Source: Liolophura sinensis (taxonomy: Eukaryota; Mollusca; Polyplacophora; Chitonida; Chitonidae). From it: a stretch of 64,000 nucleotides of DNA. The DNA is taken from contig NC_088302.1 in NCBI RefSeq assembly GCF_032854445.1, forward strand, positions 33,883,979 through 33,947,978. The letters are read 5' to 3'. The notes beneath the pieces were generated by a model. The model was not told the DNA's origin and searched no databases. It saw only the letters and a program-made list of their open reading frames with translations. A program made the position numbers and the translations under genes. Of this stretch, positions 1 to 64,000 are shown in pieces (positions within the stretch are counted from its first letter, which is position 1; every line of letters starts with the position of its first letter).

Positions 1-490
1 TCAAGCAGGCATTAGTAAATAGACTACTTTGAACTATGCATAAATATACTTTCATTTATTTTTTGAAGAGGTTTTGTGAAAAGAGTTAAAAGCGTTCAAA
101 TCTTTGAATTCTATGGTGGGCTAATATGGACCATACTATCAGAATTTAAGAACTATGACGTAACATCAACTGTTTCCAACTCTAATCATGACACTGAATA
201 TTGGAATAACTCTTTTTTTTTTACGTATGAGTAAAGGATTTCTGAAATGATGCTCTCAAAAATTCCTTTCTTCTAGTGAACATCAGAAAAAAAGGTGATG
301 TGACACCAGAGTTCCTGGATACCGTCAGTATGGCTCATAAAGCCCTCCATAGTATTCAAATATTTGAATGCCTTTCAACACTCTTAAAAAATCTAAAAAA
401 ATAAATGAAAGTATTTTTACGCATAGTTTTCAGTTGTCTACATGATGTACTGTACTTCATATTGTAGCTTTCTTTTACTTTAATGTATAC
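1..490. mobile_element. Inverted-repeat element family M1, copy 1 (3' of WDR41)
   Basis: Matches copies at about 38325-38815 and 61180-61665 along its length. The left end (ACTATGCATAAATATACTTTC near 35-55) is mirrored by the right end (GAAAGTATTTTTACGCATAGTTTTCAG near 408-434). The left end may be cut by the window edge. There is no coding capacity, so it is a MITE-like non-autonomous element. It lies just beyond the WDR41 stop codon and so covers its likely 3' UTR. Confidence 0.8.
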
Positions 491-577
491 ATCTTCTGGA
501 ATGAAACCTCTTAATGAGGTGAAGAGTATATATGTACAACAATGACTAGATCTGTCTGTGGTCCACTGGTATCCACA

Positions 578-3500
578 CTAGACAATTCCTGCTGCTCCCA
601 TCAGCATTTCTCGCAGAAGGTCGGTTCTGTTCAAGCTCTGAATTTCTGCATTCTGAAAGCAGAGAGAAATCGCAACATAATCATATGTGATATGACACAG
701 GACATGCTTCTACCTGATTAGCAATAGTCACTACTGAACCATGCTATTTAAAGGCAAAGAAAAACATGACTACCCTGAGTCTTCCATTTTTTGGGACAGA
801 TATTAGTAGTGTTAAAAGCAGAATATTACATTTCTTTACAAGCCTTTTGGAAAAGTACAGATATGAGTATGTTGTTCATTAAATGGTCTAACCATGTGAG
901 AAAAATGAGCAGACCAGGTGTCCCAAAAATTAGAAGAAATAAGGTACTGATGTTGTAAAAAGGTCCAGGAAAATAGCTTGATTTATTTTTATTGAAACCA
1001 TGTAAAATTCATGCGAGACAATGGACCAGACATCACACCAATTTTGAGCAATTTAAAACACAGAAGAACACTAGATTTCTACCTTCAAAGAGCATACCTG
1101 CATACATTTATTTATTTATTTGATTGGTGTTTTACGCCGTACTCAAGAGTGTTTCACTTATACGACGGCGGCCAGCAATATGGTGGGAGGAAACCGGGCA
1201 GAGGAAACCCACGACCATCCACAGGTTGCTGACAGACCTTCCCACTCAACCTGCATAAAGAGCTACAAGTACATGTGTAAGTGCATTTGCCAAATGGACC
1301 ATGCAATTATTGCAAACAAGAAATGCATGTGACATCACTAACACCCATTTGATCCCAACATACCACTGCAAACTTTGACGTTTTAGTAGCATTTCACTCT
1401 GTTGGAAAAATGTTAAACTTTTCATTTTTCCTGTGCAGAGTATTGTCTCATTATTAGAGTATTATTAGAGCATTAGCTGCGAGTTGAACGCACACACCTA
1501 CACCTAACGCACACACACACACACACACCTAACACACACACACCTAACACACACGCGCACGCACACACACACACCTAACACACACACACACACACACACA
1601 CCTAATACACACAAACACACACCTAATACACACACACACGCACACACCTAACACACACACACCTACCTAACGCACACACACACACACACACGTGCGCACA
1701 CACACCTAATGCACGCACGCACACACACACACACACACCTAACACACATGCACACAAACACACACACACCTAACACACACGCACACACACACACACACCT
1801 AACACACACACACACACACACACACGCCTCTACCTAACACGCACACTGTGGAATGACCCACACAGTAATATGTCAGTCTTACCTTCCAGGCAATAATCAA
1901 ACTGTCCACGCCGCAGGAGACCACTCCATGAGTGCCATAATCCAAAAACATCTTCAACAGAGGAAAAATGACAGAAATCTATCATTTCCAGCCCAATGAA
2001 AGTGCACTATTAAAGATTTGCATAAACATTAAAGAAAGTATCTTGAGTTACACGTTGGTAAGATCTGCCTACACCTTTCCATGTTTTTTGGGTCTACACA
2101 TTTATGTTCAAACTGTTCAAGGTGAAGCGCTTTTTTCTTGCACTGCTCACTACTGTGTAATTACCCTAAAGAGAGAAATCACGTCAGGGCCCACAAAGTG
2201 CGCATGAAGGTAATAAGATGAAACTACATGTAGCTTCATGTACCTATCAGTCTTTATACACATAGGATTATGTTATGACAAAGCTTCCTGGTGCCTCTGT
2301 TTCTCGGTTAGTCCGCTAGCGCAGCGTAATCACCCAGGAGCCTCACACCAACGCGATCACTGTGAGTTCATGGTCGTGGGTTTCCCCCAGGCTTTGCCTG
2401 GTTTCCTCACAACATAATGATGGCTGCCGTTGTATAAGTGAAATATTCTTGAGTACGGCGTAAAACACAAATCAAATATATAAATTAATTAACTTGCTTC
2501 CCTGTTGTTCATATGCATGTAGATGCACTTTCAGATGAACAGTTGCAATTAGCTGTTTCCGTGTTGCATGACACAGAGCACAGAAACTCATAGTGTAGTC
2601 TGCCCTGAGCTGCTGTTTGTAGTCCAACTGCCTTAGGTCAAATTTTCACATACAACAAAACTGGTTTGAAACAGATTTCAAGTCTGTGGTATGGCATATC
2701 ATATTTCCTGAATGTATTCAGTTGCAATATGTGATTTATTGTGGTATTTGATGCAAAGTTTGAAGATTAAAAAAAAATTATTGCAAAATGCAGTGCTGCA
2801 TTTGTGATACACCCAGAAATTTGTAGAAACAAAACAAATTGCAAAAATGAAAGTATGTATCTGCTTTGCTTTGGTGTAACCTCACCCAAATTTGGAAAGA
2901 AATCTAATTTAACCAGTCAAGGTGTAATGTGACTGTGGTAGTATTCAGTTGTGTCAGACTGCAGTGTGATGGTGAGACATTTACCTGTACTGCCCCTGAA
3001 TGCCCCAGACACTCCCCCATCAGCTGTAACTCCATCAGGTAATCCTCTGCTCTACAGTGGCGAAGGTAGTCAATGCTGAAATGAGATGTTTCAAAGTTTG
3101 TTTATTATGTCAGTGGCGTGCTGGCGCAGCATAATGACCCAAAGGCCTCTCACCAATGTGGTCGCTATGAGTTCAAGTCCAGCTCATGCTGGCTTCCTCT
3201 GCGGCCGTATGTGGGAAGGTCTGCAAGCAACCTGCGGATGATCGTGGGCTTCCCCCGGGCTTTGTCCGTTTTCCCCCACCATAATGCTGGCCACCACCAC
3301 ATAAGTGAAATATTCTTGAGTACGGAGTAAAACACCAATCAAATAAATAAATAATATGTCAGTGTTTGAAACTGTATTGTGCAATCATTCACACCTGGAG
3401 TGTCTGGAGACATGGAGTAACCACGGCTATCATCACACACACATATCTGACAAACATCCAGTCGTCGTAAGTTAAACAATCTAGAGAATGGCTTAACACA

Positions 3501-6500
3501 CCAATCAAATGAACAAATAAATTAAAGCTGCCGTCAATCCAGTGACAGACCAATTAATGTCTGCGCTCTCATTTGTCAAAGGCTAATAAACAGTGACGTG
3601 AACAAAAATATAAGCTGAATGAAAATCAGTTTTCATAACAGCAAACACAAGCATCACATTTTTTTCTCACCAATCATAAGAATATCTGTGATATCTGAAT
3701 AATATATCTGACACATTTATGTTTCTATTTTTTTAACTACTCCCACTTATTCATCTCACGCATTCATAACTGTTTTAAGTTCATTGTAAAATAGCAATAA
3801 AAATGTTTCCATCTGTCCTTAAACTGTGTCTCTTTCCCTGAGATTTTTTTTAAATATATTTTTCAACTTTACAGCATTCTTGCAATTTATTAAGAAACCC
3901 AGTGATATGTAGGGCCTGATTTATTTTTCTACAATTAAATATCTTTGCCAGCATTGTTAGTATATTAGCATCACTTGGTCAGTATACAAATGCTACTTGT
4001 CTGTAAAAAGATTTCAGAATTCCAGGTGTCCCAACATACACGTACATGTACAGTCACTTGTGTGTACAAAACAAGTGTACATGTACTGTCACGTCTGTTT
4101 ACAAGACAAGTGTACATGTACTGTCAGGTGGGTGTACAAAACAAGTGTACATGTACTGTCATGTGTGTGTACAAAACGAGTGTACATGTACTGTCAGGTG
4201 GGTGTATAAAACAAGTGTACATGTACTGTCACATGTGTGTATAAAACAAGTGTACACGTACTGTCACGTCTGTTTACAAGACAAGTATACATGTACTGTC
4301 AGGTGGGTATACAAGGCAAGTGTACATGTACTGTCATGTGTGTGTACAAAACAAGTGTACATGTACTGTCAGGTGGGTGTATAAAACAAGTGTACATGTA
4401 CTGTCATGTGTGTTTACAAGACAAGTGTACATGTACTGTCAGGCGGGTGTACAAAACAAGTGTACATATACTGTCACGTGTGTTTACAAGACAAGTGTAC
4501 ATGTACTGTCAGGTGGGTATACAAGGCAAGTGTACATGTACTGTCATGTGTGTTTACAAGACAAGTGTACATGTACTGTCAGGTGGGTGTATAAAACAAG
4601 TGTACATGTACTGTCGTGTGTGTACAAAACAAGTGTACATGTACTGTCAGGTGAGTGTATAAAACAAGTGTACATGTACTGTCACGTGTGTGTATGAAAC
4701 AAGTGTACATGTACATGTATGTGGAGCTATTTTTCCTCCAGTTACAGATCTGACACTAGTTTTTCAGTGAAATATTCTTGAATATGGTATAGCAGCACTG
4801 AGTAAAAAAAAGAAATAATTGGCATAAACATAAATATATAATGTACTTAATCTATTGCTTCCACCAACGCTTGTCTGAGCTGACCTACATGTAGAGTCTG
4901 TGTCCCCACAGATTGAGACAGCCATCCTCAGAGCCCTAACCTGTAGCCAGTAAATCGTGAGAGGACATTGTCCCCGTGTTTATTGGTGTCAAGCGGAGCC
5001 AGCTGTAGTGTCTGGCTGTGTCCCCACAGACTGAGACAGCCATCCCCAGAGCCCTAACCTGTAGCCAGTAAATCGTGAGAGGACACGTCCTCATGTTTAC
5101 AGGTGTCAAGCTGAGCCAGCTGTAGCATCTGGCTGTGTCCCCACAGACTGAGACAGCCATCCCCAGAGCCCTTACCTGTAGCCAGTAAATCGTGAGAGGA
5201 CATTGTCCCCGTGTTTACTGGTGTCAAGCTGAGCCAGCTGTAGCATCTGGCTGTGTCCCCACAGACTGAGACAGCCATCCCCAGAGCCCTTACCTGTAGC
5301 CAGTAAATCGTGAGAGGACATTGTCCCTGTGTTTACTGGTGTCAAGCTGAGCCAGCTGTAGCGTCTGGCTGTGTCCCCACAGACTGAGACAACCATCCCC
5401 AGAGCCCTTACCTGTAGCCAGTAAATCGTGAGAGGACATTGTCCCCGTGTTTACTGGTGTCAAGCTGAGCCAGCTGTAGTGTCTGGCTGTGTCCCTACAG
5501 ACTGAGACAGCCATCCCCAGAGCCCTTACCTGTAGCCAGTAAATCGTGAGAGGACATTGTCCCCGTGTTTACTGGTGTCAAGCTGAGCCAGCTGTAGTGT
5601 CTGGCTGTGTCCCCACAGACTGAGACAGCCATCCTCAGAGCCCTTACCTGTAGCCAGTAAATCGTGAGAGGACATTGTCCCCGTGTTTACTGGTGTCAAG
5701 CTGAGCCAGCTGTAGTATCTGGCTGTGTCCCCACAGACTGAGACAGCCATCCTCAGAGCCCTTACCTGTAGCCAGTAAATCGTGAGAGGACATTGTCCCC
5801 GTGTTTACTGGTGTCAAGCTGAGCCAGCTGTAGTGTCTGGCTGTGTCCCCACAGACTGAGACAGCCATCCTCAGAGCCCTTACCTGTAGCCAGTAAATCG
5901 TGAGAGGACATTGTCCCCGTGTTTACTGGTGTCAAGCTGAGCCAGCTGTAGTGTCTGGCTGTGTCCCCACAGACTGAGACAGCCATCCTCAGAGCCCTTA
6001 CCTGTAGCCAGTAAATCGTGAGAGGACATTGTCCCTGTGTTTACTGGTGTCAAGCTGAGCCAGCTGTAGTGTCTGGCTGTGTCCCCACAGACTGAAACAG
6101 CCATTCTCAGAGCCCTTACCTGTAGCCAGTAAATCGTGAGAGGACATTGTCCTCGTGTTTACTGGTGTCAAGCTGAGCCAGCTGTAGTGTCTGGCTGTCC
6201 CCACAGACTGAAACAGCCATCCTCAGAGCCCTTACCTGTAGCTAGTAAATCGTGAGAGGACATTGTCCCCGTGTTTACTGGTGTCAAGCTGAGCCAGCTG
6301 TAGTGTCTGGCTGTGTCCCCACAGACTGAGAGAGCCATCCCCAGAGCCCTTACCTGTAGCCAGTAAATCATGAGAGGACATTGTCCCTGTGTTTACTGGT
6401 GTCAAGTTGAGCCAGCTGTAGTGTCTGGCTGTGTCCCCACAGTTGGAAAGAGCCATCCTCAGAGCCCTTACCTGTAGCCAGTAAATCGTGAGAGGACATT

Positions 6501-9500
6501 GTCCCTGTGTTTACTGGTGTCAAGCTGAGCCAGCTGTAGTGTCTGGCTGTGTCCCCACAGTCCGAGACAGCGATCCCCAGAGCCCTTACCTGTAGCCAGT
6601 AAATCGTGAGAGGACATTGTCCCCGTGTTTACTGGTGTCAAGCTGAGCCAGCTGTAGTGTCTGGCTGTGTCCCCACAGACTGAGACAGCCATCCCCAGAG
6701 CCTTTACCTGTAGCCAGTAAATCGTGAGAGGACATTGTCCCCGTGTTTACTGGTGTCAAGCTGAGCCAGCTGTATTGTCTGGTTGTGTCCCCACAGACTG
6801 AGACAGCCATCCTCAGAGCCCTTACCTGTAGCCAGTAAATCGTGAGAGGACATTGTCCCCGTGTTTATTGGTGTCAAGCTGAGCCAGCTGTATTGTCTGG
6901 TTGTGGCCCCACAGACTGAGACAGCCATCCTCAGAGCCCTTACCTGTAGCCAGTAAATCGTGAGAGGACATTGTCCCCGTGTTTACTGGTGTCAAGCTGA
7001 GCCAGCTGTAGTGTCTGGCTGTGTCCCCACAGTCGGAGAGAGCCATCCTCTGAACATGTCACCAAGAAGGTACTAAAAATAAAATATATGCAACAAAAAT
7101 TACTTAACTGACGTTTATATGTATATGTAGTTAACACATCTATATTTGATGCATAGGACCACAGGGATTATTTCCTTCATTTCACAACAGCGATATTGTT
7201 TACAATTCTCTCTGTATTAGGAGGAGACCATGCATGTGCATATCAATCTATAGTGAAGGTAGGGTGTCAGCAGAAATGGAAGTAAGTCTGCCAAAGGTGT
7301 ACAAATGGCAAGCTTAATTAATTAATTCCTTAATTTCTTAATCCCTTAATTCCTTAATCTTTACACATATTTAAGACAAACTTTTAGTGCAATTTATATG
7401 GTTTATTAATTTGATTGTGGAGACAAAAATACATAGCTAGCGTTGTTCGATTACAGGCCTTCATAAAAAAAGTATAGTTTCATCAATCTACACAGAGAAA
7501 AAGCCTAAGAATATACTTGAATATACATCGTGCAATCATGCTAAAAGGCTACAGTAAAAGTACTCTCGCTCTTACTTCCCACGGTCAAAAAATACAGTAA
7601 GTGTTTAAATCACTAGCCCTAAAAATTCGACAATTAAAATTGGTTTTTTTGAATCAAGACTTTAATACAGCATTAAGAAACCAGGTAAACTTACTTGTCC
7701 CAGACAAAGCCCACGAAGAGTATTTTAGAGTAATGTGCCTTTGCTTTGGTCATCAGCACTGATCCACACACTGTGTCATACACACAGAAGCCTGAACCTA
7801 TTCCTGCCACAATGTACCTCTGTAAAAGAAAGAGTATTTTAGAGTAATGTGCCTTTGCTTTGGTCATCAGCACTGATCCACACACTGTGTCATACACACA
7901 GAAGCCTGAACCTATTCCTGCCACAATGTACCTCTGTAAACAGAAAGAGTATTTTAGAGTAATGTGCCTTTGCTTTGGTCATCAGCACTGATCCACACAC
8001 TGTGTCATACACACAGAAGCCTGAACCTATTCCTGCCACAATGTACCTCTGTAAACAGAAAGAGTATTTTAGAGTAAAGTGTCTTTGCTTTGGTCATCAG
8101 CACTGATCCACACACTGTGCCATACACACAGAAGCCTGAACCTATTCCTGCCACAATGTACCTCTGTAAACAGAAAGAGTATTTTAGAGTAAAGTGTCTT
8201 TGCTTTGGTCATCAGCACTGATCCACACACTGTGCCATACACACAGAAGCCTGAACCTATTCCTGCCACAATGTACCTCTGTAAACAGAAAGAGTATTTT
8301 AACCTATTGCATTTGGTGCACTATGCTCACTGTTCATGTGCATCATGAACTTAAAATTGAAACAAGAGATTAAGGGAGATCAGTATGAATTTAGACGGTA
8401 CATTAGACAAAAACTCACCTCATCAATACATATCATGTGCTGGATGCTGTATGGATACAGGTGTTCCCTCCCTTGATAGTCTGGGATGGAGTTGAAGTAC
8501 CTAGAGGGCGCTAGTGTTTGTGTTGTCCACAAAATGATGGTGCCATCTATGGAGCCACTTGCAAAGGAAGCATCTTTAACAGAAAACACAAGAGGAAAGA
8601 TGAAGGACTCCAAATTAAAGGCAATATTACAGCAAGGTTCATGTAGACATTAAAACAGACTGTATTATTTGCTGATTTATTTGACTGGTGTTTTACGGTG
8701 TACTCAAGAATATTTGACTTATACGACAACAGCAGCATTATGGTGGGAGGAAACCCGGCATAGCCCGGGGGAAACCCAAAAACATCTGCAATTCGCTGGG
8801 AAACTTTCCAACATACACTCAGAGAGGAAGCTAGCATTAGCTGGACTTTAACTCACTGTTACCGCACTGGTGAGAGGCTCTTGGGTCACTGTGCCATGTT
8901 GGCACGCTAACCACCTCTGCCACAGGGCCCCCTATAATATATTAAGTGCTGTCTAAACACAGCTCTCCTGTACATTACATTTGAAGAGGAACCCGAACTT
9001 GACAAAGAGTTATTTTATGTCTACAGCTCAAGTTTGCAATAGCTGCGGTATCACACAAAAATTCTGTTACTTAAGGTTTCATGTCTTCTAGCACAAAGGC
9101 CACAGCAAGTCAATGACCAATTTTAAAAGATTGGATGTCAAGATTTTAATAACCAGCCAAACCACTGACTGAATGATTGAATGAAAAAGCGACTAACGGC
9201 CAAAATGTTGCTTCAATGAATGAGATAGACAGTACAGGGCAAGAGTTTGTACAGCTGTTCAGTGACCAGTTCCACAATGCAACTGTAAAGTTGATTGTAA
9301 CTACGTCATTGATTATACATGTTTATAAAGACATACATGAATAGATAGTTAAAACTCTATCATAGCTTTGTGGCACAGAGCACTGGCTCAGATGTAGTTA
9401 CAGACCAAAGGTTGACTAATCAACTCATGAAAACAGTGCTTGTATTATTTTTGTTTTTGTTTTGATCACAAGTGCAAATATCAAACTGAATAAAGCACTA

Positions 9501-12062
9501 ACCTGACACGTTAATCAGACAACGAATGGCTTCACGGTGAGGAGGCAGCTTCTTCACCAGAGTTACCTCGTATGAACAGTCCGTATTGGACGTCAGTGAG
9601 GTGATTATTTTCACAACAGAATAGACACCTGTGAGGTATGCAATGGAATCATACAATTAATGCACTGGCTGAAAGAGAAAAAATGCTATCACTAAATGTA
9701 TTTTTACCTCAAATTAGACAGAAGAATGAAACTGATAAAATACACAGTAAGTATCATTTGTGTGATGTTCAATTTTGCTCAGGTCTGTCAGAATAATGCA
9801 GCCTCATTTTGAACACCAGACTGAAGAAAACCAGAAAGAATGTAATGATAAATTAGTGCAGTTATTACAAATAATGAATTAAATGATTCTGATGAGTACA
9901 TGAGTACTTACACAACTGCTTGTCTGCCGCTGTCACTACTCGATTGTTCTTTGTGGCTATCATCAAATTAATATCCTCTACAAGAAACCACAAAAATCAT
10001 ATACAGTTTAGCCGGATCCTAACCATCAATCCTGTGCCCAGTGTGGCCAGAGGATACACTGTGGCTATCATCAAATTAATACCCTCTACAAGAAAGCACA
10101 AAAATCATATACAGTTTAGCCGGATCCTAACCATCAATCCTGTGCCCACTGTGGCCAGAGGATACACTGTGGCTATCATCAAATTAATATCCTCTACAAG
10201 AAACCACAAAAATCATATACAGTTTAGCCGGACCCTAACCATCAATCCTGTGCCCACTGTGTCCAGAGGATACACTGTGGCTATCATCAAATTAATATCC
10301 TCTACAAGAAAGCACAAAAATCATATACAGTTTAGCCGGACCCTAACCATCAATCCTGTGCCCACTGTGGCCAGAGGATACACTGTGGCTACCATCAAAT
10401 TAATATCCTCTACAAGAAACCACAAAAATCATATACAGTTTAGCCGGACCCTAACCATCAATCCTGTGCCCACTGTGGCCAGAGGATACACTGTGGCTAT
10501 CATCAAATTAATACCCTTTACAAGAAAGCACAAAAATCATATACAGTTTAGCCGGACCCTAACCATCAATCCTGTGCCCACTGTGGCCAGAGGATACACT
10601 GTGGCTATCATCAAATTAATATCCTCTACAAGAAACCACAAAAATCATATACAGTTTAGCCGGACCCTAACCATCAATCCTGTGCCCACTGTGGCCAGAG
10701 GATACACTGTGGTTATCATCAAATTAATACCCTCTACAAGAAACCACAAAAATCATATACAGTTTAGCCGGACCCTAACCATCAATCCTGTGCCCACTGT
10801 GGCCAGAGGATACACTGTGGCTATCATCAAATTAATATCCTCTACAAGAAAGCACAAAAATCATATACAGTTTAGCCGGACCCTAACCATCAATCCTGTG
10901 CCCAGTGTGGCCAGAGGATACACTGTGGCTATCATCAAATTAATACCCTCTACAAGAAACCACAAAAATCATATACAGTTTAGCCGGATCCTAACCATCA
11001 ATCCTGTGCCCACTGTGGCCAGAGGATACACTGTGGCTATCATCAAATTAATATCCTCTACAAGAAACCACAAAAATCATATACAGTTTAGCTGGATCCT
11101 AACCATCAATCCTGTGCCCACTGTGGCCAGAGGATACACTAACGATCGGCCTATGGTTAGCGTACAATACACTTCGTACGTCTACTGTGACATGATTCTC
11201 TGGCAATTGAACGCAGACCCTCGGCTGACCCCTGGCCGACCTTCAGCAGACCCTCGGCCTATGATGATCAAATGCTTTAATGCTAAATACGGACCGATTT
11301 GCTGTAAACCGTCATGCCTCTTGAACACCATGATAGCTTGCAGTACATTTATTTGCGCACAAATTTTGCACAAAATTCGAGTTTTATTAGCTTACTGTTT
11401 GGGACCCCTCCTGTTTAGGTCCGTCACCTGTATACACCATTCCCATGAGGACAGAGGATTCAAGTTTGTACTGGGCGTCTCGAGTATATGAAATTTTGTG
11501 TATAACATAAACTACTTCACTAATTATTAAAGAACAAGCCTACTTAGAGGCATTTATGGCAGAGTTATCTGCCTATGAACATATGTATATGCAACATATT
11601 GCTTTCTCTGAAGTCCGCACTGTACATGGCAGCTGTATACAACCGTGGCTGTGTTTCAGAATTTGGAAACAGACTAAAGTTCTTTGGTTTATTAGTAAAT
11701 TTATCACCCGTTACCTGTAGGACCAAAATTACGCAGGAATATTTGACTTTACTGTGCGATGTGTGTCAGCCTGTGTGCTTATATAAGCTTAAAAAATGTC
11801 TATTGAAAATGTATATGTATTGAGTCATATCGGTACATCACTCAAGGCCTACAATTTATAAAATTGGAATTCCTGATAGGTAAGGTCAGCGTGTTACTGT
11901 TTTCCCTTTAATCTAAAGTCCCTAAATTGTGTACCCAATTTCACAACTGTCAACACTATTGTTTATTAATTTTTATAAGCACAAAAATGTGTTTATTATA
12001 AGATGAGAACAATCATATTTATCCTTTATATACGCTTGCAGACATGCGATGTACGTCCCATG

Positions 12063-12116
<54 letters not shown>

Positions 12117-13412
12117 TATATGTGCATCCTAAAGTTGGCATTAAATCAATCTATAAAATGCTATATTTTGAAAATATCCCTCTACCTATTCATGTATAAA
12201 TTATGAAAATACACCAAAGAAAGTATAGATCAAAACCGGAGAGTTTGGTACTGGTAAAACGAAATCTATTGGCCCAATTCCAATCCAATTTTTGCCGCCC
12301 AAATAATTACCTACCACAAAGTATCAGTCTCGTCCGTGCATGTGTTATGTTTAATATCAATCATAAAGTTCCAAAAATATACAGAGATAGTCACGCGAAC
12401 AATACAAGGCCTACAGAGTATGTCCCATGTCATTACGTCAAACTCCAGTAAGTGAATAAATGTCGTAAAACGATACGCTGACCATGGCGGCATCATACAC
12501 AGACTGTCGTTAGACCGTGGGCTGACCCTTAGCCGACCCTACACGGATGGGAGGCGGAGGACAACGGCGTGTTTGATCAAAGTTCGGCCGTGGTCTGCGT
12601 GTAGTGGACGTATGATACACGTGCCATCCAACCACAATGGACGTAGGATGGATGGTTAGGATCAAAAGTATTATCTACAAAATGTAATAATACAATCACA
12701 ATCCCACTCCCTCTGTTTGCGACCCTTTCACCCCTTCCTAGTGTTAATACTTATAGTCAACAAGCACCACCTTGGTGTATTTTCAATTTTCTATGCTCCT
12801 TGTAAATCATACATTTCTACTTCCGTTCTAAATTTTCGCTTACGTGGAAATACCCAGGCTCCATTCACACATTAATACATGTAACTACTGAAAACCAGAA
12901 ATATAAATATATATATTCTCCTTGAATGGGTTCTTCACATCTCTACAGGTATTAAAGTCTTTCCCATTGCAGTAAAATACATGTTCTTACCATCATTAAG
13001 CGACAATGTCGAACTTAGCAACTGCCCTTTTCTCGTCCAAACACACAACTTTTTCCCTCCCGAACAGAAAAGTGATCCATTTTCCAGTGACAACAGACTC
13101 TGCAAAGGAAAAGAAACATTAGCAGGCTGTGAGCAGTAAACATCGTTTCCTTAATCATTAGTGTTTATCTAACATGTACCTTAGCATACAGTCCATTGTT
13201 TTATCGATGTATTCAGACAGCTATCCCTAATCTACATTTGTAGATTGCTACTGCCAAGGTTACGAGTTCAAATCCAGCATCCACCTTAAGGCGCCGGCTT
13301 TGTCAGGCACTGATAAAGTGTGGCAGTTGTCTTCATGGCCAGCCAAATTTATTTACCTACCATGATCATATACGTTGTGCACATGGCATAAAACATCAAT
13401 GAAATAATTAAT

Positions 13413-13485
<73 letters not shown>

Positions 13486-16400
13486 TCAACTTATATATAT
13501 CATTCTTTAAGTACATTATTCCCTAGTCAAGCTGTATTATTTCAAACACAAGTAAATACAATTCCAACAAACAAACTTAAACAGGAAGTAGTGCCTACCC
13601 TGACAGAGCTGCTGTGGTCTAACACAGTCTGTACACATTCCCCTGTCTCTATGTCCCATACCTGAAATCAAGTGGTAAACTTTTGTCATGGTTTATCAGT
13701 TGAGTTTAAGACGGAGTGACATCAAGGAAACTCCACAGGTAGTCTTTTTCGGTGTTGTTTATCATTAATTAATGCTTGCAATTAAGACAGAATACAAACA
13801 TGCTTATAATACAAATATGTTAGTTATTCACTACTGTGCATTATTTTTTTTCTTTATTTGATAGTTTTCATGTCTTCTTGATGTGGTTTATTTAACAAAA
13901 CTTTCAACAAAGTTATTTTGCTCAAATAACAAAACTTTATACTAGTAGCTGGACAGCCCCAATATCATTATTAAGTGCTGCCTCACTGAATAACCATGTT
14001 GAAGACAACAGACACAACACTCAACCAAGTCAGAGTTAAATATACAGAAACCTGTCCAATCGGTACTTGACTTGTCACAGACATTACCAATTATTAAGTC
14101 TAGAAATGAGGTAGTTCAATTAAAAGTTCTTAAACATTTCACTAGAATAGTAAATTTAGATTTTTGATGCAATTAAAAACATATCCCACTCTGAAGACAA
14201 CCCATAACACCTTAATGTTAATGAGAATGCTGTTGTATTTACTTTGATCTGCTTATCTGATGAACCCGTCACTAACATGGGATCCTCAAATCCCTCACTA
14301 GATGGCGCTAGCAGTAGCATGCAAGCCACAGGTCGAGTGTGGCCATAGAGAACACAAGACTTCTGAGCAGTCTGCAAGATCAATTGACATATTTGAAATA
14401 ATTCACACATTTGTAATCATTCACACAATTGAAATCATTCACATATTTGAAATCATTCACACATTTGCAATAATTCACATGTTTGTAATGATTCACACAT
14501 TTGTGTAATATCAGATAAATAACATAAATAAGTCTGTAGTGGATGATTACAGCTTGTATTATTCTGTCCAATAAAACTAGATCTGAGATTGAAATATTTT
14601 GATAAATGGCTGCGACCCTACCTTAATATTCCATATTACAGCTGTATTGTCATCAGCAGCAGACGCAAATCTGTGAACAGAAGACATAATTTACATGTAC
14701 AGTATTGGGCAGTAAACATTGTTTTAATTTCTGTTCACCTAGGCATTTTAGTGATGTGGACGTGAAAAAAATATTTAAAGGAGAACCCTAACCACTATAT
14801 TTTCACACTAAATGTTCCCTAAAGACAAAATTTATGCTATGTTAGTCCATAAACTGCATTTAAAGAATATTTTGTTGGCTAGATCCATTAAAAAAAACAC
14901 GTTGAAGTTTGATCTTCTGCCCCTATCTTATCGACTGAAGAGCCCTGGCCATGTGACGTCATGCCGTGAGTACCTGCCGGGATTATGTATTGAAAAGCCC
15001 TACAAAGCACAGCCAAATCCATTCATTAGGCCTACCCACAGTGTGCTTTTCCAGAAGCTATCGTTTGATTTAATCTATAATTACCCTACATGTACACCTC
15101 TTAATCAGCACCCTGAAAATCATATAAGTTAAACAGTTTTACAACAATACTTTGAAAAATAGGCTACTGGAGTATTAGAAAAGCATGTACAGCATAGTGA
15201 CTGGGTGATATGATGGCTGATTATCACTTACATATCAGCCATGTAGATGATAGAAATTGTGCTCCCGTCTGGTTTGTGTGACACAAATTGGACGTTTAAC
15301 CGAATTATCGTAGTAACCGTGTACAATTTGGCACGGTTTCACAGTTAACAGACTGTAAATTTTTATAGCTATGTTGAGCGACAACGGCCGCAATACGACG
15401 ATCCATTCAGTTTGGCCAGCCGATTGTGAGTTGCACTGACGACAACAGTCTGTCACTCAACGCCGGTGAAATTAACAATCGAGCTGATCTCTTGTGTTCT
15501 CATACAACTACGATCAAGTCCCCCTTAACCAAAGGCGTTTTTCATGAGATCTGGCCCATATTTTGTAAATGTGTGCCATTTTTAGCCCATGTATGTAAAT
15601 TTACAGTATCCTGCGTTGTGTTACTGCAGCTGCAAGCTACACTTGGGCATAGAATAATGTCGTAATTATCTGTGAAAGTATAATGATTGTTTCTTGCTGT
15701 CTGTGATACACACATAAAGAAGTTTCAGACACTTTGACGTCACAAGGTCAACGGTGGCTTGATCGAAGCGGAGTAGATTTTCTGATGTTTGATGACCAAA
15801 TTCTGCTGTTTTTCTCACGATTTCAAGGTTTTAATCAATCAGAACGGATTCAGGGGACATCAAACTATCCATCTGCAGTTTGGAAGGCTAAGTGCTGGGG
15901 ATCTACTTTAACGACACTTAAGGAAAAATTATGTCAAATTATATTTATTTCAGCTGTATGGAGTTGTAATTTAGATAATCTGTCAGTAAAGAGGTAACAC
16001 AACATCCTCACACTACAACAAGTGTCCGCTCTCAACCATGATTTACATGTAATTTAGGGTCATACACATGATCTGCTTTTCTTTTTAATTTAGATATTTA
16101 ACTTTAATACATCAGCCATTAAAATTTCACAGTTTAGCATAATCATAACAATGCATTAAATTTTTCTTGACACTCTATAATGGAACTGAGTGGAGCATTG
16201 CTTGCCAAAAGAAATCTGTCCTAACATGTGCATTTTCGTCATCTGTTTGTTTGTGTGAGTGGTATTAATATCACTTCTGCCAACATTTTAATCACAACAA
16301 ACAGTTTCTTGCAATACCATCTGGATTCTGGGATTTATTGTATTAAGAGTTTTGTAGGGTTACTGTGAATGGCCTAAAATGTCTCCCTCCCCACCGAAAT

Positions 16401-16736
16401 GAATTATTACAGGCAAATATATGTAATACAATATTACTTTTGCTGAAGTTACATTTTTCTAGTAGGATATTACATATCTCATAAACAAACCATAACACAC
16501 ATGGTTCTAAAGTCAATAGAATATTGAGAATCGGGAAAACTTACCATTTTAGACGTGGATGAAATTTTCCGTCATTTACAGCACCTGTATTTTACATACC
16601 TGTACTATACAAATCAACCTGATTACCTTGTGTTATCAATTTTGAGCAGAAGGCGGACAATGTCACCATGACCCTGAAGGACTTGTAGCTCTGTGTATGG
16701 GTTGAACACCTGCTCTGACAAGCTCTCCACTTCATC
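578..16736 (-). CDS. WDR41: WD repeat-containing protein 41 orthologue (13 coding exons; first exon uncertain)
   Basis: Exons in transcription order: 16736-16627, 14670-14622, 14371-14243, 13661-13599, 13099-12991, 9977-9912, 9628-9503, 8573-8419, 7819-7695, 7072-6944, 3075-2985, 1951-1883, 652-578 (stop TAG). All have AG acceptors and GT donors, and phases join without a break to give 431 residues plus the missing start; human WDR41 is 459. Recognition rests on the order of conserved pieces: NPYTELQVLQGHGDIVRLLL, FASAADDNTAVIW, SGGKKLCVW, SFASGSIDGTIILW, TCSEDGSLRLWG and a last blade with VVSCGVDSLIIAWK. These match human WDR41 in order. The family forms a WD40 propeller and joins C9orf72 and SMCR8 in a complex acting in lysosome and autophagy control, with WDR41 giving lysosomal recruitment. 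Three introns carry tandem arrays that copy the neighbouring exon edge. No promoter was recognised. Confidence 0.93.
1106..1248 (-). mobile_element. Main SINE family (S1), 3' part
   Basis: Reverse-strand copy starting with the TTTATTTATTTATTTGATTGG tail complement, then GTGTTTTACGCCGTACTCAAG and GGTGGGAGGAAACCGGGC. It lacks the tRNA-like head. Confidence 0.85.
1499..1844. repeat. Compound (CA)n / CCTAA microsatellite
   Basis: CA dinucleotide runs of varying length, regularly broken by CCTAACACAC blocks and occasional CG steps. It lies in the WDR41 intron between exons 1951-1883 and 652-578, ending about 40 bp before the exon at 1883. Confidence 0.9.
2290..2492 (+). mobile_element. Main SINE family (S1) copy
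   Basis: Contains a degenerate tRNA-like head (TCTCGGTTAGTCCGCTAGCG), the GGTCGTGGGTTTCCCCCAGG core, the AAGTGAAATATTCTTGAGTA body and an AT-rich tail. It sits in a WDR41 intron. Confidence 0.85.
3110..3353 (+). mobile_element. Main SINE family (S1) copy
   Basis: Has a head with a B-box-like GAGTTCAAGTCC, a GGAAGGTCTGCAAGCAACC core, AAGTGAAATATTCTTGAGTA and an AAATAAATAAATAA tail. It lies about 35 bp from a WDR41 exon acceptor (exon 2985-3075). Confidence 0.88.
4047..4712 (+). repeat. 35-bp minisatellite
   Basis: About 19 units of the type ACAAGTGTACATGTACTGTC plus a 15-bp variable part (for example AGGTGGGTGTACAAA). The unit contains the palindrome GTACATGTAC. It lies in the intron downstream of the 118-bp array. 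Many overlapping open frames arise because 35 is not divisible by 3; none is a gene. Confidence 0.93.
4866..7040 (-). repeat. 118-bp tandem array (18 units) copying a WDR41 exon end and its splice donor
   Basis: Donor-bearing units start near 4936, 5054, 5172 and so on every 118 bp to 6940; one unit near 6200 lacks 2 bp. The rightmost unit is the genuine exon 6944-7072, the only copy with the acceptor and the TFLVTC start. Each unit then repeats (minus strand) SEDG..LWG, QLAQLDTSKHGDNVLSRF, TGY and a CAG|GTAAGG donor. The two leftmost units have GTTAGG instead. Internal units share CLSLWG where the true exon has SLRLWG, so they were homogenised apart from it. 118 is not a multiple of 3, and the donor supplies an in-frame TAA on read-through. 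All extra copies lie inside the intron 6943-3076. Confidence 0.95.
7355..7562 (+). mobile_element. Short inverted-repeat element family M2, diverged copy
   Basis: Shares order and wording with copies near 35505-35715 and 44300-44515: GTGCAATTTAT, GAGACAAA, then ATCAATCTACA and GAATATACTTGAATA. It is the most diverged of the three. Just upstream, 7312-7360 is a short TTAATTCC-type simple repeat. Confidence 0.6.
7721..8300 (-). repeat. 115-bp tandem array (5 units) copying a WDR41 splice acceptor and exon start
   Basis: On the minus strand each unit has a pyrimidine-rich acceptor (TTTCTGTTTACAG) followed by AGG TAC ATT GTG GCA and the codons for RYIVAGIGSGFCVYDTVCGS and VLMTKAK. Exon starts are at 8278, 8163, 8048, 7933 and 7819. 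Only the last copy (7819-7695) continues to FVGFVWD and a GTAAGT donor. Spacing is 115 bp except the last interval, which is 114 bp (38 codons), so the final two copies are in frame with each other. Confidence 0.95.
8671..8935 (-). mobile_element. Main SINE family (S1), near full length
   Basis: Reverse-strand copy from the ATTTATTTGACTGGTGTTTTAC tail side through GGTGGGAGGAAACCCGGC to a head ending ...GCTAACCACCTCTGCCACAG. It lies in the WDR41 intron 8574-9502. Confidence 0.88.
9950..11142 (-). repeat. 108-bp tandem array (11 units) copying a WDR41 splice acceptor and 25 nt of exon
   Basis: The minus-strand unit contains TTTCTTGTAG, then about 25 nt of the exon encoding DINLMIAT, then unrelated sequence. 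Acceptor copies sit about every 108 bp from 9977 to about 11057. Only the copy at 9977-9912 continues into NNRVVTAADKQL and a GTAAGT donor. Because 108 is divisible by 3, the opposite strand has a long spurious open frame. An isoform using an upstream acceptor would read into TGA after about 29 codons of the unit. Confidence 0.95.
11098..12665. mobile_element. Possible inverted-repeat DNA element next to the 108-bp array
   Basis: The left flank (CCTAACCATCAATCCTGTGC, then CACTGTGG) reappears inverted near 12620-12662 (reverse complement CCTAACCATCCATCCTACGT, then CCATTGTGG). GACCCTCGGCTGACCCC-like text near 11217-11260 is mirrored near 12510-12535. No transposase was recognised inside. The left end is also part of every 108-bp array unit. 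The boundaries are approximate. Confidence 0.45.
12064..12120. repeat. (TA)n microsatellite
   Basis: Uninterrupted TA run in the WDR41 intron between 12990 and 9978. Confidence 0.97.
13225..13408 (+). mobile_element. tRNA-derived SINE of a different family
   Basis: Contains a B-box-like GGTTACGAGTTCAAATCC followed by GGCACTGATAAAGTGTGGCA and ends with GGCATAAAACATCAATGAAA. The body differs from the main SINE. It lies in a WDR41 intron. Confidence 0.6.
13412..13481. repeat. (CA)n(TA)n microsatellite
   Basis: About 19 CA repeats pass directly into about 15 TA repeats, directly after the tRNA-like SINE end. Confidence 0.96.
14394..14506. repeat. 18-bp minisatellite (6 units)
   Basis: Units of the form TGAAATCATTCACACATT. 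It begins about 22 bp outside the acceptor of WDR41 exon 14371-14243, so it sits where a branch point would be expected. Confidence 0.88.
14760..16360. other. WDR41 intron sequence with no recognised gene
   Basis: Open frames up to 106 codons occur (for example 14812-15132 and 15734-15997), but none has recognisable protein content or flanking splice logic. The stretch lies inside the intron between exons 16627 and 14670 and may be an old DNA-element insertion; no clear termini were found. Confidence 0.4.
16365..16590 (+). mobile_element. Dispersed short element family M3 copy
   Basis: Shares a diagnostic series with copies near 28295-28525, 46318-46560 and 54455-54570: CCTAAAATGT, a GAGGCAAATA-like word, TTTTGCTGAAGT and TAGTAGGATATTA. 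Reverse copies occur near 40240-40420 and 48735-48910. Its right edge runs to within about 40 bp of a WDR41 exon donor. Confidence 0.65.
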
Positions 16737-17417
16737 CTGTGTAAAACCAATTATATAAAGAGACAGCAATATGAACATACATAGATGCATGATGAAAATA
16801 TCCAAAACAGTATTAAGACCAGATCTGATCAGATTTAAGCCACAACTTCAGTTTTGTACTTGGCCCCAAAATAATTGTGTACCAGTATATTAAATATGAA
16901 CTATTAAACTGTGCTGTCATTCCATTAAGTTGTTTGGAATCTCAACATGTTGTTTTACTGACTACAATTACATATTCCTGCTACATTTACATGTACATTG
17001 GTTAAAAAGGGCACACCTGGTGTCGCGGAGGAATCAGGGTACGCATACAGACCTCTAACACTCAAAGAAATTGACTTCGCCTACATTTTATGGAACCTGT
17101 CCCAAGACACTCATTCTTTGGAAGATGAGAAGGCAGAAGGTTCAGCGACATCATAATTTTATTTACACTCCCTTGCAGTTGTTACATGACGAACAGGGGC
17201 ACACTAGCTATGATATCACAACTGTAGCCTTGTAAAGTTACAAAATAGAAATCCCCTTGCACCCATTAATCATAAACCTATGTTAACTAAATAACTTGGA
17301 TGTAATTTTACTGGAATGAATAATGTAACTATTCCTATAAAATATGAATCTGTGTTCTCTGGACTGGTTCTCACATGGATATGAGACAAATCAGTGTGCA
17401 GACCCCATGCGCGTTAC

Positions 17418-17465
17418 GCTGCCCTCCCAATCCCAGTCCCAGTCAATCTTCTTCCCAAAATGCAT
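17418..17465 (-). CDS. WDR41: Candidate first coding exon of WDR41
   Basis: On the minus strand an ATG opens 16 codons (MHFGKKIDWDWDWEGS) ending exactly at a possible GT donor (GTAACG) in phase 0, the phase needed by the next exon at 16736. This would put 27 residues before NPYTEL, against about 30 in human WDR41. The donor is weak (no G at +5) and the residues do not resemble the human start, so this is only a candidate. Confidence 0.3.
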
Positions 17466-18255
17466 GCATACCTTTTGTTTGGTGCTCCGATTTGTTGTTT
17501 CTGTGTTGTTCCATAATCTCTGTAGAACTGACATATTTAAATCGTCCTAATTACCTAAAGTATAACCTAAATTCGACAAAAACATCACATCGTTTTTGGG
17601 ATCTCACTGTCGTCCATCCTTCCGTGGTTTCCCAATGTCCAATGACGTCATTAGTCTGAAAACGAGGGTACAGGGATTTCCTCTATCACGTGAATCTGGT
17701 GTGCACAAATAGCTGAGTGTAAGTGTGTAAATCGCTATATTTAACGGTAGATATTATATAATGGAATCTAAAGCTTGCTTGTGTGAATAACAAGAGATTA
17801 CGAGAGAAATCTCCAGAGCTGATGTACGAATTCCTAGTCTGATATGTAGGCCTACATAGGAATTAAAAAACCTGAATTCTACACTGGCTTACCCTCTACA
17901 TACATGTATATCGATTTCTGACTTAAATACAAATTTGACATATTTTAGTGTTAATTTTTGGGTCATAGAAAAAGCATTTCGCCACATTATGAAAATCTTC
18001 TTAAGACAGACAATTGTTTTCATTTTTGACAACGAATACTAGGCATTATGGCGAGCTTTTGAATTTTTGACGTACATGGCAGACAGACATGACTTTGTAG
18101 AATACACGCGCGCTCCATGACAATATCCGTTGTCAGAAGTTATGAAACACATCTGATTAGTAGGCGTACATTAAGCTCACTATCAGACAAAAACAACTAT
18201 CTGTTTTTGATCATGAAAGTATGTCACTAGGCTGTATTGGTGTAGACGAGTCTCA
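17466..18255. other. Intergenic region 5' of WDR41
   Basis: Between the candidate WDR41 first exon and the retroelement-rich block. It probably holds the WDR41 promoter, but I see no TATA box or other firm element. Nothing else was recognised. Confidence 0.4.
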
Positions 18256-18261
18256 ATGCGG

Positions 18262-18482
18262 TTATAAATTTATTCGTTTATACCATCGGTGTTTCATATC
18301 TTGTGCAAGAACATTTCACTTCTACGACGCCGTCAGATTATGGGTGAAGGAAATGGGTCATAGCTCCGCTGGTAGATAAGACTATTAAACCTCTCAGCTA
18401 CATTGTTACTTCATGAGTGAAGACACGAAATCAGCAGACACGGCTAGGATTTGAACCTGCGACCTAGTTGGCCCAGGTCTCG
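18262..18482 (-). mobile_element. tRNA-derived SINE related to the main family
   Basis: Minus-strand reading gives a B-box-like GGTTCAAATCCTAGCC near 18450 and the far end has GTGTTTCATATCTTGTGCAAGAACATTTCA, a diverged form of the main SINE body. Confidence 0.6.
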
Positions 18483-18884
18483 TGGATTTTAAGAAGGAAC
18501 CACTATATCGTAGGACCAGCGAGGGCCTTCCCACAAATTTATAACTTTCCCAATATAAAACCTCATTGACAGAAAACATCCTATAATAATGGGACTCGAT
18601 GAAGAACTATTCAGAAGATTCAAGATGAGAGTAAAACACATCCTTTTCTTCTGTGACGTTACAGTGCGTGTGTACTTCGATATATATGTTTTATGAGAAT
18701 ACATACACCGATAATTGTGACATAATAAAGGAAAGAATAAATGATTTCCCAGCTTTGAACTGTCTTTATACAGGCGGGAAGGAGTTTTACGAGTTCCCCG
18801 TGATAGTCTCCACATAAGTTGTTTCACTGTCGGGCGTTCCATATTCGGACTTGCGTTCACTTATTTGCTCCTATATCAAGCTCT

Positions 18885-19402
18885 TGTTTCAGGCTCAATG
18901 GGATGACCAGACAACCAACAAACTGCATGATATTCGTCAGTTTGTTGGTCCAGCGCCTTCCCTTTCACGGCATCGTCTCCGCTCTTGCATTTTGAGGAGG
19001 TGTCGTATCGGTCACACACGTGCTACGCATGGGTATTTGTTAAAAGGAGAAGATGCTCCTCATTGCTTTGCTTGTGATCAACGGTTCACAGTCAAGCACA
19101 TATTGCTTGACTGTGGCGACTTTGCTCCTGTACGAGAATCCTTTTATCACGTGAGCTCTCTTTCAGAACTTTTCAATTCTGTAGAAAGTGATACTATTTT
19201 TGACTTTCTCTCTGCCATTGGTATGGCAGGAAAGCTGTAATTTTAAACTACCGTCTGTGTTTGTTATGTGACTTCTGGTGTCCTTTTTGACTGAATAGTA
19301 AATGAATTATCCGTAGTAGATCGACTACTTGACGTTTTATTGTCGCGATAAAACTGAAATATTGTTGAAAGCGACGTTAAAACTTTCACTCACTCACTCA
19401 CT
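18885..19402 (+). mobile_element. 5'-truncated non-LTR retrotransposon (LINE) 3' end
   Basis: The open frame to 19240 encodes the C-terminal tail typical of Jockey/I-like LINE polyproteins: NKLHDIRQFVG, CRIGHTRATHGYLL, a Cys pair (FACDQ) and VKHILLDCGDF. It ends with AIGMAGKL and a stop at 19238-19240. The 3' UTR ends in (CACT)n at about 19387-19402. The reverse transcriptase part is absent. The end of the second SINE family (33198-33548) also finishes GTTAA...CACTCACTCA. Confidence 0.85.
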
Positions 19403-19768
19403 CTGTTTCACTGTCGGGAATTATAGCAGCTGGCATTGATTTTGGTAGATACTTCCATAAATAAATACTGATCAATGTTCATAAAATATTTAAAACAAAG
19501 AAAGAAAAGAAAGGTGCTCGTTTTATCACATTCACCCGTCAAATACGCCGTGCTGTTCGTAACCGCGTTTGCGCGAGCACGCCACAGCGTCGGTCACAAT
19601 GATGGTGACGTCATACAGCTGAGTGGACGTCATAGTCGATATGTCACAATCAGGTTGCCCGCTCGAGCGCACAACATCAAACGTTGTAGACGGATAAGCT
19701 GTAAGACTTTTTGTTGCAAACTTAAGCGATAGTATACTTTCTTGAATGTAATCGGGGGGTCGATATAG
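19403..19768 (+). promoter_or_regulatory. Likely upstream region of the secreted-protein gene
   Basis: The 366 bp between the LINE tail and the start codon is richer in CpG than its surroundings (for example CGCGTTTGCGCGAGCACGCC near 19563) and contains GTGACGTCA (near 19605), a CRE-like palindrome core. Promoter function is inferred from position only. Confidence 0.35.
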
Positions 19769-22700
19769 ATGAAGCGACTTGTGGTCGCCCTCTTGACTCT
19801 GGTTGCCCCCTCTCTTTTACCCGTGTCTTGCCACCCTCGGATAGAGAATGTTCAAAGGTCAGTGCATTGTATTAAATATCATAATATGGAATATTGGTTT
19901 CACAGATACAAACATTTTGACCTTTCATAGCAAATATATATCAAGGCAGTGTGCATGAAGAGTGATAACAACTTTACTTGTTGAAAAATTTCATTTTTTT
20001 CTGTAATGCAAGACATTTTTTTAAAAATCAAACAATGCTTTTGATTTTAAAGGCAACTTATAATTCATATATAGTTCCCAGTTCTAAAATGTGATGTTTA
20101 TCATGTAGGCGAACTTAACATAATAATTCTTTAATTTTACAATCTATCGAAGTTTTACAATATTCCTACATACATTTATATATATCCATGGACAGCATTA
20201 GTAACAATGCTTTGCAAACGTCTACATTTTCTACTATTTCAGGTCTCAACCTTTGCATTATGGTCGCCACATCAGGGTTGCAGAAGAAATCTCACTGCCC
20301 CCATGTGGTATCAACTCAGACTGTCTTAAGCTGAAATTAATGTTAAGAGAGATAGATCGCGAACATCGGGATCACCGGAGGAATGGACATCACCGGACGG
20401 ACGGGCATCAACACAGACCCATCAGAGCGGCTAAACTGAGCGATCTCCCACCGCATCCGGGAGAAGGTGACACGGCTGACGACAATTCCTACTCTGAATA
20501 TTTCAAACATGAAGTTAATTCTTCATCAATGAAAGTAGATGCCAATCTAATCAAAGAGGAGCACGGACAACAAGGGAAATCTACAGTATTCAAAAAGGAA
20601 GGAGCCCTAAACCCAAAATTAAGACAGCGCGTTTCTGAAGGCGAACAAAATATTGCAGCGGCGCCTCTAGCATTCCAGAGGAAAGGCAACCATAGACAAA
20701 TAAGGACGATCGACGCATCGTATTACGGGGGAGGAATGTTTGGTGGTAATGATGAATTTTATGACTATGACTACGATTATGATTTTTTGGCTGACCCCTC
20801 TGACAAAGCAACTCTTGAAGAATATTACGAAGAAGAACTGGCGAAAGAAGAAAGGAACATTGCTCGTGTAGGGTACGATGAGGCAACGTTACAAACCTTA
20901 ACAAAGAATGACGAAACAAGGGTAAAAGGTAACCAGAGGAAATATTCGGCAGAAACCAAAAACAAAGGCTCAAAGAAAACTGAGACGAAAGCTCCTAAAA
21001 AAAGCAATGACAAGGAAAGTCCCAAAACAAAAAGCTCTAAGGATGTGAAAGACAAAGACACAAAGACGTCCAAAAAGTCCTCTAATAAAACAAAAGGAAA
21101 GGGAAAGAAGAAAGGCTCCAAAAGCAAAGGAAAAGGCAAATCATCCAAGAAAAAGAACAAGAGCGGCAAAAGCAACCCATCGAACAAGGAAGACTCCGAT
21201 GAATCAGAAGCGACAGCGGAGCTTAGAGAGTGGAGCCGACAAAACGCGGGCCAGATAGAACACTTACTCTCGAAACTGAACACTCTGATTGGAGACATCG
21301 AAGAGTCTGAATCTCACGGGGCCGTCGGAGTCGTGACGGCGGCTAAATCAATTCTCAAAGATCAAGGTAATTCATCGGGCACTTTAGAATAATAACTTAC
21401 GCAACCACTTTATAACGATGAAATAGTAACATTAAGTTACTATATTTATATTGTTTTGTTTACGTATTTTTTAAAAATTTTTTTCGTTTTTTTTTATTTT
21501 GTGTTTAGCGATGGTTAAGAGTCTGGTTTTATATGCATGTTGTCAACCACCGCCCTCCACCACGCACCTGACAAATCGCTTGACTTAAAGGTGCACCCGA
21601 AACAGTATGAGCTGGATTTGAGCGCGTTGGCCAGTGGCCTGATGTTTGCAGCTCGCGAACCAGCGTGGCTATTCAGGCCATCAATATATTTAATATTATA
21701 ACTTTATATAGCCCGTGTTGAGATAAAAAAGAAACTCGGAAAGGATTAAGATCTGCATGTATTATAGGCTTCAAACTGGTGTTTCATCGGGATGAATGCA
21801 AATTCTATGCAGACTTAACAGCAGTAACTACATAAAGGCCTATAAGGTGTAAGATAAATGAAGAACTCAAATGCTTGCGCCAAAAAGCTATACAATATAT
21901 TTTTTACATGCACTCTAGTTAAATCTACATGGTATAAGGCTTGCGCAAATATTATGTATACGTGTAGATTTTCCAATAGAATAGCTCTATATTTCATTCT
22001 AGGCACCAGACCTATTATTTATCAGCACACTTTTTCAAAAAGAGATATAAAGACGTCAGTGTTATGAATACTGGTACACTCCAAAACCTGACAGCCAGCC
22101 AAGGAAAGAGCTGTGAGGGTACACACCATGGGCCATAAAAGGTTGAAGATCGAGGCTCTGTATAAATATGTGATACCGGTATTAAAAAAAAACACATTGA
22201 ATACATGCTACGAAAAGGGATGTGTATGTATGGAGATAGTTATAGGTGTATATGGCTGTATAGGGCACGCACTTTTCTCCCTCTCAGTGAATTCTCAGCT
22301 CTTTTCTCATAGGCTATTATCGTCAAGCTGGCAAAGCCTTACGTCTGTTGTAGGACGTGATGCATAAACAAGTTCACGCTCTTGTGCATCAATCTGTACC
22401 ATACAGTCCGGCCAGTTTCAGTTTGCCGCATATATGACTGATGGATTGTAACAAATGAGGTCTTCGAAATAACCTTTCGGTGAGGTAGCACTACAGATCA
22501 TCAGTGTGTCAGCCTGCTACAGGGAGACACCGTCGAGATTTGACCGAAACTCATCGATAACCCTAGCTAACAAACAAACAAACTATGTGCTACATGCGAG
22601 AGAAGGCGGGGGTTGAGGAGTGCTCGCTGGCGCAAATGGTTAAGGAACGGGCTAACTACGACCATCAGCTCTTGGCTAATGAGGTCACGTGTTGCAATCC

Positions 22701-25700
22701 AGCTCTCGCTAACTGTTGATGGAAACGGAACCTGTTCACTGTCATATAATTGAAAATTTCTTGAGCAAGGCGTTAAACACCCATGAAATAAAATAGATAT
22801 ACCATTCATTGTTTTCGAAATACTTTCAGAGAACGCCACAGGGAGCTGTTCACCTTTAAAACACTCTGTCGTTGCCTCGGGGTTTAAAGGTTATGTCAAC
22901 TATTTGTCATCGAGGGTACCAAGTACTCTACCTTACATCATTGATGGAGACGAAACGTTTTTGCTGCATCATCTGGATAAGACCAAGAAGGACAACAACG
23001 TGCAGCTTTCCGTTGAACTGAGATCGAAGTCTTGTCACTGTCTAAAGGGGATAGATATCAAGGTAAATAATACACTTGATACGTGTTACATACGTGTTTT
23101 ACCTTTTAGCAAAGGTATATATAGAAATGTTATAATTTTGATTTATATCATAATCCAATTAACCACTCAAAGCCTTATTTGAAAATATACATGTTCTTCG
23201 GTTTTAGTTGTTCCGGAACTTTATTTATTTATTTTTCAGCTTTATTTCTTAATTTTAAATAATATTCTAATGATAGTGTATAGTTTTGAAGAAGCCACAA
23301 CAAATTCACTCTCCTTTCATTTTTACTGATGAACAGAATTGTGTGCGTTTTATTGTAATGTTTTATTCGTATATATAGATATATAACAGCAATTGTCATA
23401 TAAAATAATCGGTTTTGATTTGACCGATGTAATTTCAGTGGTCGTTCCGGTGTATAGTTTCTGTTGCCTTCAACTAGACCCCAAGTTGTTAAGAAACTTT
23501 TATATATCGGGTGGGCATAAAAAATGTGCCGTACTTTGACACTCAGTATCTCCGAAACCCTCTTACGCCAGCTTCTAAACATTTACACGCTCAAAAGCCA
23601 TTACGTCCTAAGAATACAGGCCAAATTTCAGTTTCATCCTTTAAGATTTCTGTCCATCGGACCAAAATCAAAATAGAGTCAAAAAAGCATGTTCCGGACA
23701 TTTCAAAATGATGTTCTACCTTGTTCTACTGGAAAAGGTGATCAATTCCTTGTCCGCCGCAGAGAAAACCATACTGATTCAGCATAACTTGTGCCTATCT
23801 GGCAGAAGGGTTTCTGTGACACTAGAGCCAGACAATTTTTGCAGACGACACTTGATTGACGCATGTCACACAGATACAGCACGCGCTCTACTCATGACAC
23901 CAATGTGGGTCACCGGAGCGTGCGTTTTTGAGGCTATGTTTTCATTTTAACCCTGTGTACAGATTACTCAAGCTATGACCTTGAAAATTGGTCAGTATAT
24001 TCACAAAATCATGCCACCTGAATGTCTAAACTTTGACAGCGTTTGATAATGGAACAAAGCAGCATCAAAGTACAGCCCATTTTTTAATGCCCACCCGATA
24101 TACGGCGTCGGCCTATCCAACTTGAGCCCACGCACGATTTCAAGTTTATAAGTCCTTTCTTCCTTGGTCGACGCTTTAAATATGCCACACAGTCGTATAA
24201 TGATTGGCATTTCTGATTTCTGTTTCATATGTAGAAACCCCATGTAGACTACGAAACTAAAAACTCTACGAGAGGCCCTGCATTCAAAATGAGTCATTTT
24301 ATGAAACTAAAGCATATCTTGTACATCTATATCCTGATTGAGACATTTACTTATGTCCTATTCTCATATAGCATCATGGGGAACTGTAAAATGTGCATGC
24401 ATGTCTGACTTGTATCTAACAAATCATTTCTGCTTTATTTCTCAGTCAGTGCAAATTGGAGGGAAAAGACACGCAATGATGACGAAGTTCACTCTGGAAT
24501 ATTACGATGGTGGCTGGAACTACATCCACAATCCAGACGGCAAAATGAAGGTAGCATACATAACTCCAACCTCCCGCAAAAATCGATGTCGTACATGAGA
24601 AGGTCCCCCAGCAACCTGCGGATGGTCGTGGGTTTCTCCAGGACTCTGTCCGGTTTCCTCCCACTATATACTGCTGGCCGCCGTCGCATAAATGAAATAT
24701 ACTACGGCCTAAACCGCCAGTCGAATAAATAAATAAATAAAATATCGATGCCATCTTACAATCAGTCAGGCCCTGCCTTAAAGATGGAGAAAAAAGAAAA
24801 ATCACATAAAGCTGAAAGAGTGCAAAAAGTCAGCTGAAAGAGTGCAAAAAGTCAGTTGTAAATGTGGTCTTCAACATTTTTTTTCGATTTATTGTTAAAG
24901 AGGAAATAGATACTTGAAAATAATTTTTTGTATGGTTAGTATGTGGAGCCTCATCTTAGTATATATTGTCTTTGTGTATATAATAATGTTATAAATGAGA
25001 ATGTAACACATGTTTGATAAATATATTTACGCTGTACAGTTTGGTCTTTTCAAATAATAAATGTGTTCAACCAATATATTTTCAATATATTAACAAACAG
25101 AATCTGGTCTTTTCAGCTAACAAATGTGTTAGGCCTGGATTTTGAGCATATTTGTATTATCACTATGTTAACAAATGCTATCATAATTCAGATTAAATGC
25201 ATAAGTTTGGATACACACAACAGTATGTATCACATCCTTGTTTAGAACCCTGTTATGCTCAAGTATCCACCACACAAAAATATTTTCAAATACCCTTCTC
25301 TGATAAAGGAAAACATCGAAAACAATATTTTCAAATAAGTTTTGACGCTCTTTCATCTGATTTTGGCATAATTTGGCATTAAGTTTTCTTCTTTAAGTGA
25401 CTGGCAGATTTGCAGATTTCCATTGACCTACTGGTCAAAGACAATGGTCTTAACAAACTTACATGTAAATATAACACTGGGAAGTGCATAATCATTTGTA
25501 TTTCATAAGGATGTTCAAGTATTACATCTCTGCCGTAGTACCACATACTTGCATTAATCACTGTTCTCTGTTCCTTGCAGCTTTTTTCGGTCGCAGGACA
25601 ATTGGCTCATGATTCTATGGTTCCGTTTCATCGACGTATTTACACGACAGCGCTCAGAGTGTTTCCTCAAGAGTGGATGAGGCTTCCGTGGGTTAGAGTT

Positions 25701-25721
25701 CAGCCTGTCGACTGTGGCTGA
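19769..25721 (+). CDS. Secreted protein with Lys/Ser-rich region and F5/8 type C-like domain (5 exons)
   Basis: Exons 19769-19857, 20243-21366, 22830-23062, 24446-24550 and 25581-25721 (stop TGA) join in phase with GT-AG borders to give 563 residues. Residues 1-21 are a signal peptide (MKRLVVALLTLVAPSLLPVS). Residues 60-90 are His/Arg rich, an acidic YDYDYDYDF run lies near 200-208, and 250-340 is Lys/Ser rich with many KSSK/KGKGK repeats. The C-terminal 155 residues begin ENATGSCSP and end RVQPVDCG. Inside are VELRSKSCHCLKGI, KFTLEYYDGGWNYI and YTTALRVFPQEW, the layout of a discoidin domain (terminal Cys pair, strand-DG-W strand, L-R-V-x-P-x-W strand). The domain call is by pattern only. Its role is unknown; extracellular matrix or mineral binding is possible. 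The long exon alone could be mistaken for a single-exon gene. Confidence 0.8.
21367..22829 (+). other. Intron 2 of the secreted-protein gene
   Basis: Between the long Lys/Ser exon and the domain exon. It holds a T-rich run near 21470-21500 and the diverged main-SINE copy at 22617-22795. Nothing else was recognised. Confidence 0.6.
22617..22795 (+). mobile_element. Diverged copy of the main SINE family (S1)
   Basis: Head-like CGCTGGCGCAAATGGTTAAGG, body CTTGAGCAAGGCGTTAAACACC and tail ATGAAATAAAATA. It ends about 35 bp before the exon at 22830, so it supplies part of that exon's upstream intron. Confidence 0.6.
23503..24102. mobile_element. Non-autonomous DNA transposon with about 40-bp terminal inverted repeats
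   Basis: The left end TATATCGGGTGGGCATAAAA and the following TGTGCCGTACTTTGACACT are mirrored at the right end by the reverse complement TATATCGGGTGGGCATTAAA, then ATGGGCTGTACTTTGATGCT. The ends are flanked by TA, as in the Tc1/mariner type. The interior has an 80-codon open frame (23708-23950) with no recognisable transposase. The element sits in intron 3 of the secreted-protein gene. Confidence 0.85.
24598..24742 (+). mobile_element. Main SINE family (S1), 3' part
   Basis: GCAACCTGCGGATGGTCGTG, CGGTTTCCTCCCACTATA and an AATAAATAAATAAATAAA tail. It follows exon 4 of the secreted-protein gene by about 48 bp. Confidence 0.85.
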
Positions 25722-25865
25722 CTTCACCTGAAGGCCATATCCAATCTGATAGACTATACTATACATATTTACAGACAAACAGACGGTTGATACTGTGTGG
25801 AAAATTGTCATTAATCATGATGTTGTTTTTTTTTGTCACTACAAAAGCTGTGTACCGATTCGAAA

Positions 25866-25871
25866 AATAAA
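25866..25871 (+). terminator. Polyadenylation signal AATAAA
   Basis: Canonical AATAAA 145 bp after the stop codon of the secreted-protein gene. It is a sensible 3' end for that transcript. Confidence 0.5.
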
Positions 25872-26714
25872 CTTGCTGACTTTTACAATAGCAGTATTTG
25901 CTCATCTTTTTCTATATTGTCCTATATGGTGTAGAGTTCGAATCCGCTTGTGGCAAGTCCTGTCTTCAATGAACAACTTTTTTTCTCTGTGCATACATAT
26001 ATGTAGAACACACATCATGCATGGATCTCACAGTGAGTCAGCATGTTACTGAAAAGACACATAGACATACAGCTACACGTATCCATGTGCATTCAGGTAC
26101 ACAGTATAAACTCCCGGAAGAGTAACAACCCGGAACTATATAAGCTCTCTACATATACATGTACGTGAGTGTTATACAGTGGTACCAGATGCTGTATAAT
26201 TTCAGGTGACTGAAGTGAAAAGACTTGATGGTAAATGATGCCTACGATGTAGAGATATACAACTCGGATAATGACGTTCTGTCAATCAAAAATAACTGTA
26301 CTGAAATTCCTTTCTGGCAACTGTTAGTTTTATAGAATGTAAAAAATCGAAAAATATTGGGCAAGAAGGCTCTATATATTTTTAAGGCATCCAAAAGATA
26401 TGTCACAGTTTCATAGATGCATAATTATTTAAATGAGCGATCGGCGAGAGCTGGAGTCAACGTGGGCCATGCATTTTGCAGACTATATGTACATAAGGTT
26501 CCAATATATGTTTACGTGAAGGAAATATCAATTAATTATTTCTTTAATATTAAATTCCCTACATCTGAAATCTGTACAACATTATTTCCTATTGATATAC
26601 AATGACAGATCTTGCTAAGACTTCATCAACTTAATAGACGACATGAATAGGCCTACATGATTTAAATTTACAATTACCTCCATACATGTATGCATTGTAG
26701 TATGTTTGTGTGTG

Positions 26715-26835
26715 TGTGTGCTTGAGGTTTAATATCATACTTAGCAATTTTTCAGTCATATGATGACTCATTAGGAGTCATTAGGTGTGTATACATACAT
26801 TGTGTATTCTTGTGGTAGGACGAAGTCATGCCGAA
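26715..26835 (-). mobile_element. Second SINE family (S2), 3' fragment
   Basis: GTGCTTGAGGTTTAATATCATACTTAGCAATTTTTCAGTCATATGATGAC matches the reverse-strand copy at 54828-55172. Confidence 0.75.
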
Positions 26836-26929
26836 GACATCAAACATCAATGACAAACCACCCAGTCACATTATACCGTTTCCTTGATCTAACCCATCAG
26901 AGCAGCAAGTACCATTTTGAAAATTTTTC

Positions 26930-27142
26930 GGGGGCCTCCATGGCTCAGTTGGTTAGCGCGCTAGCACAGGGTAAGTCTCTCACCAATGTGGTCGCTGTGA
27001 GTTCGAGTCTAGCTCATGCTGGCTTCCTCTCCGGCTGTAAGTGGGAAGGCTTTCCGGCAACTTGCGGATGGTCATGGGTTTCCCCCGGCTCTGCCCGGTT
27101 TCCTCTCACCATAATGCTGGCCGTTTAAATAAATAAATAAAA
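26930..27142 (+). mobile_element. Main SINE family (S1), full length with clear tRNA-like head
   Basis: The best-preserved copy here. The A-box-like TGGCTCAGTTGGTTAGCGCG and B-box-like GTGAGTTCGAGTCTAGC show a tRNA-derived pol III promoter. These are followed by GCTGGCTTCCTCTCCGGC, the core and an AAATAAATAAATAAAA tail. Confidence 0.92.
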
Positions 27143-27390
27143 TCTTTCGTATGACCCGCCCCGGGTTTGATCCCTGCTTTCCCGACTTCAAGGTAGGCGA
27201 TCTAACCATTATAGGCCACCGAAGCGGTTATGGTGGTAATACGGACACCTGTAACTACAGCATGATAGACATGATCTTTTCTATGTGTCAGTTTTGGGCT
27301 TTTAGGACCATACGAGTTGGAAATTGGATTTTCCTGCCAAATTCTTCTTTTCTGGACATCACTAAAATCTGATGATTAGTGTTTAATTTA

Positions 27391-27625
27391 TTTGATTTGA
27401 CTGGTATTTTACGCCATACTCAAGAATATTTCACTTAAACAACGGCGGCCAGAATTAAGGTGAGAGAAAACTGGGCATCGGGGAAACTCACGACCATTCG
27501 CAGGTTGATGGAAGACCTTCCCACGTGCGGCCGGAGAGGAAGCCAGCATGGGCTGGACTTGAACTCACAGCAACCGCATTTGTGGGAGGCTTCTGGTTCA
27601 TTTCGCCCTGCTGGCGTGCTAGTCC
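27391..27625 (-). mobile_element. Main SINE family (S1) copy
   Basis: Reverse-strand copy: ATTTGACTGGTATTTTACGCC, GAATATTTCACTTAAACAACG, GGAGAGGAAGCCAGCATGGG and a head complement near 27600. Confidence 0.88.
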
Positions 27626-28294
27626 CCTCGAATACAATATTAACATCACCTCTTTTGGTTTTTACCAGCCTTATATTTCAATGGAGGTACAATGTGCTAA
27701 CACTTTTCTTGCGCTTACTAGCACTTTTATGTCTGATTTGACGCAAAATTAGAATGTGTTGACATTATACGGGCCTATATACGATGACCATTCATTGGTT
27801 GTTTTAAATGTAGGCCTGTACAGTTACGCTTATATATAAACGAGTCCTATTATAACACTTTTTCGTCAGTCGGCTATATAGATATGCATAAATATGATAA
27901 GATTGGTGATGAATGAAATTAATGTTCAAGTTCATTAATTTGTATACAATAATGCCCTATATTTAAACATTAATTAAACCGATCGATCATCGATAAGACA
28001 AAGTCAATTTCACGTATATACCGTACACGACAATTATAGAACACTGAAAGCAATATATAGACGATCTGGAATCACTGTATGGTTTATTTGTCTAATATTA
28101 TACATGCCTATAGCAAATGTCCAGTATTTAAGGTAATCTGACTTAAAATACATATACACGTATGCGTCTCTCATATCAGGCCGCAGGAGAGATGGGATGT
28201 CAAGAAATTAAAGAGGCTGTTAATTAATATATACATACACAAGAATCTCCATCTTGCGCATCTTGCTATACTGTCCGGCATTAGGCCTTTGCCG

Positions 28295-28525
28295 TGAATG
28301 AGGTAAAAGTTCGCCCCCCAGAAATGTATTTTAGAGGCAAATAAATGTCACAAACCATTGCTTTTGGTGCTGAAATCAACATTTTCTCAGCAGGATATTT
28401 TCCTACCTTCCAAACAAACCTCAAAACACCTTTCTTAGGTCAACTGAAAACTCACTCTGAATCAGACAACTGAGCAGTTTAGACATGAGTGAAATTTTAG
28501 GTTATTTACAGTATTTAAACCCTGT
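28295..28525 (+). mobile_element. Dispersed short element family M3 copy
   Basis: GAGGCAAATAAATGTCACAA, TTTTGGTGCTGAAATCAACA and AGCAGGATATTTTCC align with the copy at 46318-46560. Confidence 0.7.
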
Positions 28526-28612
28526 TTGAAAAAAACATGTTAGATTGACTAATTATAAACGCATGGCTTAAGTGTTAAACTATCTGAGCGTGCGATATTG
28601 AAATTCCTTTAG

Positions 28613-28741
28613 GAAGACGTTTTGTATGGACTGGCATCAGATGTTTCGCTTGACGAGGCACAGGTGGTACAGACATCAATGGGGTACCCATGCCTCTTGC
28701 GCCTCACCAGGAACGAGAAGGCCAAATGGGACGACTCATAG
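28613..28741 (+). CDS. Orphan exon-like open stretch ending in a stop
   Basis: Follows an acceptor (AAATTCCTTTAG) and reads 42 codons in phase 0 (EDVLYGLASDVSLDE, then QVVQTSMGYPCLLRLTR, then a stop at 28739). Composition looks protein-like. It could be an alternative last exon of the secreted-protein gene, whose exon 4 ends in phase 0, or the last exon of another gene. It does not join the myosin because of its stop. No homology was recognised. Confidence 0.3.
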   Translation, partial: EDVLYGLASDVSLDEAQVVQTSMGYPCLLRLTRNEKAKWDDS

Positions 28742-28852
28742 ATGTGGATAAGTAGGTCAAACTATGCTTAGCGGTATTTATAATTCACATACGATGACGC
28801 TTCCAAACTTTGTTCAATATCTTCGTGTTAAGTTTACTTCCTGACTCGGGGA

Positions 28853-31800
28853 ATGATGGCTGACGGCAAAGCTCCTGACGACTTGACGACTTTATCGCAG
28901 TTAGACGAAACAGATTTGCTGCGCGCCTTGAAGGCAAGATACGAAAGCGACAAGATCTATGTAAGTAAATGGAAATTTAAATTATGAAGTAAAAGCGTTG
29001 TTGTTGTACATGTAAGTATCGATTTCACTGATGTATGGGGTATACTATAAAATCTGTACGGACTCTCAATCTTTTCACCTTTTATGTATCGCAAGGTATT
29101 TGTTGAAGGCATTGGCAAATACATTAATTGTGATTTTTCGTTTGGTACTTTGACGTGCTCTTTAAAAAGTAACTTCTTTAAGGGGCATCTGGAGTAAGTC
29201 GACATGCTGTACTACAAACTTTTACCTGAATGTTCTTAATAACGGACTGACTTACAATGCCGGTGTAATTTACCAATGCACTGGTAAGTTACACCATGGA
29301 GGTAAGTATGAAGAGACACTGGAAGTTAAAGATGTGATGGGGGAATCATTTATTTCCTTGACCACAGATTATTTTTCGAAGCTAACTAGACCTACAGAGA
29401 ACTTGGGTTAGTTATTCAGAAGTGAATTGATAATGAAAGTTAAAGCATACTCTCATCATAGCACGTCTAAACAAATACAGATTTAATCTGAACTGGGTCT
29501 ACTGTTAATGCTTAACTCATAGTGCTACACTTTTAAGCAGTCTACATACATGTTTGTCATGTGGTGTCTAGAGCAAAAGGAGGTTAAGTTTTTGTAGGCA
29601 TCTGCCTGTCTGTCCGTCTGTTTGCCCATCCAAAGTTATGGATGGATTTGGATGAAATTTTGTGCACAGCTTGGCTTTGGGCCAGGCATCAATCTATTAA
29701 AATTTGGAGGTAAAATTTTTTAACAATTTTTTGCGAAATGTTATTGAATGTCTGTCTTCAGCTATGCGGAAAAAGATATTCATGGATTTGATTAATACAA
29801 TGCACAGCTTGGATTTGACACAATCACCAATCCATTTCATTTTGGGGTGATAAAAATCAAGATCCAGATGGAGTCCTCTTCACAGCCAGATGGTTAGCTT
29901 GTATAGGGCTATGACCCTAATTAAGGAACAACTAGGCCTACTACATGCATCAAGTTTTAATGATTAAGAGAAACAAAGGGAAAATTTTGTTTGTTCTGAC
30001 CTTATTTCTGGATCATCTTTGTGACCTTGGCATGTTACAGAATTTCTGTAGACTACAAAATTTTAATAGTGGTTTAACAGAGCGGAGCAGACAGGAAGCA
30101 GTGAGGGGTATTCACCCAGGAAATCATGATTCTATACACATATATTGTACCTCATTCTAGTTTTTATAGTTTCAGGATGTATTTGCGTGTCAAGCATTTT
30201 CATGTGTGTATTTATGTGAGCAGAATAGTGATAATGCTTATATATGTGTAGTAACCTCATCTGGTAAATAAAAAGAAGTAGCGCATTTTAGTAAAGGAAA
30301 TCCTACACAAGCTGCTGTGATGTACAACACGGCCATGTTTTCAATTGTCATACTAAGTACAGAGAAAAAGATTTGTTCTCAGATGGTAAATATATATTGT
30401 ACATGTTTCTTGTTGTCTTAGATAACACGTGCCTCATAACTCTTCTTATGGTCATTTTGAATTGTTCTTTACCAACCAGATCTTGTCTTTGTTTCACAAA
30501 ATGTCATTGGTAATAGCTGAATGCCCATATTTAAAGAACATCTCTGTTCTGTTATAGATGCGTCATCTGATTAAGAAGAGATTTTATATGATGTCTCTCT
30601 ACGTAAAAAGTGGGTTAAGCATGTGCTAAATGTTGCGTAGGTAAACTCTGAAATCCAAAACTTGGGAACAAAAGTAGTTTAGCTCTATGAGTGTACGATT
30701 TCACCGTACTAATCACACAGCTGCAGTTCACATGGTAACAGTATCAGTCATTATGACATTCCTGAAAGATTATCCCTCTACTTACTGTACAGTGTACCAT
30801 GGGTTGACATCTGTTATTTTTTTCGCTGTATTATGTTAATGAATACATGTATATCTAGGTAGTACCAGACGCTCTCTAATTATATGTGCATGATTAAATG
30901 TAAACCTAGTTTTTGTGATACCTGTAGGATGACCTACAGTAACAAATTATTTGCTAACATGTTTTCCCACCATTGATTAACACCTTTTTGTCAGTAGTAC
31001 ATATTTGTGTATAGATTTATGAATAAATACATTTACACATCATGAGTACAATGATATTTTTTTGACATTTAGGCTTCTGTGGATATATACCGTATTTCTC
31101 CTAAAGTTTGGTATTTAAAAATGCATTTTCAGAAGCACATAAAAAGGCATTAAAATGATACTTTTTATACCATTACTTACAAATGTAAGTTTTTCTTATG
31201 AGATATTGTTCAGACAAAAAAAAAGCAAAAAACAAAATGGCCGCCCAATGTTAAAACATTAGGGAAAAGGTCACTTTTTGCCACTTCGTTAGCGACCACT
31301 AAGGCCTAGTTGCACAGAATAACTTCACGAAAGCTGAAAATTATGCAAATCCAACAGATACAAGATCGCTGACAGCGATTAAAAATAGGCATTTTTTGGT
31401 GCAATAATGTAGGGAGGACGGTTTTCTTCACTCACGCCGTTTGTTACTAAGGAGATCACACAGTCTCTAGCTTCCGGTCTGTGTTACAGAATAGCTAGTA
31501 CTATTATTTAATAAAATTTACTATGAATAACAATAATGACATTGTAAGTACATGGGTAGCATCGGTTATGGGTATTTAAAAGCTAATGTGCAAAATTGTG
31601 TAGCTGAGTTTGCAGTTAGTTGCAAAAAGAGAATTGCCAGTAAACCATTACGTGATGATTGGTTTAATGTTACGGTTTTATGCCAAGATGGTCAAAGTTG
31701 CCAGGCCTTAGAAGTTGTCGTTGCCAGGGGCACAGCATACATCACAGGAAGTTTTGGACAAATATTTCCAAGTGTTGAACACCATCCTCGCTGAAAATAA

Positions 31801-34800
31801 CCTTATGGACAACCCGAAATGGATATTTAACATAGATGAAGCTGGAGTAAATACAGAACATGCTCCTCGGAAGATTGTCCAGCTGTCTGTACGCTGTAAC
31901 ATCTCCCAGGTCATCTATTGTCACAATATAAAATGCAATTGGAAATCACATCCCGCCTTATTTTATATTTTGCCTGGGAAGAGGTGGAATGCAGAATTTT
32001 TGGATGGATCCCCACCTGAATCTTCTGGTGAAATATCTGGCAATGGCTGGTCCAGTTCCGATATATTTCATAATTATCTGACCAATCATTTCACAAAACA
32101 TGCCAACATAACGAATCATCCCAAGGCCCCAAAAACTCTAATTTTATTTGATGGACATTAATAATCTCTCTCTTTAACTCTTATTGATTGGGCAAACAGA
32201 CATAATATAATTTTGTTTGTTCTTCCTCCACTCACCAGTTATATAAAACAAACTTTAAATGTTGCTGTCTTTGAATCCTGCATCAAAATGACTAAATATG
32301 AGGTTGCAAAACTGTCTGTCACACCATTCCAGAAGGCAGTGCCCCCTGAAAATCTAGTTTCAGCTTTTAGGAAATCATGCCCTTTTTGAGAGAAGGCAAT
32401 TGAAGAATCAGAAGTGGTGCCATCAGTCATTTCTCCAGCAGAGAACTGTCAGTCAGACAGCCAGGATAAGGAGAATATTCCACCTGCAAAGCAAGTCGAT
32501 CCATAATACAGAAAATATTTATTCATTGTCTTCTGGTTCTGTAAACACACTCATTGCTCCTACCACATGTCCGGAATCATTCATATCCATCCCTCATCCT
32601 GTAAATAACAAACCATTATCTCAAAATAGTAATTTTAGCAGACCTTTGTCAAACCATGGCAGCGAGTTGCTGAATTGAGCACCACTATGAGCTTCACTAC
32701 TGTTACTCCAGCACAGTTCTTCCAACAGAAATCAATCACCAATGTTGTAAAAAAGCCAACAAATATATTTGTTTCTCCGTTTCTTGCTGGAAATTTGCTC
32801 AGACAGTGAAAATTATTTTTCAGTTATCCAATCTATTAAAATCAAGCCCAATTAAGCTTTATCAGAGAAAGTACGTACCAACAAATCTTCAGTGAAGAAA
32901 ACCCCTAAAATTGCTGTATCTGTAACTGACAGTCCCAGGCCTTATTAATAATAAATTAAAAATTAAAATTTTCTGTCACTAAAGATGCAAGCTTCATAAA
33001 ACTGTGCAGATTATTTCTCTACACCCCATAGAACTTTCTCTCAGAATGTTTCAAAATATTGGTCACATTGGTTGAAAAGGTTAAAGAATTAGGGTTTGCA
33101 TGCAATAGCTAGTCTATTTATTTATTTTTTTATTTTATTGGTGTTTTACGCTGTACTCAAGAATATTCAATAGCTAGTCTAAGTAAGTAAAATTTTCAAC
33201 CGGCCCCCAATAGCACAGTGGGTAGAGTTTCAGGAGCGGTAGATCCAGGGTCAAGCCTGGGTCGATTCACACCTAAGACTTTAAAAGAGGAAGTTGTAAC
33301 TTCCTTGCTTGGTGTTCAGCATGAAGGGGATAGTGCAACGACTGGTTGACCCGTATCAGAATAATGGCTCAGGCGGGGCTGCTTACTTACCTTCGGTAAG
33401 GCGCCTCAGTGAAGCAGCTCTAGATAAAAGAGCAGAGAAAATCTGTCCCGCAACAAGGAGGCACATTACATGCACTCTAAGGACTCCTTCGTTGTAATAT
33501 GACTGAAAAATTGTTAAGTTAAACCCCAAGCACTCACTCACTCAGATTTTCATATACATGTACATACGTCACATTTTTGCTAGAGTTTACTAGACAGGCC
33601 TTCTCCACATACAGTGCATGTATATATAGGAAATTAACTATACTACGTGTACATCTATTTTAAATGAAAGAAAAATACACTGTTTTTCTCTTTTTGTTTC
33701 ATTGTTACACATATTTACATGCTAATCCCACATCCTGTTAGAGATGTTTGTTCACCTTGACCAGGTATGATTGTTATCTGCATGTCATTCTATATTTTTG
33801 TTTCCAGGAAGAAGGAAATTTTCGGTTGGTTTAATTATTTATTGGCTAATTGATCATACACGTAATTAACATTGGAAAATAAATAAATACATGTAATAAT
33901 AACACCACAGCCTCATTCTAACTAATGTGCTAATCTAATTATACCCAGGAGCCTCTCACCAATGCGGTCGCTGTGAGTTCAAGTCAAGCTCATGCTGGCT
34001 TCGTCTCCAGCCGTACGTGGGAAGTTGTCCAGCAACCTGTGGATGGTCATGGGCTTTCTCCGGGGTCAGCCCAGCTTCCTCCCACGAGAATGCTGGTCGC
34101 AGTCACATAAGTGAAATATTCTTGAGTACAGCGTAAAACACCAATCAAAGAAAATAAATAAATGAATTTAATTATACCTGTAGAATACTGTATTGGAAAC
34201 AATATTGTTATATAACTTATGATGGCATGCTGTGTTGTAATTTACTTTTTCCTTTTTCCACAGACATATGTTGGAGACATTCTCATAGCCGTCAACCCAT
34301 TCAAGGATCTGCCTATCTATGGCAAAGATGTAAGATCACATATTGCACTGTCCTAAACGATAGGCTATCATTAAAAACATGAAATTAAAAATTTGTTGGC
34401 CATAACTCGACCAGTCCACCTGGAAAGGAACCTATGCTCTAAAGTTTTTTTATTTGGATTTTGACAGAATGTTTTTGCTCTGAAAGCTAATTTCTTTAAA
34501 ATCCCCGATTTTTCATAAGTCAGAATGAAACAACATATAGAATTTCCAAATGATTAATAGAAACTTTTCTTATAGGGCTGGGATCGCCAAAGAAAGAATT
34601 TTTTAAGTACGGCCTAGTTGTTAAAGAAGAATGTTGGATACTGTCATCTGAGCTTAATTAAGATAAATTTAATTGACAAAGAAGGTTATTTTTGCACATT
34701 TTAATTGTTCTAGCTTGCACATGAGCCTATTTGTTGATACGTTACACATTTTAGTAAATGACGTAAAGTTTTACCCTGGGACTCGGGATTCATTGCGTTG

Positions 34801-37800
34801 GGTGTGGTTGTTACTGACTGAGCACCGTGGGAGAGTATCGGGTGGTCAGCGAATTATACTGACAATTAAAGAATGTAATAAACAAGCTCGCACTTCAATT
34901 TTGTTTGGTGTGAACGTTAATGAAATTATGTAATAAAATCAAGCAGTTTAGTAGCTCCTTTGGCCCAACTTTTTGGTATAGTCGAACAATCATACAATCT
35001 GTTGGTAAGTGCTCAGTGGTGTGAAAACAAACTTCTGCCCCTCCTCACTGCATGTACTAGCTGCCTTAAGTTCAGTATTAAGTCTTTTTTGGCTGTATTA
35101 TAGACAGGGAACTGTCTCTGCAAATACATGTAGGTCATGGGTGGTAGCTTTTCTATGCAAAAATGACTCAAAATCACCCATTCAACCCTCCATTCTACAC
35201 TTAGGCCAGGCCCCTCTATCAAGAAGTGATCTTAGACTTATGTGAAAGTTTCATATCACTTTAAAATTGTTGTCTCTCATGTTATAAAGTCAAAATTTTG
35301 CTTGACAAAGTAAAATTCTGGGTACTTTATTCTTCAACAAATTTCAGCCAAAATATTGGAAAGGAACATACCAAGTTTAGTGATTGAAATGTTGACAGAA
35401 GGCTAAGATTCTGGGCTTTTTCAGTTTGTGTATAATGATCCTCTCAAAATATACATGAATAAACATCTTGTAAACATGTGAAAAGGTTGATGAATTGCAG
35501 TACATGTGCCCTAATTCCTCAACAGTTTCGCATATGAAAGAACAATTTTAAGTGCAATTTATGCACATTTTTAGGTTGGTTTTGGAAACAGAACTACATT
35601 GGTTGCATTGGCCAGTTTCAGAGCTTCACAAAAAGTGTAATTTTATCAGTCTACATAGACTAATGCCTTCAGAATATGCTTGAATTAACACCTTACGAAC
35701 ATATGAAAAGTTTGTTTATAAGAACAGTCAGTTGTTGAGTTGTTAATCCCTTTAGAAATTTAAACTAACAACATTAACACAACTGTTTTTCCATTTATAC
35801 CTTATAAAACACATAAAGTCATCCATATTGCTTCCCAGGTCTGCAAGCGATACATGTTCAACAACAGCAGATGCTCACAACCTCCCCATATCTATGCTCT
35901 GGCAGAGCTGGCCTATCAGTCAATGCTCGGGAAGCGGGGCTTGCTGCCAGCCAATCAGTGCATTCTCATCAGGTATATTTGCATAGTGAGAGTAAGAATG
36001 AAATGAATGACTTCAAAATGTTTTTAATGACTCTTCATTATTTTCTTCTTTATTTTTTTAAACCATTTAGTTGAGTACTTCATGTATAATTTGCATACCC
36101 GCTTTCAAGCTGTACTATCCAATGTGTTGTGGAAGCGAACAAAACTTTCAAGATGTGCCATTTATAAATTAATGCAGAGGATGAAGAAATGTATTAATAT
36201 GTTCTTTTGTTGATTTTAAGGAATTTCAGAAAATCGTTGAATTGTAGATTGATGCATTAATTTTAATTTTTGTTGAAGTGGAGAAAGTGGAGCTGGAAAA
36301 ACAGAAAGTACCAAACTTCTTCTGCGCCAGTTGATGGAGCTGTGTAATGGGAACACGCAGTTGGAACAACAAATTCTACAGGTGTGTCTTTGCATTGTTT
36401 ACATTTCGAAACGCCAGATGCAGGTGGTTAAAATTTGACAGTTTGTAAGGGATACAACAAATTTAGTGCAGCAAAACAGGGAATGGTTAGAAATATCTTT
36501 GTTGTTTCTGTACATCTGATTTACATGTTAATACCTGCTGAGAGATATAACGTAATTAATATATGTTTTGTTTATTTGATTGTTTTTTTCAGTAAAATAT
36601 TCAAGAAGTTTTCACTTCGAACTACGGAATCCATTTTTAAGAGTAGTAGAAATAGTGGTGCCCAAAATAAACCAGTGACCTTTGGCAAATTACTAGTAAC
36701 GTTTCCATTGTGTGACACTTGTATGTAGTCACATTTTTTGAGTGAAAGGCAAGTGGTTTTCTTATGAACTTCATGCATGACCACACGAAAGAGCACTGTC
36801 GACCACTTATAGTCATTAATGCCCCCAAGAACAGTGGAAGCCGGGAACTGTGAAAGTTTAAGACTGAGGATGGGATTGCATGATCTTAAGTGACATAGAG
36901 ATCATAAGGCAAGCACCCTAACCCTAGGGCAGTGCCACAGCCCACTCACATTTTGAAATCAGAAAGCTTAATAGGACATGAGTAATATGTATTACTCATG
37001 TAGCATGTATTAATGCAACATTGTTGTTTGTGAAATTTCAGGTTAATCCATTGTTAGAGGCTTTTGGAAACGCGCAGACTCTGATGAATGATAACTCAAG
37101 TCGATTTGGGAAATATATCCAGCTAACATTCCACAAAGGACAAGGTATGGTCAACATGTCTGTCTTATTGAGATATTCTGAAAGAAACTTTAAGAGACAA
37201 TTCTGCTGAATTTATCTTTCATTTTGAGTAATTAAACTTTCGGATCAAGTTTATTTATTTAATTTATGTATTTTTTTTATTTCATCAAGACTCAGTGCCA
37301 TAATCATGAATTTTTCACTTTTATGATGATAATCAGTTTTATGGGTAGTGGAAACTGGTGTGCCTGGAGTAAACCACAGGCCTTTGGCAAGTTACTGACG
37401 GACTTTCAGCATGTGACTTGCATATATTTATGCGTATACACTATACTGGTAAAAGAGGAGTTCCTCTCCGGCTGTACCTGGGAAGGTCTGCAGCAACCTG
37501 CGAATGGCCGGTTGCCCGGATGCCCGGTTTCCTCCCACCATAATGCTAACCGCCGTCATATCAGTTAAATGTTCTTGGGTACGGTGTGAAACACCAATCA
37601 AATAAATAAATAAATAAATGAAAGAGAAGTGGCCTTGACAGTGAATATTTGACACACAGGCAATGTAGATGGCTTATTGTCACCCTCAGCCCCACCAAGA
37701 GGGAGAGGGAAGGAAGCCATTTATGTAATGTCATCTTTGCAAGCCCAAAAGTGTATTTGTTACATACAGATAGAAGCATTAGAATAAATTTGTGGCATGA

Positions 37801-40800
37801 TAAGATAATATCAGGTCATTATACAGAGTTTTTCAAAAAGTTTTTCACAATTTACTTTGTCACATAAGAAGATACAGTTGTGTGCACAAAATTAATGTGG
37901 GAAATGTTAGGGTTTGCTGGCTACATGGACGTCAAAAGAATACAAGTAGCTTGTCGGACATGTTTGCCGTTTGAGGCAAAGGAAACACTGAAAAGAAACA
38001 CTTTTCAGGAATGTCAGTTTCTTTTTTTTTAGAATTTTTCAAGCAAATAAGGTGCAGTTGACATGTTTGAAACAGAGGAATACATGGTGACATTTTCTGA
38101 TGATATTGTCACCAGTGATGTCACAGGATTTTTTTGTTACGCTCTGAACACACAGAGACCGCTAGACTTTTTACATACAAAATTCATATAGAGCTGGGTA
38201 GTTGCCTAATATCCCTTGAAGCAAACTATTTCAAAGCAGAGTAGAAACATGGATTGGGTTCCAACAAACCACCCTAGAATCTGATGTTTCAAGGTGTTTA
38301 ACTAAATTGCACAGGAAAAAATTTTAAAGGAAAAGACCTCAAAAAATCAAAGTAGGTATCACTAAATAGACCAGTTGAAACTATGCATAAATATACTTCC
38401 ATTTATTTTTTTAGATTTTTGTGAAGAGAGAGAAAGGTATTCAAACATTTGAATTCTAAGGTGGGCTTTATGGACCATACTATCAGAGTTTAGGAACTCT
38501 GATAGTTTAGGTTTTTTCCAACTTTAATCATGACACTGAATGTTGGAATAGCTCTTTTCACCCATGAGTATAATATTACTGAAATAATGCTCCGAAGAAT
38601 TCCTTCCCTCTGGTGAACATTAGGACAAAAAAGGTTCAGAGTTCGTTAATACCAAGATGACTCATAAAGCCCATCAAAGTATTCAAATAGTTGAATGCCC
38701 TTCAACGTTCTTCAAAAAATCTGAAAAAATAAATGAAAGTATTTTCATGCATAGTTTTCAGTTGCTTGTATGATGAACCTTACTTCATATTTTACCTTTC
38801 CTTTTATTTAACAGACAATGAATGTGTTTTCTAAAATTTGAGACTGCGAACATCTGGGCATTTGACATTTTTCTCGTGCCAACACGCTTTTCTTATGCAG
38901 ACACGGCAGTGAGAATATTGTTTAAAGAACATGGGGGTTAATACAAAACTCTGCTTCAAGGCCTTGTAAATCCAAAACCAGATTTTGTTGCTGTTCCCCA
39001 TTTACATATGCTGTGCAGTTTGTCCTGTTGTCAAACATAATGTAATTTCTAGGTGTTATTGACTGTAGTTCGCAGAATATCGTCCAGTGTTGTTTGTATA
39101 CCGTACCATATCATGTTTTCACCTTGTCGTCCGCTTGCCGCTGCCTCATGTGACTGAAGTGGCCGAATATGCGCGGTCTCGAACATGATCTTGGCTATAT
39201 ATATATTCATAGATGTACTTTACATTAGAGTTTTCTTTACCTTAATTTTTGCTGCCTACAATATCTTCTCCAGGTCCTATATTTTGTGGAGAAAAAAAAG
39301 TAAATGAAGAATTGTGTTTTTTTTTTGTACAATTGCCCTTTTAGTGCTTGGAGCCAAAATCTCAGAATATCTGTTGGAGAAATCGCGTCTAGTCCAGCAG
39401 GATGCAGGGGAAGAAAATTTCCATGTGTTTTACTACATGTTTGCTGGGAAAACTGCTGATAGCTTGGCTGAATTATCCATGTCTCCACGTAAACGCTACA
39501 GGTAAAATCTTTGTCGTGTAATGTGAAAGGGTTTTAGTTAAACAGTTGACATTCTGTTTGTGAGTAAAACTGATAGTAGTACACGTACTACATTTTGAGT
39601 GAAATAGTTGGTTTGTTGAAGGTAATGAAATCTAGGTGTTGCTATTCAAGGATTGTTTGTTCCCCTATATTTCCCTCTACAGGTACATGTTCACTGATGT
39701 GCATGCAGGTATAACATCAGCATTGACGCTTTTCATTTCAAAAGAGTGTTGAAATGTGTAACATTGTACAGAATCATATATTACAGTTATTTGGCAAACG
39801 GAATCTCATCTGAAAATGTAACAGTTGTTCATGTTACAAGTATGTGACCAAAGGAATCTATCCTGAAAAATGTACTGTTTTAAAATGTAATACAGTACTT
39901 GGTATACACCTGAAAATTTGCTATTTCTTTGTTTTACAGTTATATGGCCAGTTGACTCTCAGTGTTGAAAATGTACTATTTTTTCATATTATAGTTATGT
40001 GGTCAGAGGAATCTGACTTGAAAAGGTACTAATTGTTTTTATTACAGGTATTTGGTTAAAGGAATCGCACCTGAAAATGTAACAAAATCCAAGCTGAAAT
40101 ATGATGAGTTGATAAATGCTCTTGAGCTTGTTGGTTTCACAGACAGGGTAAGTACAAGATATGGAAAATATTGATTAAATAGATAAGTTGTTGAAATAAA
40201 CAGATATCAATATATAGATGATTGAACTAGAATTGAACTAAGTTGCTCATTTTCTTGATTCTGGGAGTTCTAGAGATTTTAGAAAGGTGCTTTCAAAGGT
40301 ATTTGGGGTGTTAGGATGATATCATAGTGGAAAAATGTAAATTTTAGCACCAGAAGTAATATCTCATGACATTTAGTAGCCTCCAAAAATGCTCTTTTAT
40401 GGTCGAATTTAATTAGGTCATTTAAAACTACATTTCACATTATCAAGAAGCCATATACATGTACATGCACCTTATCGAATGTTTCTTGAATAAGTTTTAG
40501 TAAACAGTTCCTGGTGTAATAATGTATTTCACCTAAAGTTTAGCACTTTTCAGTGACAAATTTATTCTGGTTGAGTTTTTGTGAAGTTTGACTAATTTCT
40601 TATTAGAAAAACCTATGTTCATTTGGCATAAAAAGTATCTTTTTAAAGTCTTTAGATGAACTGGAGTAGTTTTGACTTTTCAATCAGGTTGTGTTAAAGT
40701 TAAAGTAGATTTTTTCAGAATTCATTTTTTATTATTCCTTATTAAATATTTTTGTTCTTCTAATGAGTCTTATAAACTGTTGTTAGTGCTGGATTTAATT

Positions 40801-43800
40801 ACCTTCTGTGTACTATTCTTATTTGGTATGATGTACTTCAAGTACTCTATAGATAAAAATAAGTTTAAAGGGTTACTGGGCATATAGTGGATCATGATTG
40901 TGGTGAACGATGTTGTTTTTGATTTAACAGGAACAGTCTGACATGTTCACCATACTGGCTGGCATTCTACATTTAGGAGAGGTGGTTTTCTCACCTGACG
41001 AATCAGAAGCAGCGACAATAAGAGAGCAAGGCGGTGCTCAAGCAATTGCTGTAGCTTGTGTAAGTCCTTTTCATTGGTTAAGTTGATATAATACATGTAC
41101 TTGTAACAAACACATTTGTAATAAAGTCGCGGAATGTGATAAATGTTTTGCATTAACATTTACTTCAGATACCATCATAAATCACCTTGCACCGTCAAAT
41201 TAATTGTGTTGAGAAAATGTATGATATGTTAGACTCTTTCCTGTATTTTTTTCCAAATTCCATAGTTTGTTACAAAATATAATGCTGTGATTGACATGAA
41301 TTGGCAATGGTTCGCATTTCCTTGGTTAGGCCAAAATATTTTTAAGCGATGCACCAGGTCATGGTTTTATTTTTGAATGACATGCTTGACTATACATAGT
41401 AAATAGCGTTTAATGGTGCGTGCAGTCCAAGCTGTAAAATCCCCTGGAGCCATTTTGTGGCAGGCCATCAGCCTGCCAGTAGTTTGCCCGTAGTGGGCTT
41501 GTGAACTGGATGTGAACCAATGAGCAGATAGGGTTGTAGCTGTGAATCCAGCTCGGGCTGTTTAGTTATTTCTTAAATAAAGGCTGGTGGAAATGAATTC
41601 TGTACAAGTGTATGAGCGAGGCATTACCTAAAAATCATTTAAAGAAATCATTTGGATTTATAAGTACTTGATAAGTGACTTAAATAAACAAGAATTAAAT
41701 GTGTTTGATTCTTCTTTTGCTCTCTTTCATTTTTGTTTTCATATTTGCACATGCAAAATCTTTTATCACGTTCTGTTGGTTTTCTGTAGAACTGTTTTTT
41801 TGTTGTACAAATGTACATTGTGATTAAGAAAAGTTTGCTCATGTCATTTTTGTCTTGTAGCATTTGCTAGGAATTGACACAACGGAGGTGAGCAAGTGTT
41901 TAACGTCCAGTTTGACTGTAACAAGGGGAGATCATGTAGAGAGGAAATACACCATACAGCAGGCTGAAGGTAGGTTGATCATTTGATTGATGGATTGATT
42001 GATTGATTGATCGATTGCAGGTTAATGCCATACTTAAGAATTTTTTTTAGTCAGTTTTATGGCTGGAGGAAGTTACGGACAAAATCTCTTCACAAATCTG
42101 ACAGCCTTTTTCCCCTGTTTTTGGTTGAAAGAATATAAGGGACCTTCAGCTAACAAAAAACTGCCAAAAAATGTTCTCACATTTGCCGCTGATCGCTGAT
42201 TTTACCAATAGCCTGTATGAATGGTGAGAGCAGAGGAATCGATGAAACTTGCTGAAGATAGATGTACCCCTCATGTCTGGAGTGATCATAAAGCTCACAC
42301 CATGCCACGTGTATTTTACAGCCATATCAAGATTTATTGCAGCAAAGCTTTTAATTGATAAAATAGACAGGTTCTTCAGATGATTCCAAACAAGAAAAAG
42401 TACAAAGAGGGAACCAAGAACATGCTAAAACATAAAATTTTAAAAGATTTCTTTTGTGTGAAGAATTGGACTTTTTAAAAGTTGCATTTATTTTGAAGGA
42501 CACATTAAAACATACACATATAGGCCACACTATATATGAACCTTACGTGACTCCAAATTTATTTGTGTTCTGCAAGTGAGTTGACACTAAAAAGTCCAAA
42601 AATGGAATAATAATAAAATTAAAAATCCAGCTTTATATTTTGTCCAATCTGCATGTCTTTTATGAATTTCCTGCTTTTCATGGTTTTCCCATCACATGAA
42701 TATATGTCACGAACAATTGCTGGGACAGTCCCACATTTCCTACAAATTAGACAAGTTTTAATTTTTTTTATTGTTATGCTCTCCTCGGACATGGAAAAAG
42801 ATTCATTCTGACCGTAAAAAAAAAAAAAATTTAAATTGATGTGTCTTGAAATCATTTAATTTAGTAACAAATTGTGTTCTGAGGTAAGAGCAGATAACTT
42901 TACTTTTTTGTTTCTATTTTACTTGGAATAATTGTATGTAAACGACTTACATACAGTATTGGTTTTCATTGTATCTCAAGTAGACATATGAAGTACAATG
43001 TATATCTGCAAATGAATGATGTGCCAGTTAAATTTGTTACTTTAAGTCTTTTCAATGAAGTTCAACAAATAAGTAGAACAACCAGGTCTGACCGTTATTT
43101 TTTTCTTTCAGATGTCCGAGATGCAATGGCGAAGGCATTGTATGGAAGGCTGTTTGGCTGGATTGTTAACAAAGTCAATCAGTTGGTGGGCTCCAAAACC
43201 ATTATTCCTCCCAATGAAAGCCAGCAAATAGGTAATATTTCAAAAATGCATGAAAAAGGGCTAAAATTATTTTATTTCACTGTATGAAGGAGATGCCTGT
43301 TTTTGGCAAGGTGATTTAGAGGCTTTGGTAAATGCGTACTGTATTTCACCTGAAGTTGTCATTTTTAATGGGACACATTTTCTTTGATTCTGATTGATTC
43401 ATCCACCTTTTGGGGCAACTTAAGTGTTTTTGTGAAGTATGATTACTTTCAGACATGTCAGAAAAAAAAAGGTGTTGACATCAAAAGTGTCATTTTGAGG
43501 CATACATACATATGCTTGTGAAATACATTTTTACGTACTTTCACTTTAGGTGAAATGCAGTCCATTTATGAACTATGGCAGCTTTCAGTGTGGTATGTTA
43601 CATGCACATGCAGTTGGCATTAAAAGTTAAGACAGCATCAACATTTACAACACAACACCACAGGATTGTAATTCTCTTAACGTTATTGTTTAAGGTATTA
43701 TAATGGGAGAAATTTGTAAATAGGTATTCTTAGACAAGTTTGCCTGGGTTTTACCCTTAATTTTGTAAAAATCGACCTAAGTGCTGGATGCAAGCAATAC

Positions 43801-46800
43801 TTTCGGGCATAGGAGGATCTCACCTTAATATATGTATGTAATATTCAGTCAAATAAACACACATACATTGTAATATTTTTTTATTCAGGGATTTTGGATA
43901 TATTTGGATTTGAGCATTTTGAACACAACAGTTTTGAGCAGGCATGTATCAACCTGGCAAATGAGCAGCTGCAACTGTTCTTCAATCAGGTGAGTTGTGT
44001 TTTTGTCAGCTTTTGAAAACATAGTGGTTACCATTCATAAATCAAGCATACACATTACCTGGGCCTCTGTGGCCCAATGGGCCAGCATGTTAGCATTGTG
44101 CACTGACCCAGGAGCCTGTCATCAATGTGATGGCTGTGAGTTCAAGTCCAGCTAATGCTGGTTTCCTTTCCGGTCAGGCATGAAAAGGTCTTCAGCAACC
44201 TGCAGATGGTTGTGGGTTCCATACCTTCCATACAATGCCTTGGCTCTGCCCAGTTTCCTTCCTCCATAAAGCTGGCTGCCGTTTTATAAGTGATATTCCC
44301 TATTCCTCAACCTTTTTGCTTACGAAAGAGCAACTTTCAATGCAGTTTATGCACATTTTGGATTGATTTTTGAGACAAACCTTGGTTGACATTGGTTGGA
44401 TTGGCCAATGTCATGGACTCACAAAAATTATAATTTTATCAGTTCAAAGAATAATGCCTTTAGAATATGCTTGAATACACAACTTGCAAATATGTGAAAA
44501 GGTTAAAGAACTCTTGAGTAAGGTGTAACATTCCTGTCAAATAAAGAAATCAATCAAACAGACATACAAGTCCTGTTTTATTTACCTTGAAACGTGTCGG
44601 TGGAGCTTCCACCGTAGAATTTTCGTGTTCACTTCAATGCAAGGTGTAAGAGCTCAGTTTGTGGACACATTGAAGCTTGTTTGTATTGTAAAACAAGGGA
44701 GCGCATGGATGCACATTACCTGTGAATACCAAGTGACATGTCTCACCAATGCAGTCGCTGTGAGTTCAAGCCCAGCTCATGCTGGCTTCCTCTCCGACCG
44801 TATGTGGGAAGGTCTGGCAGCAACCTGCAGATGGTCGTGGGTTTCGCCCGGTTTCCGCCCACCATAATGCTGGCCGCAGTCGTATAAGTTAAATATTCTT
44901 GAGTACGTGTAAAACACCAATCAAAAAATAAAAAACAAAAAAACCAAGTGACATGTTACTATTTTTTCATTTCAGTTTGTTTTTAAACAAGAACAAGAAG
45001 AATACACAAGGGAAGGCATCGATTGGACAGAAGTTAAATTTTCAGATAACCAACATTTATTGGTGAGTTTTGTCCTGATTTATAACATTATGACATTTTG
45101 TCCTGAGCATTTGTAACATTGGTGTCAATATATAGCTGTATGTGAGAAAGATTGTTCCTTACTTCTGCTAGCCAATTGCTGGTGCTTTACCTAAAATATT
45201 TCTTTTTCCTGCACACCTAAAACTGACAGCCATGAGTGAAATGTTCTCAAATACACTGTCAAAGTCCAATCAATCAAATTTATATGCATGTACAAGTATA
45301 AAATTTAATATATATTTGCACTCTAAACTTTATGCATGGTTGTTAATTTCTTACATGTAACTATTAACAACATGCTCCTCTGAAGCACACGTACATAAAC
45401 ATGCAATACTGACTTTTGCAATATTCTCAACATTTCAGGACCTGTTCCTGGATAAACCCATTGGGATCCTGTCTCTGTTGGATGAAGAAAGCTTTTTCCC
45501 CTCAGTAAGCAGTCACCAGAATATCGATATAAATGTCAATGTGCTTATGTACCTCGTGAAATGATGCACCATTACTTACCATACCACTGACCAATTCCAC
45601 CAGGCCATTTCTGACTCAAGATAAAATCCAAAACCTCTTCACTATGTCTAGATTTTGGTACAGGAAGCTGAAATTTAGACACATCTGTCTAAGGTAATAT
45701 TGATGAAGAGGACAAAATTTTAATTTCCAAAGCCGAAAAATAAACTTTACGATCGTATTTCCAGTACTGACTGAAGTCAGAAATGGCTCTGTGCAATCAG
45801 CCCCAGACAATCCTGATTAATCTGGTTTGTACTGGTTTGTACAGTAGGGGGCTTATAAGGTACAATTTTAGGCCTATACTGTAAAATATTCATGAAACGC
45901 TATGATTATATGGAAAATAAAGAAAACTATAACAAATTTTTTTTTTTTAATTTCTTGATTTTTTAATTTCATTTTGGTGTCATATTTTATATCTTAAAAC
46001 GACCTCTGTGTTTTATGCACATTTAGTTTCTTCAGAAATCACATCAACAGTGAACGGTTAAGTGCAAGGAGCTAGGCGCCCAATATTCGAACTAGCTCTC
46101 CCTGCCAGATTTGATTTTATGGCTAAACCCATTGCCTGTTGGTTACTTAATTTCCTGATGGGACAAAATACTGTAGTTTAGAAGAACTTTTACCATCCAA
46201 GAACAGAGCTGAGAATTTTTTTGTGTACTTTTATACATGCACGTTAGAGGCATATCATGAAGTGCATATTAACAAATAAAAACCATTTGTTTCATGTATC
46301 CTTTAAGTATGTACGTACTTACCCTAAATGACCTAAACTTTCGCCCACCAAAGTACATGTTTAGAGGAAAATAAGTGTCACAAAAATATTAGTTTTGGTG
46401 CCGAAACATACCATTTTCCAGTAGAATATTATCTTATGTTCCTTGCAAATCTCAAATCACCTTTCTAAAATCAATAGACCTCTCAGTATCAGGAAAAATG
46501 GGCAAGTTAGTCAAGGAAGAAATTTATGGTCATTTTAGAAATGATAGATTTGTATTTTGTAAGGTAACCATGTACAGGCGTATCATCGTAGTGTTGGTGA
46601 TATCTGTCTTGGTGGCTGTTATCATTATCCTCTTTTTTTGTGGCGGATCACAGATGCTCGCTTTTTATGTTCACAATTGCATATGTATGTTTCAGGGCAC
46701 AGACAGATCTTTTGTGGACAAACTGAATTCCAAGTTCAATCACCTTCCCCATTACAGCAAGTGTAAACACTCTGGTATACGTTTCACCATCTCCCATTAT

Positions 46801-49800
46801 GCAGGACAGGTAAGCGCTGATCCACTCTGTACAGGTTTTTGTCCTTTGTCACCAAAGTGTTGTCCTTTGTCACAAAAGTGTTGTCCTTTGTCACAAAAGT
46901 GGAAGATCAAGACACAGAATTACTACTGTCCTCCTGCTGTCTGTCCATCTGGACGCAATACCTGAAAAGCCATTTTTTCTCGAATACACTGTCAAAGTCC
47001 AATCAATCAAATTTATGTACAAGTATGTACAAGTATAAAATTTAATATATATTTGCACTCTAAACTTTATGTATGGTTTTTAATTTCTGACATGTAACTA
47101 TTAAAAACATGTTCCCCTGAAGCACACGTACATAAACATGCAATACTGACTTCTGCAAAGTTCTGAAAATTTCGGGACCTGTTCCTGGATAAACCCATTG
47201 GGATCTTGTCTCTGTTGGGGCCTTGTCATTGTGAAGATGATGGTTCACATTGCATTTCACTGTGTTCCAGGATCCAAGATGGCTTCCATTGGCCATCTTA
47301 ACTCTCATTCATTTGTCCATGACTTACTGTGAATGCGATGTTATTGAAATCAAAAGATTGTATTGGAACTGGCCTAAGTGAAAGCCTATATAAAGAAATA
47401 AAAAACTGTGGCGATCATGGCATGTTAGTAACCGGTTGCTACATTGTGTCTTGTGTGATTGTTGAAACATGTATGGATGCCCTGTGATCGACTGATAAAT
47501 TAATAACTATTTTGTTGCAGGTCTCTTACAGTGGTAGCAACTGGCTAGAGAAAAACAGGGACACTTTCCCCAGTGGTATCATTAATGCTCTTATGCAGAG
47601 TAAAAATAAGCTGATTGAGCGCATTTTTAAAGGTAAATTAATTTTAACATACATGTATTATGTGTACAATTAGAAAACTATAAGTGAGTTTAACTTTATA
47701 ACTTGCTGTATTCACCATTCTTGGTCAAATTTACGTCAAACAGATCTATGTTAAATAATTTTTGAAAAGGTCTCTTTTTTATTTATATATTTATTTACTG
47801 TTGATTCACGCCTTATTCAAGAATATTTCACTTATACATGGGAGAAAACCGGGCATAACCCGAAGGAAACCCATGACTGTCTGCAGGTTGCTGACAGATC
47901 CATTGTACATGCACGGATCTGCATGTACGTGTACATATGTACTACCGTAGAGGACGCCAGCCTGAACTAGACTTGAACTTACAACGACTGCATTGGTCAA
48001 AGGTTCTTGAGTGACTGTGTTTAGCTAGTGTGCTAACCATGTAGCCACTGAGACTTTTTGAAACAATGTTGAAATGTTGTTCCACAAAACAGTCATAGGC
48101 TGATTGTAAGTTGAGTGTAACTACATGGACATGTGCCAAGGCAACACATGTTCAAGGCAACATATGTTCAAGGCAACACATGTTCAAGGCAACACATGTT
48201 CAAGGCAACACATGTTCAAGGCAAGACATGTTGTAGTATTGTAGTATAGGATCAGTTTAGCCCACTGTTGCCTTGTGGAACAGAGCACAGATCTGGTTCT
48301 ATGAAGTTTGACCTAGACAGAATGTGCAGCTTAAATTCAGACAGATTGTAGTTTATAGTCTGAAATAGACTAGTCCTGGTTGGCCCTTGCTGATTAAGTT
48401 GACTATCAAAGCTCAGTTGAGTTAAACTTAGATGACTTAAACTTATTTGACTATAAAAAGTTCTCTTTGCTGGATCAGGGTCTGATCAGCTTCTAACCAA
48501 TAAATGATCGCAAATTTGTACCAAGTTCTGCATTGCTTATCTGTGGCTTTAAATTTAATCGAGTGTTAACAGTGATAAATAATTGGATTATTGGACATTT
48601 GTCAGGTGCTTGTACCTGGTAGAATGGGATACCTTAGACCTAACCATCCTTCTATTTTAGAGAATTTCTTTAATACAGTATTAAACACCAATTAAATAAA
48701 TATATACTATATTTTCTCCATGGTTTCGGTCATTCGTAAATTACTCATTTTGCTGGATTCTCAGTTCTATTGACTTTAGAAAGGTGCTTTTAGTTGTTTT
48801 CGGAAGGTATGATGATATCCTGCAGGAAAAATGTGAGTTTCAACTCTGCTGAGAGTATTTTCACAACTTTTATTTGCCCCAAGAAATGCACATTTTTAAG
48901 CAATTTTTATTGAAAATAAATGAATAAAGCAGAGCTGAATGTAGTTTTGCAGCTTCCAAGCAGTCTTCACACACTGCCTTTTGATTCTGCTTCAGTACTG
49001 ATCTGTTTCAGCACTTCATGATGTGCTTAGTTATAGTAGCATCGTAACAGCACTAGTATAGTGTATATATTTAGTGTGCGGTTTACTTGACTGCTGTGGA
49101 GTGAAATTCATTCCACTTCTCCTGCTTATTCAGTGTTTTACCAGCGTTACAGACATAAGGTAGAATTGCAACAACATACCACTCGTGGCAGGGTGACCTT
49201 CCTTGGCTTTGAACCAGCAACCTTTGGGTTTTGAATCCAGGCTTATACCACTAAAGAGAAATTCCCCCCAGCCTGTACATGTAGATAGCGTTTATGTTAC
49301 GCCCTGTTACATAACCATGTTAGTTTAGAGCTCAGAGGGTCAATGCAGCAGTGATATACTTAAATAACAGCCTTTATTTAAACAGGTTCTGTCAGTAGAC
49401 AGTGGACATTCTTCCTAGTAACCAGTGATGTTCATATGTGTGTTTATGTGAGCATATTCATGCCTACTATGTATCGTATAAATGTAATATTTTTTTTCCT
49501 GGAATTTATAAAACTTTATGCAACGATGCTTATTCAGTTTGGGAGATGCTTATTTGCCAGACCTCGTGCTTATTTGATGGACAGATGCTTGCTTGGTATG
49601 GGAGATGCTCTTTCTGTTTGGGAGATGGTTATGTGTCAGACGTCGTGCTTATTGGATGAACAGATGGTTGCTTGGTATGGGAGATGCTTTTTCTGTTTGG
49701 GAGATGCTTATTTGTCAGACCTCGTGCTTATTTGATGGACAGATGGTTACTTGGTATGGGAGATGCTTTCTCTGTTTGGGGTATGCTTATTTGTCAGAGC

Positions 49801-52800
49801 TCGTGCTTATTTGACGAGCAGATGCTTGCTTGGCATGGGAGATACTTTTTCTGTTTGGGAGATGGTTATTTGTCAGACCTCGTGCTTATTTGATGAACAG
49901 ATGCTTGCTTGGCATGGGAGATGCTTTTTCTGTTTGGGAGATGCTTTTTCTGTTTGGGTCATGCTTATTTGTCAGACCTCATGCTTATTTGATGGACAGA
50001 TGGTTGCTTGGTATGGGGGATGCTTTTTCTGTTTGGGGTATGCTTATTTGTCAGAGCTTGTGCTTATTTGATGAACAGATGCTTGCTTGGCATGGGAGAT
50101 ACTTTTTCTGTTTGGGAGATGCTTATTTGTCAGACCTTGTGCTTATTTGATGGACAGATGCTTGCTTGGTATGGGAGATGCTTTTTCTGTTTGGGGTATG
50201 CTTATTTGTCAGACCTCGTGCTTATTTGATGAACAGATGGTTGCTTGGTATGGGAGATGCTTTTTCTGTTTGGGAGATGGTTATTTGTCAGACCTTGTGC
50301 TTATTTGATGGACAGATGCTTGCTTGGTATGGGAGATGCTTTTTCTGTTTGGGGTATGCTTATTTGTCAGACCTCGTGCTTATTTGATGAACAGATGCTT
50401 GCTTGGCATGGGAGATGCTTTTTCTGTTTGGGAGATGCTTTTTCTGTTTGGGAGATGGTTATTTGTCAGACCTTGTGCTTATTTGATGGACAGATGCTTG
50501 CTTGGTATGGGAGATGCTTTTTCTGTTTGGGGTATGCTTATTTGTTAGACCTCGTGCTTATTTGATGAACAGATGCTTGCTTGGCATGGGAGATGCTTTT
50601 TCTGTTTGGGAGATGCTTTTTCTGTTTGGGAGATGGTTATTTGTCAGACCTTGTGCTTATTTGATGGACAGATGCTTGCTTGGTATGGGAGATGCTTTTT
50701 CTGTTTGGGAGATGGTTATTTGTCAGACCTTGTGCTTATTTGATGAACAGATGCTTGCTTGGTATGAGAGATGCTTTTTCTGTTTGGGTGATACTTATTT
50801 GTCAGACCTCGTGCTTATTTGATGAACAGATGGTTGCTTGGTATGGGAGATGCTTTTCCTGTTTGGGAGACGGTTATTTGTCAGACCTCGTGCTTATTTG
50901 ATGGACAGATGGTTGCTTGGTATGGGAGATGCTTTTCCTGTTTGGGAGATGGTTATTTGCCAGACCTTGTGCTTATTTGATGAACAGATGCTTGCTTGGT
51001 ATGGGAGATGCTTGTTCTGTTTGGGAGATGGTTATTTGTCAGACCTCGTGCTTATTTGATGAACAGATGCTTGCTTGGTATGGGAGATTGTTTTTCTGTT
51101 TGGGAGATGGTTATTTGTCAGACCTCGTGCTTATTTGATGAACAGATGCTTGCTTGGTATGGGAGATGCTTTTTCTGTTTGGGAGATGGTTATTTGTCAG
51201 ACCTTGTGCTTATTTGATGGACAGATGGTTGCTTGGTATGGAGATGCTTTTTCTGTTTGGGAGATGCTTATTTGTCAGACCTTGTGCTTATTTGACAAAC
51301 AGATGCTTGCTTGGTATGGGAGATTCTTTTTCTGTTTGGGAGATGGTTATTTGTCAGACCTCGTGCTTATTTGATGGACAGATGGTTACTTGGTATGGGA
51401 GATGCTTTTTCTGTTTGGGAGATGGTTATTTGTCAGACCTTGTGCTTATTTGATGAACAGATGCTTGCTTGGTATGGGAGATGCTTTTTCTGTTCGGGAG
51501 ATGGTTATTTGTCAGACCTCATGCTTATTTGATGGACAGATGGTTGCTTGGTATGGGAGATGCTTTTTCTGTTTGGGAGATGGTTATTTGTCAGACCTTG
51601 TGCTTATTTGATGAACAGATGGTTGCTTGGTATGGGAGATTCTTTTTCTGTTTGGGGTATGCTTATTTGTCAGACCTCGTGCTTATTTGATGGACAGATG
51701 CTTGCTTGGTATGGAGATGCTTTTTCTGTTTGGAAGATTCTTTTTCTGTTTGGGGTATGCTTATTTGTTAGACCTCATGCTTATTTGATGAACAGATGGT
51801 TGCTTGGTATAGATACTTTTTCTGTTTGGGAGAGAGTTGTTTTGGGAGATACCTATTTGGTTGGGAAGATGTTTATTTCATTTAATAGATGGAGGCCAAA
51901 GTCCAGAATTTTCCTCTTCATTGTGCATCTTCATGTGTGTTTGTACATAATTGTACAGTATGTACCAATTTTACATATATAGATGTACATGTAGTTATAT
52001 AGTATTTTCAACATGTGAACAGTCATGGGTTGATTTTGTTAGTATTATTCCTGTCTGATGAAACATCTGAGTACATCTTTAAATAACGGAATACTGGTGT
52101 TAATATTTTGTTATTTTGCATGGTAAAATTCATGTTGTATTGTCAGATTTGATAATGAAAGGTCAGGGATTTTAGTTCTGATGGTAACTATGCCTTTTGT
52201 GGTAGATTTGTGAGCTTAAGTCGCGATGATGCTCGCTAACTCTGCGCTCTTTATATGTCATGTGTGTGTTGTAAGATCTGCCACCTGCGGATGGTCATGC
52301 GTTTCCCCTGGAGCTCGTTGTCTCTCACCATAATGCTGGCTGTCATTGTTTATGTATAAGTGAAATATTCACATTTAAGTGAAATTCCAGCCAAATAAAT
52401 AAATAAATAAATCACATGTGGTCGAAAGAGTCACAGTAGAGTGTTCTGTGCATGTACTCTGCATGCATTTATCTTGGCAGAAAACCATATTCTTGTGGAG
52501 ATTATTCTGTTAAATTTCCATGGGGTAACTTGCCTGTACTTGCAGATAAATGTATTCAGAAAACGCTGATTGTAAAAAATTGATTCATGTATTATTTCAG
52601 CTCAAATCACAAGAACTGGCAGCTTGGCTTTCCAGTCGAAAAGGACGAGAAAACTTACTGCTAAGAGGGTTAGTATGCAATATGCCCATGTGCATGTTCA
52701 ATGTGAGGTACTATTTCAATACCGGTAATTGGGATCCTCCTGTGGCTATCAAATAGCAATCACAATGAAACAAGTTTGAATATTGCTTGAGAACATAGAT

Positions 52801-55800
52801 GGATAGGTCTTAATAAAGATACAGAGATGGTCCTTATCAGTGAAAGTGATTATCATTGTTATTAAGACTTAGGACTGATTACTGAGAAAAAGCTTGATGG
52901 ATAAATTGGTGACATATAGAGCACATAGAACTCTGATGAAAGGATCTTCATGATAAATTTCATAGTTACTTCTGGTCCTGCCATTAGAACTATGAATAAA
53001 GGTTGATCATGATAAATTTCGTAGTTACTTCTGATCATGCCAGTAGAACTCTGATTAAAGGTTCATTATGATAAATTTCATAGTTACTTCTAGTCCTGCC
53101 AGTAGAACTCTGATTAAAGGCTCATCATGATAAATTTCATAGTTACTTCTAGTCATGCCAGTAGAACTCTGATTAAAGGTTCATTATGATAAATTTCATA
53201 GTTACTTCTGGTCATGCCAGTAGAACTCTGATTAACGGCTCATCATGATAAATTTCATAATTACTTCTGGTCATGCCAGTAGAACTATGATTAAAGGTTG
53301 ATCATGATAAATTTCATAGTTACTTCTGGTCATGCCAGTAGATCTCTGATTAAAGGTTGATCATGATAAATTTCATAGTTACTTCTAATCGTGCTAGTAG
53401 AACTGTGATTAAAGGTTGATCATGATAAATTTCATAGTTACTTCTAATCGTGCCAGTAGAACTCTGATTAAAGGTTGATCATGATAAATTTCATAGTTAC
53501 TTCTAGTGATGCCAGTAGAACTCTGATTAAAGGTTGATCATGATAAATTTCATAGTTACTTATCATAGTCCTGATATTATAACCAGTAGCTGTAGCTACC
53601 AGTAGAACTCTTATCAGAAGAAAGGTGCTTTTATTTTCATTGGTTATACCTCTGGTAGGATTAAATTGGTGATCTTTATATTTTATATACTATTAGCAGA
53701 ATTTTGATGAAAGATTCATAACTCTACCTCCAGCAGATATCACAAAAATAACTCTGATTATGTAACGTTGATGACTCGCATGTAGATGTACTCATGAAAT
53801 GAACACTAGTAAATTCATTGAGTTGTTGCCATTAGCGTACTGTTGATGACTTACACAACCATTTGTTGATGAACAAATTTTTCCTTTTGTTTTAGCCTGT
53901 GTTGACTGGAACTTCCAAAAGCAAAATGACTGTCAGTGGCCAATTTCGGGTTAGTACTCACATACTAGCTGACTGTTTATGGGGCAAGTTTATACTTGAT
54001 ACAGTACCGGTTTATTTCCATTATTTAATTTAATGAATCAAACTGACCCATGAAATGAGTAGAAGATGAATGTCTTCTATTAGATTAATAGGGGATTCTT
54101 TTCAGTTAAAGAAGGTAAAATCAGTCCTCTTGTATCATGTGACCTGTGAAAAATGGTAGACAACCTTTGTTGACATTAATTTATCGATCACGTGTCCCAC
54201 CGTGTTCTAGAGACACTAATAACACCTCTTTCCTTTAGAAACTTCTCAAGTTCACAAACATTCAGCTCCTCAGTTTTCTCCATTGTTTTGTCTATTTAAA
54301 ATAACTTTTTGCGAAATTTTTCTCAGAGGCCTGTGTTACATTTTTGACAGGTCATGATACAGTAGGACCTTTTTTACCTTTTAATGCTAGAAGGAACTCC
54401 CCTATTATACTATTCTTGACGAAGCATTATTTATGGTTTTGCCACTTCTCTGAATGATCTAAAATTTCACCCAAACTAAGGCAGTTTCAGAGGAAATAAA
54501 TATCATAAAATGTAACTTGTACTGCTGAAACTTTACTTTTTCTACTAGGAAAATCGGCCTATTTTCCAAAAAAACTGTATGATATATGGATTACATATCA
54601 CTTCAATGTTGTATGTTCTATCTGTAAAGGTATTGTGACTGTTATAGCTGCATAACGTTCGCTGCATGCCTCGCTATGTGTGTAAAGTATACAAGAGTTT
54701 GCTGCGCTTTTTGTTGTCAGTTCTGTGAATACCACTCGCTCTCGAGCTGCATGCCTAAAGCCAAACAATGATGTATACATCGGGAATTAGTTTACGATAA
54801 GAGGCGTACTGTTTTGGCTAGGTGAATGAGTGAGTGCTTGGGGTTTAACATCGTACTTAACAAGTTTTCAGTCATATGACGACAAAGGAATCATTAGGGT
54901 GCATGTAATGTTGCAGGACGGATTTCCACCGCTCTTTTATCTAGTGCTGCTTCATTGAGACGCCTTACCGAAGGCAAGTAAGCCACCCTGCCCGAGCCAT
55001 TATACAGATATGGGTCAAGCAGTTGTTACAATATTCCCTTCATGCTGAATGCCAAGCGAGGAAGCTGCAACTTCCTCTTTTAAAGTCTTAGGTGTGACTC
55101 GACTCAGGATTGACCCTGGATCTACTGCTCCTGAACTGGATGCTCTACCAACTGTGCCATCGGGGCCAGTTTTTAGCTAGGTTGCTCAGGGGCAATGGAT
55201 TGGTATTTACATGTATCAAAAACATTGTAATTTGTTTTAATGGCTAGAAGGTAAGATTGGCCACACCGGCCAATTTCAAAATTTCTGTCATAGCGAACGG
55301 GATAGATATAAGCCACATTGTGAAAGTGTCTTGGTAGAGAGCTGGCCTGCCATCTCTCCTAGGCGAGGGCTTACAGCTGCATTGAGCGTTCCCGGTGCGA
55401 ACCAACAGCCAGTCATCAATAAAGGAACTATTGGTGGAAATATCGGCGTCTCTTCATCCTTCTCACCTTCGCGGGCGACAGGGATAAAGCCCGGCTAATC
55501 ACGCCGGGTTGAACCTGTACATCGGTTCTGTATATGTAACAACCCGTTCTCATTTGGCGCCATAACACAAACAAGACCAGCACACAAGCCCACTGTCGTC
55601 ACCTGAGAGAGAAAGTTTACAAACATCAACATGTTTCTGAGATCAAATGAGCACTAGACTTCATTGTACGGAACCCTTGTCAGAAGTATCGATCATGTAT
55701 ATTTGAATACAGCTTAAAATACACATAGGTCTGCCGAGTTTCCACCCATCATAATGCTGGCTGCTGTCATATAAGTGAAATATCCTTGAGTACGGCGTAA

Positions 55801-58800
55801 AACACCAATCAAATAAATAAGTAAGTAAATAATATACAAAATATATTTCCTTACAAATGAGTGAAATAAATTATGAATTGGGTCAAACATTTACATGCAT
55901 TGATTTGGACTGCTAATTTTGAGTCACATGCATGCATCTTTTGTTAGAATTCGCTGAAGATCCTGATGGAGAAGATGAATGCAGCCTCACCCATCTTTGT
56001 GCGCTGTCTGAAGCCTAACCAGAAGAAAGCCCCAAACATGTTTGATAGTCAGTACATGCTGGCTCAGGTAAGGGCACATTGTACTGTACTGAACAAAAAA
56101 AGACTTCAAATTTAGAGACATGAATTACGTTGAAAAATGGCAGTAGAAGGTAGTTAATATGGGCAAATACCATAATGTCCAGGTCTAACCTGATGCATCC
56201 AACCATTGCAATTGTCTGTATTGTTGGGATCTCTAATGGACAGGCCGTACGTGGGAAGGTCTGCCAAGCAAGCTGCGGATGGTCGTAGGTTTCCACCCAC
56301 CTTAATGCTGGTCACCGTAGTATAAGTGAAATATTCTTGAGTATGGCGTAAAACACCAATCAAATAAATTGAATAAATAAATGTAATGGACGGGATGATG
56401 CGTGATAAGTGCACATATGTGATCTTAACATTAAGTCTGTGTTGTTGGGATCTCTAATGGGCAGGCTGATCTGTCCTATGTTCACATGTGTGATCTTAAC
56501 ATTAAGTCTGTGTTGTTGGGATCTCTAATGGGTAGGCTGATCTGTCCTATGTGCACATGTGTGATCTTAACATTAAGTCTGTGTTGTTGGGATCTCTAAT
56601 GGGTAGGCTGATCTGTCCTATGTGCAGATGTGTGATCTTAACATTAAGTCTGTGTTGTTGGGATCTCTAATAGGTAGGCTGATCTGTCCTATGTTCACAT
56701 GTGTGATCTTAACATTAAGTCTGTGTTGTTGGGATCTCTAATGGGTAGGCTGATCTGTTCTATGTTCACATGTGTGATCTTAACATTAAGTCTGTGTTGT
56801 TGGGATCTCTAATGGGTAAGCTAATCTGTCCTATGTGCACATGTGTGATCTTAACATTAAGTCTGTGTTGTTGGGATCTCTAATGGGCAGGCTGATCTGT
56901 CCTATGTTCACATGTGTGATCTTAACATTAAGTCTGTGTTGTTGGGATCTCTAATGGGTAGGCTGATCTGTCCTATGTTCACATGTGTGATCTTAACATT
57001 AAGTCTGTGTTGTTGAGATCTTTAATGGGCAGGCTGATCTGTAATATGTGCACATGTGTGATCTTAACATTAAGTCTGTGTTGTTGGGATCTCTAATGGG
57101 CAGGCTGGTCTGTCCTATGTTCACATCTGTGATCTTAACATTAAGTCTGTGTTGTTGGGATCTCTAATGGGTAGGCTGATCTGTTCTATGTTCACTTGTG
57201 TGATCTTAACATTAAGTCTGTGTTGTGGGGATCTCTAATGGGTAGGCTGATCTGTCCTATGTTCACATGTGTGATCTTAACATTAAGTCTGTGTTGTTGG
57301 GATCTCTAATGGGCAGGCTGATCTGTCCTATGTTCACTTGTGTGATCTTAACATTAAGTCTGTGTTGTTAGGATCTCTAATGGGCAGGCTGATCTGTCCT
57401 GTGTTCACATGTGTGATCTTAACATTAAGTCTGTGTTGTTGGGATCTCTAATGGGTAGGCTGATCTGTCCTATGTTCACATGTGTGATCTTAACATTAAG
57501 TCTGTGTTGTTGGGATCTCTAATGGGCAGGCTGATCTCTCCTATGTTCACAAGTGTGATCTTAACATTAAGTCTGTGTTTTTGGGATCTCTAATGGGCAG
57601 GCTAATCTGTCCTATGTTCACTTGTGTGATCTTAACATTAAGTCTGTGTTGTTGGGATCTCTAATGGGTAGGTGGATCTGTCCTATGTTCACATGTGTGA
57701 TCTTAACATTAAGTCTGTGTTGTTGGGATCTCTAATGGGTAGGCTAATCTGTCCTATGTTCACATATGTGATCTTAACATTAAGTCTGTGTTGTTGGGAT
57801 CTCTAATGGGCAGGCTGATCTGTCCTATGTTCACACGTGTGATCTTAACATTAAGTCTGTGTTGTTGGGATCTCTAATGGGCAGGCTGATCTGTCCTATG
57901 TTCACATGTGTGATCTTAACATTAAGTCTGTGTTGTTGGGATCTCTAATGGGTCGGTGGATCTGTCCTATGTTCACATGTGTGATCTTAACATTAAGTCT
58001 GTGTTGTTGGGATCTCTAATGGGTAGGTGGATCTGTCCTATGTTCACATGTGTGACCTTAACATTAAGTCTGTGTTGTTGGGATCTCTAATGGGTAGGCT
58101 GATCTGTCCTATGTTCACATGTGTGATCTTAACATTAAGTCTGTGTTGCTGGGATCTCTAATAGGCAGGCTGATCTGTAATATGTGCACGTGTGATCTTA
58201 ACATTAAGTCTGTGTTGTGGGGATCTCTAATGGGTAGGCTGATCTGTCCTATATTCACATGTGTGATCTTAACATTAAGTCTGTGTTGTTGGGATCTCTA
58301 ATGGGCAGGCTAATCTGTCCTATGTTCACATGTGTGATCTTAACATTAAGTCTGTGTTGTTGGGATCTCTGATGGGCAGGCTGATCTGTAAAGTGTGATC
58401 TTAACATTAAGTCTGTGTTGTTGGGATCTCTAATGGGCAGGCTAATCTGTAATATGTGCTCATGTGTGATCTTTTTCAGCTCTTGTACACAGGGATGCTT
58501 GAAACTGTGAAAATCAGAAGAGACGGATTTGCTGTGAGAGTTTCTTTTGAGGAGTTTGTAACAAAGTAAGTCCAAATCGTTCAGCTGATTTACTGCCTGT
58601 GGGGTTCCATGGTGACAAAAAGCGGGTGATACCACTCATGGGGCCCTTTGCACAGTTTAGTGTTTGTTGCTTGTCTTTTGCCAAAATAGTGCGCATATCT
58701 GTATGTTACATGTGGGAAAGTTTGTTGGTAACTAGGTTGGTGGTTTAAGCTTAGCACCTCCACCCCATGAAACTGACTTGCATAGTGTAAGTGAATAATT

Positions 58801-61800
58801 GTTGAGTATGACATTAAACAACCCAAAAAACTAAATAAATCAATAAATAAATAACAAAATGAACACATGACTGTATCTCAACATGGACATTTTCACTGCA
58901 CATACAGTTGTATTTTGAAGGCAGACTGGAACGGAAATATACAATTCAGATATTTGAGACACAAAATTATCTCTGGCAGTGTTAAGAATTTTACAGGCTG
59001 ATATAAAGCTGTCCACACACTACTAGGTGCACATTCTGTTATGGTGTGATGGTAAATTCATCTGGTACTTACAGGTACCTGTACACTCTAGGAATATACT
59101 GATATTGTAAATTTCAACCTTTTCAACATCTAAAGCACTTTTTTTTCAGTGGAATTTATCTAATTATTATAAAAATGACACTTTGTGTGTCACCAAAGAT
59201 GCAAGCTTCATAAAACTGTGCAAATTATTTCTGTAATGACCTTAAGTTCCGCCAGTAGACTTGGAAAGTGTATCCCATGATTCATTGCATTGATTGTGGC
59301 TCTTACTAACTGTGCACCGCAGAAGAGCATTGGGGGTGGACAGGGGATTAAATGGACCTGAATGTAATAAACAAGCTCACGCTTCACTGAGCAGTGAGTC
59401 TATGCTCCTACCATCAACAGTTCATGTTTTCTTCAGTTTTAATCATGATGAATTTAGTAAATATATGCTTACTTCACAACAGGTGGACATTGAAATGTTT
59501 TATGATCGCCATTTTATGATGAATGATATAGAGGTGCATGTAAAAATAATATACAGGAATATAATTTATTTATTTATTTATTTGATCAGTGTTTTATGCC
59601 ATACTCATTAAAGAATATTTCACTGGTGGGTCCGAACAACTGGGGAGGAAGCCACAACCATCTGTAGGTTGCAGGCAGATTTTCCTGTGTGGAACTGAGC
59701 ATGAACTGGACTTGAACTCACATATGCTAACTGTAAGGACACACAGGTATATAGTATGGTGTGTATTAAAATGTAAATTTTATGGACTCGTTAATATAAA
59801 GAAATATTGTTCAATTAAAAAACAAAGAAAGAAATTGTAAACTTGACCTTTCTTGGTGAAACGTTTGGTTGATCAGGTACAATCTGCTGGTGTCCTCTCC
59901 AAACCTGGCTGTGACGGCAGAGTCCTGTCAGAAGATCCTTACAGCGAGTGGCCTCAGTGGGGCACATGTCGGGTAAGAATGGATATTTATGTGTTACAAT
60001 ATGCACACAAATACATGCACAAACATTTACAGTTTTTAGGTATGGTACATGTGTTCAAATAAAATGTTTTCAGGTAAAAGCTAGCTTCATGACGAAATGT
60101 ACATGTAGCTTTAAATTAAGGCACATGTTACAGCTCCTTTAGGTACTTGTAGCTCTGTACTAAACTTTGATATAACTCCATTTAACAGGAACATGTATTT
60201 TCGCAAGGTACACATACCGGCGGAAAGATACACATACTGGTGAAAGGTACACGTACCGGTGAAAGGTACATGTACATGTGTTGATATACATACATACAAA
60301 CATAATGCACATGTACGTACTGCTCCTTAAGGCACATGTACGTACTGCTCCTTAAGGCACATGTACGTACTGCTCCTTAAGGCACATGTATGTACTGCTC
60401 CTTAAGGCACATGTACGTACTGCTCCTTAAGGCACATGTATGTACTGCTCCTTAAGGCAACATGTACGTACTGCTCCTTAAGGCACATGTTTAGCTCAAT
60501 AATAGGGAACATGACGTAACTGTATGTTATATTCTTCTGTTTCTTATCCTTGGATTAAACAAGTTTTCAGGGTCTTTTTCCCTATCAGAACACTTTGCCA
60601 TTTTGCTAAATATTTAGTGTTGTCGTTCTGTTTAGTAAATAAATAAAACAGTTTGTCTTCCTGGACACAGTAAGCATGTAATGAAAAGACAAAATGACTT
60701 GTATTTATGGTTTTATTTGCAGTAAAACTAAAGTCTTTCTGAGAAGTCACCATGTTGACACACTGAGTGAAAAGATGCACAAACTGGACCAATCTGCCAT
60801 AAAGATTCAGAAAGGTATGCATACAACATGTGTACATCAGGTCCTGTTATCATCATGGTTAGTTGAAGAATATTTTCAGGTCAGGTCAGGTGTCAGAGCT
60901 TAGATTAGATTCTGTTTTATAATTATGAGCTTAACTCTTGATCATGCCAAAATTAGCCAGTCCCAAATGACAATGAACCTGTCAGTGAAGTAAAATGTCC
61001 TCTTTCTCATATGCATACAGAAATAAATCTTGGGAATTCAAATCAGGAAGATAAAGTTGGCTTGCAAATAGACAGAGCCCCACAGGTCCATCGGCATGTT
61101 CTATAAAATTCCGGGGGTTGCATGTTAGAATTCTGCTCTGGATGTTTTGTGTGCACTTTTAAGTTAGTAGATTTGTTAAAGGAAAAAACCTCTAAAAATT
61201 GATGTAGGCATAATTTAATAGACCACTTAAAACTATGCATAAATATACTTTCATTTATTGTTTTAGATATATGTGAAAAGCGTTTGTTCAGATATTTGAA
61301 TTCTAAGGTGAGCTTTATTGGCCATACTCTCAGAGTTTAGGAAGCGGAAGTTTTTCAAACGCTAATCATGACACTGAATGTTGGAATAACTCTTTTTACC
61401 CATGAGAAAAATATTACTGAAATAATGTTACAGAGAATTCCTTCCTTCTAGTGAACATCAAGGAAAAAAGGTTATGTGACGTCAGCATTCCTAGATGCTG
61501 GCAAGATGGCTTATAAGCACACCATAGTTATCAAATATTTGAATGTCTTTCAACACTCTTAAAAAAATCTGGAAAAATAAATAATAGTATTATTACACTT
61601 AGCTTTCAGTTGTCTTTATGATGAACCTCACTTCATATTTTAGCTTTCTTTTACTCTAAGTATGTGTACCCAGGGCATGGCGGGGGTTCCTCGGGGCTCT
61701 TCGACCCTTAAAGCTGATCATTCTGTAGTACACCATTACACACCAAGCAAAAGAAACAAGTCTAAGCTCTTTTTGCGATTGAGAGCCCGAAACTTGGATT

Positions 61801-63653
61801 AATAAAGTTTCTTCCCATGTCCAATATAAACTGACATTCTGTAGCTTTATATTGTCAGAAACATCAAATTCATTGTGTCACAATTCATATGTGTTGACGC
61901 TGCACTCTTTGTGATGTCCATTTAAGCTGACATTTCAATGCATTATTTAGTTCAGATCACAGGTGTGCTTATTATTTTACACCCATAAACTATGGCATAT
62001 GCTGGGTGACACGTTTATGCCATTCAGAATTTGTATCAGGCCTATTTCTCTGTTACATGTGAATCACTACAGTTGTTCGTGGCCACAAGGACAGAAAATG
62101 GGTGAAGAAAATCAAAGAGGATGTCAGGGAGCGTGAAAGAAAAGTAGCAGAGATGTTGCAGCAGGTGGAGGAATTGGGACAATCACTTGTTCGTCAACAG
62201 GAGGTGCTATGTCAGGCAGACAAGGAGGCAGCTAAAGGTATTTGTTAAAATAGTTAGACTCGTGATTGTGGGTATTTGGCATTTTACAGTGGTGGATCTT
62301 TGCGCATTGCCATAGCTTCTGTACATTGCTACTAAGATCATTTTCTTTTGTTCTCAGTTGTTTCAATGAAATCAATAATCAGCAAATCAAATCAAGAATT
62401 TTATTTGGAATCTGAAGTCTAATTGACTAACATAGCCTGTGGATGGTTGTAGGTTTCTGAGCCCAGTTTTCTTCCATTGTAATGCTGGACATTGTCAAAT
62501 AAATTATATTGTCTTGAGTATGGCATGAAACACCAATTGAATGAGTAGATACATAAATAAATACATAAATAAAATGAATTGACCCGTGGCTGCTGTGAAT
62601 CAAAATAATCTCGCCTACCGCAACTGCCAGTCAAAATTCTACTTCAGCCAATTAGAAAACTTTAAAAAATATTACTTGACACCACTTTCTCTTCTTGTCA
62701 ACTTAATAGCTCCTAAAGCAATAAAGTTTGAAACAGAATACGTTTTGTGAGCCTTGTTATCATTGTCCAAGTGTTGTTTAAACAAGCAAAGTGGTTTGGA
62801 GGTAGACGTACATCTAGTCTTTCATGGTCTTTCTTTCCTCTTTTTAGGTGGCGTGCCCTTTAAGTTGAGGTCATCCTCATTGTATTTACTTTATCACTTA
62901 CTTAAAGCATGCATGAAAGGATACTGTAAAACTAAGAGTATAGAATTAAGGACAATAAGACTTGGCGAAAAAAATAGAAAAAAATTTTCATTTTTGATTT
63001 TTTAAGCCCTATATTTTGTGCATATTTTCTGTTAATGGTTGAAATATTTGAAAATGACATTTTCGATGAACATACTGGGAACACAGAACCAGCTAAGTGC
63101 CCTCAATTCAGGCTCTCCCCTCAACAAAGTTAAGCAGGGTACATGCACTTCTTTTCCGGAGCGACTGCAGGGGACTGAGGGAAACTGTACAAAGTTGAGA
63201 AGTTATTTTGTACTTTTCTGGTAAGGCAAAATATAACATCATACACTCTGTATTAAGAAATAAAAACCCATGCTGGCTTCCCCTCCAGCCAAAAGTGGGA
63301 AGGTCTATCAGCAACCTACAGATGGTCATGTGTTTCCCCTGAGCATTGCCCAGTTTCCTCAAACCATAATGCTGGTTGTAGTTGTATAAGTGAAATATTC
63401 TTGAGCATGGCGTAAAACATCAATCAAATAAATAAATACATGTAAATAAATAAATAAAAACCAATTATTTCACGTATACCTTTAACCAATGCGTTTTACA
63501 GTGGAGAAGTTGTCAAAAGCAGCTCCCCCATCACCCCTGCCGTCACCACAGCAGCCAGAGCCACCTGCCCCTCATCATAATATCCTCTCTCCGGAGAAAA
63601 TAGATGGTTCATTCAGATCAAGCAGTGGATCATCAATCAGTGAACATACACAG
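28853..63653 (+). CDS. Unconventional myosin, class III/XVI-like, kinase-less (23 exons, C-terminus incomplete)
   Basis: Exons 28853-28960, 34264-34329, 35839-35972, 36279-36381, 37042-37144, 39345-39501, 40048-40147, 40931-41059, 41861-41969, 43112-43231, 43889-43989, 44976-45062, 45439-45504, 46696-46809, 47521-47632, 52601-52668, 53896-53949, 55948-56067, 58480-58565, 59877-59972, 60723-60814, 62073-62237 and 63502-63653 join in phase to 814 residues. The motor has P-loop GESGAGKT (104-111), switch [10 protein letters not shown] (153-161), switch II DIFGFE (380-385) and the actin-binding RCLKPN. An acidic residue sits at the TEDS position (TRGD), and the SH1 helix [17 protein letters not shown] lacks the usual Cys. 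One IQ motif (about 704-718) is followed by a charged helix and a Pro-rich stretch. The start is the first ATG (MMADGK), with an in-frame TAA 24 nt upstream of it, so no kinase or ankyrin region precedes it. Loop and SH1 wording best fits class III or XVI. These are actin motors of cell protrusions and signalling cells. Confidence 0.9.
29575..29940. repeat. Dispersed repeat with CTGTCTGTCCGTCTG motif
   Basis: AGGCATCTGCCTGTCTGTCC followed by AAAGTTATGGATGGATTTGG and TGAAATTTTGTGCACAGCTTGG, part of which recurs degenerately further in (near 29800). This wording recurs in many invertebrate genomes from memory. Only one full copy is in the window. Confidence 0.45.
31085..32420 (+). pseudogene. 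Dead pogo-like (DDE_1) transposase in myosin intron 1
   Basis: The frame around 31799-32160 reads a catalytic-core signature: [46 protein letters not shown], then TLILFDGH followed at once by a stop. Continuing homology ([14 protein letters not shown], then [10 protein letters not shown]) follows in shifted frames to about 32390. Upstream, 31560-31700 ([18 protein letters not shown]) is the linker before the core, also frame-broken. The IDE, DGH and LPP spacing is that of the Tc1/mariner-pogo (Tigger/jerky) type. Multiple frameshifts and stops make it inactive. A CGTATTTCTCCTAAAGTTTGG word near 31091 resembles the termini of the short element at 43338-43560. Confidence 0.85.
32765..33105. mobile_element. 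Mixed short-element fragments in myosin intron 1
   Basis: The CACTAAAGATGCAAGCTTCATAAAACTGTGCA segment (near 32977) recurs at 59190-59222, and GGTTGAAAAGGTTAAAGAATTAGGG (near 33070) matches the right end of family M2. The boundaries are uncertain. Confidence 0.5.
33117..33170 (-). mobile_element. Main SINE family (S1), short 3' fragment
   Basis: TTTATTGGTGTTTTACGCTGTACTCAAGAATATT only. It sits between duplicated ATAGCTAGTCTA words (33106 and 33170), which look like target-site duplications. Confidence 0.75.
33198..33548 (+). mobile_element. Second SINE family (S2), full length
   Basis: tRNA-like head (GGCCCCCAATAGCACAGTGGGTAGAG, then GGGTCAAGCCTGGGTCG), body ending ACTGAAAAATTGTTAAGTTAAACCCC and a CACTCACTCACTCA tail. 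It is the mirror copy of 54828-55172. Confidence 0.85.
33947..34166 (+). mobile_element. Main SINE family (S1) copy
   Basis: AGGAGCCTCTCACCAATGCG, GTTCAAGTCAAGCTCATGCT, TATTCTTGAGTACAGCGTAA and an AAATAAATAAATG tail. It lies about 100 bp before myosin exon 2. Confidence 0.88.
34580..34935 (+). repeat. Dispersed repeat in myosin intron 2
   Basis: CATTGCGTTGGGTGTGGTTGTTACTGACTG..GCACCGTGGGAGAG and GAATGTAATAAACAAGCTCGC recur with changes near 59280-59390. It is an old interspersed element of unknown class. Confidence 0.6.
35437..35715 (+). mobile_element. Short inverted-repeat element family M2, with a partial copy beside it
   Basis: The copy from about 35510 has AATTCCTCAACAGTTTCGCA at the left, CAATTTATGCACATTTTTAGG, and a degenerate inverted right end near 35700. 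The preceding 70 bp match only the right half of the family. It lies in myosin intron 2. Confidence 0.6.
36560..36955. repeat. Retroposon-like repeat in myosin intron 4
   Basis: ACCTTTGGCAAATTACTAGT and the surrounding GGTGCCCAAAATAAACCAGT recur near 37340-37425. The right end reads as a possible inverted tRNA-like head (CACCCTAACCCTAGGGCAGTGCCACAGCC). Class uncertain. Confidence 0.5.
37446..37622 (+). mobile_element. Main SINE family (S1), 3' part
   Basis: GGGAAGGTCTGCAGCAACCT, GGTTTCCTCCCACCATAATG and an AAATAAATAAATAAATAAAT tail. Confidence 0.88.
38325..38815. mobile_element. Inverted-repeat element family M1, copy 2 (myosin intron 5)
   Basis: Left end AACTATGCATAAATATACTTCC and right end AAATGAAAGTATTTTCATGCATAGTTTTCAG are inverted. 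The interior matches the copy at 1-490 (for example AATCATGACACTGAATGTTGG). Confidence 0.88.
40240..40640 (-). mobile_element. Short elements: M3 reverse copy followed by an M4-like left end
   Basis: TTTAGAAAGGTGCTTTCAAA to ATGATATCATAGTGGAAAAA matches M3 in reverse. From about 40520, GTATTTCACCTAAAGTTTAG resembles the termini of the element at 43338-43560. Confidence 0.55.
43338..43562. mobile_element. MITE family M4 with inverted ends (myosin intron 10)
   Basis: The left end ACTGTATTTCACCTGAAGT is mirrored at the right by ACTTTAGGTGAAATGCAGT (19-bp terminal inverted repeats, few mismatches). The 225-bp interior has no coding potential. Confidence 0.78.
44060..44300 (+). mobile_element. Main SINE family (S1), older copy
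   Basis: Head GGGCCTCTGTGGCCCAATGG (near 44061), then GTGAGTTCAAGTCCAGCTAA, then a diverged core. The 3' tail is replaced at about 44300 by an M2 element, which appears to have inserted into it. Confidence 0.8.
44300..44515 (+). mobile_element. Short inverted-repeat element family M2 copy
   Basis: Left TTCCTCAACCTTTTTGCTTAC and right GTGAAAAGGTTAAAGAACTC form degenerate terminal inverted repeats. A SINE-like remnant (CTCTTGAGTAAGGTGTAACATTCC) resumes at the right edge, which supports insertion into the older SINE. Confidence 0.72.
44735..44940 (+). mobile_element. Main SINE family (S1) copy
   Basis: CTCACCAATGCAGTCGCTGTG, GCTGGCTTCCTCTCCGACCG and TATTCTTGAGTACGTGTAAA, with an A-rich tail about 35 bp before myosin exon 12. 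Confidence 0.9.
46318..46560 (+). mobile_element. Dispersed short element family M3 copy
   Basis: AAGTACATGTTTAGAGGAAAATAAGTGTCA and TTTTGGTGCCGAAACATACC align with 28295-28525. It lies in myosin intron 13. Confidence 0.7.
46975..47217 (+). pseudogene. Dead duplicate of myosin exon 13 and its upstream intron
   Basis: Aligns closely with 45245-45480, including about 190 bp of intron and the exon start GACCTGTTCCTGGATAAACC. At the copy the acceptor CAG has become CGG (about 47173-47175), and similarity stops after TCTCTGTTGG, before the DEESFFPS codons and donor. The exon copy therefore cannot be spliced normally. It lies in intron 14, two exons downstream of the original. Confidence 0.9.
47780..48055 (-). 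mobile_element. Main SINE family (S1), diverged
   Basis: TTCACGCCTTATTCAAGAATATTTCACTTATAC, GGGAGAAAACCGGGCATAAC and GACTTGAACTTACAACGACTGC, read as the reverse of the SINE. Confidence 0.85.
48136..48232. repeat. 16-bp minisatellite (6 units)
   Basis: Units of AAGGCAACACATGTTC, nearly perfect, in myosin intron 15. Confidence 0.93.
49080..49270 (-). mobile_element. Possible tRNA-derived SINE of another family
   Basis: Minus-strand reading gives GGTTGCTGGTTCAAAGCCAAGG near 49195-49217, which resembles a tRNA B box, preceded by CTCTTTAGTGGTATAAGCC, which resembles an A box. Confidence 0.5.
49520..51870 (+). repeat. 79-bp minisatellite (about 29 units) in myosin intron 15
   Basis: Unit: GTCAGACCTCGTGCTTATTTG, ATGAACAGATGCTTGCTTGG, TATGGGAGATGC, TTTTTCTGTTTGGGAGATGG, TTATT. 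Some units carry an extra 20-bp TTTTTCTGTTTGGGAGATGC. Many overlapping 73- and 106-codon open frames result from the 79-bp period and are not genes. Confidence 0.96.
52276..52412 (+). mobile_element. Main SINE family (S1), 3' part
   Basis: ATCTGCCACCTGCGGATGGTC, TGGCTGTCATTG and an AAATAAATAAATAAATAAAT tail, about 190 bp before myosin exon 16. Confidence 0.8.
52925..53575. repeat. 59-bp minisatellite (about 11 units) in myosin intron 16
   Basis: Unit: GTAGAACTCTGATTAAAGG, TTGATCATGATAAATTTCAT, AGTTACTTCTGGTCATGCCA. It fades out on both sides. Confidence 0.93.
54455..54570 (+). mobile_element. Dispersed short element family M3 fragment
   Basis: GGCAGTTTCAGAGGAAATAAATATCA and CTGCTGAAACTTTACTTTTTCTACTAGG match M3. 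Confidence 0.6.
54828..55172 (-). mobile_element. Second SINE family (S2), full length
   Basis: Begins TGAGTGAGTGCTTGGGGTTTAAC (complement of the tail) and ends CTACCAACTGTGCCATCGGGGCC (complement of the tRNA-like head). It aligns over its length with 33198-33548. Confidence 0.88.
55225..55560. repeat. GC-richer unidentified segment in myosin intron 17
   Basis: Contrasts with the AT-rich intron. It includes CTCCTAGGCGAGGGCTTACAGC and GCCCGGCTAATCACGCCGGG, the latter a short hairpin-forming inverted repeat (CCCGGC/GCCGGG). It may be part of a retroposon. No second copy was noticed. Confidence 0.4.
55725..55830 (+). mobile_element. Main SINE family (S1), 3' part
   Basis: CCCATCATAATGCTGGCTGC, TATCCTTGAGTACGGCGTAAA and an AATAAATAAGTAAGTAAATAA tail. 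Confidence 0.85.
56240..56385 (+). mobile_element. Main SINE family (S1), 3' part
   Basis: GGCCGTACGTGGGAAGGTCTG, GTGAAATATTCTTGAGTATGG and an AAATAAATTGAATAAATAAAT tail. It lies between myosin exon 18 and the 71-bp array. Confidence 0.88.
56401..58462 (+). repeat. 71-bp minisatellite (about 29 units) abutting the myosin exon 19 acceptor
   Basis: Unit: GTGATCTTAACATTAAGTCTG, TGTTGTTGGGATCTCTAATG, GGTAGGCTGATCTGTCCTAT, GTTCACATGT. The last partial unit reads GTGATC and then CTTTTTCAG|CTCTTG, so the array runs into the polypyrimidine tract of exon 19 (58480). In ordinary units the same position reads AACATTAAG|TCTG. Confidence 0.95.
58690..58858 (+). mobile_element. Diverged SINE of the main type
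   Basis: TGTGGGAAAGTTTGTTGGTAAC, AGTGAATAATTGTTGAGTATG and an AAATAAATCAATAAATAAATAA tail. Confidence 0.65.
59563..59735 (-). mobile_element. Main SINE family (S1) copy
   Basis: TTTATTTATTTATTTGATCAGTG at the tail side, TTTTATGCCATACTCATTAAAG, and GAACTGGACTTGAACTCAC at the head side. Confidence 0.83.
60188..60490. repeat. 25-bp minisatellite with a degenerate 17-bp repeat beside it
   Basis: Seven units of CACATGTACGTACTGCTCCTTAAGG at about 60308-60488, one with a 1-bp insertion. Upstream (60188-60270) there are about four degenerate copies of GGTACACATACCGGTGAAA. All lie in myosin intron 20. Confidence 0.92.
61180..61665. mobile_element. Inverted-repeat element family M1, copy 3 (myosin intron 21)
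   Basis: Left AATAGACCACTTAAAACTATGC with ATACTTTCATTTATT; right AATAATAGTATTATTACACTTAG with CTTTCAGTTGTCTTTATGATG. Inverted similarity extends outward for about 80 bp (GAAAAAACCTC near 61180 against the reverse complement of CTTTCTTTTACTC near 61645). Confidence 0.86.
62430..62575 (+). mobile_element. Main SINE family (S1), diverged 3' part
   Basis: AGCCTGTGGATGGTTGTAGG, TTGTCTTGAGTATGGCATGAA and an AAATAAATACATAAATAAA tail. Confidence 0.8.
63265..63460 (+). mobile_element. Main SINE family (S1) copy
   Basis: GCTGGCTTCCCCTCCAGCC, TGAAATATTCTTGAGCATGG and an AAATAAATAAATACATGTAAATAAATAAATAAA tail. It lies about 40 bp before myosin exon 23. Confidence 0.88.
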
Positions 63654-63718
63654 GTATTGAAGGTTAAGCACTTTCAGGAGGAGGTATTAATTATAAACAT
63701 AGGTTCTCTTCTTTGTAG

Positions 63719-64000
63719 AATCAATCAGTGGATATGGTGGGTGGTCATGAGGATTAGGGGTTTCAAGGGGCAGGTATTATTAAAAGTTGTTCTCTCCTTT
63801 TTTAGAATGGAATTGCAGTCATGGATCCAGAGAATTTTGTATTTGGGCTAAAGGATTAGGGGTTTCAAGGGGCAGATATTATTAAAAGTTGTTCTCTCCT
63901 TTTTTAGAATGGAATAGCAGTCATGGATCCAGAGAATGTTGTATTTGGGCTAAAGGATTAGGGGTTTCAAGGGGCAGATATTATTAAAAGTTGTTCTCTC
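63719..64000 (+). repeat. 102-bp tandem array copying a myosin acceptor and exon start (runs off the window)
   Basis: Units at 63719, 63806 and 63908 each begin after an acceptor (TTTGTAG or CTTTTTTAG). In the phase required by exon 23 they read NQSVDMVGGHED-stop, NGIAVMDPENFVFGLKD-stop and NGIAVMDPENVVFGLKD-stop. Spacing of the common GGATTAGGGGTTTCAAGGGG segment is 102 bp. The first unit may give a real C-terminus at 63757. By analogy with the WDR41 arrays, a complete exon may instead follow beyond 64000. Confidence 0.75.

Follow-up and report, generated by a model that had tools for sequence, protein, structure and literature searches.

Tandem arrays over exon–intron junctions in a chiton genome resemble the mirages of amphioxus

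Minisatellite-like tandem duplications of exon–intron boundaries, named mirages, have been described in the amphioxus genes Adh3, BflGb6 and BflGb9 (PMC3087553). According to the excerpt of that report used here, RT-PCR suggests that these genes are spliced regularly, and the mirages differ in length between haplotypes and show somatic instability. Excerpts of other papers describe internal tandem repeats that sit on exon–intron boundaries in segmentally duplicated human genes, where they can alter splicing (PMC2812944), the gain of introns by tandem duplication, known as the Rogers model, in potato RdRp and, as cited there, ATP2A1 (PMC4974935), and tandem dual-specific AGGT splice sites in the polyubiquitin gene UBC (PMC10809524). 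The arrays that we analyse here come from a chiton and belong with the mirages, whose prior description, as far as the excerpt goes, is from a few amphioxus genes. A first-pass annotation of the same DNA had declared that no named system of this kind was known to it, a statement that the amphioxus work overturns. In an open-access literature search, PMC3087553 was alone among the 20 papers listed, out of 42, in using the term “mirages”. The titles and abstract openings of eight open-access papers on mollusc minisatellites, introns and tandem repeats contained no pointer to such arrays, and the words “tandem” and “intron” each occur 0 times in the paper on the host genome (PMC11068029), which was first published as that of Liolophura japonica, a name later corrected to L. 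sinensis.

The window, that is, the whole stretch of DNA analysed, comprises 64,000 nucleotides of contig NC_088302.1. It contains four junction-crossing arrays, one on the donor and three on the acceptor side, with periods of 53–118 bp (TRF). Three of them lie in a WDR41 gene on the minus strand, identified by its best PDB match (6lt0, “WD repeat-containing protein 41”, E 3.7e-57), and one in a myosin gene on the plus strand. The first-pass annotation had likewise reported four arrays in two neighbouring genes on opposite strands, which may or may not be the same four.

The WDR41 arrays are real, being seen both by TRF and by direct inspection of the sequence. In the donor-side array (4898–7050, minus strand), a 118-bp unit is repeated 18.3 times and consists of 107 nt of the exon at 7072–6944 plus the first 11 nt of the intron with its GT (donor CAG/GTAAGG), this GT being kept in 18 of 18 picked copies. 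The complete exon, recognised from sequence and WDR41 homology (6944–7072, minus strand; TFLVTCSEDGSLRLWG...SRFTGYR), stands at the 5' end of the array. Two acceptor-side arrays lie on the same strand. The unit of the first (7716–8301, 115 bp, 5.1 copies) joins 11 nt of intron end to 104 nt of exon, and the complete exon, again supported by homology (7695–7819, minus strand; RYIVAGIGSGFCVYD...), is found at the 3' end. The unit of the second (9952–11140, 108 bp, 11 copies) joins 82 nt of intron end to 26 nt of exon; one of its 10 distal acceptors has been lost by a change of AG to AA, and a complete exon copy with WDR41 homology lies at the array (9912–9977, minus strand; EDINLMIATKNNRVVTAADKQLC). 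Conservation of the protein across these junctions suggests that regular splicing may be undisturbed there.

The myosin gene, recognised by motor homology, contains an old and decayed acceptor-side array (~39780–40085, plus strand), of which five copies could be picked at spacings of 53, 100, 55 and 53 bp; TRF detects part of it (39911–40081) with 74–78% matches. The exon whose acceptor is arrayed (40048–40147, plus strand) lies within the Myosin_head match. Further downstream on the same strand, a 71-bp unit is repeated 29 times (56412–58473, TRF and sequence). This array had been described as ending on an acceptor at 56401–58462; it is real and adjoins the site, but those coordinates are shifted by 11 bp and the array ends 6 nt short of the acceptor at 58479, the exon that starts at 58480 being assigned to myosin by eye. 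Genome searches with the 118-bp and 71-bp units, of a kind that may miss very common words, found matches at their own loci only, and a dispersed repeat family was rejected for these two units. A 102-bp array (63750–64000, plus strand) continues beyond the window to 64056, with 3.0 copies in all (TRF, L003). It carries three acceptor-like sites, but the sequence 3' of them is at most a putative exon. The dead exon duplicate noted at 46975–47217 is confirmed as a partial copy at 46977–47218 (plus strand), 92% identical to 45244–45481, where an intron end, an acceptor and the start of a myosin exon are recognised by homology. In the copy the acceptor CAG has become CGG (AG to GG), and the match stops short of the 3' part of the source exon.

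We consider that these arrays are probably mirages produced by a neutral minisatellite process and tolerated because their geometry always leaves a complete exon with its own site. The founding tandem duplication would have taken in one exon–intron junction by chance, and the array would then expand and contract like any minisatellite. The surplus copies all fall on the intron side and one exon with its own splice site stays complete; the exon-proximal site would be used and the rest removed as intron, keeping the protein intact. Surplus copies would drift while being homogenised by array turnover, which we infer from unit spacing and identity in one haplotype, and selection for retaining their splice sites leaves no significant sign. 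The frequency of such arrays would follow from the abundance of minisatellites close to exons in this genome (~7% of the sampled DNA), and they would survive because a duplication that crosses a junction always leaves a complete exon with its own site. The retention of complete exons in the WDR41 arrays, to which the first-pass annotation had drawn attention, is a consequence of the geometry of any tandem duplication across a junction and provides no separate evidence.

The recurrence of these structures was surveyed in 184 WD40 and kinase exon matches elsewhere in the genome (150 WD40, 34 kinase), the kinase selection rule having been fixed after the match list was seen and before sequence retrieval. 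Counting arrays with a period of at least 30 bp, 15 of the 184 matches, all in other genes, have an array across their own junction (11 of 150 WD40 and 4 of 34 kinase matches), i.e., about one exon in 12 (95% interval 4.6–13.1%). Junction-crossing arrays are thus a recurring feature of this genome, as had been claimed. Their periods range from 35 to 162 bp, and no bias towards donor or acceptor side is shown in the sample (10 donor, 5 acceptor, P 0.30). Adjudication was by eye and unblinded, and covered 26 of the 53 sampled arrays with middle units elided; some of the remaining 27 may sit on unsampled exons. Automatic splice-boundary scoring, in which just 86 acceptors and 81 donors passed out of 150, was therefore left out of the adjudication. 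Six arrays (L028, L071, L074, L081, L090 and L113) reach the edge of the extracted stretch and their lengths are lower bounds. Outside the 15 stand two further arrays that cross junctions of neighbouring exons (L081, L146), one that abuts a donor (L101), those that are intronic or outside the junction (L010, L044, L057, L085, L128, L136, L139 and the second array of L038), and two below the 30-bp limit (L005, 22 bp, within an exon; L086, 26 bp).

A rival explanation, which we regard as possible but rather unlikely, is targeted mutation, in which exon edges would favour microduplication through transcription- or splicing-linked damage or short junction repeats, with expansion afterwards. Uniform placement over the sample predicts 5.18 junction-crossing arrays against the 15 observed, a 2.9-fold excess (P 3e-4) in favour of targeting; the null takes two boundaries for each of the 142 distinct exons to which the 150 WD40 matches reduce by merged open frames. 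However, the GC preference of arrays alone raises the expectation to 7.8, leaving a 1.9-fold excess (P 0.014), and dropping the two most doubtful arrays takes P to 0.055; the 38 of 53 sampled arrays away from sampled junctions are also GC-richer than their flanks (0.417 vs 0.374). Targeting of exon edges is therefore at most weak. The comparison with chance that the first-pass annotation had proposed, run on this two-family sample, thus gives more arrays than expected under either placement. Its idea of a mutational process tolerated through the redundancy of the extra sites is supported, whereas priming at exon edges receives weak support. In the window itself, 4 of the 10 arrays with a period of at least 30 bp cross junctions against 0.67 expected, assuming ~27 exons, in a stretch preselected for this very feature. 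Junction-crossing units are also longer than other units (P 0.005), as targeting might produce, but chance alone makes long units span junctions more often than short ones, so that the difference is expected. In the 115-bp WDR41 array (7716–8301), TAAAATACTCTT is common to the intron end and the exon, one unit apart, as if a short repeat had primed the first duplication; many TRF copy numbers are nonetheless fractional, so that the ends of arrays frequently lie out of register and a single shared 12-mer proves little. Since a ~1.9-fold excess persists after GC correction, a wholly random origin is not an entirely satisfactory account; behind the mild enrichment of exon edges may lie the GC preference of arrays, a modest mutational bias, or both.

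The splice dinucleotide is intact in 141 of 160 distal copies from 21 arrays, with noisy picks at L024 and L071 and one L011 pick off target. Such units could serve as an intron nursery, in which new introns would be recruited from the AG- or GT-bearing arrays, as has been suggested for the amphioxus globins. This model has already been put forward for mirages in the excerpt of PMC3087553, units with splice sites occur here in arrays of up to 18–20 picked copies, and in potato RdRp an intron did arise from a tandem duplication across a boundary, according to the part of PMC4974935 cited; as an account of the chiton arrays, we find it improbable. Still less credible is the splicing control by site competition suggested in the first-pass annotation, whereby surplus sites would attract the spliceosome and tune exon inclusion, intron retention or nonsense-mediated decay. 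The many intact distal sites would suit it, as would the penultimate acceptor of the 115-bp WDR41 array, the use of which would, by computation, insert 38 in-frame residues. Nevertheless, an in-frame open product would come from only 3 of the 128 intact distal sites tested in 18 arrays, the other 125 being out of frame or stopped, which counts against isoforms and less against decay control. In one alignment, distal splice dinucleotides match at 96.6%, compared with 92.8% of exonic and 90.5% of intronic bases, a lean towards better preservation that would also suit control; in another, 11 of 236 are mismatched vs 23 expected for random dinucleotides, which is not significant (P 0.10). Picked copy numbers vary from 2 to 20 and TRF matches from ~74 to 99%, also against a controlling role. 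The exonic part is interrupted by a frame-breaking indel in 9 of 118 distal copies, and selection for frame-preserving units was rejected because multiples of three account for 6 of 19 unit lengths counted by hand (4 from the window, 15 from the sample), or 5 of 19 if the L071 unit is 145 bp rather than 66, which is about chance; the count of in-frame open sites given above tests this more strongly. Finally, it is extremely improbable that the assembly step created or lengthened the long arrays, a risk that tandem DNA at a low coverage of 14x does carry, but against which stand PacBio HiFi reads with a mean length of 8.3 kb (PMC11068029, in the part cited), outspanning all window arrays (at most ~2.3 kb by TRF), and the internal heterogeneity of the arrays, whose units are non-identical and, in the oldest, ~75% alike.

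If the rate in these two gene families holds genome-wide, thousands of genes would carry arrays of near-identical competing splice sites. Their known positions and copy numbers would then make the choice of the spliceosome among similar sites testable on real genes, as well as the seeding of new introns by such duplications. More speculatively, and on balance we doubt it, a standing bias of the chiton lineage might multiply splice junctions into thousands of arrays, with the spliceosome reliably taking the exon-proximal site among up to ~20 near-identical competitors; were this true, the genome would offer a natural test, on a large scale, of how splice sites are chosen, and new introns would keep arising from it. 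Surplus exon fragments are also a hazard for gene prediction, as they resemble real exons.

Among the systems compared, as represented by the excerpts cited, UBC (PMC10809524) shares with the chiton arrays a splice site in each tandem unit and a tolerance argued from removability by splicing, but its repeats are coding, in frame and variably spliced, in contrast with the rarity of in-frame open distal sites in the chiton. In potato RdRp (PMC4974935) the duplication also crosses an intron–exon boundary, and there the duplicate became a spliced new intron. The human repeats (PMC2812944) are likewise minisatellites sited at boundaries, but with a mean unit of ~30 bp and 4 copies, in recent primate paralogues and with transcript-backed new introns. 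Unlike these two, the chiton arrays are known from genomic DNA alone, and, in contrast with the human case, their genes are conserved. From the amphioxus mirages (PMC3087553, in the excerpt used) they differ in their host, in having a frequency measured on a sample and in copy number, up to ~20 against 3 and 6 in the BflGb6 haplotypes; splicing and polymorphism have been studied in amphioxus, whereas the chiton arrays come from the sequence of one haplotype. The likeness is nevertheless close. In both animals the unit spans one exon–intron boundary, placed in the chiton by homology and splice consensus, and the duplicated boundary may be the 5' or the 3' one. The units are of minisatellite size, 10–160 bp in amphioxus and 35–162 bp (sample) or 53–118 bp (window) in the chiton, and in both cases many, not all, units retain the AG or GT while one exon remains complete.

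Arrays whose repeat unit spans an exon-intron border are real and recurrent in this chiton genome. TRF together with direct reading of the sequence establishes three of them in the minus-strand gene of the window, a donor array (118 bp x 18.3) and two acceptor arrays (115 bp x 5.1 and 108 bp x 11), and an old one in the neighbouring plus-strand gene, over the acceptor of the exon at 40048-40147. The peptide obtained by joining the minus-strand exons by hand finds its best match in WDR41 (PDB 6lt0, E 3.7e-57), and homology identifies the plus-strand gene as a myosin. The first-pass annotation had described border-spanning units in both genes, which stands for these four arrays. A 102-bp array at 63750 extends to 64056 and has three acceptor-like sites; the exon downstream of it is putative, no homology pointing to one. 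The 71-bp array at 56412-58473, formerly read as ending on an acceptor, halts 6 nt short of it. The proposed dead exon duplicate is confirmed as a 92% copy of intron end and exon start, in which a change of CAG to CGG has destroyed the acceptor. In a genome search that skips very common words, neither the 118-bp nor the 71-bp array had a match outside its own locus.

The window lies at C8:33,883,979-33,947,978 of a 609.46-Mb assembly of 632 contigs. Downstream of it, on the plus strand, are SH2-domain exons (about 2091-4245 of the stretch L003 on C8; Pfam SH2, E 1.6e-7) that, from their order and strand, we take as the tail of the myosin gene, which would be an unusual one for a myosin. Positions 3320-3680 of the same stretch resemble a tRNA-derived SINE, with box A and box B-like motifs. 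Between the two genes, an open frame of 395 aa with abundant lysine and acidic residues (20205-21389) has no Pfam match at E 0.001, and between myosin exons open frames at 31540-32386 resemble, by eye, a DDE transposase. An interspersed element, translated approximately as [30 protein letters not shown] or [12 protein letters not shown], occurs on both strands at 1075-1329, 3176-3384, 8654-8848, 44746-44955, 55664-55870, 63111-63419 and elsewhere. The mitochondrial contig reads, from translations, nad3-nad2-cox1-cox2-atp6, with TGA within cox1, consistent with a mollusc; contig C99 (108,685 bp) has seven cox1 matches spaced by about 15.5 kb and C632 one more, probably the mitochondrial genome assembled as a concatemer.

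Beyond the window, we sampled the 150 listed WD40 matches (150 of 653 first-look candidates scored) with 800 bp on each side, corresponding after merging of open frames to 142 distinct exons in 110 regions (216,516 bp). As a replicate in a second family, we took the first 34 kinase matches by rank that lack an internal stop and span no more than 130 profile positions, together with 700 bp of flanking sequence either way (55,685 bp). The WD40 regions contain 42 TRF arrays of period 30 or more and, among those read, 11 cross the junction of the sampled exon, at donors (L011, L028, L038, L088, L090, L099, L106, L113) or acceptors (L024, L071, L074); so do four of the 11 arrays in the kinase set (L117, L120, L126, L131). 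Neighbouring exons bear an acceptor array in a G-beta-like WD40 gene (L081, 1-479; 120 bp x 4) and a two-copy donor array of 76 bp in a kinase (L146, 1005-1169). Altogether, at least 15 of 184 exon matches (8.2%, interval 4.6-13.1%) have a junction-crossing array, as adjudicated by eye and non-blind, a lower count for the sampled regions since 26 of the 53 arrays were read. This bears out the earlier idea of a recurring genome feature, and extrapolation from these 184 matches in two families would imply thousands of arrays genome-wide.

With each array reduced to a single unit and every exon assumed to have two boundaries, a uniform null predicts 5.18 crossings in the pooled sample against the 15 seen (P 3e-4), or 4.32 against 14 when at least 10 nt are required on each side of the junction (P 2e-4). 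The WD40 set alone gives 11 against 4.45 (P 0.002; 4.0 expected under a flank-based null) and the kinase set 4 against 0.73 (P 0.007). In the sampled regions junctions are GC-richer than their flanks, and GC-richer DNA is favoured by arrays lying elsewhere than at the sampled junctions, too. GC correction raises the expectation to 7.8 (P 0.014), with P 0.055 once L024 and L071, the least clear of the arrays, are removed. The excess over chance survives in reduced form, modest and partly compositional. In the window, which was picked for this feature, 4 of 10 arrays cross a junction against 0.67 expected at an assumed 54 boundaries. A neutral minisatellite process would account for nearly everything observed, and arrays may, in addition, be mildly targeted to junctions.

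The complete exon is indeed kept where splicing needs it, yet whenever a tandem duplication crosses a single junction a complete exon remains, at the first copy for a donor and the last for an acceptor; its retention is therefore automatic and carries no evidence of design or selection. Splicing presumably uses the proximal sites, those of the complete exon. Among the distal copies, the surplus units on the intron side, 141 of 160 keep GT or AG (21 arrays; L024 and L071 are noisy and one L011 pick is off target). For the 118 distal copies of 16 clear arrays, the match to the proximal copy in a first alignment is 96.6% at splice dinucleotides, 92.8% in exonic and 90.5% in intronic sequence; in a refined alignment, splice dinucleotides differ from the proximal copy at 11 of 236 bases, where random dinucleotides give 23 (sd 10; P 0.10), a statistically non-significant lean towards conservation. 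Frame-breaking indels affect the exonic part of nine of these copies. Across 18 arrays, leaving out L024, L071 and the old myosin array, 57 of 128 intact distal sites are in frame and only 3 both in frame and open, so that their use would nearly always be destructive. One of the three, the penultimate acceptor of the 115-bp WDR41 array (7695-8301), would insert 38 residues, a concrete candidate isoform. Surplus sites may exert control via decay of mis-spliced RNA. Splicing control by site competition, raised in the first-pass annotation, is unsupported, given how few distal sites are open and the non-significance of the lean. An assembly error is an unlikely source of the window arrays, since the mean HiFi read, 8.3 kb in the available text of PMC11068029, exceeds any of them; that text describes 13 pseudomolecules from PacBio HiFi reads, under the name Liolophura japonica, later corrected to L. 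sinensis (PMC12441733).

A structure of this kind, for which no named system had been recognized at first, already has a name: in the accessible portion of the amphioxus globin work (PMC3087553) such arrays are called mirages, and the chiton arrays share all of the anatomical features tested. Also related to the chiton arrays, yet distinct from them, are minisatellites that lie where exons and introns meet in human genes (PMC2812944), the gain of introns through tandem duplication (PMC4974935) and the array of dual-specific sites in UBC (PMC10809524). Within the literature searched, the chiton arrays represent a new taxon and a new scale for an already named structure.
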